Of a stretch of 48,853 bases of DNA, positions 1 to 48,853 are shown piece by piece. Each line of letters starts with the position of its first letter. Position 1 is the first letter of the stretch. The position numbers and the translations under genes are program-made. The stretch comes from Pseudomonadota bacterium (GTDB lineage Bacteria; Pseudomonadota; Gammaproteobacteria; Xanthomonadales; Rhodanobacteraceae): NCBI GenBank assembly GCA_018241365.1, contig JAFEDX010000199.1:1-48853 (forward strand), given 5' to 3'. Below the pieces are notes generated by a model, which was given only the letters and a program-made list of their open reading frames with translations, did no database searches and had not been told where the DNA came from.

Positions 1-1836
1 TTCGAACGTGGTGAGGAATCCGTAGCCGGCGTCGGTGGCGAGGATGAGTTTCGTCGTGTTGTCGCCGATCACGACTGCGTCAAAACGTGCGCCGGCCGGC
101 GGCGTGAAGCGGCCGGTCAGCGGTTCGCCATTGCCCCGCGCCGAGGGCAGGGTGTGCGCGGGCGTGGAGTAACTGCGTCCGGTCGAGTCGAGGAACACCG
201 CCTGCTGCGAACTCTTGCCGCGCGTGCTGGCGAGCCAGGCATCGCCTTCGCGGTAGGACAGTTCGGCCGCGTCCACATCGTGGCCCTTGGCCGCACGCGC
301 CCAGCCGTTGGTGCTGAGCACGATGGTCACCGGTTCCGACGTCACCAGTTCGCTTTCGTCAAGCGCTTGAGCCGTCGCGCGTTCGATCAGCGGCGAGCGT
401 CGGGCGTCGCCGTATTTCTCGGCGTCGGTTTTCAATTCCTGCTTGATCAAGGTCTTGAGGCGTGCCTTGGAACCCAGCGTCACCTCGATCTTCGCGCGCT
501 CTTCCTCGAGTTCGTCGCGTTCGGCGTTGAGCTTCATTTCTTCCAGCCGCGCGAGTTGGCGCAACTTGGTTTCGAGGATGTAGTCGGCCTGTTCCTCGCT
601 GAGTTTGAAGCGCTTGATCAACGCGGGTTTCGGTTCGTCCTCGTGGCGGACGATGCGGATGACTTCGTCGAGATTCAGGAACGCGATGCGCAGGCCTTCC
701 AGCAGGTGCAGGCGGCGCTCGACTTTTTCGAGGCGATGCTGCAGGCGGCGCGTCACGGTGTCGGCGCGGAAACGCAGCCATTCCTCGAGGATCTGTTTCA
801 GCGTCTTGACCTGCGGGCGGCCATCCAGCCCGATCATGTTGAGGTTGACCCGGAAGCTCTTTTCCAGATCAGTCGTCGCGAACAGGTGCTGCATCATCGC
901 GTCGGTGTCGACGCGATTGCTGCGCGGGATCAGCACCAGCCGCACCGGGTTCTCGTGGTCGGATTCGTCGCGCAGGTCTTCCAGCATCGGCAGTTTCTTG
1001 GCGCGCATCTGCGCCGCGATCTGCTCGATCACCTTGGCGGGCGAAACCTGGTGTGGCAGCGCGGTCAACACCACGTTGCCCTTTTCCTCGACGTACACCG
1101 CGCGGCAGCGCACCGAGCCCGTGCCGGTCGCGTACATCGCGGCGAGCTCGCTGCGTGGCGTGATGATTTCGGCGTCGGTGGGGAAATCCGGCCCGTGAAT
1201 GTGCTCGCACAACTCGGCGACGCTCGCGGAGGGTTCGTCCAACAGATGGATGCACGCGCTCGCGACTTCGCGCAGGTTGTGCGGCGGGATGTCGGTGGCC
1301 ATGCCGACCGCGATGCCGGTGGAACCATTCAGCAGCAGGTGCGGCACGCGCGCCGGAAGCCACGAAGGTTCCTTCAGCGTGCCGTCGAAGTTCGGCGCCC
1401 AGTCGACCGTCCCCATGCCGAGCTCGCCCAGCAGCAGCTCCGCGATCGGCGTCAGGCGCGATTCCGTGTAGCGCATGGCCGCGAAGGATTTGGGATCGTC
1501 GGGTGAGCCGAAGTTGCCCTGACCGTCGATCAACGCGTAGCGGTACGAGAACGGCTGTGCCATCAGCACCATCGCCTCGTACACCGAACTGTCACCGTGC
1601 GGATGGAACTTGCCGATCACGTCGCCGACAGTGCGCGCGGATTTCTTCGGCTTGGCCGTCGCGGCAAGGCCGAGCTCGCTCATTGCGTAGACGATGCGGC
1701 GCTGGACAGGTTTCAAGCCATCGCCGATGAAGGGCAGGGCGCGGTCCAGCACCACGTACATCGAGTAGTCGAGGTAGGCGCGCTCGGCGTATTCGCGCAG
1801 CGGGATTTGTTCGAAGTTGGATTGCAGGGCAGTCAT
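1..1836 (-). CDS. parC: DNA topoisomerase IV subunit A (ParC), C-terminal part cut off by the window edge
   Basis: ParC is the DNA-cleaving subunit of topoisomerase IV, which decatenates daughter chromosomes together with ParE. The frame runs without a stop from ATG at 1836 to base 1, giving 612 codons of a usual length near 750, so the 3' end lies outside the window. Visible landmarks are the N-terminal [20 protein letters not shown], the quinolone-region motif [12 protein letters not shown] (residues about 78-89) and the catalytic tyrosine in [10 protein letters not shown] (Tyr123). The serine and glutamate usually changed in quinolone resistance are both wild type. The TraB/GumN gene lies 69 bp upstream on the same strand. 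ParC rather than GyrA is chosen from the N-terminus and the divergent C-terminal half; confidence is high. Confidence 0.96.
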
Positions 1837-1905
1837 GTCCGTCCGTGATCCCGGCATGGCCGGGACTCAATTTGTCATCCGGTCAATTGTCGCGGGATAC
1901 GCGCG

Positions 1906-2778
1906 TCAATGCACGCGTTCGGTCGCGATGCCGAGCTTGCGCAGCTGCGCTTGCACGCTGTCGGGCCCGGCCAGATGGCCGGCGCCGACCGCCACGAAGA
2001 CCGTGCCGCGATCTTTCAACAGGCCCGCGATCTGTTTCGCCCAGTTGCGGTTGCGATCGACCAGCAGCACCTCGTAAAGCTCCGGGTAGTGTTCGCGCAT
2101 GCCGCGGTTGACGTTGCCTTCGATCGCCGCGACATCGCCGGCTTGCCAGGCCTGGAACAACTTGGCGATTTCAGCGGGACCCTTGGCGTAGTCGTCGAGC
2201 GTGTTGTGCAACAGATCCATTTGCAGGGTCGGCGACAGATCGGCGAAGAACTTGATCTGCTCCTCGGCGGTTTCGAAGGCGCCGATGGGTTTTTTTGCAG
2301 CCGTGAATTCGTGTTCAAGCTGCTTGTCGGCGCCGGATTTCGGGTCGTAGCCGGCCTTGACGATGGGCGCGACCGCGATGGTGAGCGCGGCCAGCCACGG
2401 TTTCATCGCGTCGAGCGTGGTGCTGCCGCCGGCGATGCCGGCTGCCTTGGCGGCCGCATCGAGGCGTGCGCGATCCGTGTCGCCCAACATGGAAGACAAT
2501 GGGTGCTTGAGATCCATGCCGTACTGCAGCACCAGGACCTGCATCGTGACGGGATCGTCGTCGTCCTCTTCGACGTATAGCTTGCTGCTCGCAGCCAAGG
2601 CCTTGTCCAGCGCGGGGTAGCGCCACTGCGCGCCTGCCGGCATCACGTGCACGGTGCCGAACAGGTAAAGGGTCGCGGTCGGGCTTTTTGCAACCCACAG
2701 CGCGGGATCGGCCAGCGCGGGCGCGCATGCCAGCAGGGCCAGTGCGGTGAACAGGAACAGGCGTTGCAGGACTCTCAT
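1906..2778 (-). CDS. TraB/GumN family secreted protein
   Basis: This 290-residue protein has a clear signal peptide (MRVLQRLFLF, a hydrophobic core, cleavage after ALA near residue 23), so it is exported to the periplasm. Two family landmarks are present: YLFGTVHVMP near residues 38-47 and VGAGHLAGPDSV near the C-terminus, the paired GTVH and GxxH motifs of the TraB/GumN fold. Members are often described as putative metal-dependent, Tiki-like peptidases, but the activity of this protein is not known. It precedes parC on the same strand with a 69 bp gap. Its start is divergent from the DUF1232 gene across a 133 bp spacer. The Shine-Dalgarno is weak, but the signal peptide fixes the start reasonably well. 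Confidence 0.88.
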   Translation of the reverse strand: MRVLQRLFLFTALALLACAPALADPALWVAKSPTATLYLFGTVHVMPAGAQWRYPALDKALAASSKLYVEEDDDDPVTMQVLVLQYGMDLKHPLSSMLGDTDRARLDAAAKAAGIAGGSTTLDAMKPWLAALTIAVAPIVKAGYDPKSGADKQLEHEFTAAKKPIGAFETAEEQIKFFADLSPTLQMDLLHNTLDDYAKGPAEIAKLFQAWQAGDVAAIEGNVNRGMREHYPELYEVLLVDRNRNWAKQIAGLLKDRGTVFVAVGAGHLAGPDSVQAQLRKLGIATERVH

Positions 2779-2831
2779 GCAGGACCAGGCCCGGATCGGA
2801 GCCTTGACATTGTGTCATGTGCTGACACGCC

Positions 2832-2858
2832 TGTAATCGTGGCCGCGCGTTCCCGAAT
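2832..2858 (+). promoter_or_regulatory. ECF-type promoter candidate ahead of the DUF1232/sigma operon
   Basis: TGTAATCGT at 2832-2840 and CCCGAAT at 2852-2858 match the two boxes shared by seven sites in this window, with CCGAA starting 21 bases after the first T. It would place an RNA start near 2864-2866, just at a strong hairpin. If real, it would drive the DUF1232 gene and probably both ECF genes, making the system self-activating. Confidence 0.6.
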
Positions 2859-2864
2859 GCAAGC

Positions 2865-2892
2865 GTGGGTGCGGCATTCCTGCCGCACCCGC
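2865..2892 (+). promoter_or_regulatory. Strong hairpin at the predicted 5' end of the DUF1232 mRNA
   Basis: Bases 2867-2876 (GGGTGCGGCA) pair perfectly with 2881-2890 (TGCCGCACCC) around a TTCC loop, and a further G-U and G-C pair extend the stem to 12. There is no T-run, so it is not an intrinsic terminator. It sits 7-10 bases after the -10-like box, as do the hairpins of the small-gene leaders, so it may protect the RNA 5' end. Confidence 0.6.
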
Positions 2893-2911
2893 CCTTCCTG
2901 GAGAGAACGCC

Positions 2912-3568
2912 ATGCCTACCGTGAACGACGATTTCAACCGCACCGTAACCCGCCTCGATCTCGATTCCGAACTGTCCGGCATTTTCACGCCGGGCGCCAG
3001 CGCCAACCTGCGTTTTGCTGCAGCCGACCTGGCGCGCTTCAATGCCTGCGTGGCGCAGGTGGCCCCCGGGATGCCGACCCTCGACGGCCCTCAGCTCGCC
3101 GGCGCGGCGCGGCGCCTGTCGCGGGCGGTGGGTGCGGGCAACGAGTCGCGTTTCATCCAGACGCGGATGCGCCGTGTGTGTGAAATGCGCGCCTTGCTGG
3201 GCGATGCGCACTGGACGTGTGAACCGCAGCTGCGCGAACGCATGCAGGCGGTGGTCGCCTACATCGACGATGCACCCGGTCTCGTTCCGGATGACGTGCC
3301 CGGGATTGGCGGCCTGGATGACGCCTTGCTGGTGGATCTCGCGATGGAAAGCCTGCGCGGCGAACTCGATGAGTACGCTGATTTTTGCCGCTACCGCGCC
3401 AGTGAGGCGGCGCGCCAGGGCACGGCCTCGGAGCAGGTTCCGATGGATCGCGCCGAGTGGAGCGCACGCCGCCAGGAAGAAATCCTGATGGAGCGGCAAC
3501 TGCGCCGCGCGCGGGGCAGCTCCTACGCGTCCGATGAAGGCGGCGCGGCGCTGTTCCGGGTCGGCTGA
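2912..3568 (+). CDS. YkvA/DUF1232-like protein, first gene of the sigma operon
   Basis: This 218-residue protein has no signal peptide. The central stretch AYIDDAPGLVPDDVPGIGGL and the following DDALLVDLAME (about residues 115-145) resemble the DUF1232/YkvA core (Y-x-x-D-x-x-P-D-x-x-P-x-x-G-x-x-D-D), whose function is unknown. The C-terminal third is rich in Arg and Glu and probably helical. A good Shine-Dalgarno, GGAGAG, lies six bases before ATG 2912. The gene has the shared ECF-type promoter upstream and ends 98 bp before the first ECF gene, so co-transcription is plausible. That context suggests a role in signalling to, or restraining, the sigma factors; this is inference from position only. 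Confidence 0.75.
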   Translation: MPTVNDDFNRTVTRLDLDSELSGIFTPGASANLRFAAADLARFNACVAQVAPGMPTLDGPQLAGAARRLSRAVGAGNESRFIQTRMRRVCEMRALLGDAHWTCEPQLRERMQAVVAYIDDAPGLVPDDVPGIGGLDDALLVDLAMESLRGELDEYADFCRYRASEAARQGTASEQVPMDRAEWSARRQEEILMERQLRRARGSSYASDEGGAALFRVG

Positions 3569-3666
3569 TCGGCCGGGTTGCCAAGATCATGGGATGGCGC
3601 ATAATCGCAGCAGCACGGACGTGGCATGGGAGCCGCGTCCGTATGCTGCGTGAGGGCGCGGCGGAT

Positions 3667-4368
3667 ATGGGCCGATTCGATACGACCCGGTGGAGCGTGG
3701 TGCTGCAGGCGCGTGGCGATCCCGCCGATGCGCGCGTGGCGCTGGAAACCCTGTGCCGTATCTACCGTCCGCCGGTGCTGGCCTACGTCCGCAGCCATGT
3801 GTACGCCCGCGACGCGGCGGAAGACCTGACCCAGGCCTTTTTTGCACGCTTCCTCGAGCGCGCATGGCATGCCGACGCCGATCCCGAACGCGGGCGTTTC
3901 CGCTCGTTCTTGCTGACCGCGCTCAAGCGTTTCCTGATCGACGCCGATGCCGAGGCCGGGGCGCTGAAGCGCGGCGGCGGCTACCGCTTCGAATCGCTGG
4001 ACGAGGACGCGTCCGACGGGCCCGTGGGCGACGATTCCCCCGACCGGATCTTCGAACGCGCGTGGGCGAAAGCCGTGCTGGGCGCAGCGCTGGCGCGCCT
4101 GCGCCGCGAGGCCGAGGAAGCCGGCAAGCTGGCGATGTTCGATCGCCTGAGCGAATTCCTGGTGGAGGCGCCGGATGAGGACGATTACGCCCGGGCCGCG
4201 GAGGATCTGCACCTGCGCCGCAACACGTTGGCCGTCGCAGTGCATCGCTTGCGGCATCGCCTGCGCGACCTGGTGCGCGAGGAACTGGCCGAAACCACCG
4301 CGGGCCACGATGACATGGATTCGGAATTGCGTGCGTTGCGCGAGGCGCTGGAGTCGGCCTCGCATTGA
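3667..4368 (+). CDS. ECF sigma factor, kinase-linked (ECF43-like), copy 1
   Basis: This 233-residue sigma-70 family factor directs RNA polymerase to specific promoters. Region 2 spans roughly residues 25-95 (YARDAAEDLTQAFFARFLER) and region 4 roughly 165-220 (AEDLHLRRNTLAVAVHRLRH, then RLRDLVREELAET). The N-terminal TTRWSVVL motif is typical of ECF factors encoded beside Ser/Thr kinases. Thr55 replaces the usual Val/Ala in the DLxQ motif and is a candidate phosphoacceptor, although this copy keeps acidic residues (RDAAED). An in-frame ATG at 3589 would add 26 residues; ATG 3667 is preferred because homologues begin close to the TRW motif. No anti-sigma gene is adjacent. The second ECF gene starts 64 bp downstream. 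Confidence 0.9.
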   Translation: MGRFDTTRWSVVLQARGDPADARVALETLCRIYRPPVLAYVRSHVYARDAAEDLTQAFFARFLERAWHADADPERGRFRSFLLTALKRFLIDADAEAGALKRGGGYRFESLDEDASDGPVGDDSPDRIFERAWAKAVLGAALARLRREAEEAGKLAMFDRLSEFLVEAPDEDDYARAAEDLHLRRNTLAVAVHRLRHRLRDLVREELAETTAGHDDMDSELRALREALESASH

Positions 4369-4432
4369 GTGTCGCGGGCGAGCAATCGTCACCGCGTTCG
4401 CGAAAGCCAAGAAGTCTTGAAGGGGATTGTCG

Positions 4433-5158
4433 ATGGAATCTGCCGAGGATAAGCGTCTGGAAAATTTCAGCCGCACCCGATGGTCGCTGGTGCGGGGTTT
4501 GCATGCACCGCAGGCGGGCGAGGCGCGGCGCGCGTTGACGGAGCTCGCGCTGCGGTATTGGTACCCGGTGTACGCGTACGTGCGGCGGTGCGGGCATGCG
4601 CCGGAAATCGCGCAGGACATCACGCGGGCTTTTTTCCAGCGGGTGGCGGCCGAGGCTGGCGACATGGAGGATGCGCCGCGCGGACGTTTCCGGGACTGGT
4701 TGCTGTTGCGGTTGAATGTGTTCCTGGCGGGGGACTGGCGGGAGCTGGCGGGCGGCGAAGTGCCGGCCGTATCGCCGCCGCTGGAGGAGCTGGAACAGCG
4801 CAACCGCCATGATCACCAGACCGGGGCAACGCCGGAGCAGGCGTTCCAGCGCGGCTATGCGTTGGAAGTGCTGGCGCGGGGTTTCAAGGCCTTGCAGGCG
4901 GAGGCGCGCCAGACGGGACACCTGGACATGTACGAAGCGCTGGAGCCCTACCTTGCGCGCGATCCGCTGCCGGGGCAGTACGAAGAGCTGGGACGCAAGC
5001 TGGGGATCCGCCCGCTGGCGCTGGTGCTGGCCTTGAAGCGGCTGCGGCAGCGGTTCCGCGAGCTGGTGCACGAGGAGCTGGCCGACGCGGTGTCCTCGCT
5101 GGACGAGATGGCTAGCGAGCAGCAGACGCTGTATGCGCTATTGGCCAAGGGAACGTGA
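4433..5158 (+). CDS. ECF sigma factor, kinase-linked (ECF43-like), copy 2
   Basis: This 241-residue ECF factor is a diverged paralogue of the upstream one. It has FSRTRWSLVRG at residues 12-22, region 2 with HAPEIAQDITRAFFQRV (about 56-72), and region 4 ending LKRLRQRFRELVHEELAD. The acidic DAED-like sequence of ordinary ECF factors is reduced here to IAQD, and Thr64 follows in DITR. This is the arrangement expected if a phosphate must supply the missing negative charge, as reported for EcfP of Vibrio parahaemolyticus. ATG 4433 is chosen over TTG 4427 because AGGGG sits seven to eight bases upstream of it. The stop is three bases from the kinase ATG, so sigma and kinase are translationally linked. 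Confidence 0.9.
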   Translation: MESAEDKRLENFSRTRWSLVRGLHAPQAGEARRALTELALRYWYPVYAYVRRCGHAPEIAQDITRAFFQRVAAEAGDMEDAPRGRFRDWLLLRLNVFLAGDWRELAGGEVPAVSPPLEELEQRNRHDHQTGATPEQAFQRGYALEVLARGFKALQAEARQTGHLDMYEALEPYLARDPLPGQYEELGRKLGIRPLALVLALKRLRQRFRELVHEELADAVSSLDEMASEQQTLYALLAKGT

Positions 5159-5161
5159 GTG

Positions 5162-8100
5162 ATGTCGTCCCAGCCATCGATCCCGGTTGCACGCGATTTC
5201 CAATCCCTGGAAACGCGGCATGGTTTGTGCGGTTTGGCCGAACTTGCGTTTGGCAGCCTGACGCGGACTGACGAACCCGCGGTTGGCCAGCACTTGGCCC
5301 TGTTGCGTGCGGAGAGCCTGCAGTTGGATCTCTCCGATCCGGCGCAGTGCCAGTTCGGCGACTACGAACTGCTGGAACTCCTGGGCGAGGGAGGCATGGG
5401 TGCGGTGTACCGCGCCCGGCATGCGCCGCTGGATCGCGAAGTCGCGGTGAAGCTGTTGTCGGCCGGTCCTTGGGCGTCGAAGGATTTCATTGCGCGTTTC
5501 GAGCGCGAGGCACAGAACGCGGCACGGATGCAGCATCCGAACATCGTGACGGTGTACGAAGTGGGCAGCCACGAAGGCCTGCACTTCTTCAGCATGCGGC
5601 TGGTCGAGGGGCACAGCCTGTCGGAGCTGCTGAAGCGCGGCGAGCGCTACACCTTCAAGCAGGCCGCGTCATTGGCATGCACGATGGCGGAAGCGGTGGC
5701 ATACGCACACAGCTTGGGTGTGCTGCATCTGGACCTGAAGCCGGGCAACGTGCTGATCGATGGCCAGGGCGTGCCGCACGTGGCGGATTTCGGGCTGGCT
5801 CGACGGCTGGACAGCGCCCTGTCCACTGTCAACGACGAAGTGTCGGGCACGCCGGCCTACATGGCGCCCGAGCAGGCGCAGGTGAAGAGTTCGCGGTTGA
5901 CCGCGGCGACCGACGTGTGGGGTCTTGGCGCGATCCTGTATGAATTGCTGACGGGTACGCCGCCATTCAAGGCCGAGAGTGCGCAGGCGACCCTCAAGCT
6001 GGTGTTGGAAGGCCAGGTGCGATCGCCCCGCCGGCTGCAGCCGCACGTGCCGCTGGACCTGCAGGCGATCGTTCTGAAGTCCTTGGCGCGCGATCCCGGT
6101 GAACGGTATCCATCGGCGCGTGCGTTGGCCGACGATCTCGAGCGGTTCGTGGAAGGCCGGCCGGTGCAAGCGAGGCCGTTGAATGTCGCGCAACGCGCGT
6201 GGCGCTGGGCGCGGCGCGAACCCAGACTCGCTGCGACGGCGGTCGCGGCGGTCGGCGTACTCGTGATCGGCCTCGTGGCCACGTCCCAGCAGTGGTACCG
6301 CGCCGACCGCAATGCCGACACAGCGCGCGCCAACGCGGCGACCGCCAGCGAGCGGCTGTGGGATTCGCGCAACGATGCCGCGCTGCGGTTCATGGAGGAA
6401 GGGCAGGATTGGCAGGCTGCGCCGCTGCTGCTCGCGAACCTCAGGGAAATGGAGGCCGCGCGCGACACCGAACGCGCGCGCGGTGCCCGCCTGCGGCTCG
6501 GGCTCGTGCGCAACGGCAACCCGGTGCTGATCGATGCGATTCCGGCGCAGAAACCCGCCGTCGCCATTGCGTTCGATGCCTCGGGGAAACGCATGGCCAC
6601 CAGCGGCACCGAAACCGGCCTGCTGCTGTTCGATACCACCGACGGCAGGGAACTCCTGAAGGTTCCCGGCCGCCCGCACGAGGTGTGGAGTCGGCTGCGG
6701 TTTACGCCGGACGGGCGCACGTTGCTGGCGCAGGGACAGGAGTGGCAGAGTCAGTCCCCGCGACCCGCAGGCGCCCACATGCGGCGGCTCGATACCGCGA
6801 CGGGCGCGTGGCTCGCGCCACCGGAGCCGTTTGCCGACGTCAAGGCGCAGAGCTACAGCACGGATGGCAAATACGCCGTGCTGACGCTGCCGGATGGACG
6901 CGCGCAGTTCTGGGAAACGTCGCCGTGGCGCGCGCTCAGCCCGCTGCACAGCCTGCCGTTTTCCGATGGCGAGGACGCGCGGTTGATCGCGCCGAACGGC
7001 AGCTTCTTCGCGCTCAACGGACCGGATGGTGCGGTCACGCTGGTGGATTCGCGCAGCCTCGCTCCGACGCGCATCGCGCTCGGCGAGTTCGGCAGGATCA
7101 GCGCGTGGGTCGCGAGTCCGGATTCGCGCTGGCTGGCGCTCGGCGACGCCGCGGGACATGCGGTGGTGGTGGAAGTCGCAACCCGCACCGTGCGGCCGCT
7201 CGCGCCGCTTCCGTTCTTCGGTGTGCGCTGGCTGACCTTCAGCGAGGACGGCGGCTGGCTGGCGCTCGCAGCGCGCGACGGCGGCGTGTACCTGTGGTCA
7301 TGGCCGGAAGGCCGGTTGCTCGTGCCGCCTTTCAGTGCCAGCACCACGACCGGCGGCGCGCCGCTCGCCGAACACGTGGAGCTCGACCGCGCACGCGGCC
7401 AGGTGTTCGTGACCGATGAAACGGCCAACACCGCGTTGTGGCAGGTCGCGCCGGCAGCACATGAGAACGATCTCGGCCTTGCGCGACGCGTCATGGCGGG
7501 GGTCGATAACCGGATGGACTGGGGCGTCGAGGCGGCCGCGTGGAGTCCGGCGACCGGCCTGATCGCGAGCACCGTCGACGAACGCGTGCGCCTGACGCGC
7601 CTGCGCGCTCCGGTATTGAAGGCGGGCAGGGGCGCACCGCTGCGTGCCGGCACCTTGCACTTCGATGGTCGCCGTCTGGTCGAAGTGGAAGGGCGCATGG
7701 TGCGGCTTGTGGACGCTCTGACCGAGCAACCGCTTGGCGACCCGGTCGAATTCGTGCAACCACCCACGTTCGCGGAGTTGACGCCCGATGGGGCAACGCT
7801 GGTTGTTGCAAGTGGCCGGTCGGTGCATGTCCTGGATAGCGCGACCGGCAAACCGCGCTTCGCGCCGATTGTGCTCGATGGCGCGCCCGCGCTTGTCGAC
7901 CTCAGTCCCGACAGCCAGCGGATTGCGCTCGCATGGTTGTCGGGTGACGTGCGCAGCGACCGCAACGTCAGCGAACTGACGGTGATCCACAGCCTCGCCA
8001 ACGGACGCAGGCTGGGTGGCCCCGAACCGCTCCCTGGCCCGACCAACGAGGTGCTGGCGTTCAGTGCGGACGGTTCGCGCCTTTTGGTCTGGAATCCGAG

Positions 8101-9511
8101 GGAACTGACGCTCCGCGATGGCGTCACGCTGGCGCCGGTGGCGGGACCGCTTGCGCACTTCCTTCCGCGCGGCCGCGACGAGGATTCGCACCACGGCTTT
8201 GTGCGTTTGGCCGCGCCCGACGCGGCCAGTCGCGTGGAGCTGATCTACGGACGACACGACGGCACCGCGTGGCGCATGGAGCTGCGGCGGTATGCGCCCG
8301 ACGGTACGCCTGCCGTCGTGCCTTTGCAGCGTGGCTGGCCAGTGGCGCTGCTGCCGCTGCCGGGCAGGCACGGTACCGCGATAGCTGGCGGGGACGACCC
8401 GCTCAACCAGATCATCGGTCCCGACGGGGCGAGCCGCGGGCTCCCGCACATGGGCGATGACGCGCGCCGGGCGGCGCTCGCGCTGAGCCCGGACGGACGC
8501 TGGCTGATCCGGTCGCAGCTCGATGGTGTGGTGCTGTTCGACCTAGATCGGATGGCGCGCGTGACGACGCTCAACGTTGCGCTGCCCCAGCCCGACGAAG
8601 TATTGCAGCTCGCATTCAGCCCGGACGGTCGTCGCCTGCTGGGCCGTAGCGTAAACAATCGCTACATGGTGTGGGATCTTACGCCCGACGAACGACCGGT
8701 GGCGGCGATCGCGCGCGAACTCGGGTTGCGCGACCTGCCGTTCAACGTGGCGCGCCACGGTCCCGATGCGCGCGATCCCGACGCGGCGGAGCGCAGGGCG
8801 TTGCACGCCGCCGATCCGGGTGCGCCTCCTGCGCCGCCGGCCCCGGAGGCGGCCGCTGGCGTTCGCGTGCGGCCGGGCGGCGCGATTCCCCCGCGCGATC
8901 CTGCGGTGCCTTCAGGGCTGCTCGACCTCACGCCGTACTACACCTTCGGTCTCGCGGAACCGTTCATCGACGGGGCGCATGCAAGCGGCGATTTCAGTTG
9001 GCTGCCGCGGGGCCTGCAACGGTTCCAGGGCGTCGACTACGACGTGCGGGGTGGCGTGCGGCTGACGGCCGGCGCGGCGTTGCGGTTCGCGCCCGCCACG
9101 ACGGACGCGCGTGCCATTGGCGCGCTGCATGTCTTGGCGCTGCTCGGTGCCGGCGATCCCGACCGTTTCGCGCAATGGCGTCTGGAATACACCGACCACA
9201 CCCATGCGGACGTGCCGCTGGCTCTGGGTCGCAGCTTCGAGGCTTACTGGCGGTCACCGGCCGCGGCCACTCCTGCGCAATTCGCCGCGTTTGGCTGGGA
9301 CGCCCGCGAGCTGCACGAAAACGACCGGCGCGCGTACGCGTTCACCCTGCGCGTTCCCAATCCCCATCCCGAGCGGCTGGTGAAAGCGCTGACGCTCATC
9401 AACCCGAAAGCGGGAGCGGACGCGCCGGTCGTATTTGCGCTGACGCTCGAGCCGGCAAGCCACGCTGCAACCGCGACCGCGAGCGCCGCGGCTGCACGCG
9501 GCGGGCATTGA
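5162..9511 (+). CDS. Transmembrane Ser/Thr protein kinase with periplasmic propeller-like sensor, copy 1
   Basis: This 1449-residue protein has a cytoplasmic N-terminal segment (GLAELAFGSLTR, near residue 25), then a Hanks-type kinase domain. The kinase shows the glycine loop GEGGMGAVY (75-83), VAVK (Lys97), HLDLKPGN (189-196), DFGLA (209-213), GTPAYMAPEQ and DVWGLGAILYELLTG. The catalytic HRD is HLD, making it a non-RD kinase. One membrane segment lies near residues 357-375 (VAAVGVLVIGLVA). The roughly 1070 residues after it carry many SPDGR-like beta-propeller blade motifs and end in a beta-rich module beginning LPRGLQRFQGVDYDVRGG. The kinase therefore probably senses a periplasmic signal. 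It lies between the second ECF gene (3 bp) and the receptor (13 bp). GTG 5159 is an alternative start. Confidence 0.92.
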   Translation: MSSQPSIPVARDFQSLETRHGLCGLAELAFGSLTRTDEPAVGQHLALLRAESLQLDLSDPAQCQFGDYELLELLGEGGMGAVYRARHAPLDREVAVKLLSAGPWASKDFIARFEREAQNAARMQHPNIVTVYEVGSHEGLHFFSMRLVEGHSLSELLKRGERYTFKQAASLACTMAEAVAYAHSLGVLHLDLKPGNVLIDGQGVPHVADFGLARRLDSALSTVNDEVSGTPAYMAPEQAQVKSSRLTAATDVWGLGAILYELLTGTPPFKAESAQATLKLVLEGQVRSPRRLQPHVPLDLQAIVLKSLARDPGERYPSARALADDLERFVEGRPVQARPLNVAQRAWRWARREPRLAATAVAAVGVLVIGLVATSQQWYRADRNADTARANAATASERLWDSRNDAALRFMEEGQDWQAAPLLLANLREMEAARDTERARGARLRLGLVRNGNPVLIDAIPAQKPAVAIAFDASGKRMATSGTETGLLLFDTTDGRELLKVPGRPHEVWSRLRFTPDGRTLLAQGQEWQSQSPRPAGAHMRRLDTATGAWLAPPEPFADVKAQSYSTDGKYAVLTLPDGRAQFWETSPWRALSPLHSLPFSDGEDARLIAPNGSFFALNGPDGAVTLVDSRSLAPTRIALGEFGRISAWVASPDSRWLALGDAAGHAVVVEVATRTVRPLAPLPFFGVRWLTFSEDGGWLALAARDGGVYLWSWPEGRLLVPPFSASTTTGGAPLAEHVELDRARGQVFVTDETANTALWQVAPAAHENDLGLARRVMAGVDNRMDWGVEAAAWSPATGLIASTVDERVRLTRLRAPVLKAGRGAPLRAGTLHFDGRRLVEVEGRMVRLVDALTEQPLGDPVEFVQPPTFAELTPDGATLVVASGRSVHVLDSATGKPRFAPIVLDGAPALVDLSPDSQRIALAWLSGDVRSDRNVSELTVIHSLANGRRLGGPEPLPGPTNEVLAFSADGSRLLVWNPRELTLRDGVTLAPVAGPLAHFLPRGRDEDSHHGFVRLAAPDAASRVELIYGRHDGTAWRMELRRYAPDGTPAVVPLQRGWPVALLPLPGRHGTAIAGGDDPLNQIIGPDGASRGLPHMGDDARRAALALSPDGRWLIRSQLDGVVLFDLDRMARVTTLNVALPQPDEVLQLAFSPDGRRLLGRSVNNRYMVWDLTPDERPVAAIARELGLRDLPFNVARHGPDARDPDAAERRALHAADPGAPPAPPAPEAAAGVRVRPGGAIPPRDPAVPSGLLDLTPYYTFGLAEPFIDGAHASGDFSWLPRGLQRFQGVDYDVRGGVRLTAGAALRFAPATTDARAIGALHVLALLGAGDPDRFAQWRLEYTDHTHADVPLALGRSFEAYWRSPAAATPAQFAAFGWDARELHENDRRAYAFTLRVPNPHPERLVKALTLINPKAGADAPVVFALTLEPASHAATATASAAAARGGH

Positions 9512-9524
9512 AGGAGAGGCGATC

Positions 9525-12392
9525 GTGTCGAGGGCGACGCTATGGAAGGCAGTGTTCCTGATGGCGCTGCTGTGCGGTGCGCCGTTTGCGTTCGCGCAGG
9601 ACGCCGGCGGGGATGGGCGGGATTCCGCCGGGGAGCCGAAAACGCTGCAGACGATCGTCGTCACCGGAACGCACATTCGCGCGGTGGACGTGGAAACCGC
9701 GCATCCTTTGACCGTGTTGACGCAGGCTGACCTGCAGCGCACGGGCCTCACCGGCATCGCCGACATCGTGCAGTCGCTGATCGTCGCGAACGGCCAGACG
9801 CTGAACCGCAACGTCAACAACGGCGGTGACGGTACGCTCACGGTCGACCTGCGCGGCCTCGGTTCCAACCGCACGCTGGTGCTCGTCAACGGCCATCGCT
9901 GGGCCTCGACCCTCGATGGTTCGGTCGACCTTTCCACGATTCCGCTGCCGATGGTGGAACGCGTCGAGGTGCTCCGCGACGGAGCTTCGCCGATCTACGG
10001 ATCCGATGCGATCGCGGGCGTCGTCAACATCATCACACGGCGCAATTACGAGGGAGCGGAACTCGGGGCCTACGTGGGCGAAACCGATCACGGTGACGGG
10101 CTGCGCCGTGAGGCCGATTTCACCTGGGGCCATTCGTACGGAAGGTGGAACGTCGCGCTCGGCGCGCAGCACGGCAAGGACGATCCGATTTACGCGAGGA
10201 AGCGGGCGATTTCGGCGGTGCCCGTGTACGGGCTGCCCCTGGGCGCATCAGGGTCTCTGGTGACGCCCTACGGGTACTTCGAACCCTCGGATTCGTGGGA
10301 TGGGTTCGTGCTGGTCCCGGGGCGATCAGGGACGTCCGTGGATGATTTCGCGGTGTTCTCCGACGCGACGGACCGGAATTACAACTACGCGACCTACAAC
10401 TATCTGCAGACGCCGCAAGAGCGCCGCTCCGTGTTCGTACAGGCGCGATTCGAAGCCACGCCAAACCTGACCCTCGCGTTCGACGCGCTGTTCAACCAAC
10501 GCAAGTCGGCGCAGCAGCTGGCTCCCGCGTCCGTCAGCTTTTCCGATTATATGTACGCGGATTCAAGTGCGTTCGGCGTCGCGGCGGACAACCTTTACAA
10601 CCCGTTCGGCGTTGACGTCGACTCGGTGTTCATCCGTCTTGCCAACGCTGGCGGCCGGCGCTTCGAGGAAACGGTGGACACCGCGCGCGTGCATGTCGGC
10701 GTCGAGGGCATCTTCAACGTCGGGGGCCGGGAATGGACGTGGGGCGCGGACGTGATGCGCATCCGCGCGGGCGAGCGTCAATTCACCTCGCCCTATGCCG
10801 ACAACGACAGGCTCGCGCTGGCCGTCGGACCGTCCTTTCTCGACTCCAGCGGCACGCCGCGCTGCGGCACGCCCGATGACATGATCGCGGGCTGCGTGCC
10901 GCTCAATGTGTTCGGCGGGCCTGGCGGCATGACGCCGGCGATGCTGGACTACATCATCGTGTCCGAGATCAACCGCAAACGTGCGACCAACGATGACGCC
11001 GTCGCGCACGTGACGGGACCGCTCGTCGACCTGCCGGCCGGGGCGCTGCAGTTCGCCGCCGGCGTCGAATACCGGCGCGACTCCGGCTACGTTCACCCGG
11101 ATCCGCTGGTCGTGAGCGGGCGCGAGAACGGCAACGGCGTGTCCGTGGCGCCGACCGACGGGGCGTATTCGGTGCGCGAGGTGTACGTCGAGTTCGACAT
11201 CCCGTTGCTGAAGAACCTTCCGGGGGCGCGCGAGCTCGGCCTCGACGTCGCGGCGCGCTGGTCGGATTACTCGCTGTTCGGCAGCACCACCAACTCGCAA
11301 CTCGGCCTGCGCTGGAAGCCGGTCGAAGACTTGCTGGTGCGCGGAAATTACTCCGAAGGTTTCCGCGCGCCCAGCCTGTATGAGGCCTTTGGCGGCCGTG
11401 AGACCTATACGTCCGTGGGCGGGTACTACGATCCGTGTGCCGTCGATGAGGAACCGGATCCTGCCACCTCCGCACGGTGCGCCGCACAGGGCGTGCCCGC
11501 GGGCGTCAGGGATCCCTTCGCGGTCACGGCGGTGTTGCGCGGCAACCAGCGGTTGCGGCCGGAAACCTCGCGGTCGTTGACGGCCGGCCTCGTGTGGAGC
11601 CCGTCGATCGTTCCGGGCTTCGGCGTCAGCCTCGACTGGTACCGGATCAAGGTACGCGATGCGATCGGCATCCCGGATCGGCAGGAGGTCGTCGATGCCT
11701 GCTACTACCAAGGCGACGACGCGGCGTGTGGCAACGTGCAACGCAACTCCGCGGGCACGCTCATCGGCATCGTCGCGCCGCAGCAGAACTTCCCCGGTGG
11801 CCTCGAAACCGAGGGCTGGGACTTGGGGCTCAATTGGCGGCGCGATACCCGCGTGGGCAGCTTCAACCTGCGCTGGGACGCTACCTACGTCGATTACTGG
11901 GGCAGCATCGGCAGGCCCGAGGCAGGCGCCGAATTGCCCGACGGGTCGCAGTCGATGGGCAACGTCGCCGGGACCGCGTATTCGCCGTTCGGCGTGGTTT
12001 GGCGCCTGCGTTCGGTGATGAACCTCGCCTGGCGGCGTGGACCGTGGAGCGCGTCGGCCACTGCACGCTACTTTTCGCCGATCGAGCAATCGTGTGGCCT
12101 CGTCATCACGGTCGCAAGGCGGGTCGGTGATCCCTCGCTGCGGAACCTGTGCTCGAATCCCGACAACACGTTCCTCGGCAGCCCGTTCCCGGAAAATCGC
12201 GTCGCCAGCGTGACGTATTTCGATTTCACCTTCGGTTGGGATGCGCCGTGGCATGCCAAGGTTGCGCTGGGTGTGCGCAATGCATTCGACCGCAATCCGC
12301 CCGTGTCCCGCTCCGGCACCATCAATTCATTCTTCGCCGATTACGACGTGCCGGGCCGGTTCTGGTGGCTGGGCTACCGGCAGGGGTTCTGA
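9525..12392 (+). CDS. TonB-dependent outer-membrane receptor, cassette 1
   Basis: This 955-residue receptor has a signal peptide (cleavage near FAFAQ, residue 25), a TonB-box-like LQTIVVTG near residue 45, a plug domain (TLNRNVNNGGDGTLTVDLRG; VERVEVLRDGASPIYGSDA) and a 22-strand-type barrel ending in Phe (GRFWWLGYRQGF). Receptors of this kind take up scarce ligands across the outer membrane using TonB energy; the ligand here is unknown. The GTG start at 9525 is supported by GGAGAG about eight bases upstream and by the signal peptide. There is no STN signalling domain, so sensing is probably done by the partner kinase. Unlike cassettes 2 and 3, no small secreted gene follows; the next kinase starts 135 bp on. 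Confidence 0.95.
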   Translation: MSRATLWKAVFLMALLCGAPFAFAQDAGGDGRDSAGEPKTLQTIVVTGTHIRAVDVETAHPLTVLTQADLQRTGLTGIADIVQSLIVANGQTLNRNVNNGGDGTLTVDLRGLGSNRTLVLVNGHRWASTLDGSVDLSTIPLPMVERVEVLRDGASPIYGSDAIAGVVNIITRRNYEGAELGAYVGETDHGDGLRREADFTWGHSYGRWNVALGAQHGKDDPIYARKRAISAVPVYGLPLGASGSLVTPYGYFEPSDSWDGFVLVPGRSGTSVDDFAVFSDATDRNYNYATYNYLQTPQERRSVFVQARFEATPNLTLAFDALFNQRKSAQQLAPASVSFSDYMYADSSAFGVAADNLYNPFGVDVDSVFIRLANAGGRRFEETVDTARVHVGVEGIFNVGGREWTWGADVMRIRAGERQFTSPYADNDRLALAVGPSFLDSSGTPRCGTPDDMIAGCVPLNVFGGPGGMTPAMLDYIIVSEINRKRATNDDAVAHVTGPLVDLPAGALQFAAGVEYRRDSGYVHPDPLVVSGRENGNGVSVAPTDGAYSVREVYVEFDIPLLKNLPGARELGLDVAARWSDYSLFGSTTNSQLGLRWKPVEDLLVRGNYSEGFRAPSLYEAFGGRETYTSVGGYYDPCAVDEEPDPATSARCAAQGVPAGVRDPFAVTAVLRGNQRLRPETSRSLTAGLVWSPSIVPGFGVSLDWYRIKVRDAIGIPDRQEVVDACYYQGDDAACGNVQRNSAGTLIGIVAPQQNFPGGLETEGWDLGLNWRRDTRVGSFNLRWDATYVDYWGSIGRPEAGAELPDGSQSMGNVAGTAYSPFGVVWRLRSVMNLAWRRGPWSASATARYFSPIEQSCGLVITVARRVGDPSLRNLCSNPDNTFLGSPFPENRVASVTYFDFTFGWDAPWHAKVALGVRNAFDRNPPVSRSGTINSFFADYDVPGRFWWLGYRQGF

Positions 12393-12527
12393 TCGATGCC
12401 CGCGTGCATCGCCGGGGGTTGTTGCAGGAGAGGACGGGATGGGAGATGCGGCGGGGCAGGCTGTCGCCATGTCAGGGATACCGGCCACACGCACAGTACG
12501 CGGTATGTGAGAAGGGGAGTCTGAGTG

Positions 12528-15500
12528 ATGCCATTGCAATCGTTGACGCCTGACCTGCGCCTATTCGGGGAACAGGGTTTGCGTGGACTGGCGGAAATCG
12601 CGTTCGGCAGCCTGACGCGGGCCGACAGGCCGGTACCCGGACAGCACCTGGCCCTGCTGCAGGCGGAGAGCCTTGAGCTGGACCTGTCCGATCCGGCGCA
12701 GCGCCAGTTTGGCGACTACGAACTGCTCGAGTTGGTAGGCGAGGGTGGGATGGGTGCCGTGTATCGGGCCCGGCATTTGCCACTGGACCGGATCGTGGCG
12801 GTGAAGCTGTTGTCGGCCGGTCCGTGGGCATCAAAGGATTTCGTCGCGAGGTTCGAGCGCGAGGCGCAGAACGCGGCGCGGATGCAGCACCCGAACATCG
12901 TCACGGTGTTCGAGGCGGGCAGTCACGATGGACTGCACTTCTTCAGCATGCGGCTGGTCGAGGGGCACAGCCTGTCGGCGTTGCTGAAGCGCGGCGAACG
13001 CTACACCGCGAAGGGCGCGGCGGCACTGATGCGCACGGTGGCGGAAGCGGTTGCCTACGCGCACAGCCTGGGTGTGCTGCATTTGGACCTGAAGCCTGGC
13101 AACGTGCTGATCGACGAGCAGGGCACGCCGCACGTGGCCGACTTCGGGCTGGCACGGCGGTTGGACAGTGCCTTGGCTGCCGTCAACGATGAAGTGTCGG
13201 GCACGCCGTCATACATGGCGCCGGAGCAGGCGCGGGTGCGCAGTTCCAGGTTGACCGCGGCGACCGACGTGTGGGGCCTGGGCGCGATCCTGTATGAACT
13301 TCTGACCGGTATGCCACCGTTCCGGGCCGAAAGTGCGCAGGCAACCCTGAAGCTGGTGCAAGCGGGGCAGGTACGTTCGCCACGCCGTTCGCGACCCGAT
13401 TTGCCCCTGGATCTGCAAGCGATCGTGTTGCGTTGCCTCGCGCGCGAACCTGACGAACGGTATCCGTCGGCACGGGCGCTGGCCGACGACCTGCAGCGCT
13501 ACCTGGAAAACCGGCCGGTGCAGGCGCGGCCGCTGAATGCGCCGCAGAAGGCGTGGCGCTGGGCACGCCGCGAACCAAAGCTGGCGATGGCGGCAGCGTG
13601 CGCAGTCGCTGCGCTGGTCGTCGGCCTGCTGGTCTCCACCCAGCAGTGGTACCGCGCCGACCGCAACGCTGACTCGGCGCGCGACAACCTTTGGGCATCG
13701 CGTGCGCAGACCGCGCAACAGGCCCTTGCCGAGGGCAATGGTTTCCATGGATTGCGTCCATTGGTTGCCAATCTCGCCGAGATGGAAGCCGCGGGTCGCA
13801 GCGGCGAGGCGAAGATAGAGCGCGAACGCATCGGCACGATCCTCGCCAGCGCGCCGCAACTGCTGGACGTGTTGCCGCTGCCCCAAGACGAGCAGGCGAC
13901 CTCGATCGCCATTGCGCCCGACGCGCGCCATTTCGCCGTCGCCACCATCGCGGGCAACTGGGGAGGGGCACGGCATGTGCGCCAGTACGACATGGCGACC
14001 TTGCGCGAAACCTGGTCGGCGTCCACCGATGATCGCACCTTCCTGATGACGGGTGGCGATCGCGGCGCGCCGCACGGCGGCTTGCGCTACACCGCCGACG
14101 GCCGTTTCCTGATGGTCTCGATGGTCCAGCAGCCGGTACTGCCCGCGCCCCGTCGTTCGGACATGATCGCGTTCGATGTGCGCGATGGCCGCGTGCTCTG
14201 GCCACAGGGACTGGCCGAACGGCAAGCCGACATCGTCTACGACGACAGCGTGCGGATCGCGCTGGTGCGTTTCCAGTCCGACAAGTCGTTGCGGTGGCCC
14301 GACTCGGCGCAGTTCTACGCAGTGGATGGCTGGCGTCCGGTCGGTCCTCGCCACACCGTCGCGACCTCGCTCGCCGCCGATTTCTGGTTGCCGGCGCCGG
14401 ATGGCCGCGCCTGGCTGGGCTCGCGTGACTCTGCGCGCCTGGCGTTGTACGACGTGCCCAACCTGAAACCGCGTTGGCAATTGTCGCTGCCGCAGACCAG
14501 CTTGGTGCGCGCCTGGCAGTTCAGCCACGACGGCCGCCGGATCGCGCTCGGGAGCGTGGACGGCGCGGTGCGCCTGGTCGATGCGGCAAGCGGACACGCA
14601 ACGGAACTGACGACGAGCCCGGGCGCACGCGTGCAGATGCTGGAATTCGATCCTGACGACAAAGTGCTCGCCGCGATCGACGAGAACGGCCAGCTCTGGA
14701 CTTGGGACGTGGCTACCGGTGCATCGCGCAGTGCGCCCCTGGGCTTGTTGGGCGCCGGAACCGGCATAGGCGCGGCGTGGATCCGCTTCAGCGGCGACAC
14801 CGTCTTCGGTGGCGGCGACTGGGTCGAGTCCATGCTCGCCTACGCCTCCCTGACGCCGCGCGCGCCGTTCAACAACGAAGCCGTGCCGGGTGCCGTGCGC
14901 CTGCCCGGCAAAGCGCGGTTCGGCAGCGTATTCGACGTGTCCGCGCCGGCGCGCAGGCTGGTCACGGCGGGCGGCGGGAACCTGCTCGAGATATGGCGCC
15001 CGCCTGCCTCCCCATTGCGTGAGGAGCGTGCCGCGCCGCTCCTTCCGTGGCACCAGACTTTCGACGGTGCGCGTGTGGTTGCCGTCGAAGGCGGCACGGT
15101 ACGCGTGGTCGACGTGGTGAAGGGGACGCCGCTGTCGCCATCCTTGCGTTTTCCGGAGCCGGTGCGGTTTGCCGAGTTGTCACCCGATGGCCGCGCGCTG
15201 GTGACGATCGCCGGTCGCACCGTGCGCGTCATCGACCCGGGTTCATGGCAAATGCGCGGTGCGCCGATCCTGTTGCCGCAGACGCCGCAACGCGTCGTCT
15301 TCGCGAGTGCCGCGCCCGTTCTCGTGCTGACCACGTCCGAGTACAAGGGTGACGTCCTGCGTGAACGGATCCATCGCATCGATCTCGCGCATGGCGCGCT
15401 GCTGGGTGCGGATGCGATCGTGGATTCGCTCGAACAGATCGAAGTCGATCCGCAGGGACGCCATGCCCTGGTCATGACCTGGAATACGTCAAGCCATGAT

Positions 15501-16889
15501 GAAGCGGGCCCGCTCTACCTGGCGCTCGACAACGGCAAGATAGCCTGCAACCCGGCGCTCATGGGCGTCCGCAGCAGCGCGTTCGCTCCGGACGGAAACA
15601 CGGCCTGGTTCAACGTTGCGCTGGGCGGGAAGTCCAGCCTGCGCCGATGGGACCTTGGCACCTGCCGGGAGTTGGCCGCCTATGATCGCCGGCAACGCGA
15701 GACCTACACGCCCGCCATGGTCGCGCTTGGCGACGGCAGCGTGATTGCCCATCATGCAAGCAAGGAAGCCCTGCTGCGGATCGGCCCCGATGGCCACCGT
15801 CAGTTCGCGGTTGGCGTGGCGGTCGCGGCGGCCATGCAAGACTTCGCGCTGAGCGGGGATCACGCGCGCGCTGCATTCGCCACGCGCAATGCCGTGCACC
15901 TGATCGATGCGCGGGAGGGGCGACGCCTGTCCGCGCCGTTGACTGCGCCAATTGCCGGCGACGACGCGATTGCCAAACTCGCCTTCTCGCCGGATGGAAC
16001 GGGCCTGCTCGCACGCACGATCAACGGCCGCTGGTTGTTCTGGAGCCTGCCGCGCACGCAGCTGGACACGACGACGTTGACACGCTTGGCGCGCGTGCTG
16101 GATCCGAATCCAGGCGATGTACTGTCCGCGGCGGAACTGTCCGCGCTGCGGGCACGCTTGCGCGCCGCCGCCCAGGCTGCGCCGGCCACTGTACCGACAG
16201 CCGACAACGATGCGCCGCGCGTGTTCGCGCCGGCAACGGGCACCGGCATCGATCCGCGTTTCGTGCCGCTGGACCTGCGTCCGGCCATCAACGTGCCGAT
16301 GGTCGGCATGGTCTGGTCAGAGCCCTTTGCCAGCGGTGACCTGCCGACGCTGGCTCCGGGTCCACAGCGTTTCCTCGGCGTCGACTACCGCATCGATGGC
16401 GGCGTGCAACTGAGCGGCGGTGGCACCGCGACGGCTATAGGGCCGGAGCTGCGCCGCAGCGCCGTGATCGCCGTGCCGGATGTCGCGATACGCAGCGTGC
16501 ATGTGCTGGCTTTCATGCACATCCCGATGAATGGGCCAGTGCCTTCGCGCGCATTCGCGCATATCGTGCTGATCGACGCACACGGGCACGAAACGCGCCT
16601 CACGATCCACACGGTCCGCGACGTGGTCACGCGAGTCCAACCCGAATTCGCCGACGCCAAAGCGCGCATCGCATTTTCCAGCACCGACAGCGCCACCGTG
16701 CGCAGTGGCGAACCTGCGTTGCCCTGGCAGAATGTCTATGCGGTTACGCTCGATGTGCCACCCGGAACTGGCCCGATCCGCGGCCTGCGCTTCGACGTGG
16801 CGGACGGGCCGATGGAGGCGCCGTTGCTCTATGCCGCCACGCTGGAGCGTGCCGATGTCCACAATCCCGGCTTCGGACGTTTGCCATGA
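12528..16889 (+). CDS. Transmembrane Ser/Thr protein kinase with periplasmic propeller-like sensor, copy 2
   Basis: This 1453-residue protein has the same architecture as the first kinase: N-terminal GLAEIAFGSLTRADRP, glycine loop GEGGMGAVY (71-79), Lys93 in VAVK, HLDLKPGN, DFGLARR, GTPSYMAPEQ, and a membrane segment near residues 355-375. The kinase halves are nearly superimposable, whereas the periplasmic halves have drifted strongly apart, which suggests different ligands. The C-terminal module starts LAPGPQRFLGVDYRIDGG. The start is ATG 12528 (GTG 12525 is the alternative), after AAGGGGAG. The stop overlaps the receptor start in ATGA at 16886-16889, so kinase and receptor are translationally coupled. 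No shared ECF-type promoter was found in the 135 bp ahead of it, so it may be read from the upstream operon. Confidence 0.92.
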   Translation: MPLQSLTPDLRLFGEQGLRGLAEIAFGSLTRADRPVPGQHLALLQAESLELDLSDPAQRQFGDYELLELVGEGGMGAVYRARHLPLDRIVAVKLLSAGPWASKDFVARFEREAQNAARMQHPNIVTVFEAGSHDGLHFFSMRLVEGHSLSALLKRGERYTAKGAAALMRTVAEAVAYAHSLGVLHLDLKPGNVLIDEQGTPHVADFGLARRLDSALAAVNDEVSGTPSYMAPEQARVRSSRLTAATDVWGLGAILYELLTGMPPFRAESAQATLKLVQAGQVRSPRRSRPDLPLDLQAIVLRCLAREPDERYPSARALADDLQRYLENRPVQARPLNAPQKAWRWARREPKLAMAAACAVAALVVGLLVSTQQWYRADRNADSARDNLWASRAQTAQQALAEGNGFHGLRPLVANLAEMEAAGRSGEAKIERERIGTILASAPQLLDVLPLPQDEQATSIAIAPDARHFAVATIAGNWGGARHVRQYDMATLRETWSASTDDRTFLMTGGDRGAPHGGLRYTADGRFLMVSMVQQPVLPAPRRSDMIAFDVRDGRVLWPQGLAERQADIVYDDSVRIALVRFQSDKSLRWPDSAQFYAVDGWRPVGPRHTVATSLAADFWLPAPDGRAWLGSRDSARLALYDVPNLKPRWQLSLPQTSLVRAWQFSHDGRRIALGSVDGAVRLVDAASGHATELTTSPGARVQMLEFDPDDKVLAAIDENGQLWTWDVATGASRSAPLGLLGAGTGIGAAWIRFSGDTVFGGGDWVESMLAYASLTPRAPFNNEAVPGAVRLPGKARFGSVFDVSAPARRLVTAGGGNLLEIWRPPASPLREERAAPLLPWHQTFDGARVVAVEGGTVRVVDVVKGTPLSPSLRFPEPVRFAELSPDGRALVTIAGRTVRVIDPGSWQMRGAPILLPQTPQRVVFASAAPVLVLTTSEYKGDVLRERIHRIDLAHGALLGADAIVDSLEQIEVDPQGRHALVMTWNTSSHDEAGPLYLALDNGKIACNPALMGVRSSAFAPDGNTAWFNVALGGKSSLRRWDLGTCRELAAYDRRQRETYTPAMVALGDGSVIAHHASKEALLRIGPDGHRQFAVGVAVAAAMQDFALSGDHARAAFATRNAVHLIDAREGRRLSAPLTAPIAGDDAIAKLAFSPDGTGLLARTINGRWLFWSLPRTQLDTTTLTRLARVLDPNPGDVLSAAELSALRARLRAAAQAAPATVPTADNDAPRVFAPATGTGIDPRFVPLDLRPAINVPMVGMVWSEPFASGDLPTLAPGPQRFLGVDYRIDGGVQLSGGGTATAIGPELRRSAVIAVPDVAIRSVHVLAFMHIPMNGPVPSRAFAHIVLIDAHGHETRLTIHTVRDVVTRVQPEFADAKARIAFSSTDSATVRSGEPALPWQNVYAVTLDVPPGTGPIRGLRFDVADGPMEAPLLYAATLERADVHNPGFGRLP

Positions 16890-19765
16890 AGTCCATGGTC
16901 AGGTGTCCGCATGCGGTGTTCGTATTTTTCGCGATGTTTGCATGTCCTGGCGCACTGGCGCAGGACGATGGCGCGCCTGAATCGCAAAAGCAGCACGTGG
17001 CGGCAGGGGAACTGAAGACGCTGGCCGCCATTGTGGTGACCGGCAGCCACATTCGCGGTGCCGATCTGGAGACCGAGCACCCGCTGGTCGTGCTGAAACG
17101 CGGCGACCTTCTGCGCACCGGGCTGAGCGGCGTCGCCGACGTCGTGCAATCGCTGATCATCGCCAACGGGCAAACCCTGAACCGCAACATCAACAATGGT
17201 GGCAACGGCGAGTTGCGCGTGAACCTGCGCAGCCTGGGAGCCAACCGCACGCTGGTGCTGGTGAATGGCCAGCGTTTCGTGTCGGCGGTGGATGGCGCGG
17301 TGGATCTCTCCGCGATTCCGCTGTCGCTGGTCGAGCGCATCGAGGTGCTCAAGGATGGCGCATCGGCAATCTACGGTTCCGATGCGATCGGGGGCGTGAT
17401 CAACATCATCACGCGCAGGGATTTCCACGGCACCGAGGTAGGCCTGTACGCGGGCGAAACCGACCACGGCGATGGTTTCAGCCGCCACGCGGATTTCAGT
17501 TTCGGCCGCAGCGGCAACAATTGGAACGCATCGTTCGGGCTGGAATACGGCAAGGACGATCCGGTCATGGCGGATACGCGGGAAATTTCCTCGGTGCCTG
17601 CGCCCGGACTTCCGTACGGCGTAATCGGAACCTCGGCCAGCCAGTACGGCGTCTTCTACGTTCCCGACGGCGGACGGCGATTCGTGCTGATTCCCGGCCG
17701 GCCAGGAACGTCACCGGGCGACTTCCGGCCTTACAGCCCGCGCACCGACAACAACTACAACTTCATCCCGTACAACTATCTGCAGACACCGCAGGAACGC
17801 AAGGCCGGGTTCGGACAGTTTCGCCGGGAAGTCTCGCCAACGCTGGCGTTCTCGGCCGACGTGTTGTTCAACCAGCGCCGCTCGGCGCAGCAGCTTGCGC
17901 CGCCGGTCGTGACATTCGACAGCAGTCCGTTCGGTGGCGGATTCGATGTCTCCCCAGGCAACGTCTACAATCCGTTCGGGGTGCCGGTGAGCGTGTTCAC
18001 GCGCTGGCCCGACGACATGCCGCGGCGTTTCGTGCAGACCGTCGATACCACGCGGTTCCATCTTGGTCTCGATGGTGTGTTCAATGCCTTCGCGCGGGAT
18101 TGGAACTGGGGCGTGGATGCGACGCGCGTGCTGGCGCGCCAGATCGAGTCCGGTTCGCCCTACGCCGACAATGCGAAACTCGCACCTGCCGTCGGACCTT
18201 CGTTCTTCGATGCGGACGGCGTCGCGCGCTGCGGTACGCCGAGCGACGTGATCGAAGGCTGCGTCCCGGTGGACTTGTTCACGGGGCCGGGACGACTTAC
18301 CCGGGCGATGATCGATGGCGTCACGGTCGGCGTGACCAATCGCAAGCGCGGGCGTTCGGACGCACTGGGTTTCCACGTCACCGGCACGCTCACCGACCTG
18401 CCGGCCGGTCCGCTCGGATTCGCGGCAGGGCTGGAACGCCGTCTCGAGCGCGGCAACGAGGAACCCGATCCGCTGGTCGCATCCAACCGCGCCAATGGCA
18501 CCGGCATGACGTTTGGTCCTACCGAAGGCGCTTACGCCGTGGACGAGGCTTATGCCGAGTTCGATATCCCGTTGATCGCGCAAAAGCCGTTCGCTCGCGA
18601 GCTGGACGTCAATATCGCCACGCGCTGGTCGGACTACTCGCAATACGGCAGCACCGAAAATTCACGCGTGGGCCTGCGCTGGAAGCCGGCGGATGACCTG
18701 TTGTTCCGATCGACCTGGGCGCAGGGTTTTCGTGCACCGAGCATCTTCGAAGCCTTCGGCGGCGCGGTGTATTCGCCCGGCGGCGCCATGGACGACTGTG
18801 CCATCGACCTGGAGAGTGGTTACGTGCCGTCATCTGCGGTGGCGGCGCACTGCCTGGCCGACGGCGTGCCGGCAGACGTGCAGCCCAACGGCAATCCGAG
18901 CACCACGACGGGCAGCAACCCGAACCTCAAACCGGAAACCTCGCGCTCGCTGACAGCCGGGTTCGTGTACAGCCCGCGGTGGTTTCAGGGGCTGGATGTC
19001 AGCGTCGACTGGTATCGAATCGAGATCCGCAACGCCATCGGCAACCTCGGCGACCAGGGCGTGATCGACGCCTGCTACATCGCCGGCGATCCGGTCGAAT
19101 GCTCACACATCACGCGCAATCCCGACGGCACGCTTGCACACGTCGATGCCATCACCCGGAACCTGCCCGGGGGCATCGAAACCGAGGGCGTGGATTTCGG
19201 GTTGTCGTGGAAGCGCAACACGCGTGTCGGGAATTTTTCGCTCGTGTGGCAAAGCGCCTACGTCAGCTACTGGGGCGAGATCGGCAAACCCGCGCGCGGA
19301 TCGGCACTGCCGGATGGTTCGTTGGCGCGCGGCAACGTGGTCGGCAAGAACGATGATCTGTACGGCGTGGTGTGGCGTGTGCGTTCGGTGGCCACGCTGG
19401 CCTGGCAACGCGGGGCATGGGGCGCCTCGATCACCGGCCGCTATTTCTCGCCGGTCGTGGAGCCTTGCCGCCCACCCTTCAGGACCTCGCAACTTTTTGG
19501 ACCGTCGTGGCTTTCGTTGTGCTCTGATCCCGATCACATGGAGTACGGTTCGCCCGCACCGCGCAACCGCGTCGGCGCCGTGACGTACGTGGATCTCGAA
19601 ACGAACTGGCGTGCGCCGTGGCAAGGCGTGTTCACGCTTGGCGTGCGCAATGCGTTCGATCGCGATCCGCCGCATGCGTGGTCCTACAACGGTGCCAACT
19701 CCTTTTTCCCCGACTACGACATTCCAGGCCGGTTCTGGTGGCTGAGCTACCGCCAGCGTTTCTGA
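16886..19765 (+). CDS. TonB-dependent outer-membrane receptor, cassette 2
   Basis: This 959-residue paralogue of the first receptor has a signal peptide (MKSMVRCPHAVFVFFAMFAC; cleavage near ALAQ, residue 26), a TonB-box-like AAIVVTGSHIRG, the plug with NRNINNGGNGELRVNLRSLG and DGASAIYGSDAIGGVINIIT, and a barrel ending GRFWWLSYRQRF. The terminal Phe is the usual sorting signal. The first cysteine falls early in the hydrophobic core, but no lipobox fits well, so signal peptidase I cleavage is preferred. The start overlaps the kinase stop by four bases. A promoter for the first small secreted gene begins 15 bp after the stop, so the small gene can be expressed separately. Confidence 0.95.
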   Translation: MKSMVRCPHAVFVFFAMFACPGALAQDDGAPESQKQHVAAGELKTLAAIVVTGSHIRGADLETEHPLVVLKRGDLLRTGLSGVADVVQSLIIANGQTLNRNINNGGNGELRVNLRSLGANRTLVLVNGQRFVSAVDGAVDLSAIPLSLVERIEVLKDGASAIYGSDAIGGVINIITRRDFHGTEVGLYAGETDHGDGFSRHADFSFGRSGNNWNASFGLEYGKDDPVMADTREISSVPAPGLPYGVIGTSASQYGVFYVPDGGRRFVLIPGRPGTSPGDFRPYSPRTDNNYNFIPYNYLQTPQERKAGFGQFRREVSPTLAFSADVLFNQRRSAQQLAPPVVTFDSSPFGGGFDVSPGNVYNPFGVPVSVFTRWPDDMPRRFVQTVDTTRFHLGLDGVFNAFARDWNWGVDATRVLARQIESGSPYADNAKLAPAVGPSFFDADGVARCGTPSDVIEGCVPVDLFTGPGRLTRAMIDGVTVGVTNRKRGRSDALGFHVTGTLTDLPAGPLGFAAGLERRLERGNEEPDPLVASNRANGTGMTFGPTEGAYAVDEAYAEFDIPLIAQKPFARELDVNIATRWSDYSQYGSTENSRVGLRWKPADDLLFRSTWAQGFRAPSIFEAFGGAVYSPGGAMDDCAIDLESGYVPSSAVAAHCLADGVPADVQPNGNPSTTTGSNPNLKPETSRSLTAGFVYSPRWFQGLDVSVDWYRIEIRNAIGNLGDQGVIDACYIAGDPVECSHITRNPDGTLAHVDAITRNLPGGIETEGVDFGLSWKRNTRVGNFSLVWQSAYVSYWGEIGKPARGSALPDGSLARGNVVGKNDDLYGVVWRVRSVATLAWQRGAWGASITGRYFSPVVEPCRPPFRTSQLFGPSWLSLCSDPDHMEYGSPAPRNRVGAVTYVDLETNWRAPWQGVFTLGVRNAFDRDPPHAWSYNGANSFFPDYDIPGRFWWLSYRQRF

Positions 19766-19780
19766 TCCTGACGCGACTCC

Positions 19781-19808
19781 TGTAATCGTTGTGCACGTTT
19801 TCCGAAAT
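19781..19808 (+). promoter_or_regulatory. ECF-type promoter candidate for small secreted gene 1
   Basis: TGTAATCGTTG begins at 19781 and CCGAAAT at 19802, the standard 21-base offset. The expected RNA start, about 19812-19814, coincides with the first base pair of the leader hairpin. Confidence 0.65.
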
Positions 19809-19810
19809 AG

Positions 19811-19911
19811 CAGGTGAGGGGCAACCCTTGCCGCCCAGGGACGCGGGCGACCCCCACAATCCATGCGTGCGCGTCAAGGAAGACTTGCTGCAGGGCGCAA
19901 AGGGGAATGCC
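19811..19911 (+). promoter_or_regulatory. Structured 5' leader of small gene 1
   Basis: GGTGAGGG (19813-19820) and CCCTTGCC (19825-19832) can form eight pairs, two of them G-U, closed by a GCAA tetraloop. A small GGG-CGA-CCC hairpin lies near 19845-19853. A CTTGC/GCAGG pairing lies just before the ribosome-binding region AAAGGGGAATGCC. The same arrangement recurs in four other leaders here. I do not recognise it as a named riboswitch. Confidence 0.5.
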
Positions 19912-20250
19912 ATGAAACTGCACATGATCGCAATGGCTTTGGCCGGCTTCGCCGGCGCTGCGGCTGCAGGTCAGTCCGACGCAGTGTTGCAAACCGTGAT
20001 TGTTTCCGGGTCCACGATCACCGAGTGCCCGCATCCGTACAGTGCCAAGAATCACGCCTGTGATGCCTTGAATCGGCTGGTGCGCGCCAACTTCACCAGG
20101 CGTGAAATCGATATCCTGTTCGGAACGCTGGCGTCCGACACGTGGTATCGGCGCGCCAGTTTCGGGCAGCTGCAGAAACGCTATCTGGCCGTCGTGCATC
20201 AATATGCCGCGCAGCAGGATCCGGCGCGACAGTCGATCACGGTCAAGTAG
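19912..20250 (+). CDS. Small secreted protein 1 of a five-member local family
   Basis: This 112-residue protein of unknown function starts MKLHMIAMALAGFAGAAAAG, a signal peptide cleaved near residue 20, so the mature form is about 92 residues and periplasmic or secreted. Mature landmarks are LQTVIVSGSTITECPHP, a Cys pair (ECPHP and HACD), RANFTRREIDILFG, and a C-terminal helix LQKRYLAVVHQYAAQQ. The stretch TVIVSG resembles the TonB box (TIVVTG) of the neighbouring receptors. ATG 19912 is chosen over in-frame upstream starts because it opens the signal peptide and aligns with MKLS/MKLR in all relatives. No terminator follows; a receptor relic begins almost at once. Confidence 0.85.
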   Translation: MKLHMIAMALAGFAGAAAAGQSDAVLQTVIVSGSTITECPHPYSAKNHACDALNRLVRANFTRREIDILFGTLASDTWYRRASFGQLQKRYLAVVHQYAAQQDPARQSITVK

Positions 20251-20253
20251 GCC

Positions 20254-20577
20254 GATCGCCGGCTTCGCAAAAAGGTTTTCGCCTTGGGGCGCGTGTCTTG
20301 TCCGTCGCGTGCGCACGACAGGGCGGTGTGCGACAGCCGCTGCTGGCCCCGCTGCCACGTGGGAACGGTTCGTTCGAGCCACGAGCGCGTCGGTGTGGTG
20401 ACCCGGGCATCTCGCCTCCAGCAGGCGCGCGCCGTCGCGCAGAGCCTTCTGCGTCGATGTGCGCAACGCCTGTGATCGCGACCCGCCACAGGCGTAGTGC
20501 TGCAGCGGCGGCAATTCCCGTTCCCTGGTTTGCATCCCGGGCGTTTCTGGTGCTCGAGTTGCCGGCAAGCGTTTTGC
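20254..20577 (+). pseudogene. Decayed 3' end of a lost TonB-dependent receptor gene
   Basis: This stretch aligns by eye to the last ~340 bases of the cassette-2 receptor (19428-19765). GATCGCCGGC matches GATCACCGGC, GAGCGCGTCGGTGTGGTGAC matches the segment coding RVGAVT, GTGCGCAACGCCTGTGATCG matches the segment coding VRNAFDR, and TTCTGGTGCTCGAGTTGCCG matches the segment coding FWWLSYR. Frameshifts and stops break the frame. The relic starts four bases after the stop of small gene 1 and ends just before the promoter of small gene 2, exactly where an intact receptor would sit. It therefore marks a lost kinase-receptor cassette. Confidence 0.8.
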
Positions 20578-20592
20578 CCGCGTTGCACCGCG

Positions 20593-20620
20593 TGTAATCG
20601 TTGCGTCCGGTTTCCGAAAT
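20593..20620 (+). promoter_or_regulatory. ECF-type promoter candidate for small secreted gene 2
   Basis: TGTAATCGTTG begins at 20593 and CCGAAAT at 20614, with the standard offset. It survives at the edge of the receptor relic, which suggests that it is still under selection. Confidence 0.65.
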
Positions 20621-20723
20621 GGCAAGTGAGGGGCAACCCTTACCGCCCACGGATGCGGACGATCCCCACAATCCATGCTCGCCAGTCACGGAAGACCTGC
20701 GGCAGGTTTCAGAGGTGAACGTC
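20621..20723 (+). promoter_or_regulatory. Structured 5' leader of small gene 2
   Basis: GTGAGGG (20626-20632) pairs with CCCTTAC (20637-20643) around a GCAA loop. GGA-CGA-TCC (20657-20665) replaces the GGG-CGA-CCC of leader 1, a paired A-U for G-C change. CCTGC/GCAGG follows, directly before AGAGGTGAACGTC and the ATG. Confidence 0.5.
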
Positions 20724-21071
20724 ATGAAACTCAGCACAATCTCCCTCGCCATCGTTCTTGCCGGTATCGCGGGTGTCGCTTCCGCAGCGGGTCAGAGCAA
20801 GGTCATGCATCCGATTGTCGTCTCGGGTGCGCCCATCTCCGAGTGCGTGCCGCCGAACGGCAATACAGGCCACGCCTGCGATGCATTCGACCAGTTGGTG
20901 CGCGCCAATTTCACGCCGCGTGAAATCGGGATGCTGTTCGGATACCAGACCTCGTATCCGGAATCCCGGACGGGCGGCATCGACAAGTTGGAGCATCGCT
21001 ATCAGGTCGTGTTGCAGCAGTACCTTGCGGCGCAGAACGCCGCCCACGGCGCCAACGTCGCCGCCAAGTAA
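20724..21071 (+). CDS. Small secreted protein 2 of the local family
   Basis: This 115-residue protein has a signal peptide MKLSTISLAIVLAGIAGVAS ending near AAG (residue 22). The mature part contains MHPIVVSGAPISEC, HACDAFDQLV, RANFTPREIGMLFGYQTSYP and a C-terminal helix DKLEHRYQVVLQQYLAAQNA. IVVSG closely resembles a TonB box. The two cysteines keep the same positions as in copy 1, so a disulfide is possible. The ribosome-binding site is AGAGGTGAACGTC. It has its own promoter, leader and terminator, so it is a complete single-gene unit. The function is unknown; co-regulation with kinase and receptor suggests a role at the envelope or outside the cell. Confidence 0.85.
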   Translation: MKLSTISLAIVLAGIAGVASAAGQSKVMHPIVVSGAPISECVPPNGNTGHACDAFDQLVRANFTPREIGMLFGYQTSYPESRTGGIDKLEHRYQVVLQQYLAAQNAAHGANVAAK

Positions 21072-21110
21072 TCCGGTACGCCTGCCAACTCTCCAGTTGG
21101 TGTCCGGTCA

Positions 21111-21140
21111 CACGCCCCGCCACGCGGGGCGTGTTTTTTT
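21111..21140 (+). terminator. Intrinsic terminator after small gene 2
   Basis: CACGCCCCGC (21111-21120) and GCGGGGCGTG (21124-21133) form a 10 bp stem with a CAC loop, followed by seven T. A smaller hairpin, CCAACT/AGTTGG, precedes it. Confidence 0.9.
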
Positions 21141-21323
21141 CAGGCCGTGCGCTTCGCGGATCCCGAGCCCGCCCGCACTATTGCATCGAGCGCTCTCGGC
21201 GCGCCGCCGGCAGCGGGCCCAGGATTGTTGTTCCTCGTGGAGCCCCTGGAGCCGCACGCTCCTGTCGTGCGCATGCATTGATCCGGTCGTGCGCGCGACG
21301 ATCCTGGTTCCGGGACTACCTGC
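21141..21323 (+). other. Non-coding spacer, possible second receptor relic
   Basis: No gene is seen. By position it matches the relic upstream of small gene 2. Only its end, CTGGTTCCGGGACTACC at about 21304-21320, resembles the receptor sequence CTGGTGGCTGAGCTACC, and GTGCGCATGCATTGATC resembles a decayed VRNAFD-coding segment. The evidence is weak. Confidence 0.25.
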
Positions 21324-21351
21324 GGTAATCATTGCGCGCATTTGTCGAAGT
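21324..21351 (+). promoter_or_regulatory. ECF-type promoter candidate for small secreted gene 3
   Basis: GGTAATCATTG begins at 21324 and TCGAAGT at 21345. Each box has small departures from the consensus, but the 21-base offset is kept. Confidence 0.55.
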
Positions 21352-21353
21352 AA

Positions 21354-21455
21354 CAGGTGAGGGGCACTCCCTCATCGCCCACGGGAACGGGCGAACCCCA
21401 TCCGCCGTGCAGGCCCGCCAAGGAAGGCCTGCTGCAGGTTTCAGAGGTCAACGTC
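21354..21455 (+). promoter_or_regulatory. Structured 5' leader of small gene 3
   Basis: GGTGAGGG (21356-21363) pairs with CCCTCATC (21369-21376) around GCACT. Pairs that are U-G and G-U in leader 1 are U-A and G-C here. GGGCGAACCCC and CCTGCTGCAGG follow in the same order, then AGAGGTCAACGTC and the ATG. Confidence 0.5.
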
Positions 21456-21806
21456 ATGAAACTCAGCGCAATCTCCACTGCCATCGTTCTTGCCGGAATC
21501 GTTGGTGTCGCCTCCGCAGCCGGTCAGGGCAAGGTCATGCAGCCGATCACGGTTGCTGGCGCCCCGGTTTCCGAATGTGCGCCGCCGAACGACACCACCG
21601 GTCACAAGTGTGATGCGTTCAACCAGCTGGTGCGCGCCAATTTCACGCCGCGTGAAATCGGCATGTTGTTTGGCTACCAGACGTCTTATCCGGCATCCCT
21701 GTCGGGGGGAACGGATCGCCTGCAGCGTCGTTACCAGGCGGTACTGCAGCAATACGTCGCCGCGCAGAAGGCCGCCACCAGCGGCGCGGATGTCGCAGCC
21801 AGGTAA
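21456..21806 (+). CDS. Small secreted protein 3 of the local family
   Basis: This 116-residue close relative of copy 2 has a signal peptide MKLSAISTAIVLAGIVGVAS, then MQPITVAGAPVSEC, HKCDAFNQLV, RANFTPREIGMLFGYQTSYP and a C-terminal helix DRLQRRYQAVLQQYVAAQKA. The two cysteines are conserved. Similarity to copy 2 extends through the leader, so the two probably arose by duplication of the whole promoter-leader-gene-terminator unit. The start is fixed by the signal peptide and AGAGG upstream. The third kinase begins 257 bp later from a separate copy of the promoter. The function is unknown. Confidence 0.85.
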   Translation: MKLSAISTAIVLAGIVGVASAAGQGKVMQPITVAGAPVSECAPPNDTTGHKCDAFNQLVRANFTPREIGMLFGYQTSYPASLSGGTDRLQRRYQAVLQQYVAAQKAATSGADVAAR

Positions 21807-21844
21807 ACCGGACGCTGGAACACTCTCCAACGGCATCCGTTGCT

Positions 21845-21872
21845 CGCCCCGCCCAGCGCGGGGCGTTTTTTT
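21845..21872 (+). terminator. Intrinsic terminator after small gene 3
   Basis: CGCCCCGC (21845-21852) and GCGGGGCG (21858-21865) form an 8 bp stem with a five-base loop, followed by seven T. It separates this gene from the third kinase. Confidence 0.9.
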
Positions 21873-21991
21873 GACGGCTACATGCGACACCGTGCGCCGT
21901 CGGCTCGGCCGGCGCTATAGTGCCTGCGCGAACGGTCGCCATGGGCATGCTGCCGCGCCCGCTGGTAGAGACAGTGTCGTCGGCATGTCGC

Positions 21992-22019
21992 TGTAATCGG
22001 TTGGCGGAAATCCGGAATG
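21992..22019 (+). promoter_or_regulatory. ECF-type promoter candidate for kinase 3
   Basis: TGTAATCGGTTG begins at 21992 and CGGAAT at 22013, keeping the 21-base offset. It implies that the third kinase-receptor cassette belongs to the same regulon as the small genes. The leader here is short (about 40 bases) and lacks the strong first hairpin. Confidence 0.55.
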
Positions 22020-22063
22020 GGTGAGCATCCGGGGCGTGAACTGAAAAGGCATCGTGCAAGCGT

Positions 22064-25000
22064 ATGGCCGATGATGTCTCTCGCTCCCAAGGGTCGACGG
22101 TCCGGCGCCTGCGCGGCTTGGCCGAGCTTGCGTTCGGCAGTCTGACCCACGCCGATGAGCCCCTGCTGAGGCAGCACCTCGCGTTGTTGCAAGCGCAAAG
22201 CCTGGAACTGGATCTGTCGGATCCCGCACAACGTCAGTTCGGCGACTATGAACTGCTGGAGTTGCTTGGCGAAGGCGGGATGGGCGCCGTCTATCGCGCC
22301 CGGCATGTGCCGCTCGACCGGATCGTGGCAGTCAAGTTGTTGTCGGCGGGGCCGTGGGCGTCGAAGGATTTCATCGCGCGGTTCGAGCGCGAGGCGCAGA
22401 ACGCCGCGCGGATGCAGCATCCGAACATCGTCACGGTATACGAGGCGGGCAGCAACGACGGTCTGCACTTCTTCAGCATGCGACTGGTCGAGGGACGCAG
22501 CCTGTCGGCGTTGCTGAAGCGGGGAGAACATTACACGCCGAAGGCGGCAGTGGCCTTGATGCACGTGGTTGCCGAGGCGGTGGCGTATGCGCACAGCCTG
22601 GGCGTGCTGCACCTGGACCTGAAGCCCGGCAACGTGTTGGTGGACGAACAGGGAACCCCGCACGTCGCCGATTTCGGTTTGGCCCGGCGGCTCGACAGCG
22701 CAGCGATGGTAGCCAACGACGAGGTTTCGGGCACGCCGTCGTACATGGCGCCGGAGCAAACGCGGCTGCACGAACAAAAACTGACGACGGCGACCGATAT
22801 CTGGGGGCTGGGGGCGATCCTGTACGAGCTCTTGACCGGCACGCCGCCATTTCGGTCGGATAGCGCGGAAGGCACCCTGAAGTTGGTGACGGAAGGGCAG
22901 GTGCGGGCGCCGCGACGGATGCGGCCGATGCTGCCCCTGGACCTCCAGGCGATCGTGCTGAAGTGTCTGGCGCGCGATCCGGACGAACGTTACCCGTCGG
23001 CGCGGGCGCTGGCGGACGACCTGCAACGTTACCTCGAAGGTCGCCCGGTGCAGGCACGGCCGCTGAACACGGCGCAGAGGGTGTGGCGCTGGGCGCGGCG
23101 GGAACCCAGGCTCGCCACGGTGACATTTCTTGCATTCGGCGCGCTGGTCGTTGGTTTGCTTGGGACCCTCGCGCAAACGCAGCGTGCCAGGACCAATGCC
23201 GACTTGGCGACGCAAACGTTGTGGAAATCGCGTACCGATACCGCGCAGAAACAGATAGACCAGGGCGATGCCTACGGAGCGCTCGCCAACGTGTTGGCGA
23301 ACCTGCGCGGGATGGAAGCGCATCACGACCACGCCGATGCGGCGCTGGAACGCCTGCGCATCGGCACCGTGCTCGCCAATGCACCGCAGCTCATCGACGT
23401 GATCCCGATGGGGAATGAGCAGATCACGAATCTTGCGATCTCGCCCGATGCCAGGACCGTCGCCGTGACGACCAGCGCGCGCAAGGTGCATCTGATCGAC
23501 GTTGCCAGCGGCAGGCAGATCTGGAGTCTGAACGTCGGGGTGAACTCATTCGGCATGTCGGGCGGTGGCCTCAACCAGGGTTACCTCGAAATGCATTTCT
23601 CGCGGGATGGCCGGCGCTTGATCGCCTATGGCGACACGGGAATCGACCAAGCCTTCGCCTCGGTGCTGTCCCCGCACCGCATCGACAGCGTGATGATTGA
23701 CGTCGCCACCGGCAAGCTGGTCGATCCGCCGCGGTAATTTGCCGATTTCCTCGCTACCAGTTTCAGCGACGACGGCCGGTTTGCGTTGCTGATCGACAAG
23801 CATGGCGGCGTGCAGCGCTGGCGCACGCAGCCGTGGGCACCGGATGGCGACGAGGTCGAGATCAAGGGCGACGTCGACAACCAAACCATCGCCGGACCGC
23901 TGCTCGGCGAGGCGCTGCTCAGCGATGACGGCGCGACGATGGTCATGGTCAGCGACGCCAACCTGAAGTTCCGGAGTTTCGACGCGCGCCGCATGCGCCT
24001 GCTGCACACGCTGGTACTCGACACGTCGCGTGGGCGTGCCACGGCCTGGGCCTTGCGTCACGACAGCAAGCAGCTCGCCATTGGCACCATGTCCGGGCAG
24101 ATCGCGTTGTGGGACCTTGCTTCTGGCGCCGTGGAATGGCTGCCGTCGCGGATGGGCGGATGGGTCGCAAAGCTGAGTTTCAGTGCCGACGACAGCCGAC
24201 TTGCGGCGATTTCCAACGAACCCAGCGAATTCCGCGTGTTCGATCCGCGCAGCGGAGAACCGGTCGCGATGCCGGTCAGCCTCGACGACACGATGAGCCC
24301 GAATGCGCTGAACAACGTCGAGTTCGGGCCGGACGCATCCACCGTGCTGACGCAGCACTATGCGACGCGTGCGATCCTGTGGCAACTGCCGGAAGCCGGC
24401 TATCCGCCGCAGGCGGCGGTTGCCGCCGCACCGCCGATGGTGGCCCTCTACGCGCGCTTCGCGCTGGCGCACGACGCGCGTTCGCACCTGATGGCGACCA
24501 GCGACAACGGCCAGCTGAAGTTGTGGCGCGTGCGCTGGTCGCCGTTCGTTGGCGGTCGCGCCGCGCCCATGGTCAGCGATACGCTGCGTTTCGACGGGCG
24601 ACACCTGGTTTCGGTCGACGCCAACCGTGTCACAGTGTTCGATGTCGCCACCGGTCGGAGCGTGGGCAAGACCATCGTGCTGCCCGAGGCGCCGACCTTT
24701 GCCGGACTCGACGGCAGCGGCGAGCGCCTGATTGCCATCGCCGGCCGCGAAATCTCGTGCTGGAACTGGCGCGACGGCAAATCTTGCTGGCCTGCAATCA
24801 CGCTGCCGGATTCGCCATTGCATCTGGGCATGGCCGCGCACGCGCCCATGCTCGCCGTTTCCACCGGCGGCAACAAGGATCGCAGGTTCTTCGAGCGCGT
24901 TCGCCTGATCGATCTTGCGACCGGCCGGCAACGCGGCGCGCCCGTCGTCCTGCGCGGCCCGCTCGGCCCGCTGCGCTTGTCGGACGACGGCAAACGCCTG

Positions 25001-26446
25001 CTCGCATTCGAGCAGTGCAATACCCTCGCGGATGATTCCAACGTACTGCGCGTGATCGACACGGGCTCGGCGAAAATCGTGCAGAACTTGGTGAACGACG
25101 GCAAGCCGCGGGCGCAGATCATCGACGCCCGTTTCGCCGACGACGGTAGCGTCTGGAGCCTGAGCGGCCCGCCCGCATGGGGCGGCGACCAGCAGAGCCT
25201 GCTTTGGCACTGGGATTCAGACGGCAAACTGCTCGACAAAACGGTGATCGATCCGGACTTCGGTTCCGAATTCGGGTTGCTGCCGCTCCCGCATGGGCGC
25301 GGGGTCATCGAGACCGATTGGGTCACAGTGTTCGACAACGCTGGCCGAGCCAGGAGAAAGCTGTCGGTACCCGACGAAGGGAACCGCGTCAACGTCGACG
25401 CGTTGAGCCCGGATGGCAAGCTGCTGGCGCTGGCCGACCTCGATGGCGTCAGCCTGTTCGTGGTCGATCGCAACCAGCGGCTGGTACCGGATTTCAAACT
25501 GGCATTGCCCAACCATGATGCGATACGGCAACTCGCCTTCGCACCGGATGGTTCGCGCCTGATCGGCCGCACCATGAGCGGGCACTGGTTCAAGTGGCGT
25601 ATCGCTTCCGACACGCGGCCGGTTGCCACCATCGCGCAGGATCTGCATCTGCGCGATTTCACCGACCTGGGTTTCAACGAACGCGGCAAGTCGGCGCCGC
25701 CGCTGCCAGCGGAAGAACGCCGAAAATTGCGCGCCGCCGATCCGGGGTCGACTCCGGCACCAACCCCTGCAACACTGGTCAATGCCGATGTCACTGCCCC
25801 CGTTCCGGATGCACGCTACGAACCGCTGAACCTCGACGCCATTGCCAACGTCGATCCGCGTGAGCCGATGAATCGGGCGACGCGCGTGCCACCGCAGCCG
25901 CAAAGCCTGCCGACGCTGCCGCGTGGATTGCAGCGATACGATGGCGTGGATTTCATGCTGGGCCGGGCGGTGCAGTTGTCCGGTAGCCCACACAATCGGC
26001 TCGACACCGAGTTCCCCGCGCAATCGCCGACGCTGCGCATTGCGCCGCAGCATATCGCCGCGGTCGACGCACTGGTGTTCCAATTCAACGGTGTCGCGGG
26101 AGAAACGGGTGTGGTGCGGCTGTACTACGCCAATGGCGGCGAGCGCGATCTGGACATCCTCGATGGCCGCGACACGTACGCGTTGCTGGATCTTGCCGCC
26201 ATACAACGCCAGGACAAACCACGCATCGGATGGTTGGGTGCCTATTCGACGGACATTCGTGGCTGGGGCATCAGCGATAGCGGCGACGCGGCGGCCGTGC
26301 CCACCAATGTGGTGCGGCTGGCAAACCCAGAGCCGGATCGTCCGGTCGCGGCCATTTCCCTCGAAGCCCCACCCACGGCCAGTCCGGGCCTGCTGTATCT
26401 CGCATTGACGCTGGAACCGATCGAAGCTTCCCCAACCCGTCATTGA
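22064..26446 (+). pseudogene. Transmembrane Ser/Thr kinase, copy 3, split by one in-frame TAA
   Basis: Codons 1-557 encode the N-terminal segment, a full kinase domain (GEGGMGAVY; Lys91; HLDLKPGN; DFGLARR; GTPSYMAPEQ), the membrane segment and about 180 periplasmic residues. Codon 558 (23735-23737) is TAA. The same frame then continues for over 900 codons as propeller and C-terminal module (RGLQRYDGVDFMLGRAVQLS), giving 1460 codons, like copies 1 and 2. Around the stop, PPR-stop-FAD aligns without gaps to PPEPFAD in kinase 1, so a single base change explains it. No ribosome-binding site lies near the first downstream start (TTG 23786). The product is either a kinase lacking most of its sensor or, if the stop is a sequencing error, intact. 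The frame ends 9 bp before receptor 3. Confidence 0.85.
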
Positions 26447-26455
26447 GGCAGAGCC

Positions 26456-29371
26456 ATGGATTGCGATGCGATTCGAAGCCACGCGTGCTCGCGGGCCTTG
26501 TTCGCGTTGCTCACCCTGATGGCTGCGCCGGCACGCGCCGACGAACCGCCAGCCGACACCAAGACGACGCCGGTGCAACTGCAGACGATCCAGGTCATCG
26601 GCACCCACATCCGCGGCATCGATCTGGAAACCCAGCATCCGGTGCTCGTGATCGATCGCGTAACGATCGAACGCACCGGCTTCAGCAGCGTTTCCGATGT
26701 CGTGCAGGCGATCGTCGCGAACGGCGAGACGCTCAACCGCAACATCAACAACGGCGGCAACGGCGAACAACTGATCAACCTGCGCAGCCTCGGTCCCAAC
26801 CGCACGCTGGTGTTGCTGAACGGCCGGCGCTTCGTCACCGATATCGGCGGCGCGGTGGACCTCTCCGCGATTCCGCTGGCGCTGGTCGAGCGCATCGAGG
26901 TGCTGCTGGATGGCGCTTCGGCGATCTACGGCTCCGATGCGATCGCCGGGGTGATCAACATCGTCACACGCAGCGATTTCGAAGGCGCAGAGGTCGGCGC
27001 GTACTATGGACAGAACAGCCATGGCGATGGCACGCGCCGCGCGTTCGATGCAAGCTTCGGGCACAAGGCCGATCGCTGGAACGTCTCCGGCGGCCTCGAA
27101 TACAGCCGCGATGAGCCGATTTTTGCCGGCGCCCGGGCGATCTCGTCGGTACCGATCGCCGGCTTGCCGGCGGGCCTCACCGGCAGCGGGTTCACGCCGT
27201 ATTCCTGGCTGTTCCCGGCCTCGGGTTCGTTCGGGTGCTACGGCAGCTATCCGTGCTTCCAGCGTTTGGTCGATGGCCGCTCAGGCACGTCCGTGGGTGA
27301 TTTCAGCCTGTTCGACCCGTTGACCGAGAATTACAACTATGCGCCGCTCAATTACCTGCAGACACCGCAGGAGCGGCGTGCCGCCTTCGCACAGGGCCAC
27401 TATGAATTCAGCCCGACGCTGGCGCTGAACGCCGACGTCCTGTTCAACCGCCGCATTTCCAGCCAGCAGCTCGCGCCGCCCGACATCTTCATCGACGCGA
27501 CCAATCCCGGCAATCCGGATGCGATCGCGATTGATCCCGGCAATGTGTACAACCCGTTCGGCGAGCCGATCCTGATCGCGCTGCGCCGCTTCACCGAAAG
27601 CGGGCCGCGCCTGTACCGGCAAACCGACGATACCTTGCGCGTGCACCTCGGCCTCGATGGCTTGTTCACGCTGGCGCAGCGCGATTTCAGCTGGGGCGCG
27701 GATGTCGCTTCCACGCGTTCGGACACGCGCGAACAGGTCACGCCCTATTTCGACGACCGCAAGCTCGCGCTGGCGCTGGGGCCCTCGTTCCTTGATTCGG
27801 CGGGAGGCGCGGAATGCGGTACATCCGCGGAGCCGATCGCGGGTTGCGTGCCGCTGAACCTGTTCGGACCGCCCGGATCGGTCACGCCGGCGATGCTGGC
27901 CTACATCGGCGCCACCGAGGTGAATCGTTATCGCGACCAGTCGCGTTCCGTGGGTGCGCATGTCACGACCAGCAATCTGTTGCTGCTTCCGGACGGCGCG
28001 CTCGCGTTCGCAGCGGGCGTCGAGTACCGCCACTTGAGCGGCAGTTCCTTGCTCGATCCGCTGGAAACGCAAGGTTTCGCCAATGGCAACGGAGGCGATA
28101 CCAGTGGCTCAACCATCGGCAGCTATTCGGTGAGCGAAGCCTATGTCGAATTCGACGCGCCGTTGCTGGCCGACCGGCGCTTCGCAAAAAAACTTGGCGT
28201 CACGCTGGGCACGCGCTGGTCGCATTATTCGAATTTCGGCGGTACCACCAATTCGCAACTCGGGCTGCGCTGGCAGCCGGTCGACGACGTGTTGTTGCGC
28301 GCGAACTGGGCGCAGGGTTTCCGTGCGCCATCGGTCAACGACTTGTACGGTGGTGCGCAACAGACCCGGCAGTTCAACGGCATCCTCGATCCCTGCGATG
28401 CCGTCAACGCCCCGACGCCTGCGGTGCTGGCGCGCTGTGCCGCGCTGGGCGTTCCAGCGGACGTCAATTCGGGCAACGAACAGGGCAAGGTGACGCAGGT
28501 CGGCAATCCGCGGCTGCAACCGGAAACGGCGCGTTCCCACGGCGTGGGTATTGTCTGGAACCCGGCGTGGTTCACGGGGTTTGTCGGCAGCCTCGACTGG
28601 TACGACATCCGCCTGCGCAACGCGATCGCCGATCCGGGGTTCCAGGGCATCGTCAGCGACTGCTACGAACACGACAACGACGCGTATTGCGCGCTGGTCA
28701 CGCGCAATCCGGTCGATGGCACGATCGAACACGTCGAGGATCTGATGCAGAACATTCCCGGCGGGATCGAAACCGAGGGCTACGACTTCGCGTTGGCCTG
28801 GCAGCGCGACACGCGCTTCGGGCGCATCGCGCTGCACTGGAGCACCAATTACGTCGATTATTTCGGCGAGATCGGCAAGCCTGCCCCCGGCGCCGTGTTG
28901 GCGGACGGTTCGACGGCGCATGGCAACGAGGTCGGCATGAACAGCCCCACCACCACCGGCCTGTTCGGCGTGATCTGGCGCTGGCGTTCGCAGTTGCAAT
29001 TTGCCTGGGACCGCAGAGCGTGGAGTGCGTCGATCACCGAGCGCTATTTTTCCAGCATCGACGAAGATTGCAGCGGCGTCGCCTATTACGCAAGCATCAG
29101 CAATCCCGGCTACCTGGGCCTGTGCTCGGGCGGCAACCGGACGATGCTGATCGCGGGCAACGCGGTCCCGTTCAACCACGTGGGCAGCGTCGCCTACACC
29201 GACGTCGAAGTGGATTGGGAATCGCCGTGGCATGGGCGCATCATGCTGGGCATCCGCAATGCGCTCGATCGCGATCCACCGGTCGCGTACTCGGCGTTCG
29301 CCAATTCGTTCTTCCCAGATTACGACGTGCCGGGCCGGTTCTGGTGGTTGAGCTATCGGCAGACTTTCTGA
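26456..29371 (+). CDS. TonB-dependent outer-membrane receptor, cassette 3
   Basis: This 971-residue receptor has a signal peptide (ALFALLTLMAAPARA; cleavage near residue 28), a TonB-box-like TIQVIGTHIRG, the plug with NRNINNGGNGEQLINLRSLG and DGASAIYGSDAIAGVINIVT, and a barrel ending FWWLSYRQTF. It is a paralogue of receptors 1 and 2, with the loops more divergent than the plug, as expected for different ligands. The start is ATG 26456 with GAGG upstream. It lies 9 bp after the disrupted kinase 3 frame and is itself intact. A promoter for small gene 4 begins 15 bp after the stop, the same spacing as after receptor 2. Confidence 0.95.
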   Translation: MDCDAIRSHACSRALFALLTLMAAPARADEPPADTKTTPVQLQTIQVIGTHIRGIDLETQHPVLVIDRVTIERTGFSSVSDVVQAIVANGETLNRNINNGGNGEQLINLRSLGPNRTLVLLNGRRFVTDIGGAVDLSAIPLALVERIEVLLDGASAIYGSDAIAGVINIVTRSDFEGAEVGAYYGQNSHGDGTRRAFDASFGHKADRWNVSGGLEYSRDEPIFAGARAISSVPIAGLPAGLTGSGFTPYSWLFPASGSFGCYGSYPCFQRLVDGRSGTSVGDFSLFDPLTENYNYAPLNYLQTPQERRAAFAQGHYEFSPTLALNADVLFNRRISSQQLAPPDIFIDATNPGNPDAIAIDPGNVYNPFGEPILIALRRFTESGPRLYRQTDDTLRVHLGLDGLFTLAQRDFSWGADVASTRSDTREQVTPYFDDRKLALALGPSFLDSAGGAECGTSAEPIAGCVPLNLFGPPGSVTPAMLAYIGATEVNRYRDQSRSVGAHVTTSNLLLLPDGALAFAAGVEYRHLSGSSLLDPLETQGFANGNGGDTSGSTIGSYSVSEAYVEFDAPLLADRRFAKKLGVTLGTRWSHYSNFGGTTNSQLGLRWQPVDDVLLRANWAQGFRAPSVNDLYGGAQQTRQFNGILDPCDAVNAPTPAVLARCAALGVPADVNSGNEQGKVTQVGNPRLQPETARSHGVGIVWNPAWFTGFVGSLDWYDIRLRNAIADPGFQGIVSDCYEHDNDAYCALVTRNPVDGTIEHVEDLMQNIPGGIETEGYDFALAWQRDTRFGRIALHWSTNYVDYFGEIGKPAPGAVLADGSTAHGNEVGMNSPTTTGLFGVIWRWRSQLQFAWDRRAWSASITERYFSSIDEDCSGVAYYASISNPGYLGLCSGGNRTMLIAGNAVPFNHVGSVAYTDVEVDWESPWHGRIMLGIRNALDRDPPVAYSAFANSFFPDYDVPGRFWWLSYRQTF

Positions 29372-29386
29372 TCCTAGTTGTGCCCC

Positions 29387-29413
29387 TGTCATCGTTGAGT
29401 GCGGTTGCCGAAT
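29387..29413 (+). promoter_or_regulatory. ECF-type promoter candidate for small secreted gene 4
   Basis: TGTCATCGTTG begins at 29387 and CCGAAT at 29408, with one base changed in the first box and the offset unchanged. Confidence 0.6.
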
Positions 29414-29518
29414 AAGTGAGTGAGGAACAAAAACCTCATCGCTCAATGGAAGGGCGACCTCAACCCTCCGTGTACGCCAGGCAAGGAAGACCTGCTGCCG
29501 GATTCAGAGGTGAACGTC
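29414..29518 (+). promoter_or_regulatory. Structured 5' leader of small gene 4
   Basis: TGAG-TGAGG (29417-29425) pairs with CCTCA (29434-29438) and CTCA (29442-29445) across a three-base bulge. The sequence differs from leaders 1-3, yet a stem is kept at the same place. AGGGCGACCT and AAGACCTGCTGCCGG follow, then AGAGGTGAACGTC. Confidence 0.5.
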
Positions 29519-29860
29519 ATGAAACTCAGCGCAATCTCCGTTGCCATCGCTCTGGCCGGTGTCGTCGGTATCGCCTCCGCAGCCAGCCAGACCACGATCA
29601 TGCCCAGCGTCACCGTGTCCGGTGCGCCGGTCGCACAATGCACGCCGCCGACCGCCGATCCGGCTTGCGCGAACTTCCATCGCTGGATCCGCGCGAACTT
29701 CACCGATCGCGAAATCGGCATGCTGTTCGGCGCTTCGACCGCCTATCCGGAATACGCGACTGGCGGCATCGATCGTCTGGAACGTCGTTATCACGGCAAG
29801 CTGCACGAGTACCTCGCGACACAACAGGCCGCCAGCCGTGCGGAAATCGCCGTCAAGTAA
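29519..29860 (+). CDS. Small secreted protein 4 of the local family
   Basis: This 113-residue protein has a signal peptide MKLSAISVAIALAGVVGIAS cleaved near residue 21. The mature part carries MPSVTVSGAPVAQCTPP, ACANFHRWI, RANFTDREIGMLFGASTAYP and a C-terminal helix DRLERRYHGKLHEYLATQQA. The cysteine pair is kept although the spacing between the two is shorter than in copies 1-3. ATG 29519 follows AGAGGTGAACGTC, identical to copy 2. It is a self-contained unit with promoter, leader and terminator, placed after receptor 3 just as copy 1 follows receptor 2. The function is unknown. Confidence 0.85.
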   Translation: MKLSAISVAIALAGVVGIASAASQTTIMPSVTVSGAPVAQCTPPTADPACANFHRWIRANFTDREIGMLFGASTAYPEYATGGIDRLERRYHGKLHEYLATQQAASRAEIAVK

Positions 29861-29900
29861 CTCAACCGTTGGGCAACGCTCCATCCGTTGTTCCTCCCAT

Positions 29901-29928
29901 ACGCCCCGCTTTTCGCGGGGCGTTTTTT
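29901..29928 (+). terminator. Intrinsic terminator after small gene 4
   Basis: ACGCCCCGC (29901-29909) and GCGGGGCGT (29915-29923) form a 9 bp stem followed by a T-run. It is nearly the same sequence as the terminators after small genes 2 and 3. Confidence 0.9.
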
Positions 29929-29952
29929 CGGAGGGGCCGGAAGGCTCAGTGG

Positions 29953-29979
29953 CGTAATCGTGCCATAGGGTTTCGGAAC
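29953..29979 (+). promoter_or_regulatory. ECF-type promoter candidate for small gene 5
   Basis: CGTAATCGTG begins at 29953 and CGGAAC at 29974. This is the most degenerate site of the seven, but the 21-base offset is kept. Confidence 0.5.
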
Positions 29980-29981
29980 CT

Positions 29982-30069
29982 GTAGATGGAGGGGCGAATC
30001 CTCCCCACGCCACGGATGCGGCAAGGCGACCATTCCGGAACTATCGTTGCAGTCACGGAGACAACAGCC
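29982..30069 (+). promoter_or_regulatory. 5' leader of small gene 5
   Basis: GGAGG (29988-29992) pairs with CCTCC (30000-30004) around a seven-base loop at the predicted RNA start. Downstream CACGGATGCGGCAAGGCGACC recalls the other leaders, but the final hairpin is lost and the ribosome-binding site is CACGGAGACAACAGCC. Confidence 0.4.
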
Positions 30070-30408
30070 ATGAAACTTCGCGCAACCTCAATCGCGCTCT
30101 TTCTTGCCGGGTTTGCCGGTGCCGCGGCAGCGGGCCACGCCGGCACGATCATGCAACAGGGGCAAACCATCAATCTGCTGTCCCAGGCCACGGGCCTGAC
30201 GCCGCATGAGGTCCAGATGGTGCTGGGCCCGCCCGCCAACTACGAGTATCCCGTCAGGTACGCTACCGCCAGTTGGCGCTTTCGCCATGCCTTGGGACGG
30301 ACTTTGTACGAACAGATCCTTGGGCAAGGCTCGATCAATGCGCAGCAGGTGCAAGAGTTGAACAAGTTGGCCAGAGCACGCCAAACGATGGTGGCAGCCG
30401 ACAAGTGA
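30070..30408 (+). CDS. Small secreted protein 5, divergent member of the local family
   Basis: This 112-residue protein has a signal peptide MKLRATSIALFLAGFAGAAA cleaved near residue 21, very close to that of copy 1. The mature part is different: MQQGQTINLLSQATGL replaces the VSGxxxxEC segment, there is no cysteine, and only TPHEVQMVLG recalls TPREIGMLFG. The C-terminus is basic and helical. Promoter, leader and signal peptide show common descent, so the mature protein has either diverged fast or been replaced. No good T-rich terminator follows; the cfa gene ends 83 bp away, reading toward it. The function is unknown. Confidence 0.75.
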   Translation: MKLRATSIALFLAGFAGAAAAGHAGTIMQQGQTINLLSQATGLTPHEVQMVLGPPANYEYPVRYATASWRFRHALGRTLYEQILGQGSINAQQVQELNKLARARQTMVAADK

Positions 30409-30491
30409 TGCGCAGCGGCGGTGCGACCGCCCGAGCGATTCGATTCGTTGCGACGCGCTCCTCGCAACGCGGGGCGCGCGCTGATCAAGGT

Positions 30492-31661
30492 TCAGCGCGG
30501 CACGCGGTAGCCACCCGGCACCCCATGTGGCGACAGCGTGAGCTGCCACAGCTGGTCGCGGCGGGTGCGGAAGGTGGCGGCCGAGCTGGACAGGTAATAA
30601 CGCCACATGCGCCGGAAGCGCTCGTCGTAGCGCGGATTGTTGGCGGAAAGTTCGGGCCACGCGGCGTCGAAGTTCGCCAGCCACGCCATCAGGGTCCTGT
30701 CGTAGTCGGTGCCGAAGTTGTGCCAGTCTTCGACCACGAACAGGTTCTCCAGCGCGGGCGTCACCTGTGCCGCGGCCGGCACCATCGAGTTCGGGAAGAT
30801 GTATTTCTCGATCCACGGGTCGGGGCGCGACGGCGTGGAATTGACGCCGATGCAGTGCAGAACCGACAGCCCGCCGTCCTTGAGGGTGCGCCGGCACACT
30901 TCGAAGTAGGTGCGGTAGTTCTTCCAGCCGACGTGTTCGAACATGCCGATCGAATACACCGCGTCGAATTTTTCGGTGACGTCGCGGTAGTCCTGCAGGC
31001 GGATTTCGATCGGCAGGTCCTTGCACAGATCGCGTGCGAACCCGGCCTGCTGCTGCGACACCGTGACGCCCACGCCCGCTACGCCGTATTTTTCCGCGGC
31101 GTATTTCAGCGCCTCGCCCCAGCCGCAGCCGATGTCGAGGACACGCATGCCGGGTTTCAGTTGCAGCTTGCGGCACACGAGGTCGAGCTTGGCTTCTTCG
31201 GCGTCGTCGAGGTTGCCGGCGTCCTTCCAGTAACCGCAGGAGTACACCAGCCGCTTGCCCAGCATCTTCGCGAACAGGTCGTTGCCGATGTCGTAATGGG
31301 CCTTGCCGATCTTGAAGGCCTTGCGGCCGCGCTGCATGTTGAGGAAACGCGCGCGCAGGTGCGCGCGCAGCGCGGCGAAGTCGCGCAGGTGTTCGTCGAG
31401 GTGCGCGCCGAGCACGTGGAAGAAAAACTGGTCCAGTGATGGCGTGTCCCACCAGCCATCCATGTACGCCTCGCCGAGGCCGAGCGATCCGTGTGCGAAC
31501 GCGCGCGCGAACACGCGCTGGTCATGTACGCGCAGATCCCACGGGCGGTCGCCGTCGATGCGCACGTCGGCGTGGCTGAGCAGGCTCGCAGCCTTTTCGC
31601 GCAGCGCCTGATCGTGACGCGACAGGTGGGCAGGTTCGGTCGGGGTTGCAAGGTCGTTCAT
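30492..31661 (-). CDS. cfa: Cyclopropane-fatty-acyl-phospholipid synthase
   Basis: The enzyme transfers a methylene from S-adenosylmethionine to unsaturated acyl chains of membrane phospholipids. The 389-residue protein has the family mark HYDIGNDLFAKML and YSCGYW (about residues 120-140), the SAM-binding VLDIGCGWGEALKYAAEKYG, and MFEHVGWKNY further on. E. coli Cfa has 382 residues. The frame is open 150 bases further upstream, but ATG 31661 is preferred because GGAG lies about eight bases before it and the length then fits. The MFS gene lies 180 bp upstream on the same strand. Co-transcription with the fluoride unit is possible but not evident. Confidence 0.93.
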   Translation of the reverse strand: MNDLATPTEPAHLSRHDQALREKAASLLSHADVRIDGDRPWDLRVHDQRVFARAFAHGSLGLGEAYMDGWWDTPSLDQFFFHVLGAHLDEHLRDFAALRAHLRARFLNMQRGRKAFKIGKAHYDIGNDLFAKMLGKRLVYSCGYWKDAGNLDDAEEAKLDLVCRKLQLKPGMRVLDIGCGWGEALKYAAEKYGVAGVGVTVSQQQAGFARDLCKDLPIEIRLQDYRDVTEKFDAVYSIGMFEHVGWKNYRTYFEVCRRTLKDGGLSVLHCIGVNSTPSRPDPWIEKYIFPNSMVPAAAQVTPALENLFVVEDWHNFGTDYDRTLMAWLANFDAAWPELSANNPRYDERFRRMWRYYLSSSAATFRTRRDQLWQLTLSPHGVPGGYRVPR

Positions 31662-31841
31662 GTCTTGAACTCCATCAACGGAATCCCTGATGCATCGCGC
31701 AGTCAAGGTGCATGCGATGCCATTGCGCAGGCTCCAGAGTGTACACGTCGGTATGTGAAGACGCTGAAGACATTCGACGAAGACCGGTGCGGAGCGCTGC
31801 AGGCTGCGCAATGGCGCAATGCCGACGCTGCGGGCACGGAA

Positions 31842-33035
31842 TCAGCCTGTGTTTTTGCGGCGCAAGCTCCACAGCAAGGGGCAGGCGGCAAGCTGGAGCA
31901 CCAGTGCGGCGATCACCGTCCACAGCGGATTCACGTCGTACAGCACACCCAGCAGGACGCTGCCGAGGCACCATGCAACGCCATAGATCGCGTTGAACAC
32001 GCCCATTGCCGTGGCGCGCTTGTCGCGGGGGATGCGTTGCGCCACCGCGGCGCGGAACAGCGAATCGTGCGCGCCGAAACCGATGCCCCACAGCAGCATG
32101 CCGGCGAGCGCCGCCCACGCGCCGCCAAGGAACACCAGCGGCGCGTACAGGGCCGGGACCAGCGTCGTCCACAGCAGCACGGACAAGCCCCGCCTGTCGA
32201 ACAGTTTGCCCAGTGCCAGCGCAGTCAGCCCACCCGCGAGACTGGCGAGTGCGTACAGGACGGGAACGACGTCGTTGCCGACCACGTGGTCGCGGGCCAA
32301 ATGGAAGGCGATCAGCGCAAAATCGGAATAACCGGCGGCGATCAGCGCGGTGGCGGCGAGGAATACCTTGAGGTCGCGCAGGGCTCGGGCGTCGGATGCC
32401 TGCGGGACGGGATGCGGATCGAGTTCCTGCGGCTGCGGGAACCGCGCGCGCGCGATCGCAAGCGTGGCGAGCGCGGCGAGTGCCGGCAACAGCAGCCACG
32501 CGAAGGCATGGCGGTAACCACCGTGCAGGAACAACACCAACGCAGCGATCAACGGGCCCAGCACCGCGCCGATCGAATCCAGCGCTTCGTGCAGGCCGAA
32601 CGCCCAGCCGGCGCCGCCCATGTCCTTGGCTGCGTACGACAGCATCGCGTCGCGTGCGGGTGTGCGCAGCGCCTTGCCACTGCGTTCCAGGATCACCAGC
32701 CCCGCTGCAACCGGCCAGTTGCCGGCCAGTGCCAACGCCGGCACCGCCAGCAGGTTGATTGCGTAGCCGACGATGGTGATCGTCCAGTAGCGCCTGGTCT
32801 TGTCGGCCAGCGCGCCGGTGAACAGGCGCAACACGTAACCCAGCAGTTCACCGCCGCCGGCGACCAGTCCCACGATCGCGCCGCTGGCGCCGAGCGTGCC
32901 GAGGAAGGGGCCCCAGATCGAGCGCGAACCCTCGTAAGTCATGTCGGCGAACAGGCTGACGACGCCCAGCAGCATCACGAACGTCAGTGCACGCTTTGCT
33001 GCCGTACTCCGCGCCTGAAGCGGGATTTCAGTCAT
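31842..33035 (-). CDS. MFS transporter, third gene of the fluoride-riboswitch unit
   Basis: This 397-residue major facilitator protein has about 11-12 hydrophobic segments. The cytoplasmic loop between TM2 and TM3 carries GALADKTRRYW, the MFS motif A position, and the second half repeats it as GKLFDRRGLS. The substrate is not predictable from sequence. Its ATG overlaps the DUF190 stop by four bases (ATGA), so it is translationally coupled to DUF190 and crcB and sits behind the fluoride riboswitch. This suggests a role under fluoride or acid stress, as inference from context. Confidence 0.88.
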   Translation of the reverse strand: MTEIPLQARSTAAKRALTFVMLLGVVSLFADMTYEGSRSIWGPFLGTLGASGAIVGLVAGGGELLGYVLRLFTGALADKTRRYWTITIVGYAINLLAVPALALAGNWPVAAGLVILERSGKALRTPARDAMLSYAAKDMGGAGWAFGLHEALDSIGAVLGPLIAALVLFLHGGYRHAFAWLLLPALAALATLAIARARFPQPQELDPHPVPQASDARALRDLKVFLAATALIAAGYSDFALIAFHLARDHVVGNDVVPVLYALASLAGGLTALALGKLFDRRGLSVLLWTTLVPALYAPLVFLGGAWAALAGMLLWGIGFGAHDSLFRAAVAQRIPRDKRATAMGVFNAIYGVAWCLGSVLLGVLYDVNPLWTVIAALVLQLAACPLLWSLRRKNTG

Positions 33036-33376
33036 GGGGTGTTGCCGCCCAACGTGCCGAATTCCGCTGGCAAGATCGCATAGAACAACTGCAGGTTTTC
33101 GGCACGCACACGTGCGAGCATCTTCTCGGCCAGGTCGCGCGTCACCACGAAATCCACGCGCACGGTTTCCTGCCCGGCGAGCTCGAGGAAATGCGCCTCG
33201 TGGGTGACGCCGTGACGGCCGTAGCCGGCGATCGAGCGGAACGCGGTGCCACCCGACAAGCCAAGCTTCTTGGCTTCCGCCAGCAACCAGTCGTACAGCA
33301 ACACGCTGCCGTGGCGGCGGTTTTCGTGCATGAAGAACCGCAGGTACACGCCCTGGGTTGGAGTCGTGATATTCAT
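33032..33376 (-). CDS. DUF190 protein, CrcB partner
   Basis: This 114-residue cytoplasmic protein has the DUF190 pattern: GVYLRFFMHENRRHGSVLLY at the N-terminus, GLSGGTAFRSIAGYGRHG in the middle, and LPVRVDFV-like VRVDFVVTRDLAEK toward the end. DUF190 proteins often accompany crcB and have a PII-like fold; their biochemical role is unsettled. ATG 33376 overlaps the crcB stop by four bases, and its own stop overlaps the MFS start in the same way. The frame is open far upstream through crcB, but the coupled start and family length support 33376. Confidence 0.88.
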   Translation of the reverse strand: MNITTPTQGVYLRFFMHENRRHGSVLLYDWLLAEAKKLGLSGGTAFRSIAGYGRHGVTHEAHFLELAGQETVRVDFVVTRDLAEKMLARVRAENLQLFYAILPAEFGTLGGNTP

Positions 33377-33765
33377 GCGAAGTGCCTCAGCATGGCTTGC
33401 ATCAAGGCGAAGCCGAGCAGGGTCATCCCCAGCGTGCCGACGAGGTGCAGGCCGATGATGGCGAAAGTCCAGCCGTATTGCTGGCGCAGCAGCAGGGTGA
33501 TCGTCTCGCCGGAAAAGGTCGAGAAGGTGGTCAGGCCTCCGAGGAACCCGGTGGTGATGAACACGCGGGTTTCCGGCGACAGTGACTGGAACTGCGCAAA
33601 CGCACCGAGGATCAGACCCATCAGCAGTCCGCCCAGCAGGTTGGCGGCCAGCGTGCCCAGCGGTACGGTCGGGAAGATCGGGTTGAACCAGACGCCGAAA
33701 AGGTAGCGCAGGCAGGCGCCGAGGAAGGCACCACAACCGGTGGCGAGCAGGGCGTAGATGAGCAT
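33373..33765 (-). CDS. crcB: Fluoride ion channel CrcB/Fluc
   Basis: This 130-residue membrane protein has four hydrophobic segments and the Fluc mark GFLGGLTTFSTFSGE (about residues 75-89), plus GACLRYLFG and LGTLAANLLGGLLMG. CrcB dimers let fluoride leave the cytoplasm and protect enolase and pyrophosphatase. It is the first gene after a fluoride riboswitch, which fits its regulation. AAGGA lies about a dozen bases before the ATG, slightly distant. DUF190 and an MFS transporter follow with four-base overlaps. Confidence 0.95.
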   Translation of the reverse strand: MLIYALLATGCGAFLGACLRYLFGVWFNPIFPTVPLGTLAANLLGGLLMGLILGAFAQFQSLSPETRVFITTGFLGGLTTFSTFSGETITLLLRQQYGWTFAIIGLHLVGTLGMTLLGFALMQAMLRHFA

Positions 33766-33851
33766 GGGTGTTTCGATTCCTTGTGTATGCCGGGAATCGT
33801 GCGCGTCAGCCGCAAGCCTTGCGACAACACCTACGCGCCGGAGTCCCGGTC

Positions 33852-33920
33852 AAGTAGGCATCATCAGTCGGACAAACCGACGGTTCCGGGAGGCATGCCA
33901 TCTCCCATCGGTTGCCCGGA
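33852..33920 (-). promoter_or_regulatory. Fluoride riboswitch (crcB RNA motif)
   Basis: Read on the minus strand, the segment has the crcB-motif hallmarks: GGGCAACCGATGGGAG, GCCTCCCGGAACCG with its pseudoknot AACCG, a GTCGGTTTGTCCGAC stem, and the conserved tail CTGATGATGCCTAC. It lies about 90 bases upstream of crcB. No obvious poly-T terminator follows, so control may act on translation or a less regular terminator. Confidence 0.9.
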
Positions 33921-33961
33921 ATGATAACGTCGTCTCGTGTAGAGCCGTCAAGAAAAGCTTT

Positions 33962-34035
33962 CCGACGCGGATTTGCGCGGACATACGCGGATAGAAAAAA
34001 ACTGTCTGCTCCTTCCGCGTTGATCCGCGTCGAAG
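33962..34035. repeat. Inverted repeat of GCGGAT-type units
   Basis: GACGCGGAT (33964-33972) and ATCCGCGTC (34023-34031) are inverted arms. Between them GCGCGGACA, ACGCGGATAG and TTCCGCGTTG give further units around an A-run. Similar CGCGGAT strings occur as dispersed intergenic repeats in many GC-rich genomes. The rest of 33921-34069 holds nothing else I can support. Confidence 0.4.
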
Positions 34036-34069
34036 CGCTGTTGTTCTTGATTGACCGTGGCTCGTGTGG

Positions 34070-34549
34070 TTAACCGGGCAGCAGCTTGCGCGCGATCAAG
34101 AATGCGCGTGCGTCCTCGGCGTCGTGTTCGAACCACGCGCGTGCCGAGCCGAGCCGGAATGAATATCCCCAGGCATCCATGTCTGCCAGCGCACGCTCGC
34201 GGCCGAAGCCGGGCAGGGCGTCGGCCAGCACGATCTGCAGGTAGCAGGTCGCGTCTTCCTCTTGCAGCGAATCGCTGGCGTCGGTGTGGATCGACGTGCG
34301 CCGCGCGGGAGCGGCGACCAGCAGGTGGCAGGCTTCGTGCAGCAGCGAGTGCAGCGGTGTGTCGGCGCGCGCATACACGCGCGACGCGATCACGCCGGCT
34401 TCGGGTTCGCCCCAATAGCTGCCGGGGATGGGGGCGCCATCAGCGACCCGTACCAGTTCGAGGCCAGACCGTGCTAGCAGCGCGGTAGCTGCCTCGAAAC
34501 CGGTGTCGGCGAGACGCAGCACGTTCGCGCCGGGTTCTGCTTGCATCAT
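34070..34549 (-). CDS. Conserved hypothetical protein with a HExxH zinc-protease-like motif
   Basis: This 159-residue protein has no signal peptide. The key feature is LHSLLHEACHLLVAAPARR (about residues 68-86), which contains HEACH, the HExxH pattern of zinc metallopeptidases, with a downstream acidic stretch SLQEEDATCYLQ that could supply a third ligand. I do not recognise a named family. The start may be ATG 34549 or the adjacent ATG 34546; GGGA is present a few bases upstream. It follows minE by 108 bp on the same strand, without clear coupling. Confidence 0.65.
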   Translation of the reverse strand: MMQAEPGANVLRLADTGFEAATALLARSGLELVRVADGAPIPGSYWGEPEAGVIASRVYARADTPLHSLLHEACHLLVAAPARRTSIHTDASDSLQEEDATCYLQIVLADALPGFGRERALADMDAWGYSFRLGSARAWFEHDAEDARAFLIARKLLPG

Positions 34550-34657
34550 TGGTAGTCCCGCAAGCAACCGTCCATGGTGCTGGGCGCCGGTGCGGCCATT
34601 CCTGGTCGCCCGTTCGTGTCGGCACGCGATGCCTTCGGCATCGCGCAAGCGCCGCAC

Positions 34658-34933
34658 TCATCCACCGGTGCCGGTGGCCCTGCCGGCTTCCGGCAACGCC
34701 ACCGTCAACTCCAGCACTTCGCCGTCGTTGCCGCGTTCGACGTTGACCTGGATCGCGTCGGGGTCGACCTGCACGTATTTGCGGATCACTTCCAGCAATT
34801 CGTTGCGCAGCAGCGGCAGGTAGTCCGGGCCGCCGCGGGTCGCGCGCTCCTGCGCGACGATGATGCGCAGGCGTTCGCGCGCGATGTTTGCGGTGTTCTT
34901 CGGGCGTGGGCGCAGGAAATCGAGCAGACTCAT
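34658..34933 (-). CDS. minE: Cell division topological specificity factor MinE
   Basis: MinE stimulates the MinD ATPase and drives pole-to-pole oscillation of MinCD. This 91-residue protein begins MSLLDFLRPRPKNTANIARE, the membrane-binding and MinD-contact helix, followed by ERLRIIVAQERA, and ends in the dimerisation domain (VDPDAIQVNVERGNDGEVLE). The length is normal. It starts 11 bp after the minD stop, in the standard minCDE order. Confidence 0.95.
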   Translation of the reverse strand: MSLLDFLRPRPKNTANIARERLRIIVAQERATRGGPDYLPLLRNELLEVIRKYVQVDPDAIQVNVERGNDGEVLELTVALPEAGRATGTGG

Positions 34934-34944
34934 CGGCGTCCTCC

Positions 34945-35757
34945 TCAGGTTCCGAACATGCGCTTGAAGAAGCCTTTTTTCGGCGCGTCGAGGAAGCGCA
35001 TCGGCACGTCCTCGCCAACCAGACGCGCGACCGCATCGGCGTACGCCTGGCCCGCGATCGAACCGGCGTCGTGGATCACGGGCACACCGGAGTTGGACGC
35101 CGCCAGCACGTTCTCCGATTCAGGAATCACGCCCAGCACCGGGATGCCGAGGATTTCCTCGACGTCCGCGACGCTCATCATCTCGCCCGCTTCCACGCGG
35201 ACCGGGTTGTAGCGCGTCAGCAGCAGGTGTTGCGGGCCGGGGCCCTCGCCCTTCTCCGCGCGCCGCGTCTTGGACGACAACAGGCCGAGGATGCGATCGG
35301 AGTCGCGCACGCTCGAGACTTCGGGATTCACCACCACCACCGCGCGGTCGGCGAAATACATCGCGAGGTGCGCACCTTTCTCGATGCCGGCGGGCGAATC
35401 GCAGAGGACGTAGTCGAAACCGTCCGCGGCCAGGTCTTCCAGCACGCGGCCGACGCCGTCCTGGGTCAGCGCGTCCTTGTCGCGGGTCTGCGAAGCCGCC
35501 AGCACGTACAGGTTTTCGTGGCGCTTGTCGCGGATCAGCGCCTGCTTCAACGTGGCCTCGGCCTGGATCACGTTGACGAAGTCGTACACCACGCGCCGCT
35601 CGCAGCCCATGATCAGGTCGAGATTGCGCAGGCCGACGTCGAAGTCGATGACCGCGGTCTTGTGGCCGCGCTGGGCGAGTCCGGTGGCGAGCGAGGCGGA
35701 CGTGGTGGTCTTGCCGACGCCGCCCTTGCCGGACGTGATGACGATGGTTTCGGTCAA
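34945..35757 (-). CDS. minD: Septum site-determining ATPase MinD
   Basis: MinD is the membrane ATPase that recruits MinC to the poles. The protein begins TETIVITSGKGGVGKTTTSA, with the deviant Walker A GKGGVGKTT, and ends in an amphipathic membrane-targeting helix (KKGFFKRMFGT). It is 270 residues, the same length as in E. coli. The start is TTG at 35757, with GGAG eight bases upstream; an ATG further upstream would add 27 residues unlike any MinD. minC lies 93 bp upstream and minE 11 bp downstream. Confidence 0.95.
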   Translation of the reverse strand: MTETIVITSGKGGVGKTTTSASLATGLAQRGHKTAVIDFDVGLRNLDLIMGCERRVVYDFVNVIQAEATLKQALIRDKRHENLYVLAASQTRDKDALTQDGVGRVLEDLAADGFDYVLCDSPAGIEKGAHLAMYFADRAVVVVNPEVSSVRDSDRILGLLSSKTRRAEKGEGPGPQHLLLTRYNPVRVEAGEMMSVADVEEILGIPVLGVIPESENVLAASNSGVPVIHDAGSIAGQAYADAVARLVGEDVPMRFLDAPKKGFFKRMFGT

Positions 35758-35850
35758 GGATGTTCTCCGATCGATGGCTGGCTGGATGGATGGATGTTGC
35801 AGGATGCGGGTGCTGCGTCGATTATTCGTGGGGCGCATGAATGCCGGATG

Positions 35851-36621
35851 TCATAGCGCCGCGATCTGCAATTTGCCGGCGCGTTCCCGATCATGTTCGA
35901 GCCAGATTTGCACGGCGCGTCCCGCGAATTCGTTCGGCAGCTCTTCGAATACGCGATAGTGCCCCGCGATCGACACGATCTCCGCGCGGAATTCGCTGCA
36001 GAAGATGCGCGTGTTGCTGTCGCCCTGCGCGCCCGCGAAAGCGCGGCCGCGCAGCGCGCCGTACACGTGGATGTTGCCATCGGCCAATACTTCCGCGCCG
36101 TTGGCAACCGTGCCGACCACCACGAGGTCGGCGCCTTGCGCGTACACCTGCTGGCCGGTGCGCACGGAGCGCAGGTGCTGCACGGCCGGGACCGGGTCGG
36201 CGGGCGGCGGGTTGTCTCCCGGGGCGGGGGCGGGCTGCGTGTTCGATGCGTCAGTGTGCTCGGCGTGCTCGTAGGCGGCACGGAACTTCGCGATCAGCGG
36301 CAGGCCGAGCCGGCGCGACAGTGCATCCGTCGCGTTGTCGCCGTAGGCGAGCCCGACCGGCAACATGCCGGCACTGCGCACCGCGTCGAACAGTGCCGCC
36401 ACTTCGGTGTCGGCCGGTTGCGCCGGCAGGAAGGACAGGTCCACCACCACCGGCGCGCGTTCGAACAGCGATGGCGCTTCGCGCACGCGCAACCCCAGCG
36501 ATTCGCGCAAGGCCGTGGGGTCGGCGCTGCGTACACGCACGTTGGCAATCCCGACCTGACCGAAGCGCAGATCGGCGGCTTCCAGGATCTCGGTGCTGGC
36601 AGCCGCGTGGGTGCCGCTCAC
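35851..36621 (-). CDS. minC: Septum site-determining protein MinC
   Basis: MinC inhibits FtsZ polymerisation away from mid-cell. This 256-residue protein has the N-terminal FtsZ-inhibiting domain (ADLRFGQVGIANVRVR to about residue 100), a Pro/Ala-rich linker (TQPAPAPGDNPPPADP), and the C-terminal beta-helix (VYAQGADLVVVGTVANGAEV; DGNIHVYGALRGRAFAGAQG) that binds MinD. The start is GTG 36621, which overlaps the acetyltransferase stop as GTGA. The open frame continues upstream, but that part is out-of-frame acetyltransferase sequence. It is slightly longer than E. coli MinC because of the linker. Confidence 0.93.
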   Translation of the reverse strand: MSGTHAAASTEILEAADLRFGQVGIANVRVRSADPTALRESLGLRVREAPSLFERAPVVVDLSFLPAQPADTEVAALFDAVRSAGMLPVGLAYGDNATDALSRRLGLPLIAKFRAAYEHAEHTDASNTQPAPAPGDNPPPADPVPAVQHLRSVRTGQQVYAQGADLVVVGTVANGAEVLADGNIHVYGALRGRAFAGAQGDSNTRIFCSEFRAEIVSIAGHYRVFEELPNEFAGRAVQIWLEHDRERAGKLQIAAL

Positions 36622-37235
36622 GCCCGTCCCGCCGCGCGCAGCTGGGCGGGTGCGTCTGCCGGAACGTGGCGCGCCGCGAGCCAAGGTACGTCCGGCAATC
36701 CATCCGGGTAGGTGTCGCGCACGAACTGGTAGCAGTCGAGCGGCTTCAGCAGCAGGCTGACGCGACGGCCGGATTCCGGCATCACCTGCTGGCCGGCCTC
36801 GTGGAAACCGAACACACCGTGAAACAGCAGCGACACGTCGTCGCGGGGCTCCAGGAACACCTCGCAGGCGAGGTTGGGCGAGCGCACCTCGGCGAAGCTT
36901 TGCACGTCGCTGTAGAACAGCCGGCCAAGGCCATGGCCGCGGTGCAGGTCGCCTACCACCACGCGGTCGATGTACACGAAGTGGTCGCAATGCTGGCGGA
37001 ACCACTGGAAGTTGGAACTGGCATGCGGCGTTGAATCGCGCAGCGCGATCAGGAACCCGGCCAGGTTACCGTCCACCTCGGCGACGCGGAAGTAATCGGC
37101 TTCGCGGTAGAAACGCTCCAGTTGCGCGCCGTCGAGCGGCAGGATGGAGGGCCCGGCGGTGTTGTTGAGCCCCATGACGGCGGCAAGATCGTTCGCGCGC
37201 ACATCGCGCAGTGAAAGGTGTGGCGTTGACGTCAT
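36618..37235 (-). CDS. GNAT family N-acetyltransferase
   Basis: This 205-residue protein has the GNAT layout: LSLRDVRANDLAAVMGLNN at the N-terminus, FIALRDSTPHASSNFQWFRQ, VYIDRVVVGDLHRGHGLGRL (about residues 95-114) with the acetyl-CoA pyrophosphate loop RGHGLG, and a C-terminal VFGFHEAGQQV. The substrate is unknown. ATG 37235 is selected because the preceding in-frame residues look non-coding; the Shine-Dalgarno is weak. Its stop overlaps the minC GTG by four bases, so minC translation is probably coupled to it. Confidence 0.85.
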   Translation of the reverse strand: MTSTPHLSLRDVRANDLAAVMGLNNTAGPSILPLDGAQLERFYREADYFRVAEVDGNLAGFLIALRDSTPHASSNFQWFRQHCDHFVYIDRVVVGDLHRGHGLGRLFYSDVQSFAEVRSPNLACEVFLEPRDDVSLLFHGVFGFHEAGQQVMPESGRRVSLLLKPLDCYQFVRDTYPDGLPDVPWLAARHVPADAPAQLRAAGRA

Positions 37236-37381
37236 CGTGTGTTGGCTGTGGTATGGCGGACGCTGTGGTTGCGACCCATCGCCGGGCATTATCGCACGCC
37301 CGTCGCGCGAGGTCGCGCGCCTTGCCGTCGCCGGCCGCGATTGCCGCGACCGGCGGTCCATGGCTGGGTTATGATCGGCCC

Positions 37382-38587
37382 GTGCGGCGTCCATCATTCA
37401 GCCCAATTGTCCTGCTGCGGTACGCGGGCCTGATCACGTACGCTTGCGTGGGCGTGCCGCTGGTCCAGCGCGACTGGATGCTCAACAGCCTGTCCGAGCC
37501 GCACAACGCCGTGCATACGGCGCGTGCGCTGCACGCGCAGAACCACATGGACATCCTGCTGTGGGCGGCCAGCTACGTGCTGTTCGGCCTGGTCTATTGG
37601 TTGCAGACACGCGACCTCGGATCGCGTCGTTACTGGGGCGTCAAGCTGCTCGGCCTGCTTGCGTTGACCTGCTCCGCGATGGCGGTTTCGTGGTTCAGCG
37701 CCAGCGGCCTCGGCGCCTTGCTACTGATGGTGGTGGGCATGGTGCTGCCATGGCTGCTGCCGCTGCCGATCGCGATCGTGTGGCTGGTGCTGCAGAACAT
37801 CGCCTGCATCCCGGTGTTCGCGTCGTTCTCGAATTTCAATCTTGCCACCGCGACGCTGCAGATGAGCCTGTACCTCGGCATCTCGGTGATCGCGTTCATC
37901 GCCTCGGAAGTCGCGCGCCAGCAGGCGGATGCACGCGAGGAACAGCGCCAGTTGAACTCGGAGCTGCGCGCGACCCGCGCGCTGCTGGCCGAATCCAGCC
38001 GCATCTCAGAACGCATGCGCATCGCGCGCGAACTGCACGATCTGGTCGGACACCACCTCACCGCGCTCAGCCTGAACCTGGAAGTCGCCGGGCACCTGAT
38101 CGAGAACGAAGCCGCGGCCACCCACGTCGGGCGTGCACGCTCGACCGCGAAGCAGTTGCTGGCGGACGTTCGCGAAGTGGTCAGCGAGTTGCGCGACGAC
38201 GAGGGCATCCAGCTTACCGATGCCTTGCGCGACCTGACCGAGGGCGTGCCGGGACTCAGCGTGCACCTGGAATTGCCGCCGAATTTTGCGGTCGGCGATT
38301 CGCGGCGTGCACAGGTGTTGCTGCGCTGCACCCAGGAGATCATCACCAACGCGGTACGGCACGCGCGCGCGCGCCACCTGTGGCTGTCCTTCGAGGAAGA
38401 CGCCGCGGGTATGCTGGTGCTGAAGGCCCACGACGATGGTTGCGGCGCGGCCGAGGTGAGGCCCGGCAACGGGCTGCGCGGCATGCGCGAGCGGTTGGCC
38501 GAGGTGGGTGGGCAGCTGGCCATCCGCACCGAACGCAACCATGGGTTTGCGCTGGAGGCGTCACTACCGATGGAGCGGATCGCGTAG
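37382..38587 (+). CDS. DesK-type sensor histidine kinase
   Basis: This protein of about 401 residues has five to six hydrophobic segments in the first 180 residues, then a HisKA_3 dimerisation helix with the phosphoacceptor His219 (RMRIARELHDLVGHHLTAL) and a HATPase_c domain (TQEIITNAVRHARA; DDGCGAAEVRPGNGLRGM). The membrane part is the likely sensor, as in DesK, and the signal is unknown. It pairs with the NarL-type regulator 93 bp downstream. The start is uncertain: GTG 37382 is chosen because it opens the first plausible membrane region, but no strong Shine-Dalgarno is present. Confidence 0.9.
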   Translation: MRRPSFSPIVLLRYAGLITYACVGVPLVQRDWMLNSLSEPHNAVHTARALHAQNHMDILLWAASYVLFGLVYWLQTRDLGSRRYWGVKLLGLLALTCSAMAVSWFSASGLGALLLMVVGMVLPWLLPLPIAIVWLVLQNIACIPVFASFSNFNLATATLQMSLYLGISVIAFIASEVARQQADAREEQRQLNSELRATRALLAESSRISERMRIARELHDLVGHHLTALSLNLEVAGHLIENEAAATHVGRARSTAKQLLADVREVVSELRDDEGIQLTDALRDLTEGVPGLSVHLELPPNFAVGDSRRAQVLLRCTQEIITNAVRHARARHLWLSFEEDAAGMLVLKAHDDGCGAAEVRPGNGLRGMRERLAEVGGQLAIRTERNHGFALEASLPMERIA

Positions 38588-38680
38588 GATGGCGGCGCGC
38601 CGGATCGGCCGGCCCGAACGGGCAACACGAACTGGGGCGCGCAATGGTTGCGGCCCGCATGCAGAGGGTGGGGGTGGTTG

Positions 38681-39322
38681 ATGATTTCCGTGTGCCTCGT
38701 GGACGACCAGACCCTGGTCCGGCAGGGCATTCGTTCGTTGCTGGAACTGTCGCCGGAAATCCAGGTGGTGGCCGAGTGCCCGGATGGCGTGTCGGCGCTG
38801 GACACGATTCCGAAAATCCGGCCGGACGTGGTGCTGCTCGACATGCGCATGCCGGGCAAGAGCGGCCTCGACGTGTTGAACGCGTTCGCCACGCAGGGCA
38901 AGGTGCCGCCGACCATCATCCTGACCACCTTCGATGACGACCAGCTGGTGCTGGCCGGGCTCAAGGCCGGCGCACGCGGTTACCTGTTGAAGGATGTGTC
39001 GCTGGAACAACTGGTGGATGCCGTCAAGACGGTGGCGGGCGGCGGCTCGTTGATCGCGCCGGTGGTGACCCAGCGCCTGCTGGCCGGGGTGGGGCGCATC
39101 CACAACCAGTTCACCAGCCTTGGCCAGCCCGATCCCCTGACCGAGCGCGAGACCGAAATCCTGCGCCTGATGTCGGGGGGCTACAGCAACAAGGAAATCG
39201 CCAACTCCCTGAAGGTCGCGGAAGGCACCGTCAAGAACCATGTGTCCAACATTCTTTCCAAGCTGGGCGTGCGGGACCGTACCCGCGCGGTGCTGAAGGC
39301 GCTGGAGCTGGGCATTGTGTAG
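38681..39322 (+). CDS. NarL/FixJ-type response regulator
   Basis: This 213-residue regulator has an N-terminal receiver domain with the acidic pair in CLVDDQTLV, the phosphoacceptor Asp54 (DVVLLDMRMPG), the Thr in ILTTFDDD and the Lys in YLLKDVS. A LuxR-type helix-turn-helix follows (LTERETEILRLMSGGYSNKE; VAEGTVKNHVSNILSKLGVR). ATG 38681 follows a G-rich ribosome-binding site; an upstream start would add 11 residues before the receiver. It is the partner of the preceding sensor kinase. The target genes are not evident. Confidence 0.93.
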   Translation: MISVCLVDDQTLVRQGIRSLLELSPEIQVVAECPDGVSALDTIPKIRPDVVLLDMRMPGKSGLDVLNAFATQGKVPPTIILTTFDDDQLVLAGLKAGARGYLLKDVSLEQLVDAVKTVAGGGSLIAPVVTQRLLAGVGRIHNQFTSLGQPDPLTERETEILRLMSGGYSNKEIANSLKVAEGTVKNHVSNILSKLGVRDRTRAVLKALELGIV

Positions 39323-39475
39323 CTGCCGGGAGGCGTTACATACGGGGCATGGCGCCCGCCCCGTGAAGGCGCTACCATCCGCGTTTCTTGCGTTGCATTG
39401 CGGCGTGCAGCCAGCCGGATCGTCCGGCGGCGACCAGCGCCGGCCATTCGAACCAGCCGTCCGGAGATTCCTGGC

Positions 39476-40840
39476 ATGACCCGTGTGCTCGAATTCGTCG
39501 TCGCCCTGATCATGGTGTTCATCCTGGCCGTGATCGTGGGCTTGTTCCTGCCCAGCCACGCGCACATCGAGCGCTCGATCGAGATCAGCCACAACCCGCA
39601 GCACATCTATGACGTGCTGAACAACTTCAGGCGTTTCCCGGATTACGCCGGTGGCGAGTTGCAGGCACTGGATCCGCAGGTGAAGTTCACCCAGTCGGGG
39701 CCGGCCTACGGCAAGGGTGCCACCTTCAGCTGGACCGGCAACGACGCCGTCGGCAACGGCAAGCTGGTCAACGAATCGGGCAACATCGACCTTGCCGGCA
39801 ACAGCCAGGTCACGTGGGGCATCACCAACGACTGGCGCGGCAAGGACAAGACTTTCACGCTGCAGGTGGTGCCACGCCAGGGCCAGCGCGTCAGCACGGT
39901 CACCTGGGGTTACGACGTCGATTACGGCTGGAACCTGATCGACCGTTATTCGTCCCTGTGGATCCATGGCGCACCGGCCACGATGATCCAGTACGGTCTC
40001 GATGCGCTGCAGAACATGCTGGCGGGCATTCCCAACGTCGATTACGGCAAGCTCGAACCGGGCCTCTACCACGTTGACGCGACGCCGGTATTGCTGGTTT
40101 CGACCAAGGCTGCGCGCACGCTGGATGACATCGATTCCGCCAAGGGCGCCGCGCTGAAGCAGATCGAAGCGGCGCTGGGCAAGCTCGGCGTCAAGGCGGC
40201 CGGCCCGGTGACCGTCGTCACCACCGATTGGGGCGACACCAATTACCTGTTCGACCTGGCCGTGCCGATCGACAGCACCACCGTCACCATCGACGGCAAG
40301 CCGTATGACCTGACCAAGCTGCCGCCGCGTCCGACGGGCGACCAACCTGCTGCCGCGCCGGCGGCGTCGTCCAGCGCCGGACAGCCTGCTGCGGCATCGT
40401 CTTCCGGCGGTCCAGCCAGTGCACCGGGAAGCCTCGACAAGAAGAACGAGTTGATCGTCAATGGCGACGTGCGCGCGATGATGGTGCCGGCCCGCCAGGT
40501 GCTGGAAGCGAGCTGGACGGGCGAGGCCGGACTGCCGCTGATGCGCATGGCGCTGCAGGCTTATGCCGGAACCCACGGCTACGATTTCAACCAGACCACC
40601 GACCGTCCGTACGACCAGCTGGTATCGATGCCGAACGTGCAGGACTCGGACCAGATCTACCGCGTGTTCCTGCCGGTCACCAACGCGCCCGAGCAGACAC
40701 CGGAACAGATCTCCGGTCGCGTGAAGCCGCTGGCAGCGCTGGATCCGTCGCTGTGGGCGGGCGAAACGCCGAAGCCGGTGGAGGCCAAGAAGGCCGAGCC
40801 TAAGAAAGCCGAGCACGCGAAGCGGCGCCGCCATCGCTGA
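39476..40840 (+). CDS. SRPBCC (polyketide cyclase/dehydrase-like) membrane-anchored protein
   Basis: This 454-residue protein has one N-terminal membrane segment (VLEFVVALIMVFILAVIVGL), then an SRPBCC-type domain beginning IERSIEISHNPQHIYDVLNN (residues about 31-50) and continuing to about 175 with EPGLYHVDATPVLL following. The middle holds an Ala/Ser/Pro/Gly linker (residues about 300-325), then a second folded part. The C-terminus is basic and Lys/Glu-rich (KKAEPKKAEHAKRRRHR). Function beyond hydrophobic-ligand binding is not inferable. ATG 39476 follows CGGAG by nine bases. A terminator lies right after the stop. Confidence 0.8.
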   Translation: MTRVLEFVVALIMVFILAVIVGLFLPSHAHIERSIEISHNPQHIYDVLNNFRRFPDYAGGELQALDPQVKFTQSGPAYGKGATFSWTGNDAVGNGKLVNESGNIDLAGNSQVTWGITNDWRGKDKTFTLQVVPRQGQRVSTVTWGYDVDYGWNLIDRYSSLWIHGAPATMIQYGLDALQNMLAGIPNVDYGKLEPGLYHVDATPVLLVSTKAARTLDDIDSAKGAALKQIEAALGKLGVKAAGPVTVVTTDWGDTNYLFDLAVPIDSTTVTIDGKPYDLTKLPPRPTGDQPAAAPAASSSAGQPAAASSSGGPASAPGSLDKKNELIVNGDVRAMMVPARQVLEASWTGEAGLPLMRMALQAYAGTHGYDFNQTTDRPYDQLVSMPNVQDSDQIYRVFLPVTNAPEQTPEQISGRVKPLAALDPSLWAGETPKPVEAKKAEPKKAEHAKRRRHR

Positions 40841-40857
40841 GTGGTCGCGTTTGACGG

Positions 40858-40884
40858 AAAAGGCCCGCCTCGCGCGGGCCTTTT
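40858..40884. terminator. Intrinsic terminator after the SRPBCC gene
   Basis: AAAAGGCCCGC and GCGGGCCTTTT form a 7 bp GC stem flanked by an A-run and a T-run, so it could act in both directions. It separates the SRPBCC gene from the ABC genes. Confidence 0.85.
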
Positions 40885-40957
40885 CGTTGCTGCCGGCGCA
40901 ACGGTGCAAGTCCGCCCTGCTACAGTCTGTGCACGTTTTTGCGCGATTCCGCCGGTG

Positions 40958-41896
40958 ATGATCGAGACCGAACACCTTGGCAAGCGCTACGGCAAGTTCG
41001 ACGCCGTGGCCGACCTGACCCTCAAGGTGGCGCCCGGGCAGGTGCTGGCCCTGCTGGGTCCGAACGGCGCCGGCAAGACCACCACGATGCGCATGCTCGC
41101 CGGATTCCTGATGCCCGACGCGGGCTGCGCGCGCGTGTGCGGCCACGACGTGGTGGCGGAACCGCTGCAGGCACGCCGTTCGCTGGGCTACCTGCCCGAA
41201 GGAGCGCCGAGCTACGGTGAGTTGAGCGTGGCGGAATTCCTCGCGTTCGCGGCGCGGGTGCGCGGGCTCACCGGCATCCCGGGGCGGCGCCGGCTCGACG
41301 ACATGATCGAACGCCTGCAGCTGCAACCGGTGCTGGGGCAGACGATCGAGACCCTGTCCAAGGGTTATCGTCGGCGCGTGTGCCTCGCGCAGGCCTTGCT
41401 GCACGATCCGCGCGCGTTGATCCTCGACGAGCCCACCGACGGCCTCGATCCCAACCAGCAGCGTGAAGTGCACGCGCTGATCCGCGGCATGGCGCGCGAC
41501 CGCGCGATCATCGTCTCGACCCACACGCTCGGCGAGGTGCGGGCCGCCTGCAACCGGGTGGCGATCCTTGCAGGCGGCCGTCTGCGGGTCGAGGGTACGC
41601 CGGCCGAGCTGGAGCGCATGTCGCGCTATCACCACGCGGTGAGCTTCCGCGCGCCCGCGAGCGCGTTGGCGCGCGAGCTGCTCGGCCGCCTGCCGGAAGT
41701 CGCGGCGGTGGAAGTCGATCCGGTGGACGGTCGCGTCACCGTGTTTCCGCGTGCAGGGCAGGAGATTTTCCACGCGGTGGTGAAGTTGCTGGAGGAACAG
41801 CGCGTGCGCGTGGACGAGCTGCAGCTCGAACGCGGGCGGCTGGAAGAAGTGTTCCGGCGCGTCACGGACGCAGCCGACCTCGCGCGTGCCGCCTGA
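40958..41896 (+). CDS. ABC transporter ATP-binding protein (GldA-like)
   Basis: This 312-residue ATPase has Walker A GPNGAGKTTT (about residues 36-45), the signature LSKGYRRRV, Walker B ALILDEPTDGLDP and the switch His in VSTHTLGEV. The C-terminal 90 residues form the extension usual for DrrA/GldA-type exporters. Together with the permease and the GldG-like protein downstream it forms a GldA-F-G-type system. In Bacteroidetes this module is linked to gliding; in proteobacteria its substrate is not established. The likely start is ATG 40958 (GTG 40955 is possible). Confidence 0.9.
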   Translation: MIETEHLGKRYGKFDAVADLTLKVAPGQVLALLGPNGAGKTTTMRMLAGFLMPDAGCARVCGHDVVAEPLQARRSLGYLPEGAPSYGELSVAEFLAFAARVRGLTGIPGRRRLDDMIERLQLQPVLGQTIETLSKGYRRRVCLAQALLHDPRALILDEPTDGLDPNQQREVHALIRGMARDRAIIVSTHTLGEVRAACNRVAILAGGRLRVEGTPAELERMSRYHHAVSFRAPASALARELLGRLPEVAAVEVDPVDGRVTVFPRAGQEIFHAVVKLLEEQRVRVDELQLERGRLEEVFRRVTDAADLARAA

Positions 41897-42003
41897 GCGA
41901 CAGGAGCCTTCCTTGGACGCGATCCCATGCCCGTGACTGCCGATCGCCGCCTTCCGGAGGTTCGTCGCACGGCCGGCGCCGAACCGCGGGTCAAAGCCAA
42001 GCC

Positions 42004-42777
42004 ATGCCCGGCATGACCGCGGGCACGCCCATGGAGTTGCACGGCAGCCCGTTCGGCGGCGTGTTCCTGCGTGAATTGCGCGGTTACCTGATCACGCCGG
42101 TGGCATGGTTGTTCAGCGTGATCTTCCTGCTCGCCGCGGGTGCCTTCACGTTTTACCTGGGCGCGTTCTTCGAGCGCGGCCAGGCCGATCTCGATCCGTT
42201 CTTCCGTTTCCATCCGTGGCTGTATCTGGTGCTGGTGCCGGCGCTGGCGATGCGCCTGTGGGCCGAGGAACGCCGCAGCGGCACGCTGGAACTGCTGATG
42301 ACGCTGCCGATCCGTGCGTGGCAGGCGGTGCTGGCCAAGTTCCTCGCCGCGTGGCTGTACATCGGTTGCGCGTTGGCCTTGACTTTCCCGATGTGGTTGA
42401 CCGTCGATTACCTCGGTCATCCCGACAATGGCGTGATCCTCGCGGGCTACCTCGGCAGCTTCCTGATGGCAGGTGCCTTCCTCGCAATCAGCGAATGCCT
42501 GTCGGTGCTGACGCGCAGCCAGGTGATCGCCTTCATCCTTGCGCTGGCGGTGTGCTTCCTGTTCCTGCTCGCCGGCGATCCGCTGGTGCAGCAGCCGCTG
42601 CTCGCGCTGGGGTCCGTACGCGTGGCCGATGCGCTGTCCGACCTCAGCCTGCTCGCGCACTTCCAGGCGATCGCACGCGGCGTGCTCGACCTCGGCGATC
42701 TCGCGTATTTCGTGTTGACCATCGCATTCTGGCTGGCCGTGAACACCCTGATCCTGGCGGCGAGGCGCGGCGGATGA
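42004..42777 (+). CDS. ABC-2 type permease (GldF-like)
   Basis: This 257-residue integral membrane protein has six hydrophobic segments and the ABC-2 permease pattern: FLRELRGYLITPVAWLFS at the start, AMRLWAEERRSGTLELLMTL (about residues 82-101) as the conserved cytoplasmic coupling region, then repeated membrane helices ending LILAARRGG. It is the membrane partner of the upstream ATPase, which ends 107 bp before it. ATG 42004 is chosen; ATGs at 42013 and 42031 are also possible. Its stop overlaps the next start as ATGA. Confidence 0.88.
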   Translation: MPGMTAGTPMELHGSPFGGVFLRELRGYLITPVAWLFSVIFLLAAGAFTFYLGAFFERGQADLDPFFRFHPWLYLVLVPALAMRLWAEERRSGTLELLMTLPIRAWQAVLAKFLAAWLYIGCALALTFPMWLTVDYLGHPDNGVILAGYLGSFLMAGAFLAISECLSVLTRSQVIAFILALAVCFLFLLAGDPLVQQPLLALGSVRVADALSDLSLLAHFQAIARGVLDLGDLAYFVLTIAFWLAVNTLILAARRGG

Positions 42778-44585
42778 TGGCGCGCGGCTCCTGGCGCAGG
42801 CATTTGTGGCTGGCGCTGCCGCTGCTGGCGGCGATTTACGTCCTGCTGGTACTGGGCGCGTCGCGCTGGCTCGGCGGCACACGCATCGACCTGACCCAGG
42901 ATCGGCTGTACACCTTGTCGTCTGGCACCCGCGCGATCATCGCCGACCTGCACCAGCCGCTGGACCTGACGCTGTACTTCTCCGACCGCGCCAGCCACAG
43001 CCTGCCGCAGTTGCGCGCCTATCACCAGCGCGTGAAGAACATGCTGGAGGAAATCGTACGCGATTCGCATGGCCAGGTACACCTGACCATGGTCGATCCA
43101 TTGCCGTTTTCCGAAGCGGAAGACCAGGCCACCGCGGCGGGCCTGACCTCGGTGCGTGGCGAAGGCACCGGCGAGGCGCTCTTCTTCGGCCTCGCCGGCC
43201 GCAACACAGGCAACGGGCACGCCGCAGCGATTCCCTTTTTCCTGTTCAGCAAGGAACGTTTCCTCGAATACGACGTCGCCAAGCTGCTGTACGAATTGAG
43301 CACGCCGCACAAGCCGCGCGTCGCGATCTACAGCGGCCTGCCTATCTGGGGCGGCACCGATGCCGATGGCAACCCGGTCGCTGCATGGACAGCCTTGCAG
43401 CAGTTGCAGCAGTTGTTCGACGTGCAGCGCCTGGACGATGCGTCCCTGGCCGCGCTCGACCCGGGCGTCGACGTGCTGGTGCTGATCCAGCCGGTCGGGT
43501 TTGCACAGGCCGACGTGCGGGCGGTGGATCGCTACGTGCAGCACGGCGGGCGCCTGCTGGTGTTCGTGGATCCGGATTCCGAGGTTGATGGCGGCGTATC
43601 GTCCGATCTGCCGGATCTGTTCCGCGCCTGGGGCGTGGCGTTCGATCCCGGGCGCGTGCTGCTGGATCGGTCGCGCGCGCTGGTCGTGCAGTCGCCACTG
43701 ACGGGGGCGCCCGTGCGGCATCCTTCGGTGCTCGGTCTCACCGGCGACGAGTTCAACCGGCGCGACCCGATTACCGCGGCGCTCGGCATGATCGACGTGG
43801 CTTCGTCCGGTTACTTCGGACTTGCGCCGGATGCGAAGATCCGGCTCGATCCCTTGATCCAGAGCACCACCGAAGCCATGGTGGTGCCCGCCGATCGCGT
43901 GCGCGAGGCGCTGGATCCGGCAACGCTGTACAAGGGCTACAAACCCGACGGTGAACATTTCGCGATCGCCGTGCGCCTGCAGGGGGCCTTGCCCGGTGCG
44001 TTCCCCGCGGACGTGCCGGCCAAACCGCCTGCACGCAAGCCCGAGGTGATCCTGGTGGGCGACACCGACCTGTTGTCCGACCGACTGTGGGTGCAACCCA
44101 GTCCTTCGCTCGGCCAGACCTTGATGAGCCCGTTCGCCAACAACGGCGATTTCTTCGTCAACGCGGTGGATGATTTGGCTGGGCCATCGGACCTGATCGC
44201 GATCCGCGGCCGCGCCGTGGACGAACGCAAGTTCACGCGTGTCGATGCGCTGCGACGCCAGGCCGACGACAAGTTCAAGGCCAAGCAACTGGAGCTGCAG
44301 GCCGAATTGAGCGACACCGAGCAGCGGCTGGCGGCGCTCAAGCAGGCCGCGCATGGGCGTGCCGGGACCGCGGAACAGAAGGCTGCAGCGGACGCGTTCA
44401 TGCAGCGCAAGCTCGAGATCCGCAGCGAGTTGCGCGCGGTGCAGCGCAGCCTCGATGCGGACATCGAAAGGTTGTCCATGTTGCTGAAATTCATCGATAT
44501 CCTGTTGATGCCGATACTCGTCGCCGCGGTCGGTTTGGGGTACGGAGCGTGGCGCACCAGCCGGCGCCGGGCGGGTGGGGCATGA
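42774..44585 (+). CDS. GldG-like ABC system auxiliary protein
   Basis: This 603-residue protein has an N-terminal membrane segment (LWLALPLLAAIYVLLVLGAS), then a large periplasmic part of the GldG/DUF4350 kind (IDLTQDRLYTLSSGTRAIIA near the start; HGGRLLVFVDPDSEVDGG in the middle). A coiled coil follows (RRQADDKFKAKQLELQAELS, about residues 500-545), then a C-terminal membrane segment (IDILLMPILVAAVGLGYGAW). It is usually encoded next to a GldF-type permease, as here, with a four-base overlap. The biochemical role is unknown. DUF423 starts inside its last codons. Confidence 0.88.
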   Translation: MMARGSWRRHLWLALPLLAAIYVLLVLGASRWLGGTRIDLTQDRLYTLSSGTRAIIADLHQPLDLTLYFSDRASHSLPQLRAYHQRVKNMLEEIVRDSHGQVHLTMVDPLPFSEAEDQATAAGLTSVRGEGTGEALFFGLAGRNTGNGHAAAIPFFLFSKERFLEYDVAKLLYELSTPHKPRVAIYSGLPIWGGTDADGNPVAAWTALQQLQQLFDVQRLDDASLAALDPGVDVLVLIQPVGFAQADVRAVDRYVQHGGRLLVFVDPDSEVDGGVSSDLPDLFRAWGVAFDPGRVLLDRSRALVVQSPLTGAPVRHPSVLGLTGDEFNRRDPITAALGMIDVASSGYFGLAPDAKIRLDPLIQSTTEAMVVPADRVREALDPATLYKGYKPDGEHFAIAVRLQGALPGAFPADVPAKPPARKPEVILVGDTDLLSDRLWVQPSPSLGQTLMSPFANNGDFFVNAVDDLAGPSDLIAIRGRAVDERKFTRVDALRRQADDKFKAKQLELQAELSDTEQRLAALKQAAHGRAGTAEQKAAADAFMQRKLEIRSELRAVQRSLDADIERLSMLLKFIDILLMPILVAAVGLGYGAWRTSRRRAGGA

Positions 44586-44989
44586 CGCCGCGCCCGGAAC
44601 CCATGGAAGCGGGCGACCGGCTGCGTTGGCCGGCACTGGCGGCGGCCGTGGCGGGTGCCAGCGCGGTGCTGCTGGGCGCGCTGGGCGCGCACGCGTTGCG
44701 CATCGAATTGCCGGCGCGGATGCTGGAGGTGTGGGAAACCGCGGTGCGCTTCCAGTTCTGGCACGCGCTGGCGCTGGCGGTGTGTGCGGTTTCGGCGCGG
44801 CGCTCGCACGCACTGCAGCTCTCCGCGTTGTTTTTCGCGCTCGGCATCCTGTTGTTCTGCGGCAGCCTGTATGCGTTGGCCTTGGGCGCGCCGCGCGTGG
44901 TCGGCGTCGTCACGCCGCTCGGCGGTCTGGCTCTTGTTGCGGGATGGATTGCATTGGGCGTTTCTCTGTATCGACGCCCGCCATCATGA
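44582..44989 (+). CDS. DUF423 family membrane protein
   Basis: This 135-residue protein has four hydrophobic segments and the DUF423 pattern GASAVLLGALGAHALR, WETAVRFQFWHALAL and a C-terminal VTPLGGLALVAGWIALG. The function of the family is unknown. ATG 44582 overlaps the GldG-like stop (ATGA), so it is translated as part of that operon. The glycosylase gene starts 10 bp after its stop. Confidence 0.9.
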   Translation: MTPRPEPMEAGDRLRWPALAAAVAGASAVLLGALGAHALRIELPARMLEVWETAVRFQFWHALALAVCAVSARRSHALQLSALFFALGILLFCGSLYALALGAPRVVGVVTPLGGLALVAGWIALGVSLYRRPPS

Positions 44990-44999
44990 GGAGCGTTCC

Positions 45000-45686
45000 A
45001 TGGCAGGCAAGGTGATTCCACGCGGCTTCGACGTGGCCGCAGCGGTGGCGCATCTGGAAAAGCGCGACCGCAAGCTGGCGGCGTGGATGCGCCGCATCGG
45101 GCCGCTCGACCATGACTTCAGCGTGCGCTTCGATCCGGTCGATGCGCTGGCGCATTCCATCCTGTATCAGCAACTGTCGGGCAAGGCCGCCGCGACGATC
45201 GCGGGCAGGGTGGAAGCGCTGATGCCGCGCGGACGCAGGATCACCGCGCGCGGGCTCGATGCGATCGATGATCATGCCCTGCGCGGCGCGGGCGTGTCGC
45301 GCAACAAGGTTGCCGCCCGGCGCGACCTCGCCGAAAAATCGCGCGCCGGCATCGTGCCGACGCCGGCGCGGCTGGCGCGCATGCCCGACCAGGACCTGAT
45401 CGATCATCTCATCCAGGTGCGCGGCATTGGCCGCTGGACCGTCGAGATGCTGCTGATGTTCCGGCTCGGCCGCCCCGACGTGCTGCCGGTGCACGATCTC
45501 GGCATTCGCAAGGGTGCGCAGATCGTGCATCGCTTTCCCGAGATGCCCGCGCCACTCGCGCTGCAGGAATTCGGCGAACGCTGGGCGCCGTTCCGCACGC
45601 TGGCGAGTTTCTACCTGTGGCGTGTGGTGGAAGCCGCCAATCCGCCCAAACCCGGCGCCAAACCGGTCAAGCGTTCGCAGGACTGA
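45000..45686 (+). CDS. DNA-3-methyladenine glycosylase family 2 (AlkA-like)
   Basis: This base-excision repair enzyme removes alkylated purines. The 228-residue protein has the helix-hairpin-helix and catalytic region LIQVRGIGRWTVEMLLMF followed by DVLPVHDLGIRKG, where the Asp in HDLG is the expected catalytic residue. SILYQQLSGKAA is the conserved helix near residue 60. It lacks the N-terminal domain of E. coli AlkA (282 residues), as is common for the short form. GAGGAG lies before ATG 45000. Confidence 0.92.
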   Translation: MAGKVIPRGFDVAAAVAHLEKRDRKLAAWMRRIGPLDHDFSVRFDPVDALAHSILYQQLSGKAAATIAGRVEALMPRGRRITARGLDAIDDHALRGAGVSRNKVAARRDLAEKSRAGIVPTPARLARMPDQDLIDHLIQVRGIGRWTVEMLLMFRLGRPDVLPVHDLGIRKGAQIVHRFPEMPAPLALQEFGERWAPFRTLASFYLWRVVEAANPPKPGAKPVKRSQD

Positions 45687-45754
45687 GTCGGGGCGGGCGC
45701 CACCCCGGGACCAGGCAGCGCAAGCGATCAGCCAATGCCCGCAGGCATGAACGT

Positions 45755-46123
45755 TCAGTCTTCGGCTTCGTGGCAGACCACTTCGATGTTGTGCCCGTCC
45801 GGGCCGATCACGAACGCGGCGTAGTATCTCCCGCTGTAGTTGGGACGCAGTCCAGGGCCGCCGTTGTCCTTGCCGCCCGCCTCCAGCGCTGCACGATGGA
45901 AAGCTTCGACTTGCTGGCGGTTGTCTGCCTTGAACGCCAAGTGCAGGTGCGCCGGCTTTTCCCTGATCGGGAACAGGCACAACGAAGCCTTGCCGTCCGC
46001 ACTGAGCTCGATGCCCAATGGTCCCTCTGCGACCACCACCATGCCGATCGGTGCGAGCGCCTTCAGGAAGAAGGCCTTGCTCGCTGCGTAATCGCTGACT
46101 CCGAAAACGACGTGGTCAAACAT
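45755..46123 (-). CDS. VOC (glyoxalase/dioxygenase superfamily) protein
   Basis: This 122-residue protein begins MFDHVVFGVSDYAASKAFFL and ends YYAAFVIGPDGHNIEVVCHE, the paired beta-alpha-beta-beta-beta repeats of the vicinal oxygen chelate fold. His4 and the late Glu in NIEVV are usual metal ligands. The substrate is unknown; such single-domain proteins range from glyoxalases to resistance proteins. It lies on the minus strand just after an attC-like site, so it may be the last cassette of the small array. Confidence 0.88.
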   Translation of the reverse strand: MFDHVVFGVSDYAASKAFFLKALAPIGMVVVAEGPLGIELSADGKASLCLFPIREKPAHLHLAFKADNRQQVEAFHRAALEAGGKDNGGPGLRPNYSGRYYAAFVIGPDGHNIEVVCHEAED

Positions 46124-46153
46124 GAGATTTCCTGAAACGCGTGGCCTGCACGA

Positions 46154-46224
46154 GATTGACGCCCAAAATCAGGGAGCGGCAGCGCGTCCTGTGGCAGGAG
46201 TGGCCGCAGACGCGCCACCCAACG
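46154..46224 (-). repeat. attC-like site d (degenerate)
   Basis: On the minus strand GTTGGGT fits the GTTRRRY core. GCGCGTC and GACGCGC form inverted arms, and CGCTGCCGCTCCCTGATTTT with GGGCGTCAATC recalls the right end of site c. It lies 18 bp after the GFA stop, where a cassette attC should be. Confidence 0.45.
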
Positions 46225-46242
46225 ACATGGCTGGCGCGCCGT

Positions 46243-46599
46243 TCAGTCCAGGAGCTTCCAGGTATTGGCACCATCAAGTCTCCGAATTCGAGTTGACTCG
46301 ATCACGGACGGGTCGAAGTTGCGGAAATTGACGCCCATCCTGTTGCTGGCGCGATCGATGGGTTCCCAATGGGTCACGCAGCCGCAGGTGGCGCATCTGC
46401 AAAGTGCCAGGCACCTGTCACCCCAAACGTAACGGTCCAGCGCATTTTTGCGGGCAAGGATCTTGATTTGGCCCTTGTCGTAGTAGCCCCACAGCCCCGC
46501 GTGCCGACGGCAGATCGAGCAGTTGCAGCTGGTGAGAGTCCTCGGTTTCCGTGAAACCTGGATCGTCACTGCCCCGCAGTGACATGAACCCGTGAGCAT
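46243..46599 (-). CDS. GFA/CENP-V-type zinc-binding protein
   Basis: This 118-residue protein has the GFA family cysteine pattern: GSCHCGAVTI (residues 4-13), SCNCSICRRHAG (about 29-40) and LCRCATCGCVTHW (about 71-83), ligands for two zinc ions. The family includes glutathione-dependent formaldehyde-activating-like proteins, but most members are uncharacterised. ATG 46599 has GAGAGG about eight bases upstream; the frame continues upstream only through the attC-like site. It sits between attC-like sites c and d, so it is probably a gene cassette. Confidence 0.88.
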   Translation of the reverse strand: MLTGSCHCGAVTIQVSRKPRTLTSCNCSICRRHAGLWGYYDKGQIKILARKNALDRYVWGDRCLALCRCATCGCVTHWEPIDRASNRMGVNFRNFDPSVIESTRIRRLDGANTWKLLD

Positions 46600-46621
46600 C
46601 GCGCGGACCTCTCTGTGAGTG

Positions 46622-46691
46622 TGGCGTAACGCCGAAATCAGCGGCGCGCGCGGGTAGCGGGTGAGCGTCCGCTGGAATGATTGGTCAGGCC
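46622..46691 (-). repeat. attC-like site c (clearest copy)
   Basis: On the minus strand: GCCTGAC, CATTCCAGCGGACG, a variable centre, CGCCGCTGATTTCGG, then CGTTACGCC. CAGCGG-A-CG pairs with CGCCGCTG, leaving one unpaired A, the extrahelical base typical of attC. The stop codon of the adjacent membrane-protein gene lies inside it. Confidence 0.65.
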
Positions 46692-47060
46692 ACGGGCGCA
46701 GATGACAGCAAGGATGCACACGGTGATGGCCAACAAGTTGAGGTCAAAATGCCTTGGAGGTGAAGACAAGTTCCATCCGAAATTTACAACGGCAGGGCCC
46801 ATGAAAGAGATATAGAAGCCAGGCGTCCAGTAGTCGGCAACCTGGACCAGGTACAGGCCAAACAGCAACCAGAACGCCCACGGCCGGCCCTTGAGCGAAT
46901 AGGCGCCTGCAACAATGCCGATCACGCCAACCAAACACCCGATGACAGCGCTTGACGACGAGAAGCCATGTTGAACGAAGGAAACGATGACGAGTATGCC
47001 GAGCGTGAGCAAGCCATGCGCCACGGCAAGCCAGCCAACGATCTTTGCAAGCCTGGGCAT
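46638..47060 (-). CDS. Small hypothetical membrane protein in an integron-like cassette
   Basis: This 140-residue protein of unrecognised family has four hydrophobic segments (GWLAVAHGLLTLGILVIVSF; SAVIGCLVGVIGIVAGAYS; AFWLLFGLYLVQVADYW; LNLLAITVCILAVICARGL). The C-terminal tail LTNHSSGRSPATRARR is translated from the attC-like site that contains its stop, as is common for cassette genes. No strong ribosome-binding site is seen. Compared with neighbours the codon use is less GC-biased, which fits foreign origin; this is a visual impression. Confidence 0.7.
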   Translation of the reverse strand: MPRLAKIVGWLAVAHGLLTLGILVIVSFVQHGFSSSSAVIGCLVGVIGIVAGAYSLKGRPWAFWLLFGLYLVQVADYWTPGFYISFMGPAVVNFGWNLSSPPRHFDLNLLAITVCILAVICARGLTNHSSGRSPATRARR

Positions 47061-47080
47061 CGGGCTGATTCTCCGGGGTC

Positions 47081-47131
47081 CTGCGCTTGAATTCAGCGGC
47101 GCGCAGTGCGTCGGCTGGAACGGCTAGCCAG
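47081..47131 (-). repeat. attC-like site b
   Basis: On the minus strand: GGCTAGCCGTTCCAGCCGAC, GCGCGCCGCTGAATTCAA, then GCGCAGG. It matches site c in order and spacing, though the last core is degraded. It contains the stop of the 102-residue gene. Confidence 0.55.
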
Positions 47132-47401
47132 AACGCGCCACAGCGATACAGCTATTACCGCGACGCAAAGGCCACCGGTTACACCCCAAATGACCCCTCC
47201 AATCCCCCAGCCTGGTGTGCCGCCCCCGACGTACGATGCGACGAAGCCCACGACCGTACCCAGCACGGTAACCACAGCCATGAGGCGGCGTTCCGCTGAT
47301 GTGTACGGTGCCTTCCGCTCCGGGCGTGGCCGCCACTTTCGCTTGGCCCGTTCCTGCGCCAGTACGGCCTCTGCCGCTGCCTCGGCTTGAACCTTGTCCA
47401 T
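47093..47401 (-). CDS. Small hypothetical membrane protein in an integron-like cassette
   Basis: This 102-residue protein starts MDKVQAEAAAEAVLAQERAK, a charged helix followed by a basic stretch (RKWRPRPERKAPYTSAERR) and two hydrophobic segments (LMAVVTVLGTVVGFVASYVG; GVIWGVTGGLCVAVIAVSLW). The tail VLASRSSRRTARR is read through attC-like site b. ATG 47401 has an excellent AGGAGGT nine bases upstream, so expression is likely. The family is not recognised. Confidence 0.72.
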   Translation of the reverse strand: MDKVQAEAAAEAVLAQERAKRKWRPRPERKAPYTSAERRLMAVVTVLGTVVGFVASYVGGGTPGWGIGGVIWGVTGGLCVAVIAVSLWRVLASRSSRRTARR

Positions 47402-47420
47402 GCGAGTGACCTCCTGCGAA

Positions 47421-47492
47421 TTCCAACGCCAAAGATTAGCTGCGCATGCCTGCGGAGTGGGTGGGCGTCGGCTGGATTGAGTTATTGGGTGT
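47421..47492 (-). repeat. attC-like site a
   Basis: On the minus strand: ACCCAATAACTCAATCCAGC, CGACGCC, a variable centre, GCGCAGCTAATCTTTGG, then CGTTGGAA. AGCCG-A-CGC faces AGCTGCGC with an extra A. It marks the upstream border of the cassette run, 19 bp before the next start codon. Confidence 0.55.
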
Positions 47493-47534
47493 GTCGCCGC
47501 TTCGAACGGCAATCAAGAACCAAGTGGCGGTCGG

Positions 47535-48107
47535 TCAACATGCGCCGAGTCGAACGTTCCAGCACCAATGCCACGGCTCATATGCAATCCCGTGTGCGTT
47601 GCCGCGGGGGTAGGACAGTGCGAACCCGAATCCGGCGGCATGCCGCGTCAGCCACGCGAACGCGGATGAGTGTTCGAATTCTTCTTCGAGTTCGGCAAAA
47701 CCGGGTGTGGTGAAGTCCACGCAGCGGGCTGTGTGGTGCTCGCTGTAGCCGGGCGCGGCGCTGACGCGCAGGATTTCCTCCATCGGCTGCCCGCGCGCGA
47801 GCTTGCGTTCGACGATGCCCAACTGGTATTCGACCGAGCGGAACGCCGAGACGATTTGCAGTTCTGTACCGTCGCGCACGGCTGCCTCGCGCATCCGCGC
47901 GAATGCGCGTGCGGCACGCGGTTGCAACCATTGTTCGCGTTCGTGGATATCGGCGCCGATCGACACCAGCCGCGAGGGTTCGCGTTGCAGCCGAAGTCGT
48001 CGCACTTGCCCGTAGTCGCGCGGCACGCCCAGCGCGAACGCGCGTTCCAGCAATGCATGGCGCTCGGCGGCGTTGCGGCAACGGCGTGGCGGCACGCCTG
48101 CGCTCAT
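47535..48107 (-). CDS. M15-family D,D-carboxypeptidase-like protein (VanY type)
   Basis: This 190-residue peptidase-like protein has the M15B signature: IVSAFRSVEYQLGIVERKL, then PGYSEHHTARCVDFTTPGF, which supplies zinc ligands His and Asp, and IAYEPWHWCWNVRLG near the C-terminus with the third ligand His. Relatives trim D-Ala-D-Ala peptides of peptidoglycan. The usual TGRAxD is TARCVD here, a conservative variation. No signal peptide is apparent from ATG 48107, which is odd for a cell-wall enzyme; the start is uncertain because no Shine-Dalgarno is seen. The secreted DUF3887-like gene ends 52 bp upstream. Confidence 0.85.
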   Translation of the reverse strand: MSAGVPPRRCRNAAERHALLERAFALGVPRDYGQVRRLRLQREPSRLVSIGADIHEREQWLQPRAARAFARMREAAVRDGTELQIVSAFRSVEYQLGIVERKLARGQPMEEILRVSAAPGYSEHHTARCVDFTTPGFAELEEEFEHSSAFAWLTRHAAGFGFALSYPRGNAHGIAYEPWHWCWNVRLGAC

Positions 48108-48159
48108 CGCGCTGCACGTAGTGGTGTCGTATTCGCCATCAGGTGCTTGCGGCGCGGAT

Positions 48160-48633
48160 TCAGGATGACGGCTGCGGTTCGGCAGGGCGCAGGAAGAATC
48201 CGGCAACCTTGCCATCGGCGTCGCAGGCGACCTGCGCGTTGATGCCAGCCTTCTCGAAGCGCAACGGCAGGGTCACGATGGCGTGGCCTTCGTACATCAC
48301 ATTCTGGGGCGCGCCGCGGCTTTCCAGCTTGCCGGCCTGCTTGCCGAGGCCTTGCCAGGCTTCGCCCAGTTTGTCGGCGCTGAGGTTGGCCTGCATGGTG
48401 GCGTCGAAATCCGCGGTCGCAGCCTTGTAGTCGCCCGCTGCGAGCTTGTCGATCAACGTTTGGGCGGCGGAAGTGCACGCTTCGATGCGGGCTGCGTCGG
48501 CCTCACCGGCGACCGCGTTCGCATGTGCGCTGGCAGCGGGGTGGGCGCGGGCGCTGTCGGCCGGATTCTGGGCTACGGCCAGCATCGGCCACAGGCTGGC
48601 GCAGAGTGCGGCGAGGACGAGTGTGCGTTGCAT
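48160..48633 (-). CDS. Secreted DUF3887-like protein
   Basis: This 157-residue protein has a signal peptide MQRTLVLAALCASLWPMLAV with cleavage near AVAQ (residue 22). The mature part has an Ala-rich start, then AQTLIDKLAAGDYKAATADF (about residues 58-77), GEAWQGLGKQAGKLESRG and VTLPLRFEKAGINAQVACDA, the pattern of DUF3887, a small NTF2-like fold of unknown role. It probably acts in the periplasm. The M15 gene follows on the same strand by 52 bp and could share its mRNA. Confidence 0.8.
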   Translation of the reverse strand: MQRTLVLAALCASLWPMLAVAQNPADSARAHPAASAHANAVAGEADAARIEACTSAAQTLIDKLAAGDYKAATADFDATMQANLSADKLGEAWQGLGKQAGKLESRGAPQNVMYEGHAIVTLPLRFEKAGINAQVACDADGKVAGFFLRPAEPQPSS

Positions 48634-48728
48634 GGTGTGCCTCCTGCATGGCGGGCGACGGGGTGCTGGTCGAGTCTATAGGTGGATCGAGGCCGCGATC
48701 GTGGCGGTTCGCGGCGCTGCGGGGATCG

Positions 48729-48853
48729 TCACGCCGGGCGCTTGAAATACAGGACCGTGAAGCGGGCCCCGTAAGCGTGCACGGTCGACACGAGTTCCCA
48801 GCCGCTGCGGCCGGCTTCGTTCAGCGCGGTTTGCAGTGCATCGGGATTGTCGC
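48729..48853 (-). CDS. DUF4177-like protein, N-terminal part outside the window
   Basis: Only the last 40 codons are inside the window. They read NPDALQTALNEAGRSGWELV, then STVHAYGARFTVLYFKRPA and a stop. The WELV and the final YFKRP resemble small DUF4177 proteins (about 60-70 residues). The frame is open to the window edge. Its function is unknown. Confidence 0.65.
   Translation of the reverse strand, partial: DNPDALQTALNEAGRSGWELVSTVHAYGARFTVLYFKRPA

Follow-up and report, generated by a model that had tools for sequence, protein, structure and literature searches.

The window analysed here is the whole stretch of 48,853 nucleotides from a Rhodanobacteraceae genome (contig JAFEDX010000199.1). 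Between positions 2832 and 30408, a single strand (+) carries two ECF sigma factor genes, three cassettes of a kinase and a TonB-dependent receptor, and five small secreted proteins, the same gene set and coordinates that the sequence-only reading had given. The kinase described there as broken is indeed interrupted, with the frame of kinase 3 split by a single in-frame TAA. Position 2832, where this segment starts, is the exact first base of promoter motif 1. The features are:

2832-2857 (+), promoter motif 1 upstream of the sigma operon; 1 mismatch, PWM 30.6, training site
2912-3568 (+), ORF1, 218 aa, first operon gene and conserved as such in many relatives; unmatched in Pfam and NCBIfam
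3589-4368 (+), ECF1 sigma factor; Sigma70_r2/Sigma70_ECF match, region 2.2 acidic pair kept
4427-5158 (+), ECF2, diverged sigma paralogue of ECF1, by weak NCBIfam sigma matches and identity to ECF1
5159-9511 (+), kinase 1; HLD-type Ser/Thr kinase with WD40-type region
9525-12392 (+), TonB-dependent receptor 1; Plug and barrel, no STN match
12525-16889 (+), kinase 2; predicted WD40-type propeller region and C-terminal beta-sandwich
16886-19765 (+), TonB-dependent receptor 2; Plug and barrel
19781-19806 (+), promoter motif of s1; 0 mismatches, training site
19809-19911 (+), structured 5' leader RNA of s1; R1 78.8 bits, training member
19912-20250 (+), small secreted protein s1
20593-20618 (+), promoter motif of s2; 0 mismatches, training site
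20621-20723 (+), structured 5' leader RNA of s2; R1 90.6 bits, training member
20724-21071 (+), small secreted protein s2
21324-21349 (+), promoter motif of s3; PWM 32.8, 4 mismatches to consensus, spotted by eye, training site
21352-21455 (+), structured 5' leader RNA of s3; R1 97 bits, training member
21456-21806 (+), small secreted protein s3
21992-22017 (+), promoter motif of kinase 3; 3 mismatches, training site
22064-26446 (+), kinase 3, with a single TAA at 23735-23737
26456-29371 (+), TonB-dependent receptor 3; Plug and barrel
29387-29412 (+), promoter motif of s4; 2 mismatches, training site
29415-29518 (+), structured 5' leader RNA of s4; R1 77.6 bits, training member
29519-29860 (+), small secreted protein s4
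29953-29978 (+), promoter motif of s5; 2 mismatches, training site
30070-30408 (+), small secreted protein s5, a short core form lacking the Cys pair; leader not found by R1 at E<=1

A likeness of ORF1 to DUF1232 was seen by eye only; the Pfam scan gave no match and the assignment was dropped.

Kinase 1 is an HLD-type Ser/Thr kinase with a membrane-helix-like stretch near residue 357, a WD40-type region and a C-terminal domain. Almost every one of 30 kinase domains has the VAVK-type, HLD, DFG and APE motifs, and WD40 rises above the Pfam cut-off in kinase 1 only. As for the sensor of kinase 2, its AF2 model is mostly beta (pLDDT 71), and Foldseek matches it to WD40 proteins with E down to 2.7e-25, several of them two-propeller proteins. 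A WD40 propeller fold is predicted for the kinase sensors, and that of kinase 2 may hold two propellers, a count that stays provisional because the TM-scores are low when taken over the query (0.21-0.29).

All three receptors consist of Plug and barrel only in Pfam, with no STN signalling domain. No FecR-type anti-sigma regulator lies between sigma and receptor in the window, where the kinases occupy that place, and no anti-sigma factor was found among the Pfam-scanned genes, which are part of the window's ORFs. A receptor follows within 160 bp in 15 of 29 scorable sensors; none lies downstream in the other 14, which count against the module explanation given below. On the sensor tree, receptor pairing changes 4 times, against a shuffled mean of 9.9 (0/500 shuffles as low). 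Kinase-receptor pairs are also found in two other families (f2 and f12). A pairing kept over long distances is supported by these sequence comparisons.

In the window and in the loci of relatives, a kinase gene adjoins the ECF gene, the arrangement by which STPK-regulated ECF factors are recognised. ECF43 factors are defined by loss of the acidic DAED motif of region 2.2, according to the accessible part of the source (PMC8999054). The ECF43 label, the precedent named in the earlier reading, was rejected on this region, as ECF1 keeps the acidic pair (E/D in 60/60 at the first position, D in 60/60 at the second). Nor is the phosphorylatable region-2.2 Thr of ECF43 kept across the alignments of 60 ECF1 and 41 ECF2 sequences. 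The site used by EcfP holds Thr 35, Ala 21, Val 3 and Ser 1 times in ECF1, and Thr in 18/41 ECF2. A Ser, Thr or Asp is present in the linker of 54/60 ECF1, which is only suggestive of a phosphorylation target.

The motif TGTAATCGT-N10-TTCCGAA occurs in seven copies: one precedes the sigma operon, one kinase 3, and the others the five small genes, one each. With at most 3 mismatches, 24 matches were found in the own genome versus 6 for the backward control. The cluster accounts for six of these 24, and the three matches with 0-1 mismatch all belong to it. Its remaining site, that of s3 with 4 mismatches, falls outside this search and was found by eye. The fixed pattern at zero mismatches was too strict, with 2 sites, and the mismatch search and a matrix were used instead. 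The matrix (PWM), built from the seven cluster sites as training set, reaches at least 12 at 93 positions (7 training) in the window and 72 loci, versus 1 in the reversed sequence. Among held-out small genes, a site scoring at least 8 precedes 23/33 scorable genes linked to the system and 0/12 unlinked ones; 10 of the 33 linked genes have no such site. In the 30 genomes with ECF1, the fixed pattern gives 30 matches versus 1 for the control. The ECF factors had been proposed to switch on the secreted proteins: what stands is a sigma-type promoter common to the small genes, kinase 3 and the operon, and the switching itself stays putative.

The predicted regulon extends to secreted proteins in relatives. 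A HAF-repeat gene on another contig of the own genome (C128) has a motif site with 3 mismatches (PWM 21.8), and so does a HAF-repeat gene adjoining the system in a relative (G002; motif site present). Most of the 3-mismatch matches in the own genome have, by eye, no secreted-looking gene behind them.

The small proteins s2-s4 are 41-45% identical to s1, and s5 is 27% identical to it; a sixth member is encoded elsewhere in the genome. Pfam gives nothing consistent for the family. Its fold model has a pLDDT of 68.6 (AF2), with no PDB match at E<=0.001, and the PDB profile search returned mostly signal-peptide matches and weak unrelated chains (E 0.15-0.9).

A structured 5' leader of about 104 nt, not foreseen in the earlier reading, lies in front of the small genes. 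Three of its pair measures, the percentage paired, the double-change cells and the covariation score, are higher than in any of the 500 shuffles or the slid controls (covariation 0.237 versus at most 0.085 in slid controls), and columns 66-89 hold 7 double changes. GGA is present in the P2 loop of 19/20 leaders and in the P3 loop of 20/20. Rfam gave no family match for the leader; at a loose threshold it gave two matches in the window stretch that look like chance. As a coding sequence the leader was rejected, with stops in the ATG-phase frame of 8/20. Apart from its training members, the leader model R1 matches four sites in the genomes: two lie before small genes, a third, G220/L158, is a candidate only, and the fourth, in G008 (E 1e-4), has no small gene beside it and was taken as false. 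The comparisons support a conserved RNA element of three hairpins before most small genes. In leaders bound by CsrA/RsmA, the hairpin loops ahead of the start codon carry GGA. The present leaders have the same feature and differ in having no Rfam family match; the genome encodes a CsrA homologue. With GGA exposed in the loops, RsmA/CsrA probably controls translation of the small genes.

We then consider co-occurrence, with the small family scored by a match to profile A1 and the sigma factor by a close ECF1. A lack of co-occurrence in relatives had been named beforehand as grounds for abandoning the proposal, and the families do co-occur. In 233 family genomes, both were found in 20, the small family only in 4, ECF1 only in 10 and neither in 199 (Fisher 7e-18). 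At order level (398 genomes), the counts are 14, 29, 13 and 342, respectively (p 2.6e-8). Ten of the 30 family genomes with ECF1 have no profile A1 match.

It is very unlikely, in our view, that another sigma factor reads the motif and that ECF1 and ECF2 serve a different purpose. In favour of this, the fixed pattern is present in 44/233 family genomes, with 35 matches (7 for the control) in the 203 that lack a close ECF1, which would mean that the control understates the background or that words of this kind have another user as well. However, the rate per genome is about six times higher with ECF1 (30 in 30) than without (35 in 203), and in many relatives motifs are found before ORF1-ECF1 and between ECF1 and ECF2, as expected of autoregulation. 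The motif is most likely read by a sigma factor of the module, with ECF1 as the first candidate. We also find it quite unlikely that the small genes are merely neighbours of the kinase-ECF-receptor module, paralogues in an array that inherited their promoter and have no functional tie to its signal. The promoter follows linkage to the system, as the held-out small genes indicate, and small genes again adjoin the system in the f2 family (L180, L181, L186, L193, L195). What speaks for mere adjacency is the small family without a close ECF1, in 4/24 family genomes and 29/43 order genomes that have it, and the ten regions around such genes in which no ECF or kinase homologue was found.

The likeness of the leaders could also come from recent gene duplication only. 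Own-genus leaders are very similar, the structure was partly drawn from these same sequences, and two of five pair measures fail to beat shuffling, namely pairs with double changes (8 versus 6.1, with 68/500 shuffles as high) and further pair types (20 versus 20.6). We regard duplication alone as unlikely, given the three measures that do exceed the 500 shuffles and slid controls, the leader retained in copies without promoter (L067 12652, L073, L087/s6) and the held-out R1 matches, which mostly precede small genes, although six of the nine in loci have E of only 0.004-0.6. As for ECF2, it is possible, though not our preferred reading, that it is a sigma-like regulator of ECF1 (an antagonist or a phosphorylation target) rather than a second sigma factor. 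The ECF2 of the window shares 36% identity with ECF1; Pfam does not match it, and NCBIfam sigma models do so only weakly. In favour of a regulator, ECF2 sequences keep the first region-2.2 acid in 4/41 and the second in 30/41, and exact RGRF in 3/41 versus 53/60 in ECF1. Against a regulator, region 4 still looks intact by eye, and five loci (L181, L189, L190, L191, L194) have ECF1 and a kinase with no ECF2 match, so ECF2 is not always needed.

We consider it likely that the locus is a single autoregulated signalling module. In such a module, each inner-membrane kinase would read, through its large periplasmic propeller sensor, a condition tied to its partner TonB receptor. By analogy with known STPK-ECF pairs, the active kinase would switch on ECF1/ECF2. 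One of the module's own sigma factors, ECF1 being the likeliest, would recognise the motif and transcribe its own operon and the kinase 3-receptor 3 cassette. The same factor would transcribe the small secreted genes, together with some secreted genes not linked to the locus, for example that of the HAF-repeat protein. Most small-gene mRNAs would begin with the three-hairpin leader, where RsmA/CsrA probably also sets translation. The small proteins may act in the periplasm or outside, as output or feedback arm.

A more detailed version seems doubtful as a whole. It describes kinase-based cell-surface signalling from an STN-less TonB receptor to the propeller kinase and the ECF pair, with RsmA gating translation via the new leader RNA. 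The conserved N-terminal strand of the small periplasmic proteins (L-x-x-V-x-V) would imitate the TonB box of the receptors, and the proteins could thereby exert feedback, either competing for TonB or docking on the receptor. A first crude count found a TonB-box in 8/39 small proteins versus 9/186 others. With a fixed residue window the values are 31/35 and 15/150, with 7/42 small rows dropped by length, start or signal filters and the p-value overstated because the small rows are homologous. The comparison picked out no receptor rows among the sequences.

In FecI-FecR-FecA systems, the order is sigma, inner-membrane regulator with a periplasmic domain, and TonB receptor. The present locus has the same order of sigma, inner-membrane regulator and receptor, but its regulator is a kinase instead of an anti-sigma protein and its receptors have no STN match. 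We regard the module as a variant of kinase-regulated ECF signalling that follows the fecI-fecR-fecA layout, the kinase standing where FecR would be. PknS-EcfK (Xanthomonas citri) and PknT-EcfP (Vibrio parahaemolyticus) are ECF43 pairs which, in the accessible parts of their descriptions, share with it a transmembrane Hanks-type kinase beside an ECF factor driving a dedicated regulon (PMC13147305; PMC8999054). Unlike these, the present locus has the acidic region-2.2 pair in ECF1, two ECF genes, HLD-type kinases, TonB receptors, and a small secreted family with leader RNA; the WD40-type propeller sensors contrast with the TPR sensor given for PknS in the accessible text. Membrane Ser/Thr kinases of Planctomycetota, as far as the accessible part of the source describes them, have the same composition of cytoplasmic Pkinase, membrane helix and periplasmic WD40 repeats, and neither receptor pairing nor a secreted small family was found described in that part (PMC11032199).

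The components are of known kinds. Their combination was not found described in the literature searched, in agreement with the earlier reading, which knew of no described system that joins large propeller kinases and TonB receptors with a family of small secreted proteins. Detailed accounts of ECF factors under kinase control are very few, and none of those found couples the factor to TonB receptors. The module offers a specific promoter with its predicted regulon, a receptor paired with a kinase, a structured leader without match in Rfam and a secreted family without one in Pfam, in a host family with cultured members (Rhodanobacter, Rudaea, Dokdonella). One of the cultured relatives, Rhodanobacter sp. 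B05, has the complete module (locus L076/L104). It makes testable how an event at the outer membrane could reach a Ser/Thr kinase.

The window belongs to a 3.23-Mb draft genome. The gene list of the sequence-only reading is borne out, with every listed gene located on the + strand in the order ORF1, ECF1, ECF2 (the paired sigma factor genes), kinase 1, receptor 1, kinase 2, receptor 2, s1-s3 (small secreted protein genes), kinase 3, receptor 3 and s4-s5. From ORF1 to receptor 2, intergenic gaps are short or negative (maximum 132 bp), so this part is consistent with a single operon. Kinase 3 is split by a single in-frame TAA at 23735-23737, for which a biological origin and an assembly error are both possible. 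The opposite strand beside the operon carries two genes, named by eye: topoisomerase IV subunit A (ParC; 1-1857, -) and a TraB/GumN-like protein (1906-2778, -).

The small genes share one upstream promoter motif at a near-constant spacing to the ATG (131-132 nt for s1-s4, 117 for s5), which is also found upstream of ORF1 (2832) and kinase 3 (21992). With up to 3 mismatches, the genome contains 24 matches, against 6 for the backward pattern. Six of these fall in the cluster, including all three with 0 or 1 mismatch; the s3 motif is a seventh cluster site, with 4 mismatches and hence outside this list. A matrix was built from these seven sites, chosen by eye, and then run on relatives outside the training. 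At a score of at least 12 it finds 93 positions in the window and 72 loci, and a single one when the sequence is reversed:

Window: 9, including the 7 training sites, against 0 reversed
Family loci (n=52): 71, against 0 reversed
Loci from other families (n=20): 13, against 1 reversed

Among held-out small genes, a site scoring at least 8 precedes 23 of the 33 scorable linked genes (those whose locus also has a homologue of an ECF, a kinase or a receptor) and 0 of 12 unlinked ones, without such a neighbour (Fisher 2e-5); a further linked gene lies too near the edge of its region for scoring, and several unlinked ones lie on short contigs. When the 233 family genomes are scanned with the fixed pattern, the 30 that have ECF1 give 30 matches, against 1 for the backward control, and the 203 without close ECF1 give 35, against 7, which is likewise above control.

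The expected co-occurrence is also seen in relatives. Named relatives brought up by searching with the small family include Rhodanobacter, Rudaea and Dokdonella. The small-family profile A1 matches 24 of the 233 family genomes, and ECF1 matches 35 at E<=1e-20, of which 30 were kept after excluding five with merely weak matches (E 1e-26 to 1e-38). Both are present in 20 genomes, the small family only in 4, ECF1 only in 10 and neither in 199 (Fisher 7e-18). Across 398 order genomes, with the broader profile A7, the counts are 14, 29, 13 and 342 (p 2.6e-8); with 29 genomes having the small family only, it is therefore distributed more widely than the system. Ten of the regions around small genes, from genomes without close ECF1, showed no system homologue except weak receptor matches.

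In relatives the motif lies upstream of ORF1, frequently also between ECF1 and ECF2, and precedes secreted-protein genes of the HAF-repeat, tandem-95/adhesin-like and, by eye, Kelch-like types, as well as those of a 165-aa family without assigned function. Among frames of 100 aa or more that lie downstream of a motif, 20 of 50 begin in a signal-peptide-like way, compared with 187 of 1302 at random positions; by eye, 17 of these 50 are ORF1 and ECF2 of the system itself. An unlinked HAF-repeat secreted gene of the window's own genome (contig C128 near 2296, locus L033) bears the motif with 3 mismatches and shares its NCBIfam repeat with the linked gene of relative G002; most other 3-mismatch matches in this genome have no secreted-looking gene downstream.

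Other motif sites were noted. A secreted family of 163-177 aa sits right behind kinases without a TonB receptor, each preceded by the motif (L158:7412-7942; L161, L164, L166); the single member tested has no Pfam match. At C165:3035 (L021), in the window's own genome, a 2-mismatch motif (matrix score 25.1) lies upstream of a membrane protein resembling, by eye, a TPR/cyclase-like regulator. Locus L153 has a near-identical pair of secreted-protein genes (15197 and 17217), each with the motif.

The roughly 104 nt separating promoter from ATG align across genera and form a structured 5' leader with GGA loops before small genes:

19809-19911, + strand, structured leader
20621-20723, + strand, structured leader
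21352-21455, + strand, structured leader
29415-29518, + strand, structured leader

In the three-stem structure 87% of cells are paired (at most 53% in slid controls) and covariation is 0.237 (at most 0.085), with stems 1 and 2 drawn from these same sequences. Neither pairs with double changes nor further pair types exceed shuffling, and some Rudaea rows are aligned one column out of register, losing stem 1 pairs. Rfam gives no convincing match at 19600-30800 of the window, and the leaders of six loci have no match there either. The leader model R1 has 24 matches in 18 of the 233 genomes, four of them outside the training set and two of these upstream of small genes. Across loci it has 29 matches at E<=1, of which 20 are training rows; by position 8 of the other 9 are upstream of small genes, with E below 0.001 in only 3 of the 9, one of which, at L158, is tentative. 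The s5 leader has no R1 match at E<=1. Copies without the promoter motif retain the leader (s6, elsewhere in the genome on contig C156; L073; L067 12652). The stem 2 loop contains GGA in 19 of 20 sequences, where 17% would be expected, and the stem 3 loop in all 20, where 8% would be. GGA in hairpin loops is the CsrA/RsmA signature, and the genome has a CsrA homologue. Neighbouring regions of relatives contain a fluoride riboswitch and a t44 RNA (L067:10014-10084; L095:7605-7694).

The small proteins start with a signal peptide of the Sec type, judged by eye and from a PDB profile search. The main form continues with a conserved strand (L-x-x-V-x-V), a cysteine pair (C-T-P-P ... C) and a helical core that carries REIGMLFGARTSYPE; s5 and relatives from another family have the core alone. 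By the TonB-box rule, the strand is similar to the TonB box, at a comparable position in receptors (LQTVIVSG in s1, LQTIVVTG in receptor 1). Such a strand occurs in 31 of the 35 small proteins and in 15 of 150 secreted frames of other kinds; a cruder count gives 8 of 39 against 9 of 186. This apparent likeness is a lead only.

As for the kinases, the usual catalytic-loop motif is HRD; HLD is found in 30 of 30 domains examined (window 5159, 12525, 22064 and relatives). Behind a membrane-helix-like stretch near residue 350 lies the sensor, about 1080 aa long. For the sensor of kinase 2, structure prediction (pLDDT 71) gives a long, mainly beta part and a C-terminal beta-sandwich; its top Foldseek matches are WD40 proteins, several two-propeller, at low TM-scores. 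Among 31 sensors of at least 900 aa, 15 are followed immediately by a receptor, 14 are not (counting L180, with its receptor on the opposite side) and 2 are too close to a contig end. Receptor presence clusters on the sensor tree, with 4 changes against a shuffled mean of 9.9 (0 of 500 shuffles as low), to which near copies contribute. Kinase-receptor pairs also occur in two other families, f2 and f12 (L178, L179, L186, L188, L192); their receptors share 26-62% identity with the window's. By eye, a PP2C-type phosphatase adjoins the operon in two relatives (L177, about 4144-4917; L068, 7971-8741), a third match being weak; it would fit reversible phosphorylation.

What defines ECF43 sigma factors is that they have lost the acidic DAED motif (PMC8999054, PMC8103513). 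We reject the ECF43 label here because ECF1 retains both acids in all 60 sequences. Of 41 ECF2 sequences, 4 have the first acid and 30 the second; exact RGRF is found in 3 of 41 ECF2 against 53 of 60 ECF1. In our view, ECF1 acts as the working sigma factor, with ECF2 either a second one requiring modification or a regulator of ECF1. In 54 of 60 ECF1 sequences one linker position holds Ser, Thr or Asp. EcfK is phosphorylated in its linker (PMC13147305), which makes this position a candidate phosphosite, not evidence.

Our literature search found no description joining these elements among the papers listed; supplements and most subscription journals were outside its scope, so absence is not proof. 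What the search brought up were ECF43 and Planctomycetota systems that are already known.

Taken as a circuit of kinase, ECF factor, receptor and secreted protein, the transcriptional half is well supported by sequence, while the sensing and phosphorylation half would follow by analogy with precedent. The first reading contained neither the leader RNA nor the wider set of secreted proteins in the regulon.
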